Source of the DNA: Ulota crispa
Lineage: Eukaryota; Streptophyta; Bryopsida; Orthotrichales; Orthotrichaceae
Direction of reading: 5' to 3'
DNA: 64,000 nucleotides
NCBI GenBank assembly: GCA_963920765.1
Contig: OY987249.1
Span: 13,764,817 to 13,828,816, forward strand
Below the pieces are notes generated by a model, which saw only the letters and a list, made by a program, of their open reading frames with translations, was not told the DNA's origin and did no database searches. Positions 1-64,000 of the stretch are shown here, one piece after another. A program made the position numbers and the translations under genes. Position 1 is the first letter of the stretch. Each line of letters opens with the position of its first letter.

Positions 1-155
1 CAGTTGCTCTCTCTGCCCTGTTTTCCCGATTTCTCGAGCATTTTGCTTCAACTTTCTCTTGCCAGATTCTCTCTCTGCCCTGTTTTCCTGGTTTCTCGAA
101 CATCTTTTTTCCAAGTTTTCCTTGCCAATTGCTCTCGGAGTCCTGTTTTGAAAAC
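1..155. repeat. 63-bp tandem repeat upstream of the phosphatase exon
   Basis: About two and a half imperfect copies of a 63-64 bp pyrimidine-rich unit begin at positions 1, 64 and 127. Each copy contains the core CTGCCCTGTTTTCC or a close variant, followed by a TTTCTCGA word. The array runs off the left edge, so its true size is unknown. It sits just before the splice acceptor of the first phosphatase exon in the window, so it is probably intronic. Confidence 0.75.
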
Positions 156-175
156 CTAGGAAAATGTTGCCGCAG

Positions 176-2751
176 GGCTCTAGGGACTACAACGTCGGAG
201 AGTCGCCGGATGCTCGAGCTGTGACAGTTGCTGAAGAGATTGGGCTGAAGCTGCCTGAAGGGGCTACAGCTCGTGTCTTCGAGTGTCAGGCGGACATTGT
301 CCTGTTCGACCTTCTCGTCGTCATGGATAAGGTAGGGACCCCCATTCCCATAGTTTTTTCAACTATTTTTGGTAGTTCCAATGGAAACCTTTGAGTGTGT
401 TTTATTCCCCTTTTTGAGAGAATTCCAAAGCATGAAAATATGTAGTACTTGGATATATATATGGACAAGAAGGGACGGTTCACATTATGGTGCACGTGCA
501 AGTCTCACTGCAACGCGAGCTCCCAGTTTTGTTGGTTATGACAGGCAACAGGAATTGCTAAAGAAAGCATCGAGTATCTTGAGCAAAAGAATTGGTTGGT
601 TGAACTTGGGGGCTTGACTTACTGTTCCATGTTTGCTCAACCCCAATTCTTGAGTGAAGTCCCACCTTCTAGGCACCAAAATCTTCAAAGAGCGTTGCCT
701 TGTAAGCATTTTTAAGTGAACGAGGATGTGTAACTGGGGATTTAGTGTAAACTGCCAAGTCCTGACTTTTAATTCATAACAAATCAGCTTCTGAGATTAT
801 AGTGGGACAAGGGACATGTGAGAACCGCCCATAAGTCATGAATTTTGGAAACCTCACAATTCCATCTCTGTAGGACTTACAAGTATCTCATTTCTTACAA
901 GTCATGTCATTCGTGTACTGCTAACATGAACCCTTGCGGTACTTGAGAAGAGCGTTATTTCTGTACTCCATTCTCAATGCGTAAAGTTGGTATCTGCTCA
1001 TATCCATTTTTCTTTCTCAAAATGTGTAAATTACGTGTCTCTATCAAAGAACAGTCCCAAATGAGCCTCCAAGTGGAGAAGGAGGCTTTGGCACTGCATG
1101 GGTGGCAACACTCTATGCAAGAGTAGGAGTATGGAGCGCCTTTCCTATAGTAGTGAAAGACAATGACACATTAGCAGAGTTAGAGTTTTTATTCCATGGG
1201 GATTAGTGTTGGAATGGTTGCCCTGTTTTTGTATTGCAAGGAATGGTGCATATCACTATACCTTGCCTTCATTTTTCACAAATTTTGTTATTAAAGCGCC
1301 TATGGCGAGTCCAGGGACGTGACCCATAGTAACATATAAGGCTGTTACATCAAAAGAACAGTTCTGCTCATCAACGCAAAAGGCTGTTTAAATTTGAAAC
1401 TTTGGGGATTCACTGGCCTGTTGGGCGCTTGGTTTGTGTGCGTCTGTGCAGTTTAATGCATCGGACGTGCTGAAGGAGGTCACAGTGTATGAAGCGATTG
1501 ACAAGGGCGCTCGATACACACAAAAAGTCCGACGACTTGCTGAATTTTGTAGGACAAAGAAGGTGAGCAAACCCTTGACTGATTTACTCAACTTAGTTCG
1601 GCTCTTTTCACAACAACACGGGTTGTTGTCAAAGCTTGCTTGCAAAATTTCAACCATGTGAAATTCTTTATTTTTTTTTCAAATCCAGCCTTGTGTAGTA
1701 TGTATTCTGTCAAAGAGAATTGCCACCAAAAATTCCTTCTCCCCTACCCTGCAACGGATCCTACAATTCTATTTTAATGAAGCGAATGCAAAACTAAGAA
1801 CTCTACTGTAAAAACTCTTGTCTACGATATTTGAGGATCATTTATGAATGAAAAGGAACGTGGTGTGAAAGGAATTTGTATATGGTTTTATGGTGAGGTG
1901 ATGCTGATGTTTTGGATAGGGTACTGTACAATCCCGATCCTCCAAAACTTACTTGTCAAAGTACTACCCCCTCTCCCAATCGGTAGAGGTGTCAAATCAT
2001 GTTTTTTTATGCCACCTCCATTCTCAATGCATAAGCTGACACCTCTACTCTTCAGCTACTCTTGAATGGCTGAGGATCTTTACAGGTATAAATAGAAATG
2101 AAACTGTACTAATAAAGTAGTCATTTACACTTGGAATGGAATATCAGACGGTATTGTTTTGAATTTTGAATTTCATGCAGCTTTCCTTTTTAAGGGGGTG
2201 TACATTAACACGAACAGATTGGTGTTTGGCGACAGATGGAAGACATAGATGACCCTTTGTATGGAAATATGGGTGGTCCCGAGGAACTGGTATGTGTTTA
2301 TATAACTGGAAATATATGTATACATGCACATGTTTTCCCCTTCCGGAGATTTTTTCGTTTTCTCTTAAAGAGTCCTGATTGGCTAGTATCTATTTATTCA
2401 ACTGTAGTTCGTTGCAACTTTATAATTTGTAATAGATACTATTTTATTCCTGCCAAGGATTATAAATGTTTCGTGTGTTTCTGAGATTGGTCCGTGGTCC
2501 CATTTCAGGTACTCCTGCGAGAATCATACGAAGACATACGTGCTTCCTGTATTGGTCTCATGCAGACTATTATGGACATTAAGTCTTGTTTGCAAGGTAT
2601 GCATCAAGAAACCTTTGTGTTATTTTTAAACGAATATAAAATAATCAATAAAAAACACGGGTGGAGTTATGTCAAACCACATAAAATTCTTTACGCCACT
2701 AGATTTAACTTAGAGTGCCCAGGTTTCAAGAAAAAACTAGAGCAGCTGTAG
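176..2751 (+). CDS. Low-molecular-weight protein tyrosine phosphatase, C-terminal part (5' exons outside window)
   Basis: This enzyme family dephosphorylates phosphotyrosine through a cysteinyl intermediate. Exons inferred from GT-AG sites and frame are 176-331, 1452-1562, 2236-2289, 2509-2596 and 2723-2751, giving about 145 residues. The family order is visible: a YNVGESPDARAV stretch (compare NVGRSPDPRAV in animal enzymes), FDLLVVMDKFNASDV (compare FDYILCMDESN), KVRRLAEFC, then DDPLYGN, which carries the general-acid Asp of the family's DPxYG motif, then EELVLLRESYEDIRASC. The N-terminal P-loop CxxNxCRS is absent, so its exon must lie off the left edge or the gene is truncated. An ATG at 164 is in frame but lies just before a CAG acceptor, so I do not take it as the start. 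The last intron (2597-2722) is 126 nt and has no in-frame stop, so both the spliced and the retained reading end at the same TAG. Arabidopsis At3g44620 is the expected relative. Confidence 0.8.
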
Positions 2752-3318
2752 CCGAAAATATTCATTCTTCTCATCCAGACTCTCCCCACGGATTTAATTC
2801 CTCATTAAGTATTACACTAACTAAATCATCAAGAAGCTAAGAAATCGGAGACAAAAATTTAAAAAACTTGAGGTGCAGACTACTGCTGCTTTGTCTACAA
2901 TGCGAGCTGTACGGCACAATTTTGTACTTATTACTTTAATTGAGCATGCTATGCTTATCAAGGTTTCTAGTTTTGGACCACTCTTTTGAACTTGCAAGTG
3001 TCACAACTCCTGCAAGTATTTTGTAGATTCAAACTAGATTGGTAGGTGGTACATTGGTGGTGGATTTGTAGTGATTTTAGGACAAAGCCTTTTGACAGTG
3101 ATTTGAACATGTATTTGAAAATTGTTTTGCTATCACTTCCATGTGCTCAATACACCTCAAATTTAAACACTTTTTGTCGCCCTTCCTTAGCCTACAAAAC
3201 ATGTTGTGGCGAGAAAATCCACTATATAAGAGAATGATTTGAGTCTGAAAGTAGATCTTTTTGGCTGAGTCTCTATTATGCTTTACTTCATAGGATATCT
3301 ATATTTTAGTTTATTAGT
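2752..3318. other. Gene-free stretch downstream of the phosphatase gene
   Basis: AT-rich DNA following the phosphatase stop codon. It should contain the 3' untranslated region. I see no repeat structure or coding signal that I can support. Confidence 0.5.
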
Positions 3319-3522
3319 TTATTTTCCTCTCAAAGTGTACGAGGAAATGACCTCAAGCAGAGAATCTGATTCTTCAGCTTGATTTGTGATTGCAACAGAG
3401 CCAGAAACATTGAAACTTGGAGTGGCGAAGTCCTTGGGGGAGATGGAATCGCTGGACTGGCTGGTGCCTCCAATGTTGCAGAAGGCGGAGACTTTGTTCA
3501 ATTGATCAATGTGGTGTTTTAC
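3319..3522 (-). CDS. Possible terminal exon of an unrecognised minus-strand gene
   Basis: A minus-strand open frame of 67 codons plus stop follows a good acceptor (pyrimidine-poor, but ending TTTGTGCAG) at 3523. The predicted peptide starts VKHHIDQLNKVSAFCNIGGT and ends SYTLRGK. It is richer in GC than its surroundings, and its composition (Ser/Thr-rich, polar) looks protein-like. I do not recognise a family. No convincing upstream exons were found between 3523 and the 3' end of the ALKBH gene at 5412, so it may instead be a gene fragment or a chance open frame. Confidence 0.3.
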   Translation of the reverse strand, partial: VKHHIDQLNKVSAFCNIGGTSQSSDSISPKDFATPSFNVSGSVAITNQAEESDSLLEVISSYTLRGK

Positions 3523-3579
3523 CTGCACAAACCAAAACAAATTTTCTAATACAAACACGCTGATTTCGTTTACTCCCAA

Positions 3580-4848
3580 CCAAATGCTTCTTAGTCCTGT
3601 TTGTTTGTATTTTGCCCTCTGGCATCAAACATTCTAGAACTACGGCAAGGTACCGCGGCTGTTTTTTTTTCCCATTTCACTAGGTAGAGCTCAAGATGAT
3701 GCATTTTGCAAGGGTTTCTGGAAGCAGCGTTTTTGGGAATTTTTGATAGAGGAGGCTGAGTATCACTAGAAACAACAGAAATAAAGAGAAAAAATCAATC
3801 TTTTATGAAAGATGTTGCACTTCATTGTGCTTTACTTTCTTGTGTACTTTGTGAGATTTCTGTCATCGTTGCTTTACATTCTTCGTGAAATCAATATTTT
3901 TTGGTTATTTACGTCCCAGCTCTTCAAATCCTAGTGCAATATCAAGTCTTGGGTGCGATTTGTATACATGTATATATGAAGGGAATTGATATCTGTACCC
4001 CATCTTTTTGACTATTCTACCACACCTACTATATATGGTCAATATTTATGATATTATAGCCTGTGTAACCCACAGGCAAAAGATCACTAATTTGAAATTT
4101 CAGCCTGCCATAGAAGTTGGCACTTCAATTCAAATTTTTAACTCTAGATCCCACTCATAATATTGATTAAAAAATCTAAATTAAACTTACCATAGTTTAG
4201 ATTTTTTAAGTGGTACTATTCACGTTTAAGCTACCGGCGAGCCCTTGCAGGAGTTCCCTTGTCTTTTTTTAACTGCCCGCCCACCCACCGTAGCAGTGGC
4301 TCAAATTACTTACTCAAAATTGCCTCCTCCCCACGGTCCAAAGCCAACAAAAGTACATTGGAGTTCATGCCGACACAACAAAAGCCTTTAACTTACTCCA
4401 AGCTCAACCTGAACAATCCCACATCAGCGCCAAATACAAAGTCCTAATCATCGACTCTCACAATCAATAACAAGCAGCTGTAACTTGGCTTCTCTAGAAG
4501 CAAAGCCTTTTCCCTTGTGGCCCAGAGCCAGTACCCTGTGCCTCCGGTTTTCCAATGTAGAACCTCATTGTAATACAAGTACTTTTGTTCTAAATAAAAA
4601 TTACAACACCATATCACATTCTTCCTCATTCAAATATACACAAAAATTGTAAGAATCAAGTCATGAACCCAGTTGATTCTAAGCATGACCACTCTCACTA
4701 ACTTAGTTCCCAAACTGCTGTTAATGCAATGCAACCTAAGGCTCACCAGTTTCTAAACGCCTTAAACCCTACACCCTAAACTCTCCAACCCTAAAACCCT
4801 AATCCCAAATCGCCTTCCAAGCTCCGAAATGCAACACATGCCAACATC
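3580..4848. other. AT-rich gene-free stretch
   Basis: No coding exon is supported here. A more GC-rich patch at about 4240-4460 contains short open frames on both strands with no recognisable product. Plant telomere-like CCCTAAA words occur near 4765-4800. Confidence 0.4.
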
Positions 4849-5380
4849 TTGCAAGCAGTCACGGGAAGCAAGCAAAGCAAGCTCGACACTCATGCGATAA
4901 CCAGACTCCTGCTGCTGCTGCTGGATTCGATTGAACAAGAAGCTCGTCGATTCTTCTTCGTCTTCTTCCCGGTTGCAGAACTTGACAAATCAGCTTCATT
5001 TCCAAACACACGGTCCTTCAAAATGCAATCATGTCTTCGCCGAGACTCCCTCGCAGGGAGTCACGGCAAGCAAGCTCAACGCTTGGAGCACCGGACCGGA
5101 GTGCTACTGCTGCAAGATTCGATTGAATGGAGCTCAGCAATTCTTCGTCTTCTCCCCAGTGGCGGAGTTTGACAACTCTCTTGATGCGACGATGTGCTTG
5201 ACACTAAACTCTCTTGCAAGGAGTCATAAGGAGAAACCCTAAACGAAGAATAAATTTGTGCTGCAATCACCAGAAGTATTGTTCCTGGATTTCATGCACT
5301 AAAGCTCATCGTCAATTTCTTCTCCTTCTTCCGCCTCTTTTTCTTCGTCGGGTTGCAGAACGGAAACAAGACACGGATGC
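4849..5380. repeat. Degenerate tandem triplication, units of about 170-200 bp, 3' of ALKBH
   Basis: Three diverged copies begin near 4849, 5050 and 5211, each starting with a TCGCAGGGAGTCA-like word (GCAAGCAGTCACGGGAAGC, GCAGGGAGTCACGGCAAGC, GCAAGGAGTCATAAGG). Each continues through a CTGCTG-rich segment, a GATTCGATTGAA-like segment, and a TTCTTCGTCTTCTTCC then GGTTGCAGAACT block. The array lies directly downstream of the minus-strand ALKBH stop, so part of it is probably in that gene's 3' untranslated region. Open frames of about 100 codons crossing it are shared repeat composition rather than evidence of a gene. Confidence 0.7.
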
Positions 5381-5411
5381 CGAGATGGTGCTAAGCGGTG
5401 GTTTTAGGGTT

Positions 5412-6440
5412 TCAGAAGTTAGGGTTAGTAGCAGGGACCATGCATCCCTGCACAAAGCGGTGCATGGGGCCGCTGCCAACGTTGTAATGCGAGTAATTGT
5501 TGCTTCCCTTAGCATTCAAAACCTTCCGAAACGTGACATTGACACGCGGCGACGTGGACTGAGTCTTCCCCGCGCGCTTGGGAATGCTGTGCAGCCAGTT
5601 CGCCATGGTCGTCCCGCGCATCACCACCATGTCGCCATTCCGAAGGGCGAATTTCTCACTGCTCTTTTCCTTCTTCGTCCGGTGCTTCATGACGAAGTCG
5701 CGAGTGCCGCCCAAACTAAGCGACGCGACGCACGGGTTGTGCCCTAAAAAGGATTCGTCGTCCGAGTGGGGCGAGATGGAGTGCGTACCGTCAGCATAAA
5801 AGTTCACCAGGACGAAGTTGTAGCTCTCTCCAGTGGCATGCTCCACGCATTTCTTGAGCTCCTGTAAGCATCCCGGAATCGGACGTGGCGGGGACTGGTA
5901 CACATTCGATGGCACCGGCTGCTTCGACACGGCAGACAACACCGTCACTTCACCCGGAATCCTAACCCTAACCCCAATTTTCTCGCCATTTCCAAGCTTC
6001 TCATCATGCTCTGGGGCGAACACGGCGCTCTCGTCGAGTCCGAACACGGTGGTGTAGCGCGGCGTGTTGATCGTCATCCCCCTCGCGAGGTACGCCACTT
6101 TGTACCACGGCAGCGACTCCAGCAAGTGTTTGTACAGTAGTGTTGCTACCGAGGGTTTGAAGAATGGTTGGAAGTAGAGCAGGTCCAGGTCGCCTTTCTT
6201 TATCACCGTCGCGTGTGCCGATCCCGCAGCAGCTAATGCTCGTCGTTCTGCCAATTGTAGATCCGCAATCGGAAACGGATATGTCGCGTGCGTTGAGTAC
6301 GTCGGCATTGGAGTCTCCGCCACTCCTTCCGCTTGCTCTTCGGAGTCAAGCTTTTCCGCTGGCTCCGTCGCCGCGGACAGCTTCTGCTTCTTCCGCGCGA
6401 ACATCTCCATTATCTGGTTCGGACTCCTCGCCGCGGCCAT
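5412..6440 (-). CDS. ALKBH2: ALKBH2-type alpha-ketoglutarate-dependent DNA dioxygenase
   Basis: A single 342-residue open frame. AlkB-family enzymes use Fe(II) and 2-oxoglutarate to remove alkyl lesions (1-methyladenine, 3-methylcytosine) from DNA. The iron-binding HxD is at H225 and D227 in SPHSDDESFLGHNPCVASLS, with the distal histidine at H284 in NWLHSIPKR. The 2-oxoglutarate-binding arginines are R299 and R305 in SPRVNVTFR. NFYADGTHSISPHSDDE matches the family's NxYxxGxxxxxxHxD signature, and LPWYK plus TPRYTTVFG match the nucleotide-recognition lid of ALKBH2/3 proteins. The N-terminal 85 residues are low complexity. Residues 8-20 (NQIMEMFARKKQK) vaguely resemble a PCNA-interacting motif followed by basic residues, which is my inference. 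All key residues are present and I see no intron. The upstream region is shared head-to-head with the DUF1279 gene. Confidence 0.93.
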   Translation of the reverse strand: MAAARSPNQIMEMFARKKQKLSAATEPAEKLDSEEQAEGVAETPMPTYSTHATYPFPIADLQLAERRALAAAGSAHATVIKKGDLDLLYFQPFFKPSVATLLYKHLLESLPWYKVAYLARGMTINTPRYTTVFGLDESAVFAPEHDEKLGNGEKIGVRVRIPGEVTVLSAVSKQPVPSNVYQSPPRPIPGCLQELKKCVEHATGESYNFVLVNFYADGTHSISPHSDDESFLGHNPCVASLSLGGTRDFVMKHRTKKEKSSEKFALRNGDMVVMRGTTMANWLHSIPKRAGKTQSTSPRVNVTFRKVLNAKGSNNYSHYNVGSGPMHRFVQGCMVPATNPNF

Positions 6441-7688
6441 TGCGTCGCCACTCTGCCTCTCCTGATCGCGCTTTCAATGCAATCCAGTCCAGCCAAGTCC
6501 AGTCCTATGTCGCTTCCGAATTCAACAGCTTGAGCGCCATGCAAGGCAAAAGCAGCATTTAGGGTTTCTGTCAAATTGAGCTCAGAGAGGACTTCACCAA
6601 CGGCAACCACCGCTTGTGCTTTTGTTTCTGTCGGTTACAACGCATGGCGGCGCGGCGGTACTGCACATTGCCAATTGGCAGTTATCCGTGAGATTCCAGG
6701 GCTCCACCATCTGACAGAAACGGAACTATAAGAATCAGAAGAACATTCTGAGAATCTTTCGAGAATCTTCATCAACAATCGCAGAAATCCCGGAATTCAA
6801 ATTTAGAGACTTCGGAGTTCGGAGTCGAAATCTTAGTGTCGATTCGGATTCGGATAGGACGACGAATCTTTCACGAATCTCATCCTCAACGTCGCACAAC
6901 AATCAAACTCCGTCACGTCGTTCGGAGTCGTTCTTCCTCTTTCTTACGCTTCCAAATCACAGTCCAGGAAACTTCTTTGGTTCAACCGGCCAAAATCCAA
7001 CATTCTCTTGGGCCAACCGGTTGTCTAGAGTATAAGCCTATAGAAAAACAAAGAGTATTCTTTTTTTTTCCTCTTAAATAGTCAATTTTTTTCCTAAAAA
7101 TTCAATTGGACAATTCTCAAAATCCACCGGCTAGCTTGTAACTAAATGCCGATACTTCCCTTACATTGTTCTAAATCAACTGACCTAACTTAGTCAAGAG
7201 GACCTGCGAGCTTTTATGAGCTTTTATGAGCTTTTGTGAGCTTTTGTGAGCTTTTGCGTGTGCTGCAAGTCATTCGATAACGTGAAGGGAGTAAAGAGAG
7301 TTGCGTACAAGAGCCTTGCCGTGAGAAAAGCTCCGCTTGCGGAAACGTTGCTGGTGTAGAGAAGACGAGAGAAACCATAGAAATGGTAGAACGATAGGGT
7401 TTCGCCTTCTTCTTCGTCATCTTGCTTGCTTTTGTTGTTGCCGTCGTCATCTCCAGCTAGGGTATGCTATTTCAGGAGTGGGGATCTATGAGCAGTCAGC
7501 TGGTTGTCAACATAATAAATTCCACCTATAACCATATACATAGGGCCGTATAATTGTGCATTTTTTTTCGGTTATTTCATTGATTTTGAGTTGAGAATCT
7601 TTCTGCTCACAAAATCTTGAATCCTTGCTCACCATTTTATGCTCACCATATAGCGTCATCCGTGTCGTTGTTGTCGTCGTCTCCAGCT
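6441..7688. promoter_or_regulatory. Head-to-head intergenic region between ALKBH and DUF1279 genes
   Basis: The 1.25 kb between the two divergent start codons must hold both promoters and both 5' untranslated regions. The first 400 bp next to ALKBH are GC-rich, and the rest is AT-rich. Short open frames here have no recognisable product. I could not pin down TATA boxes or transcription starts. Confidence 0.45.
7208..7257. repeat. 11-bp minisatellite
   Basis: Five direct copies of GAGCTTTTATG/GAGCTTTTGTG follow one another. They sit in the intergenic region about 430 bp upstream of the DUF1279 start codon. Confidence 0.9.
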
Positions 7689-10600
7689 ATGGCGTCGATG
7701 ATTTCCACGATTGCGACTGGAACTTCGCATCACTCTCGTCCGTTCCTGACCCGCGATGCCGGATTCCGTGTCCCATCGGTGTCGGTAGAATTGCTTCGGT
7801 TGCGAGGTGGAAGTGATGTTCGTGTATTCGGAAGAATTGGCTGTTCTGGGGATAGGAGAACACCGGCACGGCTTCGAGCAGCGGCGGATAATTCTCCAGA
7901 GTCTTTGAATTTCACCGACGGCGAACAGTCGGTGAGTGGCCATCCAATCCTTGGTATAATGCATGACACTTATAACCAACAAGTATTGGCCAAACAAGAA
8001 ATACTAAAGCTTAACACATATAAGGTAGTGTGCTCATAAATCAACAATCTAAGGGCTGAAACTGAATTGTGGGGAGGTGAAATTTCTTGAACTATTTTTC
8101 AGTAAATTCTCCTTGGAAGACAAGAAGAATTGACATCCAACCCAAATTATTTCGTAATTTTTGGAACTTTATGGAATTAGGTCTGAAATTTTGAAGTGGA
8201 AAGGCCATAGGTCTCTAAAACCGCCCACCTCCTCAAATGTGCACTCCTTGTACATTTTGAAAACCTCTGAAAATAAGCATGTACAGCAAAAGAACATTTG
8301 AGAAGGTGGGGCGTTTTAATGCCTGGACAGTTTATGAGCACACTACCTTATTCATTAGCTCAAAAGTTATTCCACTATTAACAAACCCTAAGCTTCATCT
8401 TGGTGGACTCAAATTTTTGATAACTTTTTTTTGACAAAGCCTTAGGGTAACCACTTGAATTCGAAGTTGTTAGTTTTAAGTGTCATGCACAGTATGGCTT
8501 TTAGAATTTGCAACTCTTTGCAGTTGCAGGACACGTGCGAGGGATCTGGCATTAGATTCTTTGCCGATTGTTCGTGCGGTAATGCAGTCGAAGTCGGTAA
8601 GTCGGTACGTCGGAGTGGTCAATGTGGTTGGCTTTTTGTGGTCTTAGGGTTTGATGGTCGTTTCGAATTTTTATTTGCCATTGTGGAACTTTTGCTGAAT
8701 TTGGGTGTCTTTTATGCTCAACCAGGAATCGACCAAGATCTCAAATTCATCCTTTTGGAAGAACTGGCAGGTATGAAATTTGCTACCGACACTGATGTCG
8801 AATCGCCCATCTCAGTTGTTACGAGTTTCAGTTTCTTCTGCACATTGAAAACCGTCATGGTGAGAATCTTTGCAAGAAATATAGAAAAAATAGAAAGTGA
8901 ATATTATGGATTGCAGAAACGTTTCAAATTTCCATGTTTGGGGGGGGGACAAGATTGGAACCTTCACTCTTCAGAATTGGAAAACTCACAAAGGCTATAA
9001 ACAATTCAACACAGCACACTTGTTTATCGTTTGTGAGTTTTACGACCGGTTGTAGGTGCCAACTTGTGTTGGGGTTTTTCGGAAAATACTTGGAGGAGGA
9101 GCTGAAGTTTGGATTTTTTTATTATTACAGTCTCTTTTTATTTTTTGTGCCTTGCCCATGATGATGTTAGGTTTGCATGTAGCTAGAGCGTGAGCGTCAA
9201 GGATTTTTTGGTTTTCTATCTAGATGTGCTCATGTGTGTTATTTGACAATCCCTAGATTTCCGTGTAAGTTCCAGTCTTGATGCCCACTATTCTTATTAA
9301 CCCTTAAATTGCATGATGTTCTCAAATTGTATGATGTTGTTCATTGGAAAGTCTTAACATTGTGACCAATTTTTTTTCTTATTTGACCAAACCCTAAATT
9401 AAGGGAGGTTCACGGTATCTAGATATCTCAACTGTGCTGCTTTTTGTCGGACATGTTTTGTTCTTTAATTTACCTTTTTACAGATGAACGCTGGAGAGTT
9501 GAAGGAGAAAGTGGCCAAACTGGGACGAGCTGGTTTGCTGGCGTACGGCTTGTTCAACGCCGTCACATACACCACCTTCTTCTTCATCGCGTTTCTGGCG
9601 TTTGAGAAAACGGGACAAAACCCTACTAAGAATCTCAAAGCTTGTCTTGGGGTACGTCCTTCCCACTCCTCCTGTCCCTTATCTCAACCCTGAGAGTCCC
9701 GCCTGAAGGAGATGACCCAACTTTGTTGAGTTATAAAGATAATGAGAAATACCAAATAAATGCCTGAACATTTTAAACAAGAAAATTGGCGGGACTAGGG
9801 CTCACAATTGGGTTTATGCTTTTTTGTTGCACGTAACTCTTGAGCAAAGTCCCACATTCTAAGCGCCATATTGTTACAAAAATTGCAACTATCTAAGCAT
9901 CTGTAAGTGAACCAAGATGATTCAAAGTTATGTTTCCATTTTTGCTTTGACCCAACTCCTGAGTGATGTCGCACCCCGTGTAAGTGCCAAATTTTCAAAG
10001 TGCTGCCATGTATGCATTTGGGAGGCAAGAATGGGGATGTAGTGAGAATTACTAGGTCCCAACTTTGGACTCTTGCCCAATCAAAGTATGAAGCTTTAGT
10101 AGTAGGACTTGGGAAGAGGGATACAGTGTGAAGGAAAAGTTTCATGGATACCCCTGAAGTTTGCAATTTTTGCATAGATACTCCTGCATTACTCTTGGAT
10201 CAAAAAAGTTAGGCATTTGTTTGTTGTGCTCATACTTCCTTTATGACCAATGTTGAAAAAGGAAATGTAATGAAACAAAAAAGAAGAAATGTGCACACAA
10301 AGGAAGAAGGAAAGTGGCATTCACAACAAAACAAACGCCTAAATTTTTTGGTCCAAGGGTATTTGTGCAGTTCCTGAAAAAACAAGGGTACCTATGCAAA
10401 TATTGCAAACTTCAGGGGTATCCATGAAATTTTCCCTAGTGTGAACTGCCCTTTAACCCTTAAATGCTAGGGGTCTCTACAGTTGTGCCCACATATTAAA
10501 ATATTATTTTTAAAAGTTGCAAAAGTCAATAGTGCATGGTCCCTCATGACAATTACAGTAAGGGCAGCTTGGGACCTAACACCATGACTCTGAAATTTCT

Positions 10601-11042
10601 CACAATTTGGGTTGTCTAAAAATATGAGTGCAATTCATGAGATAATTTTTGCCTTATATGATGGACCATGTGTTTATGATCACTTCTGAAAAAAATCAGA
10701 CTAAAAACTGCTATTTTTATGCTCAGAGAGTGTTTTTTTATGGTTAAGGGACAAAAAAATTGTCCCTTTTGGCGTTTAAGGGTTAACTTACATGGCCATG
10801 CTTTTATTTGTTTCTGGTGCCAGGGAATGGTATCAATGTGGACGGGGAACAACTTCACGAGGCCGTTGCGAGTCGCGGGAGCTGCAGCTCTGGCCCCTTT
10901 CATGGGCAAAGTCTTAAAAACCACGCAGAAATTGATGCACTTGGCGGACGAAGCCTCGGCGTTTCTGTTTCTGGTCATCTCCTTGTGTGCGCTGTGTGCT
11001 GCCGCTGTGGGCATCCTGATTTTGTCTCGCTTGGGCAGATGA
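7689..11042 (+). CDS. Chloroplast-targeted DUF1279 (FAM210-like) membrane protein
   Basis: Three exons (7689-7931, 9484-9651, 10824-11042), all joined in phase 0, give 209 residues. Donors are TCG|GTGAGT and GGG|GTACGT; acceptors are TTACAG and GCCAG. Residues 1-70 are rich in Ser, Arg and Ala with almost no acidic residues, as expected of a chloroplast transit peptide. The DUF1279 core follows: ELKEKVAKLGRAGLLAYGLF, a hydrophobic segment TYTTFFFIAFLAFE, then SMWTGNNFTRPLRVAGAAAL. The C-terminus is a second membrane span ending GILILSRLGR, like Arabidopsis At2g27290 (ends ILSRWGK). The biochemical function of plant members is not established. Intron 1 (1.55 kb) holds a TA-target MITE. Intron 2 (1.17 kb) holds three elements packed together: an older MITE fragment, a Mutator-like MITE and a TTAA element. 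Confidence 0.88.
8023..8348. mobile_element. MITE with TA target duplication in DUF1279 intron 1
   Basis: A 326-bp element bounded by TA on both sides. Its near-perfect terminal inverted repeat is AGGTAGTGTGCTCATAAA (8023-8040 and 8331-8348). Inside, 8216-8316 forms a second hairpin, with arms containing CGCCCACCTCCTCAAATG and a near-complement. The TA target fits a Tc1/mariner-type mechanism; the family assignment is an inference. Confidence 0.75.
9945..10452. repeat. Fragment of a dispersed MITE family (ends CAGTGTGAAYTSCCC), interrupted by a later insertion
   Basis: The segment from about 9945 (CCAACTCCTGAGTGATGTC) through GGGGATGTAGTGAGAATTAC (about 10033) to GGATACAGTGTGAA, then CTGCCC at 10446-10451, aligns by eye with 635-850 and with 50598-50807. 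It is interrupted at 10133-10436 by a different MITE. All three copies lie in introns. Confidence 0.55.
10133..10436. mobile_element. Mutator-like MITE, copy 1 (DUF1279 intron 2)
   Basis: A 304-bp foldback element. The left end GGAAAAGTTTCATGGATACC and the complement of the right end share a long terminal inverted repeat continuing into CCTGAAGTTTGCAAT. It is flanked by a 9-bp target duplication, CAGTGTGAA at 10124-10132 and TAGTGTGAA at 10437-10445 (8 of 9 match). Nine-base duplications are typical of Mutator-like elements. A second copy lies at 55337-55654. Confidence 0.8.
10457..10782. mobile_element. TTAA-target (piggyBac-type) non-autonomous element A
   Basis: A 326-bp element flanked by TTAA at 10453-10456 and 10783-10786. 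The inverted ends read CCCTTAAATGC and, in complement, CCCTTAAACGC. It encodes nothing and ends about 40 bp before DUF1279 exon 3. TTAA duplication plus a CCC start is the hallmark of the piggyBac superfamily. No transposase is present, so the assignment rests on the ends only. Confidence 0.65.
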
Positions 11043-11264
11043 CGCCATCGCCGGTGCAGTATTTCCATATACCGAGGTTGACGTTGAGAACCTTTTCCCT
11101 TTTGGTTTTTATGCAAACCTCGGCAAGCTCATGTTGGGAGGATTGTCGTACTACTGCTGCCAAAATTTGAGAGCTGCATCTCAGGAGGTTAGTGCTTAAG
11201 CTAACTCCCTCTTTTGGCCACAATCTTTACCTGGCTGCCTTCAATTCTGAATAACATTGATGAA
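11043..11264 (+). other. 3' flank of the DUF1279 gene with an open alternative frame
   Basis: Downstream of the stop, another frame is open from about 11020 to a possible donor at 11190 (GAG|GTTAGT). It would encode DDAIAGAVFPYTEVDVENLF and onward to NLRAASQE. A CAG acceptor at about 11910 would add Ala-Thr-stop. GC content here is gene-like. It is most simply 3' untranslated sequence; the coding look may be chance. Confidence 0.3.
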
Positions 11265-11266
11265 TA

Positions 11267-11580
11267 AGGTAGCATCACCCATAACCGTCAAATTCAGGGT
11301 TTTGAACATGATGATTGTTAATAAACATCTAGCAAATTATAGGATCCTATTAGCAAGAGAAAAATGATGAGTTTGCACTTTCCAATGTATTATTTGGATA
11401 CTGTGAGATTAAGTTGTGAATTTTTAAAGAGCCGACTGCAATTGCACCTAATACCAATACTAAGGTTTCATGTTCACATGTTGTCCATCCTTGTAATGAC
11501 ATCTATCCACTTCCACAGATTTTACAAAATTCTAGACGTGATGGTCATGGGTACAGTGATGGTTATGGGTGTTGCTACCT
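11267..11580. mobile_element. TA-target MITE 2, full copy
   Basis: A 314-bp element flanked by TA on both sides. The terminal inverted repeat is AGGTAGCATCACCCATAACC on the left, and AGGTAGCAACACCCATAACC as the complement of the right end (19 of 20 match). A truncated, inverted relative lies at 40367-40660. Confidence 0.75.
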
Positions 11581-11599
11581 TAACTACTAAATTCCTCTC

Positions 11600-12401
11600 A
11601 AAGAAACATTAAGTTTGGATGAAGGTTACAATAATAGCTAGTTCATTCTTCAATGGTGGGAATCACGTCTTGTGCTCTAAGAATGTAGGACCGTGAGAAT
11701 GTTGGAGCAAGAGAGCTAATACAATTAACAATAAGATTGAACTCAAGGCCTGCTTGGGACACATCTCTACTGCTTTTTTAATATTATGTCTTTGTGTAGA
11801 GAGTCCGTCCTAGCTTTTAATTTTTGTGAGAGGCGAAGGGATCCTGTCACCAGAACTAGTCATGTAAATGAAATGAGTTGTGAACGATTTTTGTTTTAGT
11901 TGTTTGCAGGCAACTTAGGCGGGCGTGGCAGTCACTACGTGGCTTTGTATAACAAGAGGTCAGAAGGTCGATACCAACATTCGTGGTCGAAGAGGGGCTG
12001 ATCAATTGTGTAGAATCAGCAGGCATCGGATGAGGTATTTAGATGAGTTTCAGATTCTGTAGCCAGAGTTAGAAGTCATCCTAGTTTCATCAAAATACAC
12101 TGTAATTAGCTTTACAAAGTATGGAAAACAGTCGTTTTCTTATTAGCTTGGTGAAATTGTAGACTCCACATAAAAAAGGGTACTAGTACTATGAGGAAGG
12201 AACACGAACTCTGAAATTGTGAGTTAGGCACCCAGCATCAGGAAAGAATAAATTCTTAAATTCAAAAAAATCAGTCCATTGATGCTTATTCGTCGCTTCA
12301 AGTGAATTTTTGTAACTTTAACAAAGTGGTCGCAGTACTAGGTGGTGTCAATACTCACGACTTCTACTGCAAGATTTATATCCATTTCGGGTCTCATAGT
12401 C
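11600..12401. other. Gene-free stretch
   Basis: AT-rich intergenic DNA between a MITE and TTAA element B. Around 11908-12060 a more GC-rich block follows a possible acceptor. It could be a 3' untranslated exon, but I cannot support a coding role. Confidence 0.4.
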
Positions 12402-12405
12402 TTAA

Positions 12406-13312
12406 CCCTTTAACGACCACACCCATTTTCACAGAATCCACTGAAAACAGGGGCTGTAAGCTTAGAATTGGAATTGATTCAAATATGGTCCCATTTTCAA
12501 TAATCCAACCGTACAAATGGGAAGCACACCTTGTTTATTGTAAAACACCAAAATTTCAGCTAGATCTATTGTTGGAGGTGAAAAATTATAATGATTGAGT
12601 GAGCCGTATGGGGAAAATCTTTTGTGTTTCATTCTTGTTTAGTTTTGAATGTTGACCTTTCATGCAAGCTTCGATTGAGAAGAGCCATACATTTCTAGAG
12701 AGCAGGGTTTCCCACCTTTCCAACAAGACTAGTTTCACACAAAATAGACAAAAATAGTAGTCACAAGGTGTAGCTAAGTGAACAAAAAGGGTCAAAAAAC
12801 CCACTTTCTTTGCTACCCTAAAATGGTTCTACAAGAAATTTGATAATTATTCTAGAAAATCCAATTGGTGAAAACAATCAAGAATTGGCCTTAAATGTAG
12901 GATGACAAATTTTAAAACCAAAATGACAACACCATTTTAGTAGATCTTCAAATACTACAATTATACTACTACCATATATGAAAACAATACAAGCGTATTG
13001 CTTAAGCAATTTGAAATTTTTTAGAATTGTGTAATTGAAATTTGACATTCTTTTTGCATACTTGATGTATTGTGTTGTTGCTTTGACCCATCTTTGACAA
13101 AAATTGGATACGTATTTTGAAGCCATGCCATATAAACACCATTACTTATCAACTCACATACCCAATTACATTGTTATTTTTTTAAATAGATGCAAAATTC
13201 TTGTGACCACATGAATACTTCAAAACCAAATTCCAAATTATTGGGCGATTTCAACCTACAGGCCAAAAACCACTCCCACCGACCAAAATATGGTCGCGTG
13301 GTCTTTAAAGGG
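12406..13312. mobile_element. TTAA-target (piggyBac-type) element B
   Basis: A 907-bp element with TTAA at 12402-12405 and 13313-13316. The inverted ends are CCCTTTAACGACCAC and, in complement, CCCTTTAAAGACCAC. A further subterminal match to the family is GACCAAAATATGGTCG at 13281-13296, which is itself a palindrome. There is no transposase-like open frame. Confidence 0.75.
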
Positions 13313-13749
13313 TTAAACCCAAAATTTCATCGCAGAAGGATTACCTCTAATGTAGAGTTCGAGAATTGCACTCGAGAGTGACCTCTTGTAGAGAACGTTC
13401 GCACTCTGACACATCCGTAGGGCGAGCCTGTTACCCCACCCCAACGATGGACGAGTATTATAAGAAATTCAATTCACCTAGCCCCCAAGTTTTAGTTTTT
13501 TATTCTCACTATTGTACGACCCTCGGTAGTTTAGCACAATGATGGACGTACATTGTTATCGAAGACCCTAAATCTTGATAAATAGCACTAATAAATAAGT
13601 AAACATTAGACAATAATCAGTCCTTTTTAAGTGTTTACATATATCACATTGAATGGCAGAGCGTTACTCATTGAGACTTCCCTAGAAGAGATTGATGGCA
13701 TGTCGTAAATAAGAATCTGTCATGCGTCTCTCATGGAGTCGACATTTAA

Positions 13750-14668
13750 CCCCTAAATGCTCAACAGTGTTTTTCTTGTTTTTAGAAGGTAGTTTTGAAG
13801 TTTTTGAATTGTAAGATCATCATTAAACATCAAAAAGAAATTGTAATCTTTGAATCTTGAACTTTAAGGTTTCTAAATGGCATTACCCAAAAAGAATCCA
13901 AAATGATAGCGCGGATTTTAAGATATTTGTGATTGAATGATGATGAGTATGGAATTTTTTGTTTTTTGTTTTAATTACCCGAAACTTCAAATGCAAATTG
14001 GTAACTTTTAAATATAAAATTGGGAGACAGCCACTTAGGATGCTTTAGTGTTTATTGTTGTTACTTCAAAACCAATGGCCCCTCTTCCAAATCCATGACC
14101 ACAATTTCACAAATGAGCCTGCAATGCAACTGTCAAAACACAACCGTCTAATATAAAGAAATTTTCAACTTCAATTTTTGACCAAAAATCATTATGAATG
14201 AAAGAAAGTTCAATGGTGAAAGGATTCTAATTTCCATAACATAGACATTCCAAGTGAAATTAGTCCAAAAGTGCTTTTAGATTTTGTTAGATGTCAAAAC
14301 TTCAGTAAAAAGGGCCTTATTGCCTAAGGGAGTGCCCAAGGGAAATCTTCACCTTTTGCTCAGCTTGATGCCCGTCTTTTCAATGTGGCAACTTCTCATA
14401 GGCTCTATGATACTATTCACAACACTATTCATGACACTATTCACGACACTATTCACAACAAAAAATGTATGCTTCTAGTTAACCTTCCACCAAAAAGAAA
14501 TAGAATAAGATTTGGAGGAAGTTGAATTTGAACAATGAAGCTACCTTCAACGCGCAACTTTTCCACAAAGAAAAACCTCAAAATAATAAAATTTGTAACT
14601 TCAACAAGGTTTCAAAGTTTCCTGAAATTTTTTGGACACCAGAATCTAATACCTCAGGCATTTAGGGG
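13750..14668. mobile_element. TTAA-target (piggyBac-type) element C
   Basis: A 919-bp element with TTAA at 13746-13749 and 14669-14672. The inverted ends are CCCCTAAATGCTC and, in complement, CCCCTAAATGCCT. A short internal array of ACTATTCACAAC-like 14-bp units lies at 14408-14460. No coding capacity is seen. Confidence 0.75.
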
Positions 14669-14672
14669 TTAA

Positions 14673-15885
14673 TACATTAATGATTTTGATATTGAATTGC
14701 TCTAATAGCCCAATTGAATATCCTCATGATGTCAAATTCAAATTTGAAGGCAATTGCATTAATCTTGTTAGCTATGAGAGATAGCTAGAATATGTTAGAC
14801 TTCTCTTTGTGAGCCCTCCAATCAACAAAACCTGGATGTTGTAAATTGGTGCAGACAGATTTACTATCATGTCCCATTACACTAGAACTCTTCTAAACTA
14901 GTATGGTTGGGATTCTAAGAACTAGATTAGTTTAAGTAAATTATTGGTTAATTTTGTGAAAGTGTAAATGAAATGATCTTGAGATTAGTGCCTGGATAGC
15001 ACCAAAGAACATTAGTACAATTGAATTAATTGCTTTAGTTTATGATTGAAGTATGGCCTTGACATTGGGATTTGGTTATACATTGGTTTACAAAGGATAT
15101 TAGTGTTTACAAGGGATATTAGTTTACAGGATTTTAGCTTACAGGATTTCTACTGTACTTGTCCGCTATTGCTGCAACTCGCAAGATATGTAGTCCATCA
15201 TCCGTTATTTCCTCCATCGTCCTTTGCGAGCTTTCAGTTTTGATTGTTGTTTCTGGTGCTCCTTAGCAAAATTGTTGCAAAAGGACAAGGCTCTTGTAAC
15301 GAACCTCAACACAAGCCTTCCTCCAAAAAAGAAAGGGGACTTGAATCGAAGACCTTTGACTCTGCATACAAAGCTTTCAACCGGTCTGCTTGAGAAGCCG
15401 TATTCATATTACCATCCAACTCCGCCATGCTTCAACGCTTTGAAAACTGCCTTTTTACTTCAACAAAACCTTTGGAGAACGGAAAAACCTTATGATTAAC
15501 TCAAACTCTAAAAATCTGAACTAAACTTACACTCAAACATGGCGGAAGACCAACTGAGATTACACAGATGGTTCAATCCGCAAATAGTTCACACCCTATT
15601 ATATTGGTCGTCTAGAATATCGAGAGATACTGTAAACAAAGCTAAGTAAATGGCTCTTGTAAGTTGATATCACTTTTCTATGATCAAGGAGAATGAGGTT
15701 GATTACCTCCGCATATATTTTCACACTCTAAAGTGACTATTTGAAAGTTAAAAAAGAACTGCGGCTTGTGATACCACTTAGAGCTTTTAGGGACCTGGCA
15801 GTACAAACGCCTCGCAGAAAGTTATCTTGTCAAGAATTATACTTCTAGAGCCACACAGTACCTTAATCCAAATTGAGCGCTCACA
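14673..15885. other. Gene-free stretch
   Basis: AT-rich DNA with short direct repeats built on GGATATTAGTTTACA at 15095-15150. A 90-codon open frame at about 15227-15499 has no recognisable product. Confidence 0.4.
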
Positions 15886-16146
15886 ACACCATATTAGGTA
15901 AATTGGGAAAAACGGAGGGACACTTTTGTACTCCATCTTAATCCTACATATACATCGTAAATGTAGGCATAGCTATAATTCAAAGTTTTAATCATTTGAA
16001 ATTCTTGGAGGCAATAATTGAGGTTTCACTACTTGTACAAGAAAGTGAACGCTTGTTTTTTTTGTAATATGCTAAATTGTACATAATGACAGAAATAGTG
16101 AGATTCATAGAACGAACTATTTTTCCCAATTTACCTAATATGGTGT
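15886..16146. mobile_element. Foldback MITE downstream of PEX11
   Basis: A 261-bp element with 27-bp inverted ends that match almost perfectly. The arms contain CACCATATTAGGTAAATTGG and its complement and continue through GGAAAAA. The segment after the left arm (TTTTGTACTCCATCTTAATC) also resembles the element at 44194-44450. The target duplication is unclear. Confidence 0.7.
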
Positions 16147-16372
16147 GACTCACACGGAATTCAAGTATAACTCAAATCAGGAGCAATGACTTCTGTGTGG
16201 CAGACCACTTCTCTCAGTCACGTCCCAACCAGAGCAAATCGAACGTGCTTATTCATCTCTGCTGAACCGAAAACAGGCAGCCTCAATCAAACTTCGAATT
16301 GACGCAATCCATCTAACGTAGACTCCATAATTATGCTAAGTTTCAGCTCTGACCAGAAATTAGGGGTACCCT

Positions 16373-18702
16373 TCAGCAGTTTTTCCAGTTCTTTTGAGCA
16401 GATATCAGAGCTGACAGCAGGCCTGCAAACGATAACAACAGCGGGTTGTCAAGAACTCCTTTGGTTTCGCGTATGTCAGTCAACGCCAACAAACTGTCGG
16501 CGAAGTCCTGAATGATAGACAGCGTCTTCATCAACCGTTTGGCTTGCAAGGCTTGGAGTTCCTTGATCTCCGAGACAGGGCCGATCCCGCCTTCCGCCTT
16601 CTTACGCATCCCCTGCAGCAGCTTGGATTCTTGCTCCAGGTACAACGACACTTGGATGCACTTCAGGGCCACGCTCCCAAAATATCCAATAAATTCCGTC
16701 CACGCACTCAGTTTGGTTAGCCGTTTGGCGTACCGTTTATGAATAAGCCCCGCTTTTGCCTGTCGCACAACGACATATACACGTACATATATCATTCTAC
16801 TAGACACAAGCAGGGCTTTATTTTTTGGCTTTTTGGTGCTAGAAAAAAGTTATTTAATTTCCGAAGACGGTTTGTAAAATCATAAGTTGCCTTTAATAAA
16901 GCAATTACTAAAGGACCTGAGCCAACTATTAAAGCCAAAGTAGTAAGCTGTGCAATAACCTCTAAATTCATTTTGATTTAGCCTCTCTTTTTCAATTTGA
17001 TTTTATGAAATTAAGAAAATCATTAAAAAAATATATATCTATAGCGATAAGATCAGTACAATAATAGAAAACCTATTCATTCAAAAATTTAATAAATCAT
17101 TAATTAAATAATTTTTTTGAATGAATTTGTTATATATATTACAGATTTTTAGGAGAGAAAAAAAATGACAGCAATTTCAGATAGTCAAATTATTGTAGCT
17201 CTTGTTAGTGCTTTTATAACAAGTATTTTAGCTTTAAGATTAGCTAAAAGTTTGTATCAATAAATTAATTAGTTTTTTATTTATTTACAAAAAAAATAGC
17301 CTAGCCAGTAACAATATCTAGTTAGGCTCAAATAAAATGAAATAAATCACTTAGTTAAATTTTTTTTAATAATTTTTTTTTTTCTTTTTTTTTTATTAAA
17401 ACAAAAATCTCACCCAAAAAAAATCTGGCTAAAAAACATTTTAAAAAAATGCCAAAAAATTTTGATGATTTTGCCACAAGCCTTCAGTTTTTTTTAATTG
17501 GATGAAATTGCCAAATTGTGGATGAAAACCAAATTATAGACATATAATATGTACTAATGTGATATTTCCTATCCAATATGTGGATGAATGTTGAAATTTG
17601 GAGCACCACTATAACATTTTAAATCGCCACCTTCACACTTCTTAAAAAATGAAAAAAAGCCCTAGACACAAGGGCTGGCTAGTTAGTATCATCATTAACC
17701 CCTAAAGGTTCATGAGGACGATTTTTTGTCCTTTGGTCCTGAAAAAGCATTCTGTGCAACAAAAAAAAGTCGTTTTTCATCTACACTCTTAAACACAGGA
17801 AAAACAAGACACATACAGAAAGCACTTTTCAAACGGCCTAAAATTCTTTCAATTAGTTCGTCCTCGGGAGGAGAAGACACCTAAATTCAGAGTTGCAGGA
17901 ATCAATTCAATCGCAGCTGCGACAAAGGCAATTCGGAAAGAGTTCAAAAATAAGAGCTAATTTGCAAAAATCAATCAATTGCAGCTGCAATAAAAGCAAT
18001 TCGGAAAGAGTTCAAAAATAAAAGCCACTTTGTTCAGAAATCCTGCAAAGAATGATGAAAATATTAATGCAAAAGAATTCTTTTGTAGAGATTTATACGA
18101 GAGCGTTCATGTTTATAGAGAATTATGCAAGAGCGTCCATTTTTGTAGAGAATCATCCCAAAGGGCTCATTTCTGTAGAGAATTATGCGAGAGCGTTCAT
18201 TTCTGTAGAGAATTAAGCAAGAGCGTTCAATTTTGTAGAGAATCATGCAAGAGCGTTCAATTTTATAAGAATTAAGCAAGAACGTTCATTTTTGTAGAAA
18301 ATTATGCAAAAGAGTTTTCCTCACCAGCCACACGAATTGCTCGACGAAGTAGTAGCAGCCTTCTCCGCCGGTGGCAACGAGCTCCAGCATGCCATCCCGA
18401 GAGTGCACATCAGCAATCCGCTTGAGCGCGTTCACGTCCTGGACGAATTTGCCGAGTCGAAACGCCTTGCGGCTGCTGCCAACGCTGGCCTCGAACGCCT
18501 TCAGACGGCCTTGCGTCTCCGGAAACGTCCCCGACGCGACGATCGGCGACGCCAAAAGTAGTTTGGCGGAGTAGCGCAGAATCTTGAGCGCCTTGTCGAC
18601 GCCATCGCGGCGCGATAGAAAGCTCTCGACGTGCTCCAAGAACGGTCGGTCTTGTTTGGCCATAGCCAATCCGGCCATGGCCAGTCGCTCCTGTTCGGCC
18701 AT
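16373..18702 (-). CDS. PEX11: Peroxisomal membrane protein PEX11 (peroxin 11)
   Basis: PEX11 drives elongation and division of peroxisomes at the peroxisomal membrane. Two exons (18702-18325 and 16759-16373) join as TGG CTG|GTGAGG...GACAG|GCA AAA, giving [13 protein letters not shown] and 254 residues in total. Family marks in exon 1 are [36 protein letters not shown] and [15 protein letters not shown]. Exon 2 has [38 protein letters not shown] and an end, [15 protein letters not shown], that matches plant PEX11 C-termini such as Arabidopsis PEX11A. No residues appear missing. The single intron (16760-18324, 1565 bp) contains plastid DNA with psaM and psb30, one end of a TTAA element and two tandem arrays, one reaching to within about ten bases of the donor. 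A Harbinger element ends 360 bp upstream of the start codon. Confidence 0.93.
16870..16971 (-). pseudogene. psb30: psb30 (ycf12) plastid copy, C-terminus altered
   Basis: From ATG at 16971 the frame reads [20 protein letters not shown] then LVIALL, which is 26 residues of the 33-residue photosystem II subunit Psb30. The expected final AARKGNL is replaced by KATYDF and onward. The DNA AAAGGCAACTTATGA that would encode KGNL and a stop is still there but out of frame, so a deletion of about 10 bp just before it is the simplest explanation. It is a transferred copy and is not expected to be expressed here. Confidence 0.8.
17165..17263 (+). CDS. psaM: psaM, photosystem I subunit XII, intact plastid copy in a nuclear intron
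   Basis: A 32-codon open frame encodes [20 protein letters not shown] followed by [12 protein letters not shown], the normal full length and sequence of PsaM, a one-span thylakoid protein of photosystem I. An AGGAGA ribosome-binding site lies about 8 nt upstream of the ATG. The frame is undamaged although it is in the PEX11 intron on the opposite strand, so it is presumably not translated. This points to a recent transfer. It is too short for routine gene finding. Confidence 0.85.
17298..17328 (+). terminator. Plastid-type 3' stem-loop after psaM
   Basis: AGCCTAGC at 17298-17305 pairs with GTTAGGCT at 17321-17328 (7 of 8 pairs), 35 bp after the psaM stop. Such hairpins stabilise plastid mRNA 3' ends and add support for a plastid origin of this block. 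Confidence 0.6.
17699..17790. mobile_element. Lone end of a TTAA-target (piggyBac-type) element
   Basis: TTAA at 17695-17698 is followed by CCCCTAAAGGTTCATGAGG and a GTCCTTTGGTCC segment like the ends of elements D to F. No matching opposite end with TTAA was found downstream, so this looks like a truncated remnant within the PEX11 intron. Confidence 0.5.
17899..18030. repeat. Tandem duplication of about 66-69 bp in the PEX11 intron
   Basis: Two copies share AATTCGGAAAGAGTTCAAAA and a preceding GCAGCTGCRAYAAARGC segment. The copies start near 17899 and 17968. Confidence 0.8.
18081..18316. repeat. 30-bp minisatellite abutting the PEX11 5' splice site
   Basis: About eight imperfect 30-bp units, consensus around AAGAGCGTTCATTTTTGTAG followed by AGAATTATGC. 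The array ends within about ten bases of the PEX11 donor (minus strand, GT at 18324). Because 30 is a multiple of three, both strands stay open for about 70-80 codons ([10 protein letters not shown]-type repeats on the plus strand). That is a by-product, not a gene. Confidence 0.9.
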
Positions 18703-19061
18703 AGCCAGTGGCTGTTGTCAAATAAAATCCAGTCAACTAATTAATTCCAATTTACTCTTGCAAAGTCGCCATCCTTGAGTCCCGAAGATCTCTTTCACGA
18801 GCAATTCCTCCAAAGAAAGGCTGGTTTCACGAGATTGAGAAGACGGTGGCATCACCGCCGCGGCCGAGGCGCCACGCGAGAATCTCAAAAGCAAAATTTC
18901 GAAGGTAAAACGAAGTTTTGTTAAGAAATTGTGAAAAGTGTTGTTTGTCGAAACCCCCAGCGGTGTCGGGGGAGTGGACTCTAAGCTTAGCTGCCGCCAC
19001 GTCATATACACGTGTAGAAGCTTCTCACTACTACACCATATAGTGGATTTAGGTTGGCTCA
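18703..19061 (-). promoter_or_regulatory. PEX11 upstream region with ACGT-core boxes
   Basis: The 360 bp between the PEX11 start codon and the Harbinger element. It contains CACGTCA (18998-19004) and a G-box CACGTG (19009-19014), motifs bound by plant bZIP and bHLH factors in general. A diverged copy of about 120 bp of this region lies at 27749-27865. Confidence 0.5.
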
Positions 19062-19920
19062 TGCCCCTTTCGCACTCGTGATTTAGTAAAACCGGTTTTA
19101 AACCACAGATTTTTTTTTGTAAATCCTGGAAATCAAGGTTTAGGGGGTAAATATCTTTTTTGAGCCCCTACCCTGTTACGTCTACTCGGGTATTTGTAAT
19201 GGTGTGAGGTGTTCAAACTCGCTCTTTTGTAAAACCTCGCATCCGCACAAGTAGGTCCCGTCAATCGCGTTTCTCTTCTTCTCTTTTCTTCAAGTTCAGT
19301 CTCTGTTGTTATTGATTGTGTTCTCTTAATATTTGCACACATATTGTTGCTTCTCCACATTTGAGACAGATTGAGGCGCAGCAACTCTGCGTTCATTTGC
19401 TTTCTTCTTATTGTTACTGGTACTTCAACGCTCTGTGTTCATGTGACCGTCGCTAGTACTTTGAATCAATCCCGCATGTTCCAAAAGTGAAATTCGACGT
19501 CGTCTTTGAAAGCAGTCACCATCGCAATTACTATTTGAAGGTGAGTTTCTCTTCTCTTAAAATTGCCCGTTTAGTATTTCGTCTTATTCTCTTGAATTGT
19601 GACTCCCGAATGCTTGCGGCACTGCAATTTGTTCATTCAAATGCTCCTTTCTTTGCGTGTCTGGTTCGAATAGCTTTTAGGGGAGTGCGTGAAGGAAATT
19701 GGAGGTATGTGAATTTTTGATTAGGGTTTCCAAAAAATTAATCATCTGCGTCATTGGTTGCTGAAGATTTTATTTGAGTTTTCTTTTGCAATTTACCCCA
19801 TGATTTAGTCTTGCAATTCTTTTGAAATTTTGTTCTTTGTTCTCTTCTTCTCTAGAGTCATCTTGTTATGGATTTGAGTGACGATGCACGTTGGTTGCTG
19901 ATTCTTGGAGTGTGGTTCTT

Positions 19921-21234
19921 ATGCAAACGTTGTTTGCGCAAAACCTTGTGACTTTGCCGACGAGTCCTGCTGAGGAGGAAGATGCAAGCACATCGCTGCA
20001 GATGATGTTGGACACTCTCGGCAAGACCTCGGAGAATCTCGTGCTTGCTATGCACAACGGAATAAACTCCTTCCGCTTTTTAATAGCACCTACGGTTTTG
20101 GAAGAGGACCTTGGCTTTTGAGTGAAACCCCGATCAACTACTTGGTTTACTTGGTTTCTGATGGCAGAGTACGATGATACAAGGTGGGTTGAGCTCTGCC
20201 AAATGTCCCAACGTTCTGTATTCACGCTTGCAAACATCCTATCCCCACAAATCTGTAGGCAGAACACAAGGTATCATGCTGCAATCCTTGTAAAAATTTG
20301 GGTGGTGTGCACTTTATTCAAGCTCTCACACGGTGTTTCTCTTAACATATGCTCCAAGATGTTTGCACTTGGAAGGAGCACCGTCAGCTCTATTCTCCGG
20401 GATGTCTTTAGAGCAATCAATGACACACTAAAACATAATATTTCCTAGCCCACGGGGGAGCACTTAAGATTGACCCAGCAAAAGTTTTCTTGTCTCTGTG
20501 GTTTATTGGCTGTAGCTGGGGTGATTGAGGGGACTCACGTCTCTATAGGTAAACCTTGGTATGTCCCTAGTGATTACTACTACTTTAAGTCAGGGAGATA
20601 TACTCTTAACTGCCAGGCCATAGTCGACAACGAAAAAAGATTTCTTGACCTATTCTTGGGCATGTTGGGGTCTACCAATGACTCAAGAGTTTTGAGACGC
20701 TCATCTTTGTACAACCTTGCAACAAATGGCAACTTATTTGGTGATGAAGGGAGAGAAGATGGGTTCACTCCCTATATTTTGGGCAACCAAGGTTATCCCC
20801 TCTTATCTTGACTAATGATCCCTCACCCTCAATTGAACCCTCTTTCTATGTCCGAGTCCGTCTTCAATAGAAGATTGAAAAAAAGTAGGTGTGTCGTCAA
20901 AAATGCTTTTGGTATTATGAAGTCTACATTTCGTGAGCTATTAGTTAAGTCTAACCTTGAAGTTTCCTTTCTCCCGGTTGTTATCATGTGCTGCCCCATT
21001 TTATACAATATTTTGCTTGGACACTCGAAAGAAGCCGTGGAAGAGCTTTTGGCTGTTATCAGGAGGCAGGGGAACTATGTTGAACCTACCCACGAGAACG
21101 CAAGGATTGAGGACCCTGAAAATCATCAAGCTTTTTCCAATGCCAAAGTCGATGGTGTGCGAAATGGTGCCGCAATTAAAAAGCGGAGGCTTCTAGGAGT
21201 ATACCTCACTACTCAACTCCCTCATGGTAATTGA
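19921..21234 (+). pseudogene. Harbinger DDE nuclease, decayed
   Basis: One reading frame of about 438 codons carries three premature stops (20119-20121, 20446-20448, 20809-20811) and no frameshift. Comparison with the second element (LQFWVKPRS, KILWLTGER) shows two of the stops replace Trp; the third, in PLLS-stop-LMIPHP, falls where Harbinger nucleases normally have Trp. Family blocks include RSTVSSILRDVFRAINDT, GVIEGTHVSI, YYYFKSGRYTLNCQAIVDN, GSTNDSRVLRRSSLY and RCVVKNAFGIMKSTFREL. The first catalytic Asp is Glu (GVIEGT), the second is kept (TNDS) and the catalytic Glu is Lys (VKNAFG), so the protein would be inactive. Confidence 0.85.
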
Positions 21235-21765
21235 AGAAGAAGAAGGTGAGAAATATTTTTTGGCTCCACTTCCTCTTTTGTTTACTGCTCTTCAATTCAA
21301 TTGTAGTTTTTGGTAGGAATATGCAGCTTTCTATGGTCTTTGTCTTTCACATGCCTAGTAGTTTAGGGTTTCTAAAGATATGAACATTCTAAATATTATG
21401 TGGAAGTGCATCACATATAATAAGAGCTGCAGAGGTAGCTTCACATATATGTCTGTATGTTTCTCATCACATTCACTGCAGAAAGTACTTGATGTCTTGA
21501 TCTAATGCTTGGAAAACATAATCGTACAACACACTGTAGAAAAATATGTTTTTTATTCATCAAACAATGCCCTATGAAAGGATTGGAAACACATGAGGTA
21601 CTCTATACTAGTAGTACCTCTACGTTCTATAGTAGCTGCAAGTGCTAATCAGCTTGTCCTTGCGGTGCAAGTCGCAATCTTCTGTGGAGACTAATACAGG
21701 CATGACGGAGCTTAGGCATTGCCTTGACGTTTGCGGACAAGAAGTGCAATCCATCATGGAGCACT

Positions 21766-23412
21766 TCACTCTTTGACTGCAGTGTCTGCATTTGGTTCAG
21801 CAGCATGTGCCTGCATCAAGTCCACATCATCGACTGTTGAGTGTAAGTTGTTCACTATAGAGTTCTGGAAGTTAGGGTCTTGCATTGCAGGGATTGAGTA
21901 GCCTGGTACAGTAACAGGGTTTAGCACTTCGTTAACCACTTGGCCTCTCGTGCCGGAACCTTCCGGTTCAATCATTTGCAGAGCTTGGGGCCGAGGAGGT
22001 CGATGCACCCTTGGTTGAAAATTAGCAACTCCTAAGCCTTTGCTGAGGACGCTGGTCATGTCTGCAAGACAACTGGCAATGTCTCTTTGTTTTTCAACAG
22101 CCAACCTGGCAATGGAATTCACCTCCTTAACGTTTGTGTAGTACCTTTAGTCTTTTTCCTTCAGGAACTCCATGTTTTTTTTGAAAGGCCTAAATTGCGC
22201 ATCCATCTTTAAACGTTCCATTTCCCGCTAGGATTGGGCAATATTTTGCATTGTGCGCGCCATAGCTTTGCCTGTGCTTCTAGTAGCTTTGGCTATTGAG
22301 ATGTTAGCTGCGATGCTCTTCTTCTTAACGCCGGTATTTCCTTGCGACCTCCCCTTGGAATAACTTGATGTTTCTGAATAACTTATAACTTGGGAGATGA
22401 TGCCGGGAGAGATGCCACTTCCATGCCTAGGGCTTGGAGCACCAGCAGAAAAAGGTGTCCGCATGCTAGCAAACAGAGTGGAAGAGTAGCTATGAGGAGG
22501 GGACGTCAAGCTATTTGGAGATCTGGGAGGACTGTATAGCATATGCAGCCCACCGGGAAGTACTTTGTCTACTAAGTCTGGGTCATCTGTTGCAGTGTAG
22601 TTGGTGTCTTCCTCCATGTTGTCATTGCCTTCTTCATACTCTACATAGTTAGAGTTGTATGCAGAAAGTGTGTCGCGCATGTGAGGTGGGCTCATTGACG
22701 GACGGTCACCGTACCAGCTAGCAATGGCTTGGTAAACTTTGTTGGCAAATTGTTTCAGTAGACCTACTTGCCTTTACTAAGTAGTGGACAGCTCCCAGTA
22801 GTCGGCCGCATTTCTTCCAATTCGTTGGAGGTAATCGGAGATTCTTTTGAACTCTGAAATAGTGAGATTCCACTTTCCCTTGCAGGCTACAGGGTCCCGC
22901 AAGCAAGGGGAGTGATTGGCTCTCATGACATCCTCTGAGGTACGTGACCACTTCGTTGTGTCAAAAGCAAAATTATCTCGTACATCAACAACATTGTCTT
23001 CTTGGACTTGCTGCTCTCTTTTTGAAGCAATGAGGGCTAGTACTTCCATTAAACTCTAGTTTGGTCCACGCTTCTTCTTGGGCTTCTTGCTGCTCTCCCT
23101 AGAAGTGTTGGCTGCAGGTAGAGGTGCCGATCTTGCAAGTCAAGAGCTACTGCCGGGAGTAGGATTTGTAGAGCCTGCCTGCGGAGACAAGTGGATGCGC
23201 GCGGGAACAGTTCAGCTTCCAACTGCAGGGGAGGCATTCAAGCCGGCAGAGGTGTTGAGCGCCTGCACATGTGGAGATGGTACTATGCTCGCAGGACTCA
23301 ATGGTGCACTCCGTGCCGGCGGAGGTTGGACGGGGTTGCCAATCGACGATACGCACATGGTCGGTGGATTGCACATGTTTGATGGAGGGTGGTTCAATTG
23401 GAACCCGGCCAT
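21766..23412 (-). pseudogene. Harbinger accessory Myb/SANT-like protein, decayed
   Basis: A minus-strand frame running from MAGFQLNHPPSNMCNPP near 23412 to 21766, interrupted by about six stops but apparently without frameshifts. The DNA-binding region is at 23049-22777 (FDTTKWSRTSEDVMRANHSP, then ACKGKWNLTISEFKRISDYL, then YWEL), followed by a Ser/Pro-rich linker and a C-terminal helical part (NIAQS, then REMERLKMDAQ). It aligns with the plus-strand gene of the second Harbinger element. In working elements this protein binds subterminal DNA and brings in the nuclease. Confidence 0.75.
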
Positions 23413-24694
23413 TGAGAACCCAACTACCACATGAAGGGAGAATAAAGGGAACTCAGGGGTGCAAAAGAGGGCTAACCGTAATGGCAACTGATTACGTGCA
23501 TGTCAAATTACTTTGCAGAACAACTCAACATTCTGTACATGCGGATCATACAAACTTCTTAAAAAAGACTTTTATTGTGGCATTGGAGTGCGTGGGCGGG
23601 TTTTGCAGGTCAACTGTAGACAACATTGGAAGAGAATAGAGGTGAAGAATGTCAAAGTGAAGAATGATATCATACTGCTAGGAAATAGGTAAAAAGGAGC
23701 TCACTGCTCACTGGGAGACCATGAAGTTGGAGAGGAACAGGTTCTGGCCGGATTGGGGTGTTGTAGCTGTTGGAATTTAACTGATTTTCCATTCTAGTTT
23801 GCTGTGCAGGAATGAGACAACACTTGCACTGCTAGATAGACAGAAGGCAAGACCACAAGACTGAAGGAGGAATAAGTTGTAAGGGGAGTACTTGTTGTTT
23901 GCAAAAGCTCATTTGTAAAATCAATGGGGAACTTGCATGTATAAACACAAGTGGCAGATCATTGAATGACCAATACTACAATGTTTCAAGCACGTAACTT
24001 TGTCAACATTCTCTGGGAAAGGACAAACAATCAGCCTTCAAACAGAGGCAAAGAAGAATTTGAATGTAGGAGAACAAGTTACCAAGTACAAAGGAAGCAT
24101 TCCCAATGAAAAAGAACTTCAAAAAAGCAATGTCGCATTCAATTCAAATAACACAAGGCAATGGAAGCATGATGACTTCAAAGGTTAGAAGATCGTACCT
24201 GGAGAATGCGAAAGAATTGTGGAAGTCGAGGCAGATGTGCTCGGAGGCAACAGGTTGCAAGTTTCTTATGGGCCCGCTGCCTGTGACTGCCGCCGATGAT
24301 GGAGGCGGCGTTGTCACTGCCAAGTAGACAAAAGCAGTAGTTAACAAAAAATGTAGGACAATGGTCCTTTGTAATCAAGGCCTCGAGCCAAGCTTTCCTA
24401 AAACTGCTTCTATGGCTCCAAGAAACCCTCAAATGTACATTTTCTACAAGACTTTGAAGTAAAGTGAATTAGCAAAAAATTGCGGAAATCGTGGATGCTT
24501 ATCTATCTACTTTTCATAAGCACTCAATAACGAGCCTTGTGACGAACCTGCCAAGTAGGAATGGCTCCTAATAACTCTAATAAATGTGAACAGTCCTACA
24601 TTAAACAATTTTACAGCTGCTCTTTCCTTATTTCAATGTACAAGTGTGAAAGGGGCATCATACTAGTTTCTTCAAGTCTTATTATTATCTATGA

Positions 24695-24914
24695 AAAAAA
24701 TGGCGTGTGTGTTGGTTTGATGAATTCATTTTTGGTTTGATATTTGCTTATAAAAATAGAGTTGTGTGTGAGTTTGACCAAAGTGAAAATGTTTAAAAAT
24801 AAAAGTGGAGTATGAATTTGATCAAAGTAAATTTGGAGTAAAAAGTAAATTTGGACAAGTTGTAAATGGAATTTTTTATTAAAAATTTCAACTTGTGCTA
24901 AATGGATGTTTTAA
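24695..24914. repeat. Direct repeat, copy 1 (with 27407-27660)
   Basis: AT-rich segment with GTTTGACCAAAGTGAAAA and CTAAATGGATGTTTT. It aligns in the same orientation with 27407-27660 (GTTTAACCAAAGAAAAAA, CTAAATGGATGCTAAATGG). TTAA element D starts at its right end. Confidence 0.5.
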
Positions 24915-25836
24915 CCCCTAAAGGACCATTGTCCCTTTGGAGGGGGACAAATGGGATTTTGAGCATGTACCTATGGCTAAACTAATTTGCGCAATTTTTT
25001 GGAACTTTTGTTGAAGGTGAGGAATTCAAAGATCTATGTGGAAATGTAATTTTTTCTTCATTCCAACATTTATTGAAGAAGTTATGCATGAAAATCTGGA
25101 AAATGCTGCTCCTCGGGCAACCAAAAACTTCTTTAAAAATTTTATATTTTTCAAACAAGAATCTGAAATAGCTTCTTTAGACTTATATAGACGTGGGGAG
25201 CTTTGAATCATTCAATTTTGATAGATGAGATGAAAGTTAAGAGGAGTTTTTGTTTGCGGGCAGTTCTAGATTCTCTACTCTGAAATAAAGTTTGAAGTCC
25301 TTTATTTTACTCAATTTTCATTACTTTGGAAAAAAACAAAACATAAGGATGTAGATTGTTTATCAAAACATTATAACCCTTGGGATTTGCATTTTTCATT
25401 TTAATAATTAAATTCTTAACAGTTTAGTGTTTTGACTCATTCTCTACATATTTTTACTTACTACTTTTTCCCATGTGTTGTATAGTTCCATTTGATTTGA
25501 AAATTCTCCCACACATACCTAACTTGGTTTTCTACATGGGAAAAATAAACCTCAACTTTGCTTAGAGCAAATTTTTTGATATAGGAGTGGTCAACGGCTT
25601 CTGAAATTTTTGGGCAATACAAAAAGAACTTTTTTCTTCTCTTCACATGTAAATTTCTCACTCCTTTTCATTAGGGATAAGCTCATTTTTTTCCCAAGTA
25701 CCTCATACTATCTATAGCAAGAGCTTATGGTTAGATTTTGAAATATATATATATATATATATACCATTCCTTTCATCCCCCAAAAGTGGCAATTTTCAGT
25801 ATTTTTCACAAAGAAAAGGGCCTGGTCCTTTAGGGG
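24915..25836. mobile_element. TTAA-target (piggyBac-type) element D
   Basis: A 922-bp element with TTAA at 24911-24914 and 25837-25840. Ends are CCCCTAAAGGACCATTGTCC and, in complement, CCCCTAAAGGACCAGGCCC. Its left end matches the complement of the right ends of E and F, including GGTACCTATGGCTAAA or GTACCTATG cores, so D, E and F are one family, with D inverted. It contains an (AT)n run near 25742-25762 and no gene. Confidence 0.8.
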
Positions 25837-26003
25837 TTAAAGGCCTTGGCAACAACAACACAAGTGCACAACAACAAATTAGCAATGTTTACATAATAAA
25901 CCAAGTGAAATCCTAGTATCTAAACAATTTCATGCGCCTTCAAGTGATCAAGTCATGTGTCATAAGGTAACTTTTCATGATAAGGCAACCTAATTGTTAA
26001 GGC

Positions 26004-26049
26004 AACCTAAATGCACTATTTGGTGTACACTAAATAGTGCATTTAGGTT
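26004..26049. repeat. 46-bp near-perfect palindrome
   Basis: Arms of 23 bp (AACCTAAATGCACTATTTG and its complement, with one mismatched pair) meet at GTGTACAC. A shorter AAGGCAACCTAA repeat precedes it at 25981-26010. It could extrude as a cruciform or be a very short foldback element. Confidence 0.85.
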
Positions 26050-26199
26050 ATCCCATACTAATTTCTTGACATTTCACACTGTTTAAATACTTACCAATAT
26101 CTAATATATGTAAAAAAATACCGTATTAGATGAAAAGTAAAATAGAATAGAATACAAGTTTAACTAAATTTTTAAATGGAATAAAGTAAAATTTGGGGG

Positions 26200-26380
26200 C
26201 ATGGAGTAGAGAGCACAGGGATAGGATGCATAGGAATAGGAGGCACAGGGATTGGAGACACAAGGATAGGAGGTACAAGGATAGGGGGGCACAAAAATAA
26301 GAGGTTTAGGAATAGAGAGGCACAGAGATAGGGGGCATAAGGATAAGAAGCATAAGAATAGGGGGGCACAAGGATAAGAT
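26200..26380. repeat. Minisatellite with units of about 16 bp
   Basis: About ten imperfect AGGAGGCACAAGGATA-like units. They keep the minus strand open as a Pro/Ile/Val-rich frame, which I treat as a repeat artefact. Confidence 0.85.
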
Positions 26381-26956
26381 TGCTATTGCACAATTTGTAT
26401 ATTGCAAGCATTTATTTGTTGCCTCCTTTGGTACAATAGGTACGTAATCTAGTTATACTATAGTAACTTTTGTTACTAGTTATTATGATAGATAATGGAG
26501 GAAGCAAGCAATGGTTGAGCGTAACAACAAGTTCTAAAATTAGGGAGCAAAAAATCTAGAAGTTTAGAAAAAATCAAGAATTATCTATATTATAGGAAAA
26601 ATGCTTGGGGAGGTGACTCTCCAATTTTTAGTAAACTACGTGAGATAAAAATAGAGTTAATTTTATTCATTGGAGGTAAATTTTATATTTTTGTTAGAAA
26701 TACCATAGCACCAAAAATATGTCTATTACTTCATTACATGTAAAATAGGGTGGTGAATAATGCCTTCATTTTAGAATTCCATAGAAAGAAATAGGGTATG
26801 AAACATAGGATCTTCTAAAAAGTATTTAGTATGATGAGTTTGATTAATATTGTTTAACAAGTTTGAATGAAAAGTTAAATATGTTATGTCCAAGTTTTGA
26901 AAAGAATGGAGGGAAGTTTGTTCAGAAATACTTCGACATCTAGGCTAGAGCGTGCA

Positions 26957-27085
26957 AGCTTGTGTGTGATGTGGGATTGTGATAGGTTCTTTGCTTAAGC
27001 TTATGTGTGGTGGGGAACTATAATTGGTTGTTTGCATAAAATTGTGTGTGGTGTGGGACCGATTGGTTGTTTGCTTTAGCTTCAT
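26957..27085. repeat. Three tandem copies of a 42-50 bp unit
   Basis: The shared core is GCTTRTGTGTGRTGTGGGA followed by a GATTGGTTGTTTGC-like segment. Confidence 0.6.
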
Positions 27086-27406
27086 GTTCTTTGTTGCATT
27101 TTCTCATTCAAAAGTGTTTTTTTGTAATTCAAATGCTTATAAGGGCCAAAGTCCTTTATAAACCCATTGTATACACATAATATTTTCTTATGATACTTTT
27201 ATGTTTGTAAAAAAAATAAGGTTTGAAAAATTAGGTCATATAACCATTTAGAAATAAGCATAGGGTACCCTAAAATACACTAAAGTAACTTTTTATCTAA
27301 AGAAAGGGACAAAAACATTACCTTAAAAAATCTAAATACCCCCCATTTAATTACCCCATTATTGCAGGTGGTATCCAAGCATAAAAGGGTGTGACCCCCC
27401 CTAAGA

Positions 27407-27660
27407 AAAAATGGCTTGAGTGCGTGTGTGTGCACCTGCATGTCTATTGGTTAGATGAATGTATTTTTAGTTTGATGTCTGCTTAAAATTAGAGAGGAGT
27501 ACAAGTTTAACCAAAGAAAAAAAATGAAAAATAGAGTACAAAACAAGTTTAATCAAAGTAAAATTTGAACAAATCTAAAAGTGCCAAAGTAATAAATGAG
27601 TTTTTTTTGGTATAAATATCAACATATGCTAAATGGATGCTAAATGGATTTTTTTAAATT
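27407..27660. repeat. Direct repeat, copy 2 (with 24695-24914)
   Basis: Same order of motifs as the first copy, about 2.7 kb away in the same orientation. It lacks a TTAA element at the corresponding end. Confidence 0.5.
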
Positions 27661-27748
27661 TTTTACACAAATCTTAACTTATGCTAAATGGAGGCACCAT
27701 CACTTATTTAGCTTAGCTAAATGGGTTTACCAACAAATATTTAAAGAA

Positions 27749-27865
27749 AAAATGAAGTTTTCTCAGCAAATTGTGAAAAGTGCAATTTGGAAATCTTAAG
27801 GTGGCAAGGGACTTGACTCTAGCGTCCACCACGTCATATGTATTCCTAGAAGCTTCTCACTAAAA
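27749..27865. repeat. Diverged copy of the PEX11 upstream region
   Basis: Aligns with about 18907-19032: AAATGAAGTTTTCTCAGCAA versus AAACGAAGTTTTGTTAAGAA, then ATTGTGAAAAGTG, GACTCTA, CCACGTCATAT and TAGAAGCTTCTCACTA, in the same order and orientation. The CACGTCA box is kept; the neighbouring CACGTG is lost. No PEX11 exon follows. Either the promoter was duplicated or both are copies of one dispersed repeat. Confidence 0.65.
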
Positions 27866-27969
27866 CTAAGAGCATGTCTCGCCACCAATGAAATGAGCCT
27901 TGGAGATAGGTTCATTGCTAACTTATAATGGCTTGCAGAATTTGAATCTTCAACAACACTCAACTTGCT

Positions 27970-29550
27970 AGTCAACTTGATTTAATTAAAAAATTATTAA
28001 TCATAATGTATTATAGTGTAAAGAAAGGAAGTATTTATGACATGCCAATGAAAACTAATTGTAAATGGAAAATGTTGGATTTTAGTTAGTTAAGTTGATG
28101 TCTTTTCTTTGAATGTTAATTCTACTTGCAAGATGAGCTCAATCAAATGTAGAGTGGCATGAAAGAGATTACTTAACTTGTTCAATTATAAGGATTGAAA
28201 TTGTGAAAACTTTAGACAAGTTCATGGTCCATTGTTAGCTTCAAACCAACAACTTTTTGCATTGACATTTCATTGGTGAAGCATTTAAACCAATTATAAA
28301 GCATTTATGTAATTATGAACTTTCCATGTCTTTACACATTGAAAATTTTGTAATGTTTTTGAAATGTGTCATTTCCTTGGTTTTGCATTTATTTATTTAT
28401 TTTGCCATATCTCTTAATGTTTTACAATTAGCTCTAAATGTATTGCTACATATCAAAGGAATTAGTTCAGGTTATTACTTTTGGATTTTGCTTAATCTAT
28501 ATTGAGTTGAATGTGGCATGGCATTTAACGTTAAACAACCAAATTGCTTCATGTGCAACAATCTTGTTGATGTTTGCACTCACAACAAGACAATTACAAA
28601 AGTTCAGCTTACAATGCTTGACAAAAAGCTGAAAAACAAAGCTTCTGAATTGGAGTGTTTTTTGGATGTGATCAATCCAAAATTTGATGGCCACCTAAGT
28701 TTTTGAAGGCACTTTGGTTAGGAGGATTGAAAATTCAATAAAAATGAGGAGATTCCTACTCAACCAACTTAAGCAAGGTATTATGCAAAAGCCCCTCAAA
28801 TTTTCACTACAAAGTCAAGTCCTAGACTCATTATAAACAATTTAAATGCAAAAATCCATGAAGTACATAGAGTGGCAAAGTGTCAAGTACCATCGCCAGT
28901 TGAACAAAAAGAATGGACGACTCCTAAGTGTCAAGTACCATTGCCAATAGAACAAAAAGAATGGATGACTCCTATTAAAATGTGACTTATGATTATAACT
29001 AAAGTTTCTTACATTCTTTCTAAAAAAACAACTCTCCAAGTAGCAACAATGCCAAGCAACTTTACTACCCAAACATACCAAGGAAACCTCTTTCATCATT
29101 AACTCTCCTATATCTAAATGTGGTGAGTGTAGTTATATATAATTAATTTATCATCACAATATTGTGATTTATCCATGTTTGATACAATGTAGTAGGTGTC
29201 ACGCTTTAACTATTTGTACGCCTAAAATTGACTCAACAACTCAGATATCACATTTGGGTTAATGGAAATTTATCCACAAAGTATACACAAGAAGTCCACT
29301 TGAAAAATCAATAAAAAAAATCTTAAAAAAGAGAACAATAGATCAATCTCAAAATGTGATGCCCATCTCAAAATGTGATGCTCAAACACATCTAATCCAA
29401 TGCATCCATCCATACAACTAGAAGTATAAACATACTATTCTTAAAACTTTGCTTGACATTGCTTTAAACTTGTCTAAATAGAAAAGCTAAAAATGTTGCG
29501 ACAAAAAAATTTAAAAAAAAAATGCAAGTTGTGCAAGTAGTGTGCTTCTA
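27970..29550 (-). repeat. Inverted duplicate of DNA downstream of the PPR gene
   Basis: Reads in reverse order against 56520-57760: GGACCATGAACTTGT, AAGCATTGTAAGCT, CAATTTGGTTG, CATCACATTTTGAG and GGATGGATGCATTGGAT words occur in both with complementary orientation and matching order. A tandem copy of TCTCAAAATGTGATGC is present at 29347-29384 and of AGTGTCAAGTACCATYGCC at 28887-28945. Confidence 0.8.
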
Positions 29551-29608
29551 GATACTTCACTTTGAAGTTCTCTACTAGAATTTGTGAGACAAAATAGGAA
29601 GGAACTTT

Positions 29609-29795
29609 AAACCCTAAACCCTAAACCCTCTATACTTGGCGCATGTCGACATCTTCTTGTGGAAGAGACGAGGTTTGCCAAACAACAGAGATGGTGCCTT
29701 CGACGAGACGGGTGTAACGGCGCATCCATTGCCACTACCACTTGTTGTTTGCTATGTAGGACTTCATCTGCTCTGGCGTCCATCCGAGAGGCTTG
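29609..29795 (-). pseudogene. Inverted fragment of the EMB976-like PPR gene (exon 2 end and start of intron 2)
   Basis: The minus strand from about 29795 to 29609 matches 46866-47040 closely: CCAGAGCAGATGAAGTCCTA, GCGCCGTTACACCCGTC, GGCAAACCTCGTCTCTTCCA, GACATGCGCCA, then telomere-like TTTAGGG units and AAAGTTC. A TGG-CAG pair in the parent is TGG-TAG here, so the frame is broken. It includes the donor region (GT changed by mutation) and intron sequence, so it arose from DNA duplication, not from mRNA. Confidence 0.85.
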
Positions 29796-29949
29796 ATTCT
29801 GTGTGTTGGCAACCGATGTGAAGCTCCGTTTCTGAGCTTTCGGCATCTGTGTTTGAAGCCACGCTTGCTGCAGCTGTGCTGCAAGTGGCGAAACCTCCCC
29901 TGACCCTCCTCCCGGTGATCTCCCATGCTTCCTCTCTGCCATGGCTATA

Positions 29950-30720
29950 TTAACTACGTACCTGCAAGTTTAATTATCTTTCAAACACATGACCTCTCCA
30001 GCAAAGATCTATCAATCCTTTCAAGTCCTATATAGCTCTTTCCTTTTTTCTTGCTGTCACTGCATACCTTTCTCATATGGCTGCCTACAGTACCCTCATG
30101 CTCATACAAGTCCCTCTCCTCCAGTGGTTTCTCTTTACTTCAACACCTAATTGATTCGAACAAATCTCCTGCCTTTCTTCCCAAAAATTCCTGCGATCAC
30201 GAACAACGAAGACAAATCATAAATCTTTAGAAAGCCACTGCAAGATTCTAAGAGTCGTACCAAACTCCTTCTAAAGCATGACAACCATGGCACTCAAGAT
30301 CTCAGACGCGTGCATGGCCGGCACCAAAGGCATATGACTGTCATATTCATATCAATGGCAAAACCTTAAGAAACTGGCACTATTGCAGTCCTCCAGATCC
30401 ACACTAGTTCTACTTATATAATCTCTGTGCACTTGAATGTCAAAACCTTGAAGACACAATGACATATATTACCATGAGGAAACAATTCTCCATCGACTCA
30501 ACAATAAACAGTAATTGAGCATACATATCTGACACATCAATCCCAAACCCCCCATGCAAACAACATAGACCAGCTAGCAAACGACGACCACCACGAATAT
30601 TAATACCGTACCAGAAATGAGCATTTTCTCCCCGAACTGGCAACCTACACCAAAAGTCTTCACGAGAAGGAAAAAAATACTATCCTAGCAAAATATAGTT
30701 ACAAAAATCGATATAGAACC
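29950..30720. other. Gene-free stretch
   Basis: Unremarkable intergenic sequence; no gene or repeat that I can support. Confidence 0.4.
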
Positions 30721-30724
30721 CTCG

Positions 30725-31290
30725 CTTCAACTAAAATAATAACGTTCTCTATTTAGAAAGAAGTATCTGCCATTCGGGAAAAAGAAACCAGAGAGGTGCA
30801 ACTCAAATTCAATCATTGCCTGAATCTTCCAGCATCCGTGCTTCAAAATCCCTTTCGAGTACAAGAAAACGCAAGCAGCACTATCACAGTTGTGCCAGAG
30901 TGTACATGTCAAAGCAATTTTGACCCTATAAGAATTTTAAAAAATGCCAGGCGACTCCACTAGTCAACTAACAACAACAAAAATTGTATAAAGCAAATAT
31001 TTGCCTTGGCTACAAACGTCTACTAAATCTGCTTCAAAAGCAATCGGCTAAAACACTAATACTCCCTCGTTAGAAGAAGTAACATGCCATTCAAAATATA
31101 TAAACCAGGAAAGTGGAACCTAAACTCTATCTACCACCTTCTTCAAGGTTAAAAATACCTTTTGGTTTGAATGAAGTAGCAAAAATTCTAAAACTCCCGC
31201 GTTAAAAGAAGCAACATGCCAGTTTAGAAAAAAAACCGGGATGACGGAACCTAAACTCTATCATTGACCTTCATCTTTAGGCTTCAAAAT
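30725..31290. repeat. Three diverged direct copies of a unit of about 120 bp
   Basis: Copies near 30738, 31052 and 31180 share ACTCCCTCGTTAGAAGAAGT or variants, AACATGCCA, then ACCAGGAAAGTGGAACCTAA or variants, CTCTATC and an end near CTTCAAAAT. Confidence 0.65.
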
Positions 31291-31319
31291 AATTTACATA
31301 ATACAAGAAGAATTCTTAA

Positions 31320-32271
31320 CCCCTAAAAGCCCAAGCCCATTTTTTTGTGAAGATCACTCAAAACTGCCACTTTTGGCGGAGTGAGGAGAAATGTAATTTT
31401 TCCTTTTTTCTAGAAATCCAACCGTAAGATCTTGCCCTAGACAATGGGAGGTACTTATGCAAAAAAAATTAGCTCATTCTAGATGGTGAGGAGTGACATA
31501 TTCACATAAAAAGTGAAAACAAAAAAGTTTTTTTCACTGCTGCTCAGAAATTTGAAAAGCCTTTGACGGCTCCTATATCAAAAAATTTGCTCTATGCAAA
31601 GTTGAGGTTTATTTTTTGCATGTAGAAGACCAAGTTAGGTAAATGTGGGAGAATTTTAAATGAAACAAAGGTGAGGATCATACTTTGTAAAATCTTGCAA
31701 TGCCATAAAGTCATGAAATTTGCATATACACTAGGCAAAATTAGAGGATTTATGTAAAATTCAAAAACCCAAATTTCTTTAATCCAAATGGTGAAAACCA
31801 AGGAAGCTTAGTCTACTACAACTTGCAAGAAAAAAAGGTCAAAAAACAAATACACGAAGAGCTCAAAAAAGTAAAGATAAAAGTTTTACAAGGGAGAAAA
31901 AGAATGGAGGTTTGGGAGTGCCATACCTACCCGTAAACTAAAACTTCTCATAACTTTCATCTCATCTATCAAAATTGAATGATTCAAAACTTCCCAAATA
32001 CAAAAAAATTTAAAGAACCAATTTCAAAATTTTATTTAAAAAAGTTGCATTTACTTTTTTTTTTTTTCTACCCGATTCTCCCCTATTTTTTAGTTATTCA
32101 TGCATAACTTCTACAGTAATTGTCAAAATGAAGAAAAAAATATACCCGCATGTAGGTCTTCACATTTCCCACCTTGAATAAAAGTTTCAAAAAATTATAC
32201 AAAGTAATTTAGCCATAGGTACCTGCCCAAAATCCCATTTGTCCCCCGAGGGGACAATGGACCTTTAGGGG
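31320..32271. mobile_element. TTAA-target (piggyBac-type) element E
   Basis: A 952-bp element with TTAA at 31316-31319 and 32272-32275. Ends are CCCCTAAAAGCCCAAGCCC and, in complement, CCCCTAAAGGTCCATTGTCC. Its body aligns with F in the same orientation (GTAGAAGACCAAGTTAGGTA, CTATATCAAAAAATTTGCTC) and with D inverted. No gene. Confidence 0.8.
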
Positions 32272-34035
32272 TTAAGCTGGCTAAGTGCTTGCAAAACAAA
32301 ATCAAAGCAACTTTGAACCTCAAACTTTTGAAGGAAAATTTAAAAAAGAGCCTTAAGTCCCATTTGCACTTGGCATTAGTATTTAGAAAAAACCGCTGGT
32401 CTAAGGTGTGACATACGGAGGTGTTCCCACCAGCCAGGAGTTTTACACCCCGAGCCTACATGGCTGCAAAGGTGGCAGGGCTTTAAAGGCGATTTTTTAA
32501 GAAAGCAAAAGATAATTTCTAGGAAAGCTAGAACTAACATGCAAACTTTTTGCAACCTTAAATCTAGACAAAACTAGACATTTGAGGAATTGGTGGGCTC
32601 CGGACGGCGCTATCATGTACTGGCAGCCTCAACGATTAGTTACAAAAATGCGGCCGTTAAAAATCCCTGGAAGTCCGGTTTTATTCCCCCGCCATTGCTA
32701 GGGCTGCTTTGATGCCGTACGTACGAGGCGGCTGGCACTTGACACATAAGTATAGAAGAATGTTTACACTTTTGCAGTGCATTCTAAGCTTTGCTCCTAT
32801 TGTTCACAGGGATTTGACTGTTGCATTGAAAAGTGGAGGTTTTCAGGTATGTTGCTGACTTCAGCTTGTCTTTCAATATTTGCATTGCATTGCTAGAGAT
32901 GTAGAGAGAACATGACTGCCATGAAGTTTTGTTGCTTTTAGAATTTCTTTAATTTCAATTAGCATTGCACTAGATCACAGCAATGGCATGTTCAAATGCA
33001 AAATAGCCAAGGTGAGAAAAAAAAAAGACTCACTAGGTAGTCCGTATTGCTATTCCATTTCTGAGGAGCAAATGCTGCATTATCACATATCACCATCATA
33101 CTTCGTGATGAGCACGCTTCAATACTAAGTACCCCTAGAGACCATGTACTTGGAGTCACCAACTAGTGACACAAATGTTTATTTGAATTTCTGAATGCCC
33201 TATGTTACAGCAACATAGACCCGTGATTGCATAGCATTCATTGGGTTGCAATGCTATGTAAAAAAATGCTTGTAATTGCTAGACATTGTGCTAGACATTG
33301 ATACTTCAAGACGTTTGTTTGGCGTCTATACCCTTCTGGTCGTCAGCAAGTTACTGAGACGCTGATAACATGGAGAACCACCTACACTCTGGAAGGTACA
33401 ACATTCCAACTTGGCCTGCCGTGCTGGCTCCTCCGCCTGTCGCCATCGCTCCTCACCATGTCGCATTGCCATTGAATGGTAAGTTCTAGCTTTTATGACT
33501 TCCATACTTTTTATTTGTTTAAGCATAATTGGAGGTACATGTTACAAGAACAAGGAGGAAACAATTTGTTTGAATTCATAGCTATGTTGAGTTTCACTTA
33601 CACCTGTGACGAATACATGTCATGTGGTTACCACTCCTTCCTCGAATGGTGAAATGTTTGTCATTGTTTTGTTTCATTGTAATTTGCGATCCTTAGTAAA
33701 TAGAAGTCGAGTGACTAACGAGAGGCTCTCAAGCTCTGCGCTCAACTGTTACAACTCAACCTGACCTGCAAAAAACACAAAAACCCTCCGATGGTGTAAT
33801 GAGTTAACTTGTACTCTGCATTGAAAGTGGTTTGGTTAAGGAATCTCACGTTTTCTTCTTGTAATCATGCTGCAGCAGGTCTCCCACTTGCCAGTTTCCA
33901 ATTTGGCCGGCCTCCTACACCTATGAGGGGCCATGGCAATGGCATGCGGCCACACATGGTGCCTCGTCCAGGTCATGTGGCCCCAGTTCTCTTGCTCCTT
34001 CTTGCGGGTCGCCCTCTACCACCAACCTAGCACCT

Positions 34036-35112
34036 GTGCATGCACCACCATGCACTACCACTCTAGCAAGTGCATCAACAACTCCAAACATCACCAACAA
34101 CAACAAACGAACCCGGAGAGACAAAGGACCAAATTGGGTTCATCAAGAGGTGCTCGCCCCCATATATGCAAAACAGGACTTATTCTTGGAGGAGCTTGTT
34201 GCGGTAGATGGGAGGGACCTCATGACACTAGAGACCACAAAATGGATACACATATCTCAGGAATTGTTGAAGGCAAACTACTCACCTGTGGCTCGCGAAG
34301 GAACAACTTGCAAGGCAAAGTGGAATCTGATACTCCCTGAGTACAAGCAAATCACGGACTACTTGCACAAAACTCGGAGGAATATCCCGGAGTATTGGGA
34401 GTTGACATCTATAGAACAACAAGATGAAGGACTTTTGTAACAATTCTCTATAGAGTTTTACCGAGCCATTGACAAATGGTATGGATCCAAGCCTCAGATC
34501 CGCCCCATACATCTCAGGGACGTTCCACACTGAAAAGTGGATACAAACTTGGGAGCACATGATCCAGTACAAGAGGAGGTAGGAGAGGAAGATAGCACCT
34601 ATGAAGGGTCCAATGGCCCAACAGACTTGGATGTTGAAATAGGACCTAATGGTGGACTGGGCCTGGGCACCTCCGCTCACTCTCCAATACTATTGGTCTT
34701 CCCTCCATAGACTGCTGCCTCCACACCAACTCCAGTGTTGCATCTCGATGTGTTGGCCGCATCGTTCTTGAGGCCAGACTACTCAGTTCCACTTGGAGTT
34801 ACACCTCAAGTGATCAGCTCTTTAGGTAATTCATCATACTCCCTTGGAAGACAAGAGGGCAACACAGGTGTGAAGCAAAAAAATCAATCGGGACAAACCT
34901 TGATGGCAGAGGTGACAAAGGCAAATGTGGAGACGATTGCCAAGCAAATGAAGGAGAGCGCGCAATCCCATCACAAGATGGAGCGTATGAAGATTGAGGT
35001 TCAATTCAAATTGTTTGAACAAAACATGACTTTTCAACCAGACAGAGATCAATGTGCATATTCAAATGCAGCCAAAGTTAATGCCATTGCAAAAGCTACC
35101 GTAAGTAAGTAA
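34036..35112 (+). pseudogene. Harbinger accessory Myb/SANT-like protein, decayed (element 2)
   Basis: One frame with RRDKGPNWVHQEVLAPI, TTKWIHISQELLKANYSPVA, CKAKWNLILPEYKQITDYLH, NIPEYWELTS, then a Pro/Ser-rich linker and a helical end MERMKIEVQFKLFEQNM. Three or more premature stops lie between 34438 and 34735, with no clear frameshift. It aligns along its length with the minus-strand gene of element 1. The start is approximate. Confidence 0.75.
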
Positions 35113-35901
35113 GGTGAGATTGCCACTTGTCTTTTGCATAGAGCAGATGTGCTCAGCACTAGATTCAGCAAGCTCTCAAGCCTTGAGAGCGGCACTTCAG
35201 TATTCCAACAAAGAAAACAACAAACCCTTGGATTTCCCACTACACCCAGAGGAGAAGCTTACCTCCTCTATGAGTACACCCCCATGGAGACCAAAGACCG
35301 GTCCCCCAAAGATCCCGCAGCGGCAGTCCAGATCCAACGGCCCCCGAACCCAACATTAGTTTTGGAAATTCCCGCCGCAGCTACAAACACGCCCACGACA
35401 AGTGCCGCAACGACGGGAGTGGATGGACAAGCTCCCCACCAAAATGAGGAGCTATAGCTATGAGCCGGAGTGTGTATTGCCATCGAAGTGCCTTGGTGCA
35501 ATTCCACTGCGCTATTGCAGCTGGCTTGCCTTGCCAATGCAGGAGTTCTTTGTACTCATAGGATGCAGCAGTCACGATTAGTAGTTTCTAGAGTTCTTAG
35601 TATCAGACTCTATCGGATTGAACAGTATGACAATCCGTAGTGTAATTCTTGCATCATCTGAATACACAAAGACCAACAATTATTGTTCCATATTGTACTT
35701 CAGAGGCTATTACATGTCAACATGTTTGCAGCACTTTTCCTTCTAATATGCATTTTGTACATCATGAGATATGGTTATGCAAATTGTGCTTACGTAAATA
35801 TGTGCACACGCCCATTATCCTTTCATTATGCAAATTCTAAAAGGCATTATCAAGAGAACTTTAAATTCAATGAGGAAGTGTAGTAGCAATCACCTTCACG
35901 G

Positions 35902-37215
35902 CTATGGAATGTTCGGCCTGTGCATAGTCAAATGCACGCCAAGAAGCTGACGCTTCTGAACGGCCGCTGCTATCCTAGCTGTCGCAAGCATTGCCTCATT
36001 AGCTTCATGCCCATACGGCATATCAACCTCAATTTCGAATTCCCCCTCACAGTTGCCAGCTAAACCTTCTGAGTGTAGTACGCCAAACAAGTTTTGAACC
36101 TTGTCTTGCAATTGGTCTAGAAGCATGTTGTGCAGTATTGCTCAACATAGGATTACATCCAGTAGAAATGCTACATCCAACTCAAATTTAGTTAGCAACT
36201 CTCGAAACGTTTGCTTGAGAATGCCGAAAGCATTCTCTACCACACAATGACCTTTCCTGAGTTTCCTATTAAAAAGGGACTCAGCAAAAGACAATTGTCC
36301 ATTGCTCCTATGAAGTACCATAAGCCAAGGTAACAATAGATAACCCTGGTCTCTAAGAAGGTAAAGAGTGAAACCTTCAACTCCAGGCTAGTTGGTGAAA
36401 AAAAATTGTCAAGTAGACAAGCCATACAGTGAAGATCTCCTGAGCACTCTCAAATTGTTTGTGGACCCCGGCATACTTAAGAATAAATCCAAGACCCACT
36501 TGTCACTGTCCATGATAGCCTGACAGTTTAAGGTATAACCCCGCGACTTGAAGTAGTAGTAGTCAGCAAGAACAAAATGTGGCTTTGCAATTGAGATGTG
36601 TGTCCCATTGATTGCACCAAGTACAACTGGTAATCCACACAAGTTACCAAACTTTTGCTGTGTTAACCAAAGCCTCTCACCTGTCAGCCATAAAATTTTG
36701 TGCTTGAAAGTCACATTGATTGCATGAACGACGTCTCTCAAAAATCCACAGACAGTGCTCTTCCCTATCGCAAACATCTTAGAGTACACAAACAGTGACA
36801 CTCCATGAATCAATTTGAACAAGGTGCAAGCCACGCGTACAACAATTGGACTGGCAAGACGGTACTTTGTATCTTTTCTACTGATTTGAGCAGACAGCAT
36901 CTCAGCCAAGGTAAAAACATTCCGTTTTGGCGTTCAGAACGTTTCTATCCATCTTTTGTAGTCATATTTGCTCATGAGGAACCTTGAGAACCAAGCGGGG
37001 GATCTGGGCTTCACCCAGAACTGTAGGTTTGCCCTCATAAATAATGGAGGGGTGTAACCAAGGAAACCCTGCAATCCTAAATGCACCAAAGCAAGTGGAT
37101 CCTCAATTGGTTGACCTAGGGTGTCCAATATGTCCTCGGCAATACTCAAGGAATCCACCTCCTCGACATCAGGAGATGGCAACAAGAAACTTCCATGTGC
37201 TATCAACGCTTGCAC
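35902..37215 (-). pseudogene. Harbinger DDE nuclease, decayed (element 2)
   Basis: Blocks in order are FWVKPRSPAWFSRFLMSKYD, AEMLSAQISRKDTKYRLASP, GKSTVCGFLRDVVHAINVTF, GAINGTHISI, YYYFKSRGYTLNCQAIMDSD, GSTNNLRVLRRSSLYGLST, GHCVVENAFGILKQTFREL and KRQLLGVHLTM. At least two premature stops and two frame changes (between about 36425 and 36336) break it. Both catalytic Asp residues are Asn (INGT, TNNL), while the catalytic Glu (VENAFG) remains. It could not act. Confidence 0.85.
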
Positions 37216-38224
37216 AAGTAATCACAATCCCAAGAGCACAGCCAAATCAACATCTTGGCTAGTATCCATGACTGCTGAAGGTTCAAACGGAACCAATTGC
37301 CACGAGGAACGTTAAAAAAAATCAAAATTTCTTGTGTTAAAACAATCAAAGATTGTCCCATATGGCTTTGAAAACATTACACCCCAAAAATGGACTCCCC
37401 AATAACACCTCGTGCAATTCAAATTACGCAACGCACATGTCGGCATACCAATTTAGTCCCCACCCAACCCTCCACCACATAAGGCCATACACATGAACCT
37501 ACAAGCAGGGATTGAATATAAAAACAACTACAAAATCATGGAGAGAGGAAAACGTACCTTGTGCAATACCTATGCTTGCCCAGTTCCAAAATTGCAGCAA
37601 AAATTGACTGCACTCCTCGGATCACAACTCTCCCGCAACTCCAATTGAGCACCACAAAGCATGACAATGGTTCTCAGAACGCCGGATGCTGGTTCTCCAA
37701 CAAGCAACCGCAACAACACGTACGACCTAGTCACGTGTACACAACAATGATAGCACCAAGAGCACAGTAACGCAGGCGCGCAGAGCAAAGGGAGCAACAC
37801 GCATGAGGAGAAAATGAAAGAAAACCAGCACAAGAGAAGAGAAACCTCAACGTCTACATTACACGTTTAGTTCTACTAAAGAGCAAGGGGATGTAGAAAC
37901 CCCTCGCATTTTAATCATTACTTTTAGAAATGGCGCATCCGATGGGACTTTAAACCCCCCCTAACACCGCAAGTGGGAACACCCCTGCCCCTATATTTGC
38001 AGGAGCGTGGAAATCCTAGCTTCCCCCCTCAAAACCTACAAAGCCTGATTTACAAGGAACAGTGAAAATTTTAATTTTTTAAGACTCTTGTAGCTAATGC
38101 CGGGTGCAAATAGGGCTTTACAGTGAGCGAGTCAATCACCCTGGATTTTGCAGCACTTGCCTACAAAACAAGCTCTCCAGGTCCACCGTGAATATGAGTT
38201 GCACAAGCTCCATCAAAACCTTAA

Positions 38225-39153
38225 CCTCTAAAGGACCAAGCCATTTTTTTAGTGAAAAATACTGAAAACTACCACTTTTGGGGGAATGAGAGGAATGGTT
38301 TTTTTATTTATTTATTTTTAAAATCCAACCGTAGGATCTTGCTCTAGACAGCATGAGGTACTTGGGGAAAAAAATTGAGCTTATTCCAAATAACAAGGAC
38401 TGAGATTTTTACAAATGAAGTGAAGAAAAAAGTTTTTTTTCATACTGCTTAAAAATTTCAGATGCCGTTCACCACTCCTATATCAAAAATTTGCTCTACA
38501 CAAAGTTGAGGTTTTTTTTTCCCATGTAGAAGACCAAGTTAGGTATGTGTGGGAGAATTTTCAAATCACTTGAAACTATACAGCACATGGGAAAAATCAA
38601 TAAGTAAAAAGAAGTAGAGAATGGGTCAAAACACTAAATTGTTAAGAATTTAATTATTGAAATGAAAAATGCAAACCCCAAAAGTGATAATGTTGTAATA
38701 AACAATCTACTTCCTTTGGTTTAGTTTTTTTTCCAAACTAATGAAAATTGAGTAAAATAAAGGACTTCAAAGTTTATTTTAGAGTAGAGAATCCGTAACT
38801 ACCCGCAAACAAAAACTCCATATAACTTTCATGTCATTGATTGAAATGGAATGATTCAAAGCTTTTCATGCATGAAAAAATCTAAAGAACCAGTTTCAAA
38901 ATTTTATTTTAAAAATACATAATTTTTAACAAAGTTTTTGGGCTGCCCAAATGGGCAGCCCTCCCCAAAATTTCAGAAAAACATGCATAACTTCTTCAAT
39001 AAACTTTGGAATGAAGAAAAAAATTGAACCCCACGTAGATCTTTGAATTCCCCATCTTCCATAAAAGTTTCAAAAAATTACATAAAGTAGTTTACTCATA
39101 GGTACATAACCAAAACCCAAACGGTCCTTGAAGTGACAACCGGCCTTTAGGGG
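38225..39153. mobile_element. TTAA-target (piggyBac-type) element F
   Basis: A 929-bp element with TTAA at 38221-38224 and 39154-39157. Ends are CCTCTAAAGGACCAAGCC and, in complement, CCCCTAAAGGCCGGTTGTC. Same orientation as E. No gene. Confidence 0.8.
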
Positions 39154-39157
39154 TTAA

Positions 39158-39620
39158 AATGGTGTCGAGATTGAAGGGAAGCTCCTACGGCACGGCAACG
39201 CAACGCTTGTCCAGCAAAAGAGTGTGGAAAATAGAAAGGCACACAGAAACGCACTCACGGTCGAGGAGGTCGAGGAAGCAACCTTGGCACCTTGACAACG
39301 ACCAAATCCTACGAAAGAATGGGGCAACGACCCCACGTGAATCTACCAATTTACGTATCTACGGAAGCTCTTGATCTCATCACTACGGACAGCATCTAGG
39401 AATATACAATATTCCTCCTACTATCTACCACTATCATCATCTTTGAACCAGTAGGGTAGAAGCACCCAAATGCAACACTTACCTTACATGTGGGAATTGG
39501 GAGGGTCTTTTGTGAATCTAATAGCATGAGCTTGTTAGGAAATGGATACAGGTGAAAGGAAAATTGTTTTTGGAATTTTTTGAGATCATCTAAATAAATT
39601 ATGAATTGTTGAAGATAACT
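39158..39620. other. Gene-free stretch with a GC-rich patch
   Basis: Directly after element F, 39158-39375 is unusually GC-rich and open on both strands for 60-70 codons. No product is recognisable. Confidence 0.35.
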
Positions 39621-39624
39621 CCCT

Positions 39625-39893
39625 CACTACAAGAAAAAGGGCTCTTTTTGATTAAGGATTTTGACTACCAAAATGATACAACCACTAAGACTATTTGACT
39701 GGTCTAGTATGAGTCAAATAATTTAATTTATGACTACTTGTAGTCATAAATTAAATTATTTATGACTACATTCATGACTAATTACATTACTTATGACTAC
39801 ATGTGGTCATTTGACTAGTCATTTACTCTGAGTTGTGTTAGTCTTTTTTGTAATCAAAATCCTTAGTAAAAAATGGCCCTTTTTCTTGTAGTG
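39625..39893. mobile_element. CACTA-type MITE
   Basis: A 269-bp foldback element. It begins CACTACAAGAAAAAGGGC and ends with GGCCCTTTTTCTTGTAGTG (inverted repeat with a one-base offset), flanked by a 3-bp duplication CCT at 39622-39624 and 39894-39896. CACTA ends and 3-bp duplications define the En/Spm superfamily. The interior is a further palindrome built on TATGACTAC and its complement. Confidence 0.88.
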
Positions 39894-40141
39894 CCTAGAC
39901 TTACCTAATGTAGACATTAGACCCCCAAAAAAGTAACAGCAAAAAGACCATATCATGACAACAAAAAGACCATGTCACACCCAATCACAAACCGCTACCT
40001 ACACATTTTTGTTCTCTTATATTACCTTGCGGGTCTGGTTTGGGTGCATATATACGTTTCTTGTTTGGATGCAGGAGTGTTTACTTTAGGTTCAATTTTA
40101 GATGTCAAACAACTAGTGTTGCATTTGGGTGCTTCTACCTT

Positions 40142-40345
40142 ACAAGATTTCAAACCTCTGTTGGTTTCTTCACGAGATCTTTTTTTCTCAAGCACACTTT
40201 TCTTTGCTCTTTTTCAAAAAACCATAGTGGTTTCAAAGCTCTTTTCTTTGGTTTTTTGGTTTTTTGATATTTTCTTTTACATTTTTCATACAATAGACAT
40301 TGGGAGTAGATTTTAGCACCAAAGTCTTCTTGGTTTACATATAAG
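40142..40345. repeat. Direct repeat of about 200 bp, copy 1
   Basis: Shares GGTTTCTTCACGAGATCTTT, TTTCTTTGCTCTTTTTCAAA, TAGTGGTTTCAAAGCTC and TTGGGAGTAG with 40682-40885 in the same orientation. Confidence 0.85.
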
Positions 40346-40366
40346 TTAGTATTTCTTGTTTGGCCA

Positions 40367-40660
40367 ATAAGGTAGGAACACCCATCCTCGTGAAGGTCTC
40401 CATAACCATCACCTTTGAAATCTTGGAAAATCTATGGAAGTGAATAGATGTAATGAAAAGGATGTACGACATGTGAACATGAAATCTTAGTGTTGTTTAT
40501 GGGTGCAACGGCAAATCACTCTTTAAAAATTCACAACTTATTCTCACACTATCCAAATAGTGCATTCAAAAGTGCAAACTCATTATTTTTTTGTTGCTGA
40601 TAGGATCTTATAATTTACTAGATGTTTATTAATAATCATCATGTTCAAAACCCTTAAACT
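40367..40660. mobile_element. Truncated inverted copy of the TA-target MITE at 11267-11580
   Basis: In complement it follows 11290-11580: TTGAACATGATGATTATTAA, AGTTTGCACTTTTGAATGCA, CATGTTCACATGTCGTACAT and ACTTCCATAGATTTTCC, ending GGAACACCCATCC at the AGGTAG terminus. The opposite terminus is missing. It lies exactly between the two direct repeats. Confidence 0.75.
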
Positions 40661-40681
40661 CTCGATTATTGGAGTTCCTAG

Positions 40682-40885
40682 GGTTTCAAACCTTTGCTGG
40701 TTTCTTCACGAGATCTTTTTTTTCTCAAGCAGAATTTTCTTTGCTCTTTTTCAAAAAATTGTAGTGGTTTCAAAGCTCCTTTCTTTGGCTTTTTGGGTTT
40801 TTTGGTAATTTCTTCTGCATTTCTCACGCAATGGAGATTGGGAGTAGTTTTTACTGCACCAAGGACGTTTTGGTTTGCATAGGTT
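40682..40885. repeat. Direct repeat of about 200 bp, copy 2
   Basis: Second copy of the unit at 40142-40345, separated from it by the MITE fragment. A 103-codon ATG-started open frame at 40906-41217 follows it but resembles nothing I recognise. Confidence 0.85.
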
Positions 40886-41239
40886 ATTCAATATAGAACA
40901 AGAGTATGAATAGTACAAGACCTCTTTTCACTTATTTGGATGAGTTTGAGATTAATTTTGAGTGTGATTTGTGTGAAGGTGAGACTTACCTTTCTTCGAA
41001 GTGGGATTTTACCACACATTCTTTTGCTGCCCCTCAAGCAACACCTTTGCAACAAACCTTTTGTAATATGGCATCTAAGCTTATACACATGCATTCTCTC
41101 ATTGAAGTGCAAATTTACAAAATATCTCTCCCTAGACTTGGCTACTTTGATCAAAATATATTTTTCTTTCCTAGATTAGTGCAAGTTAGTAGCACTAGTG
41201 CTAGAGTCAATAATTAAAATGAGTAACACAAGATAAACA

Positions 41240-42023
41240 ATTCTCACTTCTAGAAAAGAGTGTTTTTTTTGACAAATTCTTGACACCAAAGTGAAAAAAT
41301 AATTGCAAAATATCTTGTGTTTTGACAACTTGGTGTCAAAAATACCATGAATTTTTTGTCAAACTTGATATGTTGCATATGTTGTCTAATAAAATGTGTT
41401 GAATGTTGTTGAAAGAAGGTGGAAATTAGTGTTTAGAGAAGTTGTGTTGAAAATTATGTTAAAAAATGATGTAAAAACTAAAAATGAAGAGAAAAATCAT
41501 TATTTACTCTTTTTTAATTCACTTTTACAAAAACTAGCACAAATTGTTCTCCCTCATTTTTTCCAAATTCAAATTGCTTAGCTTGCCCATCTACATTTTT
41601 GCCCTTGCAAGGGCTATTTGCAACTTTTGAGATTTGAACTCTCAATTTTTTTGAATGAGAGGTAGAGGCTCTTATCATAACTAACCAAGTTTTGCATTTA
41701 TATACAAACAAGTTTATTTACCCAAATTATTTCATATTCTTTGAACCTCTTCGTAGTTAGTTGTGAGTTTTCAAAATCATCAACTTCTTTCAAATTTTGT
41801 TTGATACGTCATTGACATCAAAACTTATTTACACTTTGTTTGACTCAATTTTTAACACCAACATGTCAAAAATACTTCAACATGGTTTTCGACTTTGATG
41901 TCAAAAATTATGTTGGAAATACTTTGACATGATTTTTGGCACTTTGATGTCAAATACAATGTTGAAAAAACAAATTTTAAAAATCTTGATTTAAAGGGAA
42001 AATGCGTTGAAAACAACACCCTT
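41240..42023. repeat. Internally repetitive block with TTTGAYRTCAAA words
   Basis: Variants of CTTTGATGTCAAAAA and its near-complement TTTTGACAYCAAAGTG recur at both ends (41265-41370 and 41810-41970). The outermost parts (GAGTGTTTTTTTTGAC; complement of the right edge GGGTGTTGTTTTCAAC) are weakly inverted. It may be a diverged foldback element of about 770 bp; family unknown. Confidence 0.35.
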
Positions 42024-42119
42024 TATTTGCAAAGTTTATAACCTGGTTATTGTTTTTGAATAATACAATTCCGAGTACAATTCTAGCCCAACATGAAATT
42101 TTTACTTGATCTCCTAAGA

Positions 42120-44100
42120 ATGAATAGTATTTTGGTTAAATAATTATTATGAAACACCTTTATATCCAACAGATAAAACATTTTCAAGTTTTTGTACTGA
42201 GCTTCAACTTGTAGATGTTGATAAAAGAATGTAGTCTCTCCTTAGATGAGTCATGTAAAATAGCAAATAGAAGTCCCAATGGTAGATATTGGGTACGAAA
42301 GGTGGTATTACAGTTGCCAAAAACTTCCAAAAAGTACAAAGTGAACTGCCAGTTCGTTCTTCAATTGACACAAAAGTAAGTGACTCATTCTGTGTGAACA
42401 TCAAGTTTTGGCATTTTCTAAATGCAAATTGAATTCATTGGATTACGGAACTTGGGGTGCAAGGGGAAATTGTAATAATTGTCATGATTATATTTTTACT
42501 CTGAAATCTAATTTTGGTCTTTAGTTTTTAGTTTTTTTAATAAAAATGGGTCAAGTTCTAGGAATGTCATGTTGCATTGTATTTTCATTTCTGGAAGCTG
42601 CTACTATACTTACATGCTCAAGAATATTTTATGAAAATTCCATCCATGATTCAGATTGATGGTCGTCCTCCATGGTGGTTCGGAATTGGCCACATTGATC
42701 AACATTTTCTTGTATTGAAAAATGAAACCTCCAATTTTTTTTTTTGCTTCTTGCTAGAAACTTGCTGCAACATAACTTTTTATTTTCAGTTTTGTTGTTT
42801 TTTAGCCCACATTCATAATAAATAGTTTATTATTACTTGACTTTCCAATTCTTGCACAATGGAAGTCAAGGTAGGAGCTGCAATTATTTGGGACAAATTT
42901 CTGCCATAATCTTACTTCATTTGGACATTGGCTACCTTGGAACCAAAACCAAAACGGGTGGGAAAAATAGATGAAATTGCCCAATCCCACTGAATAAACA
43001 TGAGATGAAACAAAACTCAGGTAAATGTTACTAATGTTAGGTACTTATTTTGTATGAACATGCATACATAGATGATTCTATCCGATTATTCCTTACTTGG
43101 ATGCATGTTGTTCCATCCATGAAAAATCCAAAAATGATAATAATTGCTGCACATCTAACAAGACTTACTTACAATGTGTATTTGAAGGTCCATTAGCATT
43201 ACCTCAAGAGCATGAATTTTGGAGTTTAGTGGAACGGATTTGCATGCGTACATTGATATAATGCGTTTTGCAAATTTTTGGTAAAATGCCTCAAGGAATT
43301 GCAAGTCCTCATATGACATAATTCTAATCCCATCCACTAATGACAAGTTTCCACATGGCTCAAGAATAAGCATGTAATGCCATGAATAAAATTCTTATGA
43401 TGTGGTTTTTGAATTTCATGCATTTTTGGTTTGTTCCAATTTTATTTTATTTTTATTTTTTTCTTTATGTAGTCATTCTTTTGATGTTTTTTGGTAGCAA
43501 GAATAAAATTCCTAAAAAACTCATTTTGAATAGCGCAATGGTGGATAAATGAGTTGCTGCAAATGCAGCATGAGGAACAATGCTAGGAAGCACACAGTCT
43601 TCCAACTAATTGTTGATTTAGAGGAAGAAAATAAAATAGCAATTATACATGTTCCTCATTGCATTCAAGCAAGTAAAATCATTTGAATTTGGATAAGGAA
43701 AATAGGGTTGTCCTAAACAAAGGTTGTGTTTCACTTGTATGTTGATCTCCTATGCTGTATAATGAAAACAAATTTTAAACTTCAATTCAAAAGAATTAGG
43801 CTAAATCCAAGGGTATTAGTAACTGATGATTCTCAAACTAAGGTGGAATGCTACAAATAATAATTATTACATGCCTTGTCTATATCGACTTGCTGCTATT
43901 GAATGAGGTCATTGGAGTTCTAGTAAGTTAAAATGTCTTGTAACTGAGGGAAGGGGTTATCTTTCTCAATTTTGGTTTGGATTGCCACTCTTGTATTTTC
44001 TTCCGCGCTTACAATATTTGCTAACAAAGGAGCTCACAAATGGTTTGAGTCATTTGAGTAAGCTCAATCGTAGCTTTTGAGCATTGCCTACTCCTTGCTT
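42120..44100. repeat. Inverted duplication of about 2 kb, left copy (uninterrupted)
   Basis: Aligns in reverse with 59450-63600. Shared words in reversed order include AAGTACAAAGTGAACTGCCA, GATGGTCGTCCTCCATGG, GTTTATTCAGTGGGATTGGGC (as complement), GCAAAACGCATTATAT (as complement) and ATATCGACTTGCT. This copy has no insertions and so shows the original sequence at the two insertion points in the other copy. Confidence 0.85.
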
Positions 44101-44193
44101 TATAGTGTTGTCCATTGACATTCTGCTATAAACACTACAAATCTAGGCGCAAAAAATTTGATCATTAGTGTTGATGGCCGATAGAACGTCATA

Positions 44194-44450
44194 CTTGTTA
44201 AATTGGGAAAAATAGAGGTACCATTTTGTACTCCACCTCAATCCAAAATACTCACCTCAAACCAAATTCAAAAGTATCAGATTTAGTTTGAGGCACTAAG
44301 ATTTTTTCCCTCACAAATTCCTCCTCTCAGGTGAGGACATGTGTACCCAAAAAAACGGTGGAGCTTGGTTTGGGGCTTGCTTTGGGGTGATCACCCCAAA
44401 CCTTCAAAAGTCCCAAAATGATTGTTTTGGCCCAATTTAACAAATATGGC
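44194..44450. mobile_element. Foldback MITE related to 15886-16146
   Basis: Ends TTGTTAAATTGGGAAAAA and, in complement, TTGTTAAATTGGGCCAAAA. The next segment TTTTGTACTCCACCTCAATC matches the element downstream of PEX11. Confidence 0.6.
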
Positions 44451-46098
44451 GATGTAGTCTATATCTGGTGCATATTTGAAATTGAACTAAAAAAACTCCT
44501 ACTTTTGAATGTTTTATTTTTATTTATTTTTATTTTAAATACATGCTACAAATGCTATGTTACAAATATTTGCAAAATACATGTATTGTTTGAATGTCCA
44601 AGTTTGAGAAGTTTTTGAAGCTCCTTGCTAATTGTTACTTTACATATACTAGGATTCAAGCCCATGAAAACTTGGGCCCTTTACACCTAAATTCCCATTT
44701 TTCATCTAGTTTGTTATGAACATATACCAAATGTTTTTCTGTATTTTTATTGCAAGATTCCTATAATTAGATTTTTTCCAAATATTCAACCCATTTGTTA
44801 TCCGGTAATTTCAAGTTGCAATCATTTTCTTTCTCGCCGTAGCCGGTTCTTCCCAAACGTTAACCCCAAGATTGGATGCTACTGTACCTTATGAGTAGCT
44901 TCAGCAGTTCATTGCCTAATAATTAATTAGGGTTGAGAAATGAGAAATGCTATTAGGCAGCTGAAATCTTTATATAAAGAATTTCGCCATTTATAAAAAA
45001 AAATGAAAACATTTAGGCATTCATTTTGTTTAGATTCTGCAAGTGAACTGTCATACTCAATTAATATCTCCGGTTCTTTAAAATAGCCATTTTTTACTTG
45101 AAATATCGATATCATGGAAGATTATATTTGCATGTTATCATAGGTATAGAATTTAATTGGTAATAAATTTTAGTTGCTTTCAGCATCTTTGTGTTGAATA
45201 TATTTTATTTCAGCATTATTTTTATTTCATTTTAAAAAGATTCGGCAATGACTTTGCATAATTACAAAAAAAATTAGGCAATTTTTTCAACAATTATTTT
45301 TGCCAAAGCTGCTAGGAAGGTACGGCATATTGCTATGTGAAAATTTTATGGGGCGCAGAGCAAGGTTTATTTTTTGGTTTTTTTACCAATGTTTGTGTGG
45401 CATCCTCTGAAAGTGCTTTGTATCTTGCAGGCTTCATCCTATTTTTGGTTGTTGAAGGTGGCACCTATGCATGGATTTTTGCAGTATCATGGGTTTTTTT
45501 TTTTAGGCAAAAAATATTCATTGACATTTTTTGAAAATATCCAAATAACATTAGACATTACTTAATTATTACATGGAATTGGATTAGATAGTACCTCAAA
45601 TGATTTTGAAGTGATGGCATCAATTCTCAATTTGAGAAGAATTTTATGGAAACCTAAACTCCAATACAATTTTCATTATTGCAGTTTGGCATTTTTTGAA
45701 AAAAATTCCCCCTCTTCTTTCTATAGGCTTGAAGCTCTTTTTTTTTGAGGCAATTGGGCCTTAAATTGCCCAAAAAAAACACTAGCGCAGAGTGTCACGC
45801 CTTTGCCGCGTGCCGATGCGGATGCTCTCGCGCTACAATAGGACACAAGAAGATAAAAGGAGCTCTATTCACACCAGCATAACGACACCGCAGGACAACC
45901 GTAGAATGTCTCGTGAAACATCAGAAAGCCATCGCCAGAAACAAAAGGCCACGACGAAGAGCGTCAAGGATCGGCGTCGCATTCTCTCATTCCATCGCCT
46001 CCGGAACTCCCTGGCACGTTTCCGCATGGCAGCTGCACAACCAAATCCACTGCTCAATTGGCATACTCTGTGACAATTGACATAATTAGGCTGTAACT
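44451..46098. promoter_or_regulatory. Upstream region of the PPR gene
   Basis: 44451-45780 is AT-rich with nothing recognisable. From about 45783 to 46080 the sequence becomes GC-rich and contains a 93-codon open frame (45792-46073). I read it as promoter or 5' untranslated sequence of the PPR gene; the open frame could be an upstream ORF. Confidence 0.4.
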
Positions 46099-49000
46099 AT
46101 GGCTCCGCCCCTGCTGCAATGCACACCATTGTCTTGGACAACGTCGTTTCAAGGTACCTCGCACAAACCGCTCATGCTTCTGATTCGCTTTCAGGCTTTC
46201 TCGGTGAATTGCGGGTATCGGTTTTGTAAGCTTTGAAGTTATTTAGGGTTTCTGGTTAGAGTTTCCCCTTGTTTTGTCCGAATGGCAGTATGTGAGGGGT
46301 AATGAATGCTTGCGAGTACAGTAGTAGTTTGGAAAATATAGGTTTATCGAGATTTGCTTGGTGTTGTCGCTGAGCTTGTGAATGGATATGGTGAAGGAGG
46401 TCCTGCAATTGCGAGGGTTTCATTGAGGAGCGTGTATAGTCGTACCTCGCCAGCACACGTTGCGGGCTGTCGGGCTGTAATCGCAGCTGAGAACAGGTGG
46501 CTTTTCTCTGCATTTTGTGTATGGATCTCTGGTTGCTTAGGGTTTTGCTGTTGTTGTTGTTGTAATTGAGTTGTGATTAGGGTGTGATGGTAATTTCGAT
46601 TGCCAGTGTCTTAGGGGTGACGAACCAGTCGACAGGAAGATTGGGTTTGCATTGGACACTGCGAGTGACGCGAGAATCAACTGGCGAGAGGCGTGGAAGC
46701 TCGCGGATGGAGACTCTCGGAACCACTGGAGGCTGCGGCGTGGCGAACGGCCTCCGCGTTCTGACGACGGGGCGCGGCGCGTGATCAAGGAACGGGAGAC
46801 GTACGAGCGAGCCCTTCGCAGGACGCGCGTGCCGGAGGAGAAGATCCCGAAGAAATGGATCAGCCGAACGCCGGAGCAGATGAAGTCCTACATGGCGGAC
46901 AACAAGTGGCAGTGGCGATGGAAGCGTCGTTACACCCGTCCCGTCGAAGGCGCCATCTCTGCCGTTCGGCAAACCTCGTCTCTTCCACCCGAAGACGTCG
47001 ACATGCGCCAGGTACGGAAGGTTTAGGGTTTAGGGTGCAAAGTTCTTTCTTTCTCTCTGTTTCAAATTGAAGCCGAAAACCTCGAAGTTAAGTAACTACA
47101 GTCATACAACTTGCAGAACTTTCTGAATGTTTTTGTCTAAACCATAGACCTTGTTTTCGAAACCCTTGCTGATGTTGTATGAAAGTATCATAAACTGTGT
47201 ATTCAAAACCCTAGCTGATGTAGTGTGAAAGGACATCCACCGAACTCCACTCTCATGCTTTAGGGTTTAGGGTTTAGGGCTTCTTTCTCTCTCAAATTTC
47301 AAGTACAAGACCTCGAAGTTGAGTAACTAGAGTCAGACAACCTGCAGACTTTTCTGAACATGTTTCTTCTAAACCTTGAACTGTACATTTAGAACCCTTC
47401 CTGGAGTGGTATGAAATCACATTCAACGAACTCCATTCTCTTTATGAAAACCAAAACATGCTAAAATGGCATGTTACAAGCACAACATTTAGAGCTTCCC
47501 TCCAATGATCTGTTACCGTCGCACTTTTGATTGCTTGCTGTGATCTTAATAGTTAGAGTTAAGAGGCGTATCGTAGCTCATTGGAAGCACATGTTCAGCA
47601 CCTTTTTAGAACCACAATATTTAGTTCTCTTTATAATAAACCTCAGTTGTGACACTCGAGTTAATCTATTGATGACATTATCTCGTATCGGTGATGGTGG
47701 CAGGTGATGAAACCGTACATCAAGGAGCTAGGGTTCAGGGACATGTGCGTGGTACTGAAAGAGCAGCGAGGGTGGCGACAGGCAGGCTTGTTCTTCCAGT
47801 GGATGAAGCTGCAGATTCCGTACAGCCCGAGTGTGATTGCGTACACCATTCTCCTGGGGATATATGGACAGGCAGGGAAACTGACGCTGGCAGAGGAGAC
47901 ACTCTCAGAGATGCTGGACGTGGGGGTGGAGCCTGACGAGGTGGCAGCCGGGTGCATGCTGGAAGCGTATGCGAGGTGGGATCGCCATGACACGTTGCTG
48001 GAGTTCTACGAGGCGATGCGGCAACGGGGGTTAGTGCCGTCACCCCATGTGTACAGGACCATGATCGTGGGGTTGTACAGAGCCGGACGGTACTCAGACG
48101 CCGTGCTGTTGTGGGAGGATTTTCTGGTGGAGAAGCTGGAGCCCAACTTCACCATGTATGCCATCATCATCCACGTGCTCAACAAAGAAGGGCGATTGGA
48201 AGAGGCCGTGCAGACGTTCCAGGACATGCGCACCGCTGGTCATGTGCCTGATGAAATGTTGTATAACACCGTGATTTGCATCCTTGGGAAGCTCGGAAGG
48301 TACTAAAAAGAAAATCTCTTTTTTCTTTTACGCTTCTTCTTGGTGCATGCGGTTTTTCTTTCTGCTGTATGTTGTAGGGTGGTGGTTGCACTTGCACAAG
48401 CTCTGTGTTCATGCCTCTTGCTTAATTGCTTTAGGACTGGAGTAGAATGTATGAAGTGGAACTCACTATGCTTATTTTGCCGAATGTGATTTGGATTTTG
48501 AGTAGCCTAATTCTCCTGGTGACTTGAATCAAGTGAACTAATAGCCTCCAAGGGGCCTTTGCATTTTTTTTGTTGAGCGTAATGCCTCATATGTCTATTT
48601 CTGTTAGAGTTCCTTGCCTAGAGTAATTACGAAGCAGGGATGATTTTACGAGGGATGATTACATTACATTGAACCTGACTATTTTTGTGGGGGTTTTAAT
48701 GATTGTTAAACAGATGTATACCTAAGAGCATCTAAACAAGTACCTCTTCTTATCAAATTCCCTTAATATTTTGTATTCAATTTGTTGGCATTTGAAAGAG
48801 AATATATCAACCCATCCTACTAAGTCTTTTGACATCTTATGAATGACCTGTGGATTTTCAAAGTGCTAATATCTGGGGTATCTTATGGTTAGCCGTAGGC
48901 TGTCATGTTGAAACCATTTTACCTCACTTTTTTTTGCCTTTTTTCCTTTTTGTGGATTTTAATAAATTTCTTTACACTTAAATTTATCTGTGCAGGTATC

Positions 49001-52000
49001 AGGATGCAGACAGTTTATTTCTGGGAATGAAGAAGCAAGGAATCGAGCCGTCCAAATTCACATACACGACCATGATCAACGTGTGGTCGAAAGCAGGGCG
49101 GTTTGCAAGTGCGGCAGAGGCACTGGCAGAGATGCAGAAAATGGGGTGCGTCCCTGACGAGGTCGTGTACTGCTCCATCATCAACATGTACGGCAAGGCT
49201 GGGTTGTATGAGGAAGCTGAGAAGGTGTTCAAAGACATGGCAGAGTTAGGACTTCTGTCTCATGAGAAAACGTACACCTCCATGGCGAAAGTGAGAGCTG
49301 GCGCAGGTCGGTATGGAGAAGCGTTGAAGCTTTTTGATGCTATGGCAGAGAAGGGACTGCTTACGACACGAATGGCATGGAACACCCTTCTGCATTGTTT
49401 TGTTGGAGCAGGAGATGTTGAGCAGGCGACCAAAGTTTATAGTGATATGGTGGAAGCAGGGTCTGCTAATGTGGTTACTTATGGGAATATGATAAATTTG
49501 TATTCCAAGTTTCAAATGCTGGCGGAAGCGGAGAACCTGCAGGTGGAAATGCAAGAGGCTGGCGTGAAACCCGATGCGTATATTTATGGTTCTTTGGTGA
49601 AGCTGTACTGCAAGTCGGATATGGTTGATCAGGCGGCCACGGTGGTGCAGGAGATGAGGGATGGTGGCCTCGTTCCTGGTCAGATTATCAAAACCAACTT
49701 GATCCAGGTAAAAACCAAAAAACCAAAAAACATCAAGGTGTCTACTCCTGTTCTGTTCTGTTGTTTGAGTTTTTTTTTTTTTTTTTAATTTTTATTTATT
49801 TATTTATTTTATTTTTATTGGTTTTTGTGTTTACAGGCTTATGGGAGTGTTGGACGATACGATGAAGCTGTGGAGTTGTTCCAGACCTTGCAAGATCCAG
49901 ATATGGTGGCTGTGAGCTCTATTCTGGCCATGCAGGACTCGGTGAAAGGAAGCGAAGATCTTTCCTTGTCTCAATCGCTGCATGATCTTATTGCGCCGCT
50001 TGACTCTCAGCTACTACTGAAGCAGCTACTCATCAGGCGAGCAGAAGCAGGTTTTTTGACTTCTCCGGTTTCTAGTTTCTGTTTTTTCTGTTGCTTTGTA
50101 AAGTGATATTAATCTGCTTTGTCTGAAATGCCAGTGATTTTATGAGTTTTGGTATGGTTTTTTGTAAGTTTTATGTCATTTTTCTGTATTAGAAAGGCTT
50201 CTCTAGGTATTTTAGAAAGCCCTCCTGTCAGTTAGTAGCGCCATGACAGGCAGTTCCTAAACCCTAAACCCTAAACCCGACAAGGTGTAGCGCAAGCAAC
50301 GTTTCTTAAATTACCGCTTCAGGGATGGGTTTCTCCATAAGTAGTGTTTCAGTTATTAGAAGTTAAGATTTTGGTTTGTACAATTTGCTTCGTTGCGCTT
50401 ACTTTGAACTCTTTGAATAGTTTTGAGTAACTGGGTGTGACAGACACTCTCTTTTGACCCGTAAGGGGCGATTCACGTAATGTCCCACGTCCCACATCCT
50501 GGTTAACTGCATGCTGCATAAGTGGCAGTACCTTTTGGAAGTTTTGGTGCCAAGATTGTGGGGTTTCATTTAAGGTTTGGGTCGGCCATTTTGTTCAACC
50601 CAACTTTCAGCGCGAGTCGCACTTATATTTTTGCATAAAATATTCATGGCTTTTTATATAGTAATTCTTTTTTGCTCTTGATAAGCCAATGAAGTCCGGA
50701 TGCAAGCAGAGATTGGATATGGGGTGTACTGTGAATTGCCAAATCTCAAATTTTGGCTGTCAACTGAGATTTTAGTGGGATGTGGGAAACAGTGTGAATT
50801 CCCCCTGAGAGTGCTGCAGGCAGGCATCCATTAAGTGCTTCATGAACAATTTCTATAGTAGGAGTTGCATGATGGATGAATTACATCCACTTTTGCTGAG
50901 AAAGCTATTTTTGTCGAGTTTTTCAAACTGTGTGATTAGTTTCATCATTGAATGCTTCATGTGCAAGGCTTTGGATGGATTTACATAGGGAGAGAAGGAG
51001 AAGGAAAAAGAACCTTGCAAAAATTGAGATATTGTTTGTAGAATCTTCTCATGATTCTTGTGCAAGGCTTCAAACCAGTTCAAGTAAAGATGGAAGGAGA
51101 AGAAAACAAAAAAACTTTCAAAAATGAACGTCTATTTTGGAATCGTTCGTAGGCCCTAGTGTACTTTGCAGCTGAACTCGTCTGGTATGGAGTTTTGTTG
51201 ACAGTGGCCATGTGTTTTTTTGGTATGCTCAGGTGAACTGAGAGAAGCAGAGCTGTTGCAGGAGAAGTTGTCGGAAGTGGGTGGCTGCATGGATGACAGA
51301 GCGGCTGCTCTCATGATCGAGTTATACGGGAGAAGAGGTTTTTTCCCAAAGGCCAAAAGTGTGTTTGTGTCGTTGCAGCAGACGACGGAGAGCCGTCCGA
51401 GTTTGTACGTGCACAACACCATGTTGAAGATTTGCACGGCATGCAGGGAGTGGGAGGAGGCTTTTTCCATCCTCCAGAGGATGGAGGAGTCCGGCCCCAT
51501 GTTTGATGCTGTCACCGTCAGCATCCTGGTTTCTGCCTGCACTAAAGCAGGTATGAAAACTTTTCTGTGTTTTCATTGAAAGCAGTAGTTCGTGAATACC
51601 TTCATTTATGTTGATCATTGGGAAATTGCTTGGATTTCCTACATGGCATTTGCAGGTTTTTTCTTTAAAAAAAATTTCTACACCTTCGTCATATTTTGTG
51701 GCGTAGTAGAGTCAGTAAGAAAAAAAAGAAAAAAGCGCAAAAATAAAACCGTTTCTTACTCACACCCCTTCTCCATCTAATCAAGTCCTCAACAAATCTA
51801 TAACTAAATGCATATCCTGTGAGATAAGTATGGGAGACTGAAAGCTACTTAAATGTGAGGTGTACTAAATAAACATAAGCAGTAACGAGGAGAAGTGGTA
51901 GATGTTTGAATTTGTAGAAAAAATGGTGGTTAGAAGTCTTCTGAGGTTACTTCAAGTCCATCACTAATCTACCTCCAATCTGTCACCAAAATGCTTGCAT

Positions 52001-55000
52001 TAATTAGGCGCCTTCAAGTTCTAAAGGGTACTCTAGAGTTTGAAAAGTTTATAGACGAACATTGTCAAACATGACACTAGCATATTTGTAGGTGCAAAAT
52101 TGCTCTGGCAGGGGTCAAAGGCATGGTGGAGCGAGAATCTACCTCTCAAATTTTAATAGCTTAGCTTTCAAAATATGTGCTGAGTTTTTTTTAACATTGG
52201 AGGGGGGGGGAATAGACTGTATGGAAATGGCTCGAGGGAGTAGTGAATTTCCCTTCTTTCACATGTGACCAAGTTTTGAAACACTGTTAACCGGTTTTAG
52301 TGAGATCCTAAGGTGTCAATAGAGTTTAGGCCAAATATTTCCTTCTCTAAGTCCCTGGATCGGGGATTGTTGGACAGGAAGATACAAAGATGCGGCAGAA
52401 TTCATGAAGAGGGCAAGGAAGACGGGAGTTACAATGGACACTGTTGCTTACAATACTATGATGAAAGCAAATGTGAAGTCAGGTAAGTTGCAAATAGTAT
52501 GTGTTTTTGTACTAGAGTACTGGTTTTTAATGTGGGTCTTTATCGGATTTATATCATTCTCATTATATATTATGACGGTTGTTAGACTTAGATGTTTTGT
52601 GTTTATTGGAAACAACCACTCTTTGATATATATATTTCACACCGTGTAAGTGCTTGTATGGTCCTTTGCATAATTTGACACCTATAGAGGTGTTTATATG
52701 GCAGTGTAAACTTTGTACTTTTCATTCAATCCGATTTTTTGAAGAAACCCTAAGGTTGCTTCGAACAAACAAAAGCTTATCGAGATGCCATGTAATTGAT
52801 TGAAATCTGACAGATCCATATAAACGGGCTTTTCAAGTTCAGGAACGGGGTTTTTGCCCAAGTGTTTATTTCAAATATCAACAGAAGTCTCATTTTATTT
52901 AAATGATTATGAGGAATGACCTTTGTAAAACCCCGTATTGTGTCATGCTAAATAGTGTTTTCTCCCTTGGGAAAAATTTCCATTGGATGCTGAATTCTCA
53001 GGTAATTTGAAAGGGGCATTGGATATTTATACGGAAATGAAGGAAGCGCATGTCAAGCCAATGGTTCAGACTTATACCATTCTTATTGGGTACGCTTATG
53101 TGTCCTACCACGCTTTTGAAATGAGATTAGACCTTCCCTTTTTGCATGATTGTTGGATAATTAATGGTAAAATGAATAGATAGTTGTGTACAAACCCACC
53201 CCCCCTCCCTTTCATAATTTTGGTGCAAATCCACCTCTTAAGAATTTGCACAGTTCTGAAAAGTCACATGCTCTTAAAGCAAGTAGTTATGCTCCAAAGA
53301 GGCTTTGTCTTTGTAACATTGGTTCCGTTTTTGAGTGAGGTACCTTCTCGAACTTCCTTAGGGTAACTTTCCTCATTACAAAACCTCCGCAAGGTCGATG
53401 CTTTTCTTGTGACCATTGACTATAAGCGAGACTGATATATACAATGCCTTGATTTGTTCATATGCATTTTTTTTTGTGGCAGGCTTTTCTCGAAGCTTGG
53501 TGATTTGGAAAAAGCAACACAGGCTTTTGAAGTACTTCTTTCATCTAAGGAGGGTGCAGACGAGATTGCATATAGCCAAATGATTCACTGTTTTGGTTCT
53601 GCAGGTTGGTTTTTTTCGTTGTGTTTTTTCCTCGGTTTCCATCTTATTTGTCATATTTTTTTGTATAATATCTAGCATTTTCTCTTTATTAGAGTTGAGT
53701 AATGGCTTTTTTATTGATCTGAAAAAGGAGCTGAACACGCTTCTGCTTCTACTTGTAATATTTTGGTACAGGCCGGCCTCAAGAAGCTGCAAACCTGTTT
53801 CGAGAGATGGAGCTGAGGGGTTACAAGCCTAATGAGGTAATGCCCCAGCCTCTTGATGCTGTTGATGTGCTCAATTACTTTTAACGTTGGGGTGTATCAA
53901 TGTAATTTTTGCATGCCTGGGGGCACAAAAGCTCTCATTATATCTCTATTTCCTCATTTGCTCAAATCTGGTACTATACAAAATGCGTTTTTTTGGATTT
54001 GTATTCTGACTGCCAAGACTTTTTAAAGAATAGTGAATGTGAATAACAAAATTACACACGAGATTAAATAAAGAGTGCATGAAAACTCATAAACTCCACC
54101 ACTTAATCTTTTCTCCTACTGCCTCACATGATTGTTATCCCCATGTTTTTGAGAGTCTTGTGGAACCTTTTCATTGGTGTATGGAGAACGCCTCACTTCA
54201 TGAAACATTGTTTTTGGTGACGCATTCTTCCACACATGTTACAATATTGCATTGTGAGGACATGTGTATGAAAATGCATTCACAAAACTTCAAATTAACA
54301 TGATTCGTAAGTGCAAACCGGTTCTTTGTCATGGCAAATTTGCCACACTTGCATCAGCTCTTCTGTTTTTTGAATGTTTGTGTGCAGGTGATTTACAACA
54401 ATTTGCTGAACGCATACGCCAGGGCGGGGTGCTTTACAGAGGCAAGGGCACTTGTAGATGACATGCAAAGCAGAGGATGCCCTCCCACCAGCGTGACCTA
54501 CTTGCTGTTACTCTCCGCATATGCAGTCCATGGAAAAGCAGCAGAAGCAGAGCCGCTGCTTTCTCTTGTGGAAGATCCGGACTACCGACATTACAACGAA
54601 GTCATTCGAGCTCATGGCAAACTCGGCAACATCACCGACGCTTCTCGTGTCTTCTCCGACATGAAAACAGCAGGTATTACTACTGCAAATTTTATCATGT
54701 TTTTCACAATTTAATTTAGGGTAATGCTTGATAAAGAGAGCATTACGAGGAATAATCGTTGACATGTCAGAGCGTCAGCCCATTTGTCCCTGTGATGCTC
54801 TCTTCATCAAGCATTACCCGCTGTAAACAAGTGCAGGGAAAATGGTTGACCTTCTGAAGTTGTGGATGAAGAATATGTAGTCTTCAACTATGCAAGTTCT
54901 TTTGTGAAATGCTCGTAAATTTGTAATTCAGCAAACTAAATCTGCCTAAGAAATGAACAAGAAACATCCTTGTGGTGGTTTACGTACAAAACTTCTTACT

Positions 55001-56178
55001 AAACCTGGGTTGAGCATCCTATATTCTTCAATGGGGGAGTATTCAAACCTTGGGGGTGAGAAGAACAGACTTTTCTTTTGTCTAAGCATTTCATCATGAG
55101 AAAATTGGAAAGGTCTATGTATCTTGCTAGGTGCAGAAAAGCGCAAGCATGGGCCAAGGTCATGTATGGAAACAAAGAAAATGATAACCAGCCTTGTACC
55201 CACTGCCACCGTGAAAAATATAAAAATTTCTCTCGTTTGCGAAAAATGATGGAGAGATCAATGGATTCAGCTGAGAAATCTACCGAGCTTTGAAACTCAT
55301 CTACCAAGCTTTGAATCTTTCCTACTAATAATTTTAGGGGAAATTTCATGGATGCCCCTGAAGTTTGCGATATTTGCATAGATACCCCTGCTTTTTCAGA
55401 AATTGCAGAAATACCCTTGGACCAAAGTTTTCAACCGTTTATTTTGTTGTGCATACCACTTCCCTTCTTCCTTTGTGCGCACGTTGCTTCTTTTTATTTC
55501 ATTACATTCCCTTCTTCAACATTGGTCATGAAGGAAGCACAAGCACAACAAATAAATGTCTAAACATTATGGCTTAAGGGTGTTTGTGCAATTTCTAAAA
55601 AAGCAGGGGTATCTACGCAAATATCGCAAACTTCAGGGTTCCATTTAATTTCCCATAATTTTATAGGAATTTATTATGTTTCACACGTCCTTCATTTTGA
55701 CATATGTCTTTTGCACAAATCCTACATTTCGTTGCTAATCCTCTCTTCTTGGGATTTTGCTGAAATTTGAGCAGCTTTGGTTATTCATTTGAGCATTTAT
55801 TTTATTTTATTTGGACATGTGTTTGTTTTTCATGTGAGAGCAGGTGTGGAGCTGGAAGTGGGATGCTTGAGGACGCTGCTCAAGATTCACCTGGACCACG
55901 GCGAGTTTGAGCGAGGGTGGCAGGTTTACAAGCAACACTGCCCATCTTTCACTTTAGATGAGAACTTGTATAGCATGGCAGTGGATTTATGCACAGCTGC
56001 CGACAGGCATGCTGAAGCTGAGGAGTTGAGAAGGGAGTTGCAAGAGAAGGGCTTTGTTTACCGAAGCCGGCGTCCAGCACTTCTTCCTAGAAAAGTGTCA
56101 GGTATTTGGAGAAGGTCAGATCATGATATTTCTGTTACTCCCGCCGACACTATCCCTGTCACTGAGTTTTCTCATTGA
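46099..56178 (+). CDS. EMB976: P-class PPR protein, EMB976 (At5g27270)-like, chloroplast-targeted
   Basis: PPR proteins of this class bind organelle RNA. The model has twelve exons: 46099-46203, 46607-47011, 47704-48299, 48996-49707, 49837-50050, 51233-51550, 52378-52482, 53002-53089, 53483-53604, 53772-53836, 54388-54673 and 55844-56178. That is 1116 residues, against about 1,040 in Arabidopsis. Exon 1 (MAPPLLQCTPLSWTTSFQGT) looks like a transit peptide but is the least certain exon. Exon 2 has WREAWKLADGDSRNHWRLRR. Exon 3 has FRDMCVVLKEQRGWRQAGLF and GVEPDEVAAGCMLEAYARW, matching EMB976 closely. Around twenty 35-residue motifs follow (for example YTTMINVWSKAGRFASAAEA). There is no E/DYW editing domain or SMR domain; it ends TIPVTEFSH. 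No damage is seen. Introns hold tandem repeats, two MITEs and a 101-bp hairpin. Confidence 0.9.
47021..47450. repeat. Tandem duplication of about 230 bp starting with telomere-like units, PPR intron 2
   Basis: Two copies start at 47021 (TTTAGGGTTTAGGGTGC) and 47258 (TTTAGGG three times). Both continue through TTCTTTCTCTC, ACCTCGAAGTTRAGTAACTA, AGTCAKACAAC and end GAACTCCAYTCTC. The exon-2 fragment at 29609 carries the beginning of the first copy. Confidence 0.85.
50466..50807. mobile_element. MITE, full-length member of the CAGTGTGAA family, PPR intron 5
   Basis: Left end GGGGCGATTCACGTAATG then TCCCACGTCCCACATCC. The complement of the right end reads GGGGGAATTCACACTGTTTC then CCACATCCCAC. 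Partial relatives lie at 635-850 and 9945-10452. Target duplication not resolved. Confidence 0.6.
54719..54819. mobile_element. 101-bp hairpin element in PPR intron 11
   Basis: Arms GGGTAATGCTTGATAAAGAG (continuing AGCAT) and the complement of the right side GGGTAATGCTTGATGAAGAG (continuing AGCAT) differ at one position over 25 bp. The loop is about 50 bp. It is either a minimal MITE or a stable RNA hairpin; no target duplication is evident. Confidence 0.65.
55337..55654. mobile_element. Mutator-like MITE, copy 2 (PPR intron 11)
   Basis: A 318-bp element starting GGGGAAATTTCATGGATGCC with an inverted end. It has a perfect 9-bp target duplication ATAATTTTA at 55328-55336 and 55655-55663. Same family as 10133-10436, including GTTTGCGATATTTGCATAGA and TTGTTGTGC words. 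Confidence 0.88.
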
Positions 56179-56519
56179 ACTTGAAAGCCGAGAATACTAC
56201 TTTCAACAGTTTTGCCGAAGTAAGGAGTTTTGGAGTTTTGGAGTTTTGTATAGGGTGATGGTTGATAAAGGCAAGAAAAGAACGGATGAATTTTGTGAAG
56301 TTGTGGATGATGAATCTATAACCTCTGATTTCTCAAGTCCTCCTGCGAAATGCTCATTTTTAAACCCTAATTCTGCAGATTAACCTGCTCTAGAAATGAG
56401 CAAGAAATATATTTGCAATGGTTTACAGCTGTTTTGTAGACATTTTGGATGGTTGGAAAACTAGCTTAATGATTGTTTGCTTGCTTTCTTGAGGTAGAGT
56501 TCTATAAACCTATCAGCCT

Positions 56520-57760
56520 TCATACTCTTGGACATACAAGTGGCAGCATTTTTAGCTTTTTAATGTGGACAACTTCAAGGCAATGTCAAGCAAATTTTAG
56601 AGTAGTATTTTTATAATTCTGAACGCGTGGATGGATGCATTGGATGAGATGTGTGTGGGCATCACATTTTGAGATTGATCTAATGTTCACGTTTCAATTT
56701 TATTTTTATTGATTTGCCAAGCGGACTTTTCGTGTATAGTTTATGGATAAATGTTCATCAACTTAAATATGGTGTATGAATTGTAAAATTAAGTTGTACA
56801 AGTAGTTAAAGCGTTAATCGTACAAAGTTTCTTTTTAAGAGGAGTGATTCCCCTCTTTCTGTTCTAGTGATAATGGTACTTGGCACTTTGCCACCTCCAT
56901 GTACTTCTTGGATTTTTTGCAAGTAAATTGCCTACAACAGTCCAAGACACGACCTTGTAGTGCAACTTTGAGGAGCTTTTTCACAACACCTTGCTTGAGT
57001 TGTTTGAGTAGGAACCTTCTTATATTGATTGAATGTTCATTCCTCCAACCAAAGTGCCATTTGAAAGTCAGGTAGTGGTCAAATTTTGGACGAATTACTC
57101 CCAAAATATACTCCCATTCAGAAGCATTCTTCCTTAGCTTTTTGTCAAGCATTGTAAGCTCAACTTTTGCAAATGTCTAGTTGTGAATGCAAATATCAAC
57201 AAGAATGTTGCATGTGAAGCAATTTGGTTGCTTATTGTTAAATGTCATGCCATATTCAACTAAATATGGATTAACCAAAATTCAAAAGTAACAACCTAAA
57301 CTAATTGCGTTCATTTGTAAGTAAAGATTAGGGAATTCCTGAAAAAAAATTGGGAAAAACCACGTTCCAAACATTAGGAACTCACCAATGTGCAAGGTCA
57401 AAGAAAGCTCATAATTACACATATAATTTGTATTGGGTTTTCATGTTACATCTATAAATGTCAATGCTAAATGTTGTTAGTTGTTTTAAGTTGAAATTGG
57501 ACCATGAACTTGTTTAACATCTTCACAAATTGGGTCTTATAATAAGCAAGTTACTTAATCTTTTCCAAGCCTTGCCCATTTTAACTAAGCTCATCAAAGT
57601 AGACTTAATATTCAAAAAAGAAACATTAACTTCACTAGCTAAAATCCAAAATTTTGCAATTTTAACTGATTTTTCATTGGCATGTAATAGATACTTCCTT
57701 TCTTTGTACTACAATACAATATGATTGACTTTTTATTTGATTTTTATGAAACCAGGCTGA
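56520..57760 (+). repeat. PPR-downstream segment present inverted at 27970-29550
   Basis: Partner of the left-hand copy. A minus-strand frame (57152-56835) beginning MLDKKLRKNASEWEYILGVI has a counterpart on the plus strand at 28608-28706 (MLDKKLKNKASELECFLDVI). The counterpart is interrupted by stops. Product unknown. Confidence 0.8.
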
Positions 57761-58058
57761 TTTTGTATCAAGTGGATTAAAAATTTCACCAATATTTTTG
57801 CAATTTCATTAGGCTGACAATACACCAAATGTTGGTTCTCTCTGGACCCTTAGTAGGATGTTCACCTCATGTTCAAACCTTGTGCCATAACTAGACAATT
57901 GGTAGATCATTACTTTAAGATAGTGACAATTTTTCTATCTTGGACTCTTTGTCATTTGATGCCTCCACTGGATGCTCATGAAAATTTACACCTCCTCCTT
58001 TTCTTTTGGACCTTCTATGCCTTTACAAACAAATATAGAATTTAGGTTTGATGAGAAT

Positions 58059-58176
58059 ACTACAACAAAACGGGCATATTTTTTATGACCTTGAGTTATG
58101 ACTATTGGTGTGAGTCATTTATAACTCAAAATGATTTGCAATATTCATTACTCATAGTCATAAAATATATTGTAGT
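58059..58176. mobile_element. Short foldback element, possibly CACTA-related
   Basis: Inverted ends ACTACAACAAAACGGGC and, in complement, ACTACAATATATTTTATGAC. The following ATGACYWTGAGTWATGA stretch is also inverted. Resembles the MITE at 39625 in its first bases and in TATGACTA content. Confidence 0.5.
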
Positions 58177-59449
58177 TAATTGATGGTGTGGAAAGTGGTG
58201 GAGTGAGGAAGGGATCTATCTTTTTAGTCCCTAATCCTATGAAAATTCACAATAATGCCAACATTAACAAGACTATACTTTTTTTAATACAATATGATAA
58301 ACAAGAGATTTTGTCAACAAATTAGCAGGTTTAGAGCATTTTCAATGCAATATTGGAGACAACGTGCAATTGACAAAAATGTTGCATACAAACAGCATTG
58401 GGAGCTAGAAGTGTTTGTTCAATGCAATCAAGCTTACCTTTTGATTTCTTCATGAGTGTGGACTTTCATTTTCGTTTCCCACATGGAACATTTTACAACT
58501 TTTTAAAAATCTACATATGCTTTGTCAACTAAGGAATCCAAGGCTTGCAAAGGGAACAGTTTCTCCTTGCATAAGGAGGAGGAAATTTATTGTAGTAACA
58601 AGATAATGTCCTTTCTGCTCTCTTTTATGGTGGTTACATAGAAGCATGATGCACTGGTATCGACTCATCAAATTTCCAAACTTTCCTTTTTAACACACAT
58701 TATCAGTGATCCCAAACATTATTTTCATCACAAGTGGCTAAAAACAAGGTCAAAAAAGTTAAAATTTCAAATTAACACTAGAAAGTTAAAATAGAGCTAA
58801 AAGTCTAACAACTTTTGGATTGGCTTGATGTTCCTTGAAGTCTCTAGATTTTGCACCCAAACATTTGAATTTAGTATTTTTAATATAAAAACTATTAGTG
58901 TGAGTGTATATAGGCATTGTACATTGCATTGTGGATGGAGGAATTTTGGATGGGATTGGTTGGAAGCCCACACTCCCATGTATAAGGGAGAAGGTTGGTG
59001 ATGTGTCACTTTTTTTGTCTTGATTGGGTAAGGTTTTTGTAACTCTGAAGTAGTGAGCTAGCTAGATCCACTTACTTTGAATGACCTTAAGTTTTGGAGT
59101 TTTTTCTCATTTGAGGAGTTTTTTTTTTTTCCCATCAAGTATAGCTAAACATAGTTTCATGAGATTAACCATTAGGTAATTTTTTTTTTTGGGAAAAAAT
59201 CACATCAAAGTCCGAAATCCATATTGTGAATTGCTACCCAAATGAACAAATATGAGAATCTCAACGGTGTGGATTTTGCAAATTTACTTGGATTTGAAAT
59301 CAAACTAGCTTTATACTTTTGATTTATAATTGGGTATAGAATGACTGGTTTGGATTGTGTGAATACTTGTTGAACTTTTAAAAATTGAGAGAATGTGCTG
59401 AAGTTTCTATATTGGAGTTACACTAAATTTTCTTAGCAAGACTCTCAAG
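58177..59449. other. Gene-free stretch
   Basis: AT-rich intergenic sequence with short open frames only; nothing I can support. Confidence 0.4.
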
Positions 59450-60163
59450 GGTTAAGCATGGAGTAGTCAATGCTCAAAAGCCACAACCGAGCTTACTCAA
59501 AGGACTCAAGTAAAATCACAAATGATTCTCAATGTTGATAATCATTTGTGAGCTCATTTGGGCTGCAAACTATTGTAATCTTAATTCAATAGTAGCAAGT
59601 CGATATAGACAAGGCATGTTATAATTATTGTTTGTAGCATTTTGTCTAACATTGAGAATCACCAATTGCTAATACCCCTGGATTTAGCCTAATTCTCTTG
59701 GATAAAATTTTAGAAATTGTTTTCATTATACAACATAGGGGATCAACATACAAGTGAAACACAACCTTTGTTTAGGTTAACCCTAATTTCTCTATCCAAA
59801 TTCAAATGATTTTTTATGCTTGAATGCAATGAGAAATATGTGTAATACCTCATTTTTTTCCCTTCCTCTAAATCAACAATTAGTTAAAAGACCATGTGCT
59901 TTCGAGCATTGTTCCTCATGCAGCATTTGCACCAACGCATTCACCCATCATTGGCACTATTCAATTTTTTTTTTTTTAAGAATTTATTTTCTCTACCAAG
60001 AAATGTCAAAAGAATGAATATATTAATAACAAAAATGGAACCGATTGAAAATGCATGAAATTCAAGAACCGCATCGTAAGAGGTTTTTTCATGGCAGTAC
60101 ATGCTTGTTATAGAGCTATGTGGAACCTTGTCATCAGTGGATGGGATTTAGAATTATGCCATA

Positions 60164-61346
60164 CTAGTGTAACCCGTGTGTCCTATGAACACAATTTGAA
60201 AAATTTGATGGCACAATAAATCTCATAGTGTCACACACACTCCATCAATCAAAAGGTAAAGTATTACATATTCTTGTCATTCTTGTCAGCTTCTTCATTT
60301 GCACTCTTTATAGACACCTCAGTCTCCATCACTCCTCTAAACCTCTTAAACCTTAGAACTCATGTCTACCACAATTGAGCACAAAGTCCTCTTCTCACAA
60401 TCATTTGATACAAAATTGAATTACACTCTAAATAATTGCAAAGTAGATGTTCAAATCTGAAATTTCATTTACCCGCAAGAAAATAATTCTTACTTTTAAT
60501 ATGCGCACTTCAATATCAAACTTTACCCATGCAGTAGAATATTTGTCTTTGTTTAGCAAACATTCTCTTGTATTAAAGCATTTTTTGTTTTGTACCCATA
60601 CATTAGGAAAAATTTGAGCCCTCCACAAGGCCCTTAAGAAATGTGCATATAGAGAAAAAAGCTGCCATTTCTAATAGTCAAATCTAACATTTGCAAGTAG
60701 TTAGATGTGCCACGACTAATTTAAAATATATAAAAAGTAAATTTTTTTTTCTCTTATATATTTTTTAATTTTTTTTTACCTCCGTTATGTAGCGCGGCAC
60801 AGTTTCATAAGGGCCCTTTGGAAGGCTCTGAATTTTGTTATTGGAGTTTTTTATCCAAACAATAAAAGGAACATCACTATTTTTTCATGCATAAAATTAT
60901 TATTTATTTTTTACCTACACAAGTTTTTCACCCACATAATAATCATTCACGCAATTTTTTTTTGTTTTTTGTTTTTTACCCAAGCTTTTTTTTACATGTG
61001 CCATTTTTTACTCATGCAATTTTTTACCCTTGCAGCAAGTTTATTCCTTACGCAAGTTTTCCACCCATAAATTTCCATTATGTTGCAACAAAAACAAATT
61101 GACAAACAGACTAATCTATTACATATAGGCATAAAAATATTTTTTATTTTTTACCTACACAAATATTTTACCCACGTACTAATCATTCAAGTTGTTTTTT
61201 ATATTTTCTATAGTTTTTGCTTTTTACCCATGCATTTTTTTACTCATGCAATTATTTACCCAAGCATCGGTTTTTGCACACACAAGCTTTTTTACCCTCA
61301 ACAAATATGATTCACAGACACCCCTAATCTATTATATATATATAGA
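60164..61346 (-). mobile_element. Helitron-like non-autonomous insert
   Basis: Read on the minus strand it starts TCTATATATATATAATAG and ends CGGGTTACACTAG followed by T. A small hairpin (TGTGT, 7-nt loop, ACACA) lies 13 nt before the CTAG. These are Helitron features. The base before TC is G, not the usual A. The uninterrupted copy at about 43300 shows the empty site. No Rep/helicase gene is present. Confidence 0.5.
60890..61340. repeat. Tandem duplication of about 235 bp inside the Helitron-like insert
   Basis: Two copies share TATTTTTTACCTACACAA, TTTTACTCATGCAAT and an end ACAGACTAATCTATTACATA or ACAGACACCCCTAATC-type. The second copy ends at the element's terminus, so the terminus itself is duplicated. 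Confidence 0.75.
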
Positions 61347-61456
61347 CTAGGAATTGCAATTTCTTGAGGCATTTTACCAAACGCATGCAAAACGCATTAT
61401 ATTAATGTATGTATCCAAATTTGTTTCACCAAACTCCAAAATTCATGCCCTTGAGG

Positions 61457-62184
61457 GTGATTGCAAGAAACATTTCTACTATTTTTAATTCCCTTCACTT
61501 CCTGCAAGTGCTTTTTGGCTTGTAACTTTTGCGCATCAAGTTTTTTTGAGCTGAAATTTTAGAGGAAGACACATGTCATAGTTACAAACCTTCCCTAATT
61601 TTTGCAGTTTTTTTGAAATTACTTTACTATTTTTCAACAGCCCCCAAATAGGTGTCTACCTTGGCCATTTTGGGGGATTTTTAGTACTATTTTGGGTCCA
61701 AAAAAGCTTTTCTAGGGCTATAAATCAGGTTTGTTATTTATGGAGCATGCTTACATGCATTTATAGAAGGGTTTTGCAAAATTATAAATTCCATGGCATC
61801 TACATTGTCTCAAAGTGGGCATCCTATCTCCCTTCATTGGCAAAGTACAAAGAAATTCCTTAGCAAAGCAATTGTACCATGTGAATACAATTAATGGGTT
61901 CTCAAATGTCCAGTTTTTATTTTATTTTATTGAATTATTCTACTACTTTCTAAAAAGCAAGAAAAAAATTGGCTTTTTGTTGGTGATTTTGTTTTGCGCA
62001 TAACTTTTAGAATAAAAATTTTCTAGGTCTGTATTTTCACAAGTATGCTATTTTAAGTGCTTTACAAATTTTCCATATTTTATTTTATTTATAAAAAAAT
62101 TATCCCAAAAGCTCATAGTACTACCTAGTACTACCAATACTAAGGGTGTTTGAGACAAAAATGTGAAGTGTTTCTTGCAACTAG
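61457..62184. mobile_element. hAT-like MITE, 728 bp
   Basis: Ends GTGATTGCAAGAAACATTTC and, in complement, CTAGTTGCAAGAAACACTTC. An 8-bp target duplication is seen: CCTTGAGG at 61449-61456 and CCTTGATG at 62185-62192 (7 of 8). Eight-base duplications are typical of hAT. The other copy of the host repeat lacks it. No gene. Confidence 0.7.
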
Positions 62185-63600
62185 CCTTGATGTAATGCTA
62201 ATGGACCTTCAAGTACGCATTGTATATAAATCTTGTTAGATGTGCAACAATTATTATCATTTTTGGATTTTTCATGGATAGAACAACATGCATCCGAGAA
62301 TGCATGCAAGTAAGGAATAATTGGATTGAATCATCTATGTGTGCATGTTTGTACAAAATAAGCACCTAATATTAGTAACATTTACCTGAGTTTTGTTGCA
62401 TCTCATGTTTATTCAGTGGGATTGGGCAATTTCATCTATTTTTCCCATCCATTTGGGTTTTAGTTCCAAGGTAGCCATTGTCCAAATGAAGTAAGATTGT
62501 GGCAAAAATTTGTCCCAAACAATTGCAGCTCCTCCGTACTCAAGGTTGACTTCCATTGTGCAAGAATTGGAAGTCAAGAAATAACAAGCTATTTATCATG
62601 AAAACAGGCTAAAGAAACATCAAGACTTAAAATAAAAAATTATGTGCTAGAAGATTTTTTTAGGTTTCATTTTTTATTATAAGAAAATAAGGGGCTTCAA
62701 ACATAAAATCTGGTCTTCAATCTTCTCACCACACAAGATCTCTGCTCACTCTTGAATTGTTTTTGTTCCCTTGTACGTGCAAAGTCTGAGACACCTGTGA
62801 GTTTGCGGAAGTTTCTATGAGAGAAGTTTCCAAGTTTGAGGACGCAGGTGAATGAGTGGCTAGAAGTCACAAAAGGTGAGTTTCTGAAATTCACTCCTTA
62901 CATGAATCACGTTAGGAGTGAAGTTTAGAGGTGAGTCACCTTGCAATGCACAGGTGAATTCACAAAAATAAATCGTTAAACATGAGTCACCTAAAAAAGT
63001 TGATGTTTGAAGCCCTTTAATGTTGATCAATGTGGCCAATTCCAAACCACCATGGAGGACGACCATCAATCTGGAATCATGGATGGAATTTTCATAAAAT
63101 ATTCTTGATCATGTAAGTATAGTAGCAGCTTCCAGAAATGAAAATTTAATGCAACACGATATTCTTGGAACTTGACCATTTTTATTAAAAAAAACTAAAA
63201 ACTAAAGACCAAAATTAGATTTTAGAGTATAGTTATAATCATATCAATTATAATAATTTCCCCTTGCTCCCCAAGTTCCGTAACCCAGTGAATTCAACTT
63301 GCATTTAGAAAATACCAAAACTTGATGTTCACACAAAATGAGTCATTTGTGTCAATTGAAGAAAGAACTGGCAGTTCACTTTGTACTTTTTGGAATTTTT
63401 TGGCATCTATAATCTACCACCATTCGCCCCCATTATCTACCACTGAGACTTCAATTGCTCTTTCACATGAGTCATCTAACGAGGGACTACATTCTTTTAT
63501 CAACATCTACAAGTTGAAGCGCAGTACGGAAACTTGAAAATGTTTTATCTGTTGGATTTTAAGGTATTTCACAATAATTATTTAACCCAAATACTATTTT

Positions 63601-64000
63601 TGTTTAGGGAATCAAGGCAAAATTCCACACAACATTCAATAGCCTGAAAAGAGGCTGCCTCTCTTCTCTTCAGGAATCATCCACAAACTTCATCCTTGAC
63701 TTGTTTTTTTTGTTTTTTTTTGACATGGCTAGGCCCCCACATCAATGTATGTGCACTAAATTGAACCTCTCTTTCATAAACTTTATGACAAATTTAACCA
63801 AATGTCTCCATAGCTAGAGAAGAGTGTGGAATATTCCACGCCATTCCATCCCATGTATGAAATGGTGTGGAATATTCCACACGACTCTCTTGGAGGGAGG
63901 GCAACCTTTATTAGTGCAAGTGAATGTTATGAAGTTGGCTTGGAATTGTATAATTTAAAAACAATAAACAAGGTTGTAGTATAAATACTACAAAATAACA
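63601..64000. other. Gene-free right end containing a compound palindrome
   Basis: At 63821-63888 the perfect 14-bp palindrome GTGGAATATTCCAC occurs twice within a larger inverted repeat. The arms contain AGAGTGTGGAATATTCCACG and its counterpart. The rest is unremarkable. Confidence 0.8.

Follow-up and report, generated by a model that had tools for sequence, protein, structure and literature searches.

The piggyBac superfamily is known chiefly from animals. In Trichoplusia ni piggyBac (IFP2) the chemistry of excision is established, and a palindrome at bp 17-33, present at one end only, is described as the binding site of a dimer of the C-terminal domain (PMC7351741). CCC is reported as the commonest first triplet of piggyBac ends (PMC10813416), and CC[C/T]T is given as the strict terminal hallmark in work on coral elements, which also describes AmiPB2, an autonomous piggyBac of Acropora with the left terminal inverted repeat (TIR) CCCTTTAACGCCC, and assigns a family with CCCCTC ends, CMITE III, to the superfamily (PMC2872659). 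The Repbase rule for membership is stated as an equal length of target site duplication (TSD) and at most one mismatch to a known member over positions 1-11 (PMC4455052). Reviews place piggyBac in plants (PMC2874221, PMC10794571) and 1,230 PiggyBac copies are listed for the C-fern genome (PMC6890710), so "undescribed", the term used in a preliminary description of the present elements, is too strong in general. The superfamily is already known in plants; the present host is little documented for it, and no work devoted to non-autonomous piggyBac elements of land plants was among the literature matches listed.

Here we describe six complete TTAA-flanked elements (A-F) and an orphan end at position 17699 in a 64-kb window, by which we mean the whole stretch of DNA that was analysed. 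We consider them, with good though not full confidence, to be cut-and-paste transposons that are non-autonomous and depend on one or more transposases of the piggyBac superfamily, with genes at other places in the genome. The host is a green plant, probably not an angiosperm. Its attribution to the land plants is based on a pentatricopeptide repeat (PPR) gene in which Pfam matches the E motif, and on plastid-like DNA carrying ycf12 and, we presume, psaM.

Elements and boundaries

The TTAA-flanked features of the window are as follows.

10457-10782, no strand assigned: element A, 326 bp, TTAA on both sides; ends CCCTTAAATGC / CCCTTAAACGC, the right end with a palindrome at bp 15-37
12406-13312, no strand assigned: element B, 907 bp, TTAA on both sides; ends CCCTTTAACGACCAC / CCCTTTAAAGACCAC, the right end with a palindrome at bp 17-33
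13750-14668, no strand assigned: element C, 919 bp, TTAA-flanked, perfect 11-bp TIR CCCCTAAATGC, no palindrome near bp 25
24915-25836, minus strand: element D, 922 bp, TTAA-flanked, perfect 14-bp TIR CCCCTAAAGGACCA, the left (window) end with a palindrome at bp 15-36
31320-32271, plus strand: element E, 952 bp, family of D and F, the right end with a palindrome at bp 15-33
38225-39153, plus strand: element F, 929 bp, family of D and E, degraded palindrome at the equivalent (right) end
17699-17732, plus strand: orphan end of the A-F type, TTAA at 17695-17698, palindrome at bp 17-34, no accepted partner
9301-9311, plus strand: possible second orphan end, weak, TTAA at 9297-9300, sequence CCCTTAAATTG

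Inspection of the flanks found TTAA directly outside all 12 ends of A-F, and the boundaries originally given for the six elements are correct to the base. Their inverted ends read CC[C/T][C/T]T[A/T]AA. The proposed start CCCYTWAA is right as to the CCC, with which 11 of the 12 ends begin, and fails at the left end of F (CCTCTAAA), which begins with CCT. Preceded by TTAA, the pattern (TTAACC[CT][CT]T[AT]AA) is found at 14 places when both strands of the window are counted, whereas 200 first-order Markov shuffles of the window averaged 0.22 and never exceeded 2; inward-facing pairs of ends 100-1200 bp apart number six, as against none in each of the same 200 shuffles. TTAA precedes 14 of the 38 CC[CT][CT]T[AT]AA sites in the window (overlaps counted apart). 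A longer consensus, TTAACCCCTAAAGGNCC, searched with up to 3 mismatches, gave 12 matches where 0.40 would be expected; the left end of A is not one of the 12.

The label MITE is uncertain for these elements. They have TIRs, and their 36 read-through frames gave no Pfam match better than E 0.04, but five of the six span 907-952 bp and are longer than classical MITEs.

The lone end reported at 17699 is real and strong, carrying the palindrome and agreeing with the right end of E at every one of its first 11 bases. It sits between two PEX11-coding open reading frames (ORFs). The best partner candidate, at about 19146, was not accepted, having TTAC in place of TTAA and no match past CCCCTAAA, and it would enclose a PEX11-coding ORF. 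The end at 9301, not mentioned earlier, has neither partner nor palindrome and may be a chance occurrence.

Families and termini

Nucleotide identity is 83.7% between D and F, 69.4% between E and D and 68.5% between E and F, D lying in the opposite orientation to the other two, and by this measure the three make up one family. Their homology runs as far as the TTAA, ending there or within 2 bases outside it. A, B and C have no clear similarity at the nucleotide level to D/E/F or to one another beyond the ends. On sequence comparison there are therefore at least four families (A, B, C and D/E/F) with one end code in common, and the earlier mention of at least four end types and several subfamilies was a fair description. 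Outside D/E/F, interior comparison put 3 of 18 pairs (A-E, A-17699 and B-E) 1-3 score points above the best of 40 shuffles, slight excesses that we attribute to the termini these pairs have in common. No additional copies of D/E/F were found in the window. The exact D/E end pattern had no match in viral and genome contig collections, exact matching being a weak instrument for a family diverged by 16-32%. The left flank of D (24703-24908) is repeated at 27438-27639; this repeat was rejected as an empty site for D, as no match of the right flank of D was seen there. Rfam (gathering threshold) and tRNA scans of the window returned nothing.

Compared with nine autonomous termini, the right end of A and the left end of B match the AmiPB2 left TIR at 10 of the first 11 bases, within the mismatch allowed by the Repbase rule, and the left end of B (CCCTTTAACGACC) differs from that TIR at one of 13 bases. 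Links of the same kind run from C to A, from E and F to C, and from D and 17699 to E/F, such that C, D, E and F reach AmiPB2 only through this chain; B is not linked in this way to another element within the window. When CCC was kept and the remainder shuffled, 4 of 20,000 trials produced at least two AmiPB2-like ends, and when the first 8 bases were kept 3,471 of 20,000 did so, from which it follows that the AmiPB2 match adds little beyond CCCTTTAA/CCCTTAAA themselves. The strict hallmark CC[C/T]T fits the four ends of A and B, while the eight ends of C-F (CCCC or CCTC) do not fit it.

A palindrome centred at bp 24-26 is present at 5 of 14 ends (A, B, D, E and the orphan at 17699), or in four of six families with D/E/F counted as one. 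This count was reached in 0 of 4,000 mononucleotide shuffles and 1 of 4,000 Markov shuffles, for a range of centres chosen with the data in view; across centres 8-89 the count is highest at bp 24-26, with 5, and the next highest is 3. The palindrome at the right end of B occupies exactly bp 17-33, as in T. ni piggyBac. No palindrome near bp 25 was found at either end of C or at 9301, and weaker A/T-rich palindromes at the other (right) end of D (centre bp 27) and the left end of F, with centres within bp 27-28.5, mean that the one-end rule is not perfectly clean. The second repeat of the T. ni right end (about bp 45-63) belongs to an arrangement that is not known to be general; sought as a palindrome with its centre at bp 51-56, it was missing at all 12 ends.

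The likeness to T. ni piggyBac, as that element is described, takes in the TTAA target, CCC ends, a terminal repeat of about 13-15 bp and, at one end, a palindrome at about bp 17-33; the window differs in its plant host and in having neither a listed transposase nor a palindrome centred at bp 51-56. The coral AmiPB2/CMITE system likewise has TTAA and related ends across several MITE families in one genome (PMC2872659), but the CMITEs there are about 100 bp long with a common interior and more varied ends, whereas here the interiors differ, the ends are common and five of the six elements are longer than 900 bp. Over 11 bases, every one of the 14 ends has more than 2 mismatches to each of the six CMITE termini compared.

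Transposase search and alternative readings

A longer partner element encoding a piggyBac DDE transposase, which the preliminary description suggested seeking, was not listed in ORF scans of the window. The family listings cover 300 of the 311 stop-to-stop ORFs of at least 60 aa at E up to 0.01, and the 36 read-through frames of the six elements at E up to 1; neither set includes the transposase domain sought, which we take to be PF13843 (DDE_Tnp_1_7), and no coding remnants of a piggyBac transposase were listed in the window or the elements. The sole weak DDE_Tnp_1 match (E 0.0048) falls in a Harbinger ORF that fits DDE_Tnp_4 better. The window holds two PIF/Harbinger elements.

32356-38117, no strand assigned: PIF/Harbinger element between E and F, TSD TTA at the best candidate ends AGTCCCATTTGCAC / AGCCCTATTTGCAC
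33865-34437, plus strand: Myb-like ORF of this element, just under the cut-off
36412-36933 and 36145-36387, minus strand: DDE_Tnp_4 ORFs of this element
19062-24657, no strand assigned: second PIF/Harbinger element, TSD TCA at the best candidate ends TGCCCCTTTCGCAC / TGCCCCTTTCACAC
20449-20808 and 20812-21231, plus strand: DDE_Tnp_4 ORFs of the second element

The candidate ends were chosen out of 24 and 35 inverted 14-mer pairs. For the element at 32356-38117 a second, poorer candidate pair exists.

PIF/Harbinger transposons and their Tourist MITEs are common in plants and have an A-T-rich target, and A-F could be such MITEs, moved by the copies in the window, with a 3-bp TWA duplication misread as TTAA. 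Both copies have DDE_Tnp_4 ORFs, one also has the Myb-like ORF, and D, E and F all lie within about 260 bp of Harbinger candidate ends. The copies themselves, however, have 3-bp duplications, and their best candidate ends, AGYCCYATTTGCAC (TTA) and TGCCCCTTTCRCAC (TCA), are unrelated to those of the TTAA group, on which ground they were rejected as partners of A-F. All four bases of TTAA stand outside every one of the 12 ends, and a 3-bp duplication would put the two ends one base out of register. For the two copies in the window the Harbinger reading is largely contradicted, and we regard it as very improbable. Chance, base composition or relics of telomere-like CCCTAAA sequence can be set aside almost entirely as the origin of the end pairs: the ends do contain CCCCTAAA, which the plant telomere unit resembles, but each has one unit only, the six pairs contrast with none in 200 shuffles, and the homology of D, E and F stops at the TTAA or within 2 bases of it.

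The least improbable alternative is that the elements belong to a different superfamily that targets TTAA (Kolobok, Sola3), or to a plant TTAA transposase, so far undescribed, that converged on CCC ends. No transposase was seen in the window, leaving the superfamily to be read from the ends alone, and C has no palindrome and CCCC ends are atypical; against this, the AmiPB2-like termini and the position of the palindrome favour piggyBac, and we consider the alternative unlikely. Sola3 is presumably disfavoured as well. Kolobok likewise duplicates TTAA, but its termini are given as 5'-RR..YY-3' (PMC9587614), whereas all 12 ends here begin with CC and are of the form YY..RR, which argues against it and led us to reject it. 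Two further names, Wuneng and Microuli, belong to what we take to be mosquito elements and offer no precedent in plants. Both are TTAA elements named in the coral paper, and no plant transposon was among the matches listed for these names.

The piggyBac assignment, as first proposed, is the best for these TTAA elements by their termini, the end-by-end comparison with AmiPB2, the palindrome position and the YY..RR form. We regard it as well supported, though not proven. In its favour, the ends with their TTAA are far above chance, and four families with unrelated interiors have the same termini. Counting against it are the lack of a listed transposase domain, the absence of the palindrome in C and at 9301 and its degradation in F, the lack of the T. 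ni right-end palindrome, the CCCC and CCTC ends that depart from the strict hallmark, and the unlinked position of B. The boundaries, the TTAA on both sides, the common ends on unrelated interiors and the position of the palindrome in most families are direct observations.

A possible piggyBac system in a plant

Under the piggyBac reading, one or more transposases of the superfamily, with genes outside the window, would mobilise A-F and the element represented by 17699, recognizing a terminal repeat of about 11-15 bp that starts CC[C/T][C/T]T[A/T]AA. The short palindrome about 25 bp in from one end would be bound by a dimer of a cysteine-rich C-terminal domain, giving the asymmetry of ends that T. 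ni piggyBac requires. Excision would probably proceed via TTAA hairpins, and insertion at TTAA would duplicate that target. More tentatively, and with rather more doubt than belief, we suggest that a non-angiosperm plant lineage keeps or has kept a complete, diversified piggyBac system, in which unrelated interiors have one end code including the one-end palindrome, and that a transposase with an animal-type asymmetric transpososome is encoded in the genome.

If the piggyBac reading is true, the superfamily and the end architecture typical of it occur in a plant, and the four end sequences could be used to fish out the transposase. It would also suggest that the one-ended palindrome of the moth element is an old feature and not a peculiarity of the moth.

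Elements, families and neighboring DNA

Six short elements, A to F, lie at the coordinates assigned to them in the preliminary description, as a direct check bore out, and TTAA is indeed present directly outside each of their ends.

10457-10782, element A
12406-13312, element B
13750-14668, element C
24915-25836, element D
31320-32271, element E
38225-39153, element F

The 64-kb window has 14 copies of the end motif TTAACC[CT][CT]T[AT]AA, versus a mean of 0.22 and a maximum of 2 in 200 first-order Markov shuffles of the window, the null model used for motif and pair counts alike, and inward-facing end pairs 100-1200 bp apart number six versus none in every shuffle. Across both strands of the window, TTAA precedes 14 of 38 CC[CT][CT]T[AT]AA sites. 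Two ends are left without an accepted partner: the lone end at 17699, which had been noted previously and is convincing, and one at 9301, which may be a chance match.

D, E and F are members of one family, their alignment extending from TTAA to TTAA. Identity is 83.7% across 922 aligned sites for D-F (Kimura distance 0.185), 69.4% across 905 for D-E (0.397) and 68.5% across 915 for E-F (0.412), divergences that suggest old insertions; a profile built from the three recovered no additional copy in the window. The 18 pairs outside this family (elements and orphan) were compared in both orientations with 40 shuffles as reference. Fifteen pairs scored inside the shuffled range and three (A-E, A-17699 and B-E) lay 1-3 score points above the best shuffle, as shared termini would give. 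Four unrelated interiors carry one common end code, as expected if one transposase, or a close set, reads the ends.

Several other repeats are present. Directly left of A is a MITE-like foldback (10132-10438; 55-nt arms, 89% complementary) flanked by hAT-like AGTGTGA repeats of 7-8 bp, with a diverged copy at 55335-55638. A 269-bp unit at 39625-39893 is bounded by inverted ends CACTACAAGAAAAAGGGC, which are typical of CACTA elements. Inverted repeats of 108-617 bases, 82-89% identical, at 42094-43904 and 59584-63627 probably represent another large transposon family.

The window also contains a pentatricopeptide-repeat gene matching the E motif, an AlkB-type dioxygenase whose closest solved structures are ALKBH2 and ALKBH3, and PEX11 exons; a tandem array of 30-bp units (18051-18316) adjoins a PEX11-coding ORF. 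Plastid-like DNA carries two frames.

Starts 16971, minus strand, ycf12 frame
Starts 17165, plus strand, presumably psaM

Neither gene is known from angiosperm plastomes, and their presence together with a G+C content of 22% in the fragment would fit a bryophyte-like plastid. This DNA lies inside 16811-17663, which has AGGGCTTTWTTTTTT-like inverted ends and a flanking 9-bp direct repeat AGACACAAG and may be a Mutator-type element with captured plastid DNA, inside a PEX11 intron.

Superfamily of the elements

Pfam listed no piggyBac transposase family at E≤0.01 for 150 of the 154 ORFs of at least 60 aa in the central region or 150 of 157 such ORFs in the rest of the window, and none for the 36 read-through frames of A to F at E≤1. 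Two degenerate PIF/Harbinger elements are present, with DDE_Tnp_4 E-values as low as 8.6e-11 and a Myb-like ORF scoring just below its cut-off; the sole other DDE match (DDE_Tnp_1, E 0.0048) falls inside a Harbinger ORF at 36145-36387. For the two elements, the best candidate ends were picked among 24 inverted 14-mer pairs in the first case below and 35 in the second.

32356-38117, Harbinger copy 1, best candidate ends AGTCCCATTTGCAC / AGCCCTATTTGCAC, TSD TTA
19062-24657, Harbinger copy 2, best candidate ends TGCCCCTTTCGCAC / TGCCCCTTTCACAC, TSD TCA

In the stretch 31316-39157, E and F share one orientation and stand 80 and 103 bp away from the two candidate ends of the first, 5.8-kb copy; D is ~250 bp from the second.

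These Harbinger copies, which share CCC.TTT.GCAC at one end each, make unlikely partners for the TTAA group and were rejected in that role: their best candidate ends look different, and the TSDs of those ends are 3 bp long. TTAA targeting is common to piggyBac, Kolobok and others. Kolobok termini are described as 5'-RR..YY-3', unlike those of piggyBac, in passages of PMC9587614, whereas all 12 ends of A to F start with CC. The strict CC[C/T]T hallmark fits A and B; C to F do not conform.

A Repbase rule places two non-autonomous elements in one superfamily if TSD length is equal and positions 1-11 differ by at most one mismatch (passages of PMC4455052). AmiPB2, a coral element with a 543-aa ORF, is tabulated among piggyBac-like transposons, its left TIR being given as CCCTTTAACGCCC (passages of PMC2872659). 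To this TIR as given there, the left end of B (CCCTTTAACGACC) and the right end of A (CCCTTAAACGCCA) each show one mismatch in the first 11 positions; the remaining 12 of the 14 ends have at least two mismatches to every one of nine autonomous coral termini in the same passages. By the rule as excerpted, the left end of A links C to A, C in turn is linked with E and F, and E/F with D and 17699; B has no link to any other element of the window. At least two AmiPB2-like ends arose in 4 of 20,000 trials when CCC was kept and positions 4-13 were shuffled, versus 3,471 of 20,000 when the first eight bases were kept, so it is CCCTTTAA/CCCTTAAA, rather than bases 9-11, that carries the signal. The coral MITEs differ, none of the six termini compared from these passages coming within two mismatches of any of the 14 ends. 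We regard the piggyBac assignment of the preliminary description as likely, although the defining transposase gene was not found in the window ORF scans.

A subterminal palindrome

A short inverted repeat starts at base 15-17 of A right, B right, D left, E right and the orphan 17699. These palindromes were spotted by reading the ends before we consulted the cryo-EM study of T. ni piggyBac, passages of which describe two-fold symmetric binding of the first 16 bp and, on one end only, binding of a palindrome at bp 17-33 by a cysteine-rich-domain dimer (PMC7351741). The palindrome of B right spans exactly these bp 17-33.

With arms of at least 5 and loops of up to 9, a palindrome is centered at bp 24-26 in 5 of the 14 ends (background 3.3% per position), the maximum over scanned centers 8-89 (runner-up, three ends), and in four of six families with D/E/F counted once. 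None of 4,000 mononucleotide shuffles and one of 4,000 Markov shuffles reproduced this. C and 9301 are without a palindrome at this position, that of F is decayed, and no element has one centered at bp 24-26 at both ends; A/T-rich palindromes are centered at bp 27-28.5 in D right and F left. T. ni piggyBac has a second repeat, 31 bp inside the other TIR (passages of PMC10140906), which is absent from all 12 ends of A to F at the tested centers of bp 51-56.

Precedents for piggyBac-type elements in plants

The elements had been put forward as a kind little described in land plants. This stands insofar as no TTAA/CCC-ended non-autonomous family from a land plant was described among the matches listed, in a coverage outside which lie Repbase and most subscription journals, and passages of a MITE survey of 207 plant genomes, with five superfamilies and a special group Micron, contain no piggyBac class (PMC12550479). 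It needs qualifying since piggyBac in plants has already been stated in general terms (passages of PMC2874221, PMC10794571, PMC10140906 and PMC10813416) and passages on the C-fern genome report 1,230 PiggyBac copies totaling 122 kb (PMC6890710). A to F add to a known kind of element, one that is little documented in the host group.
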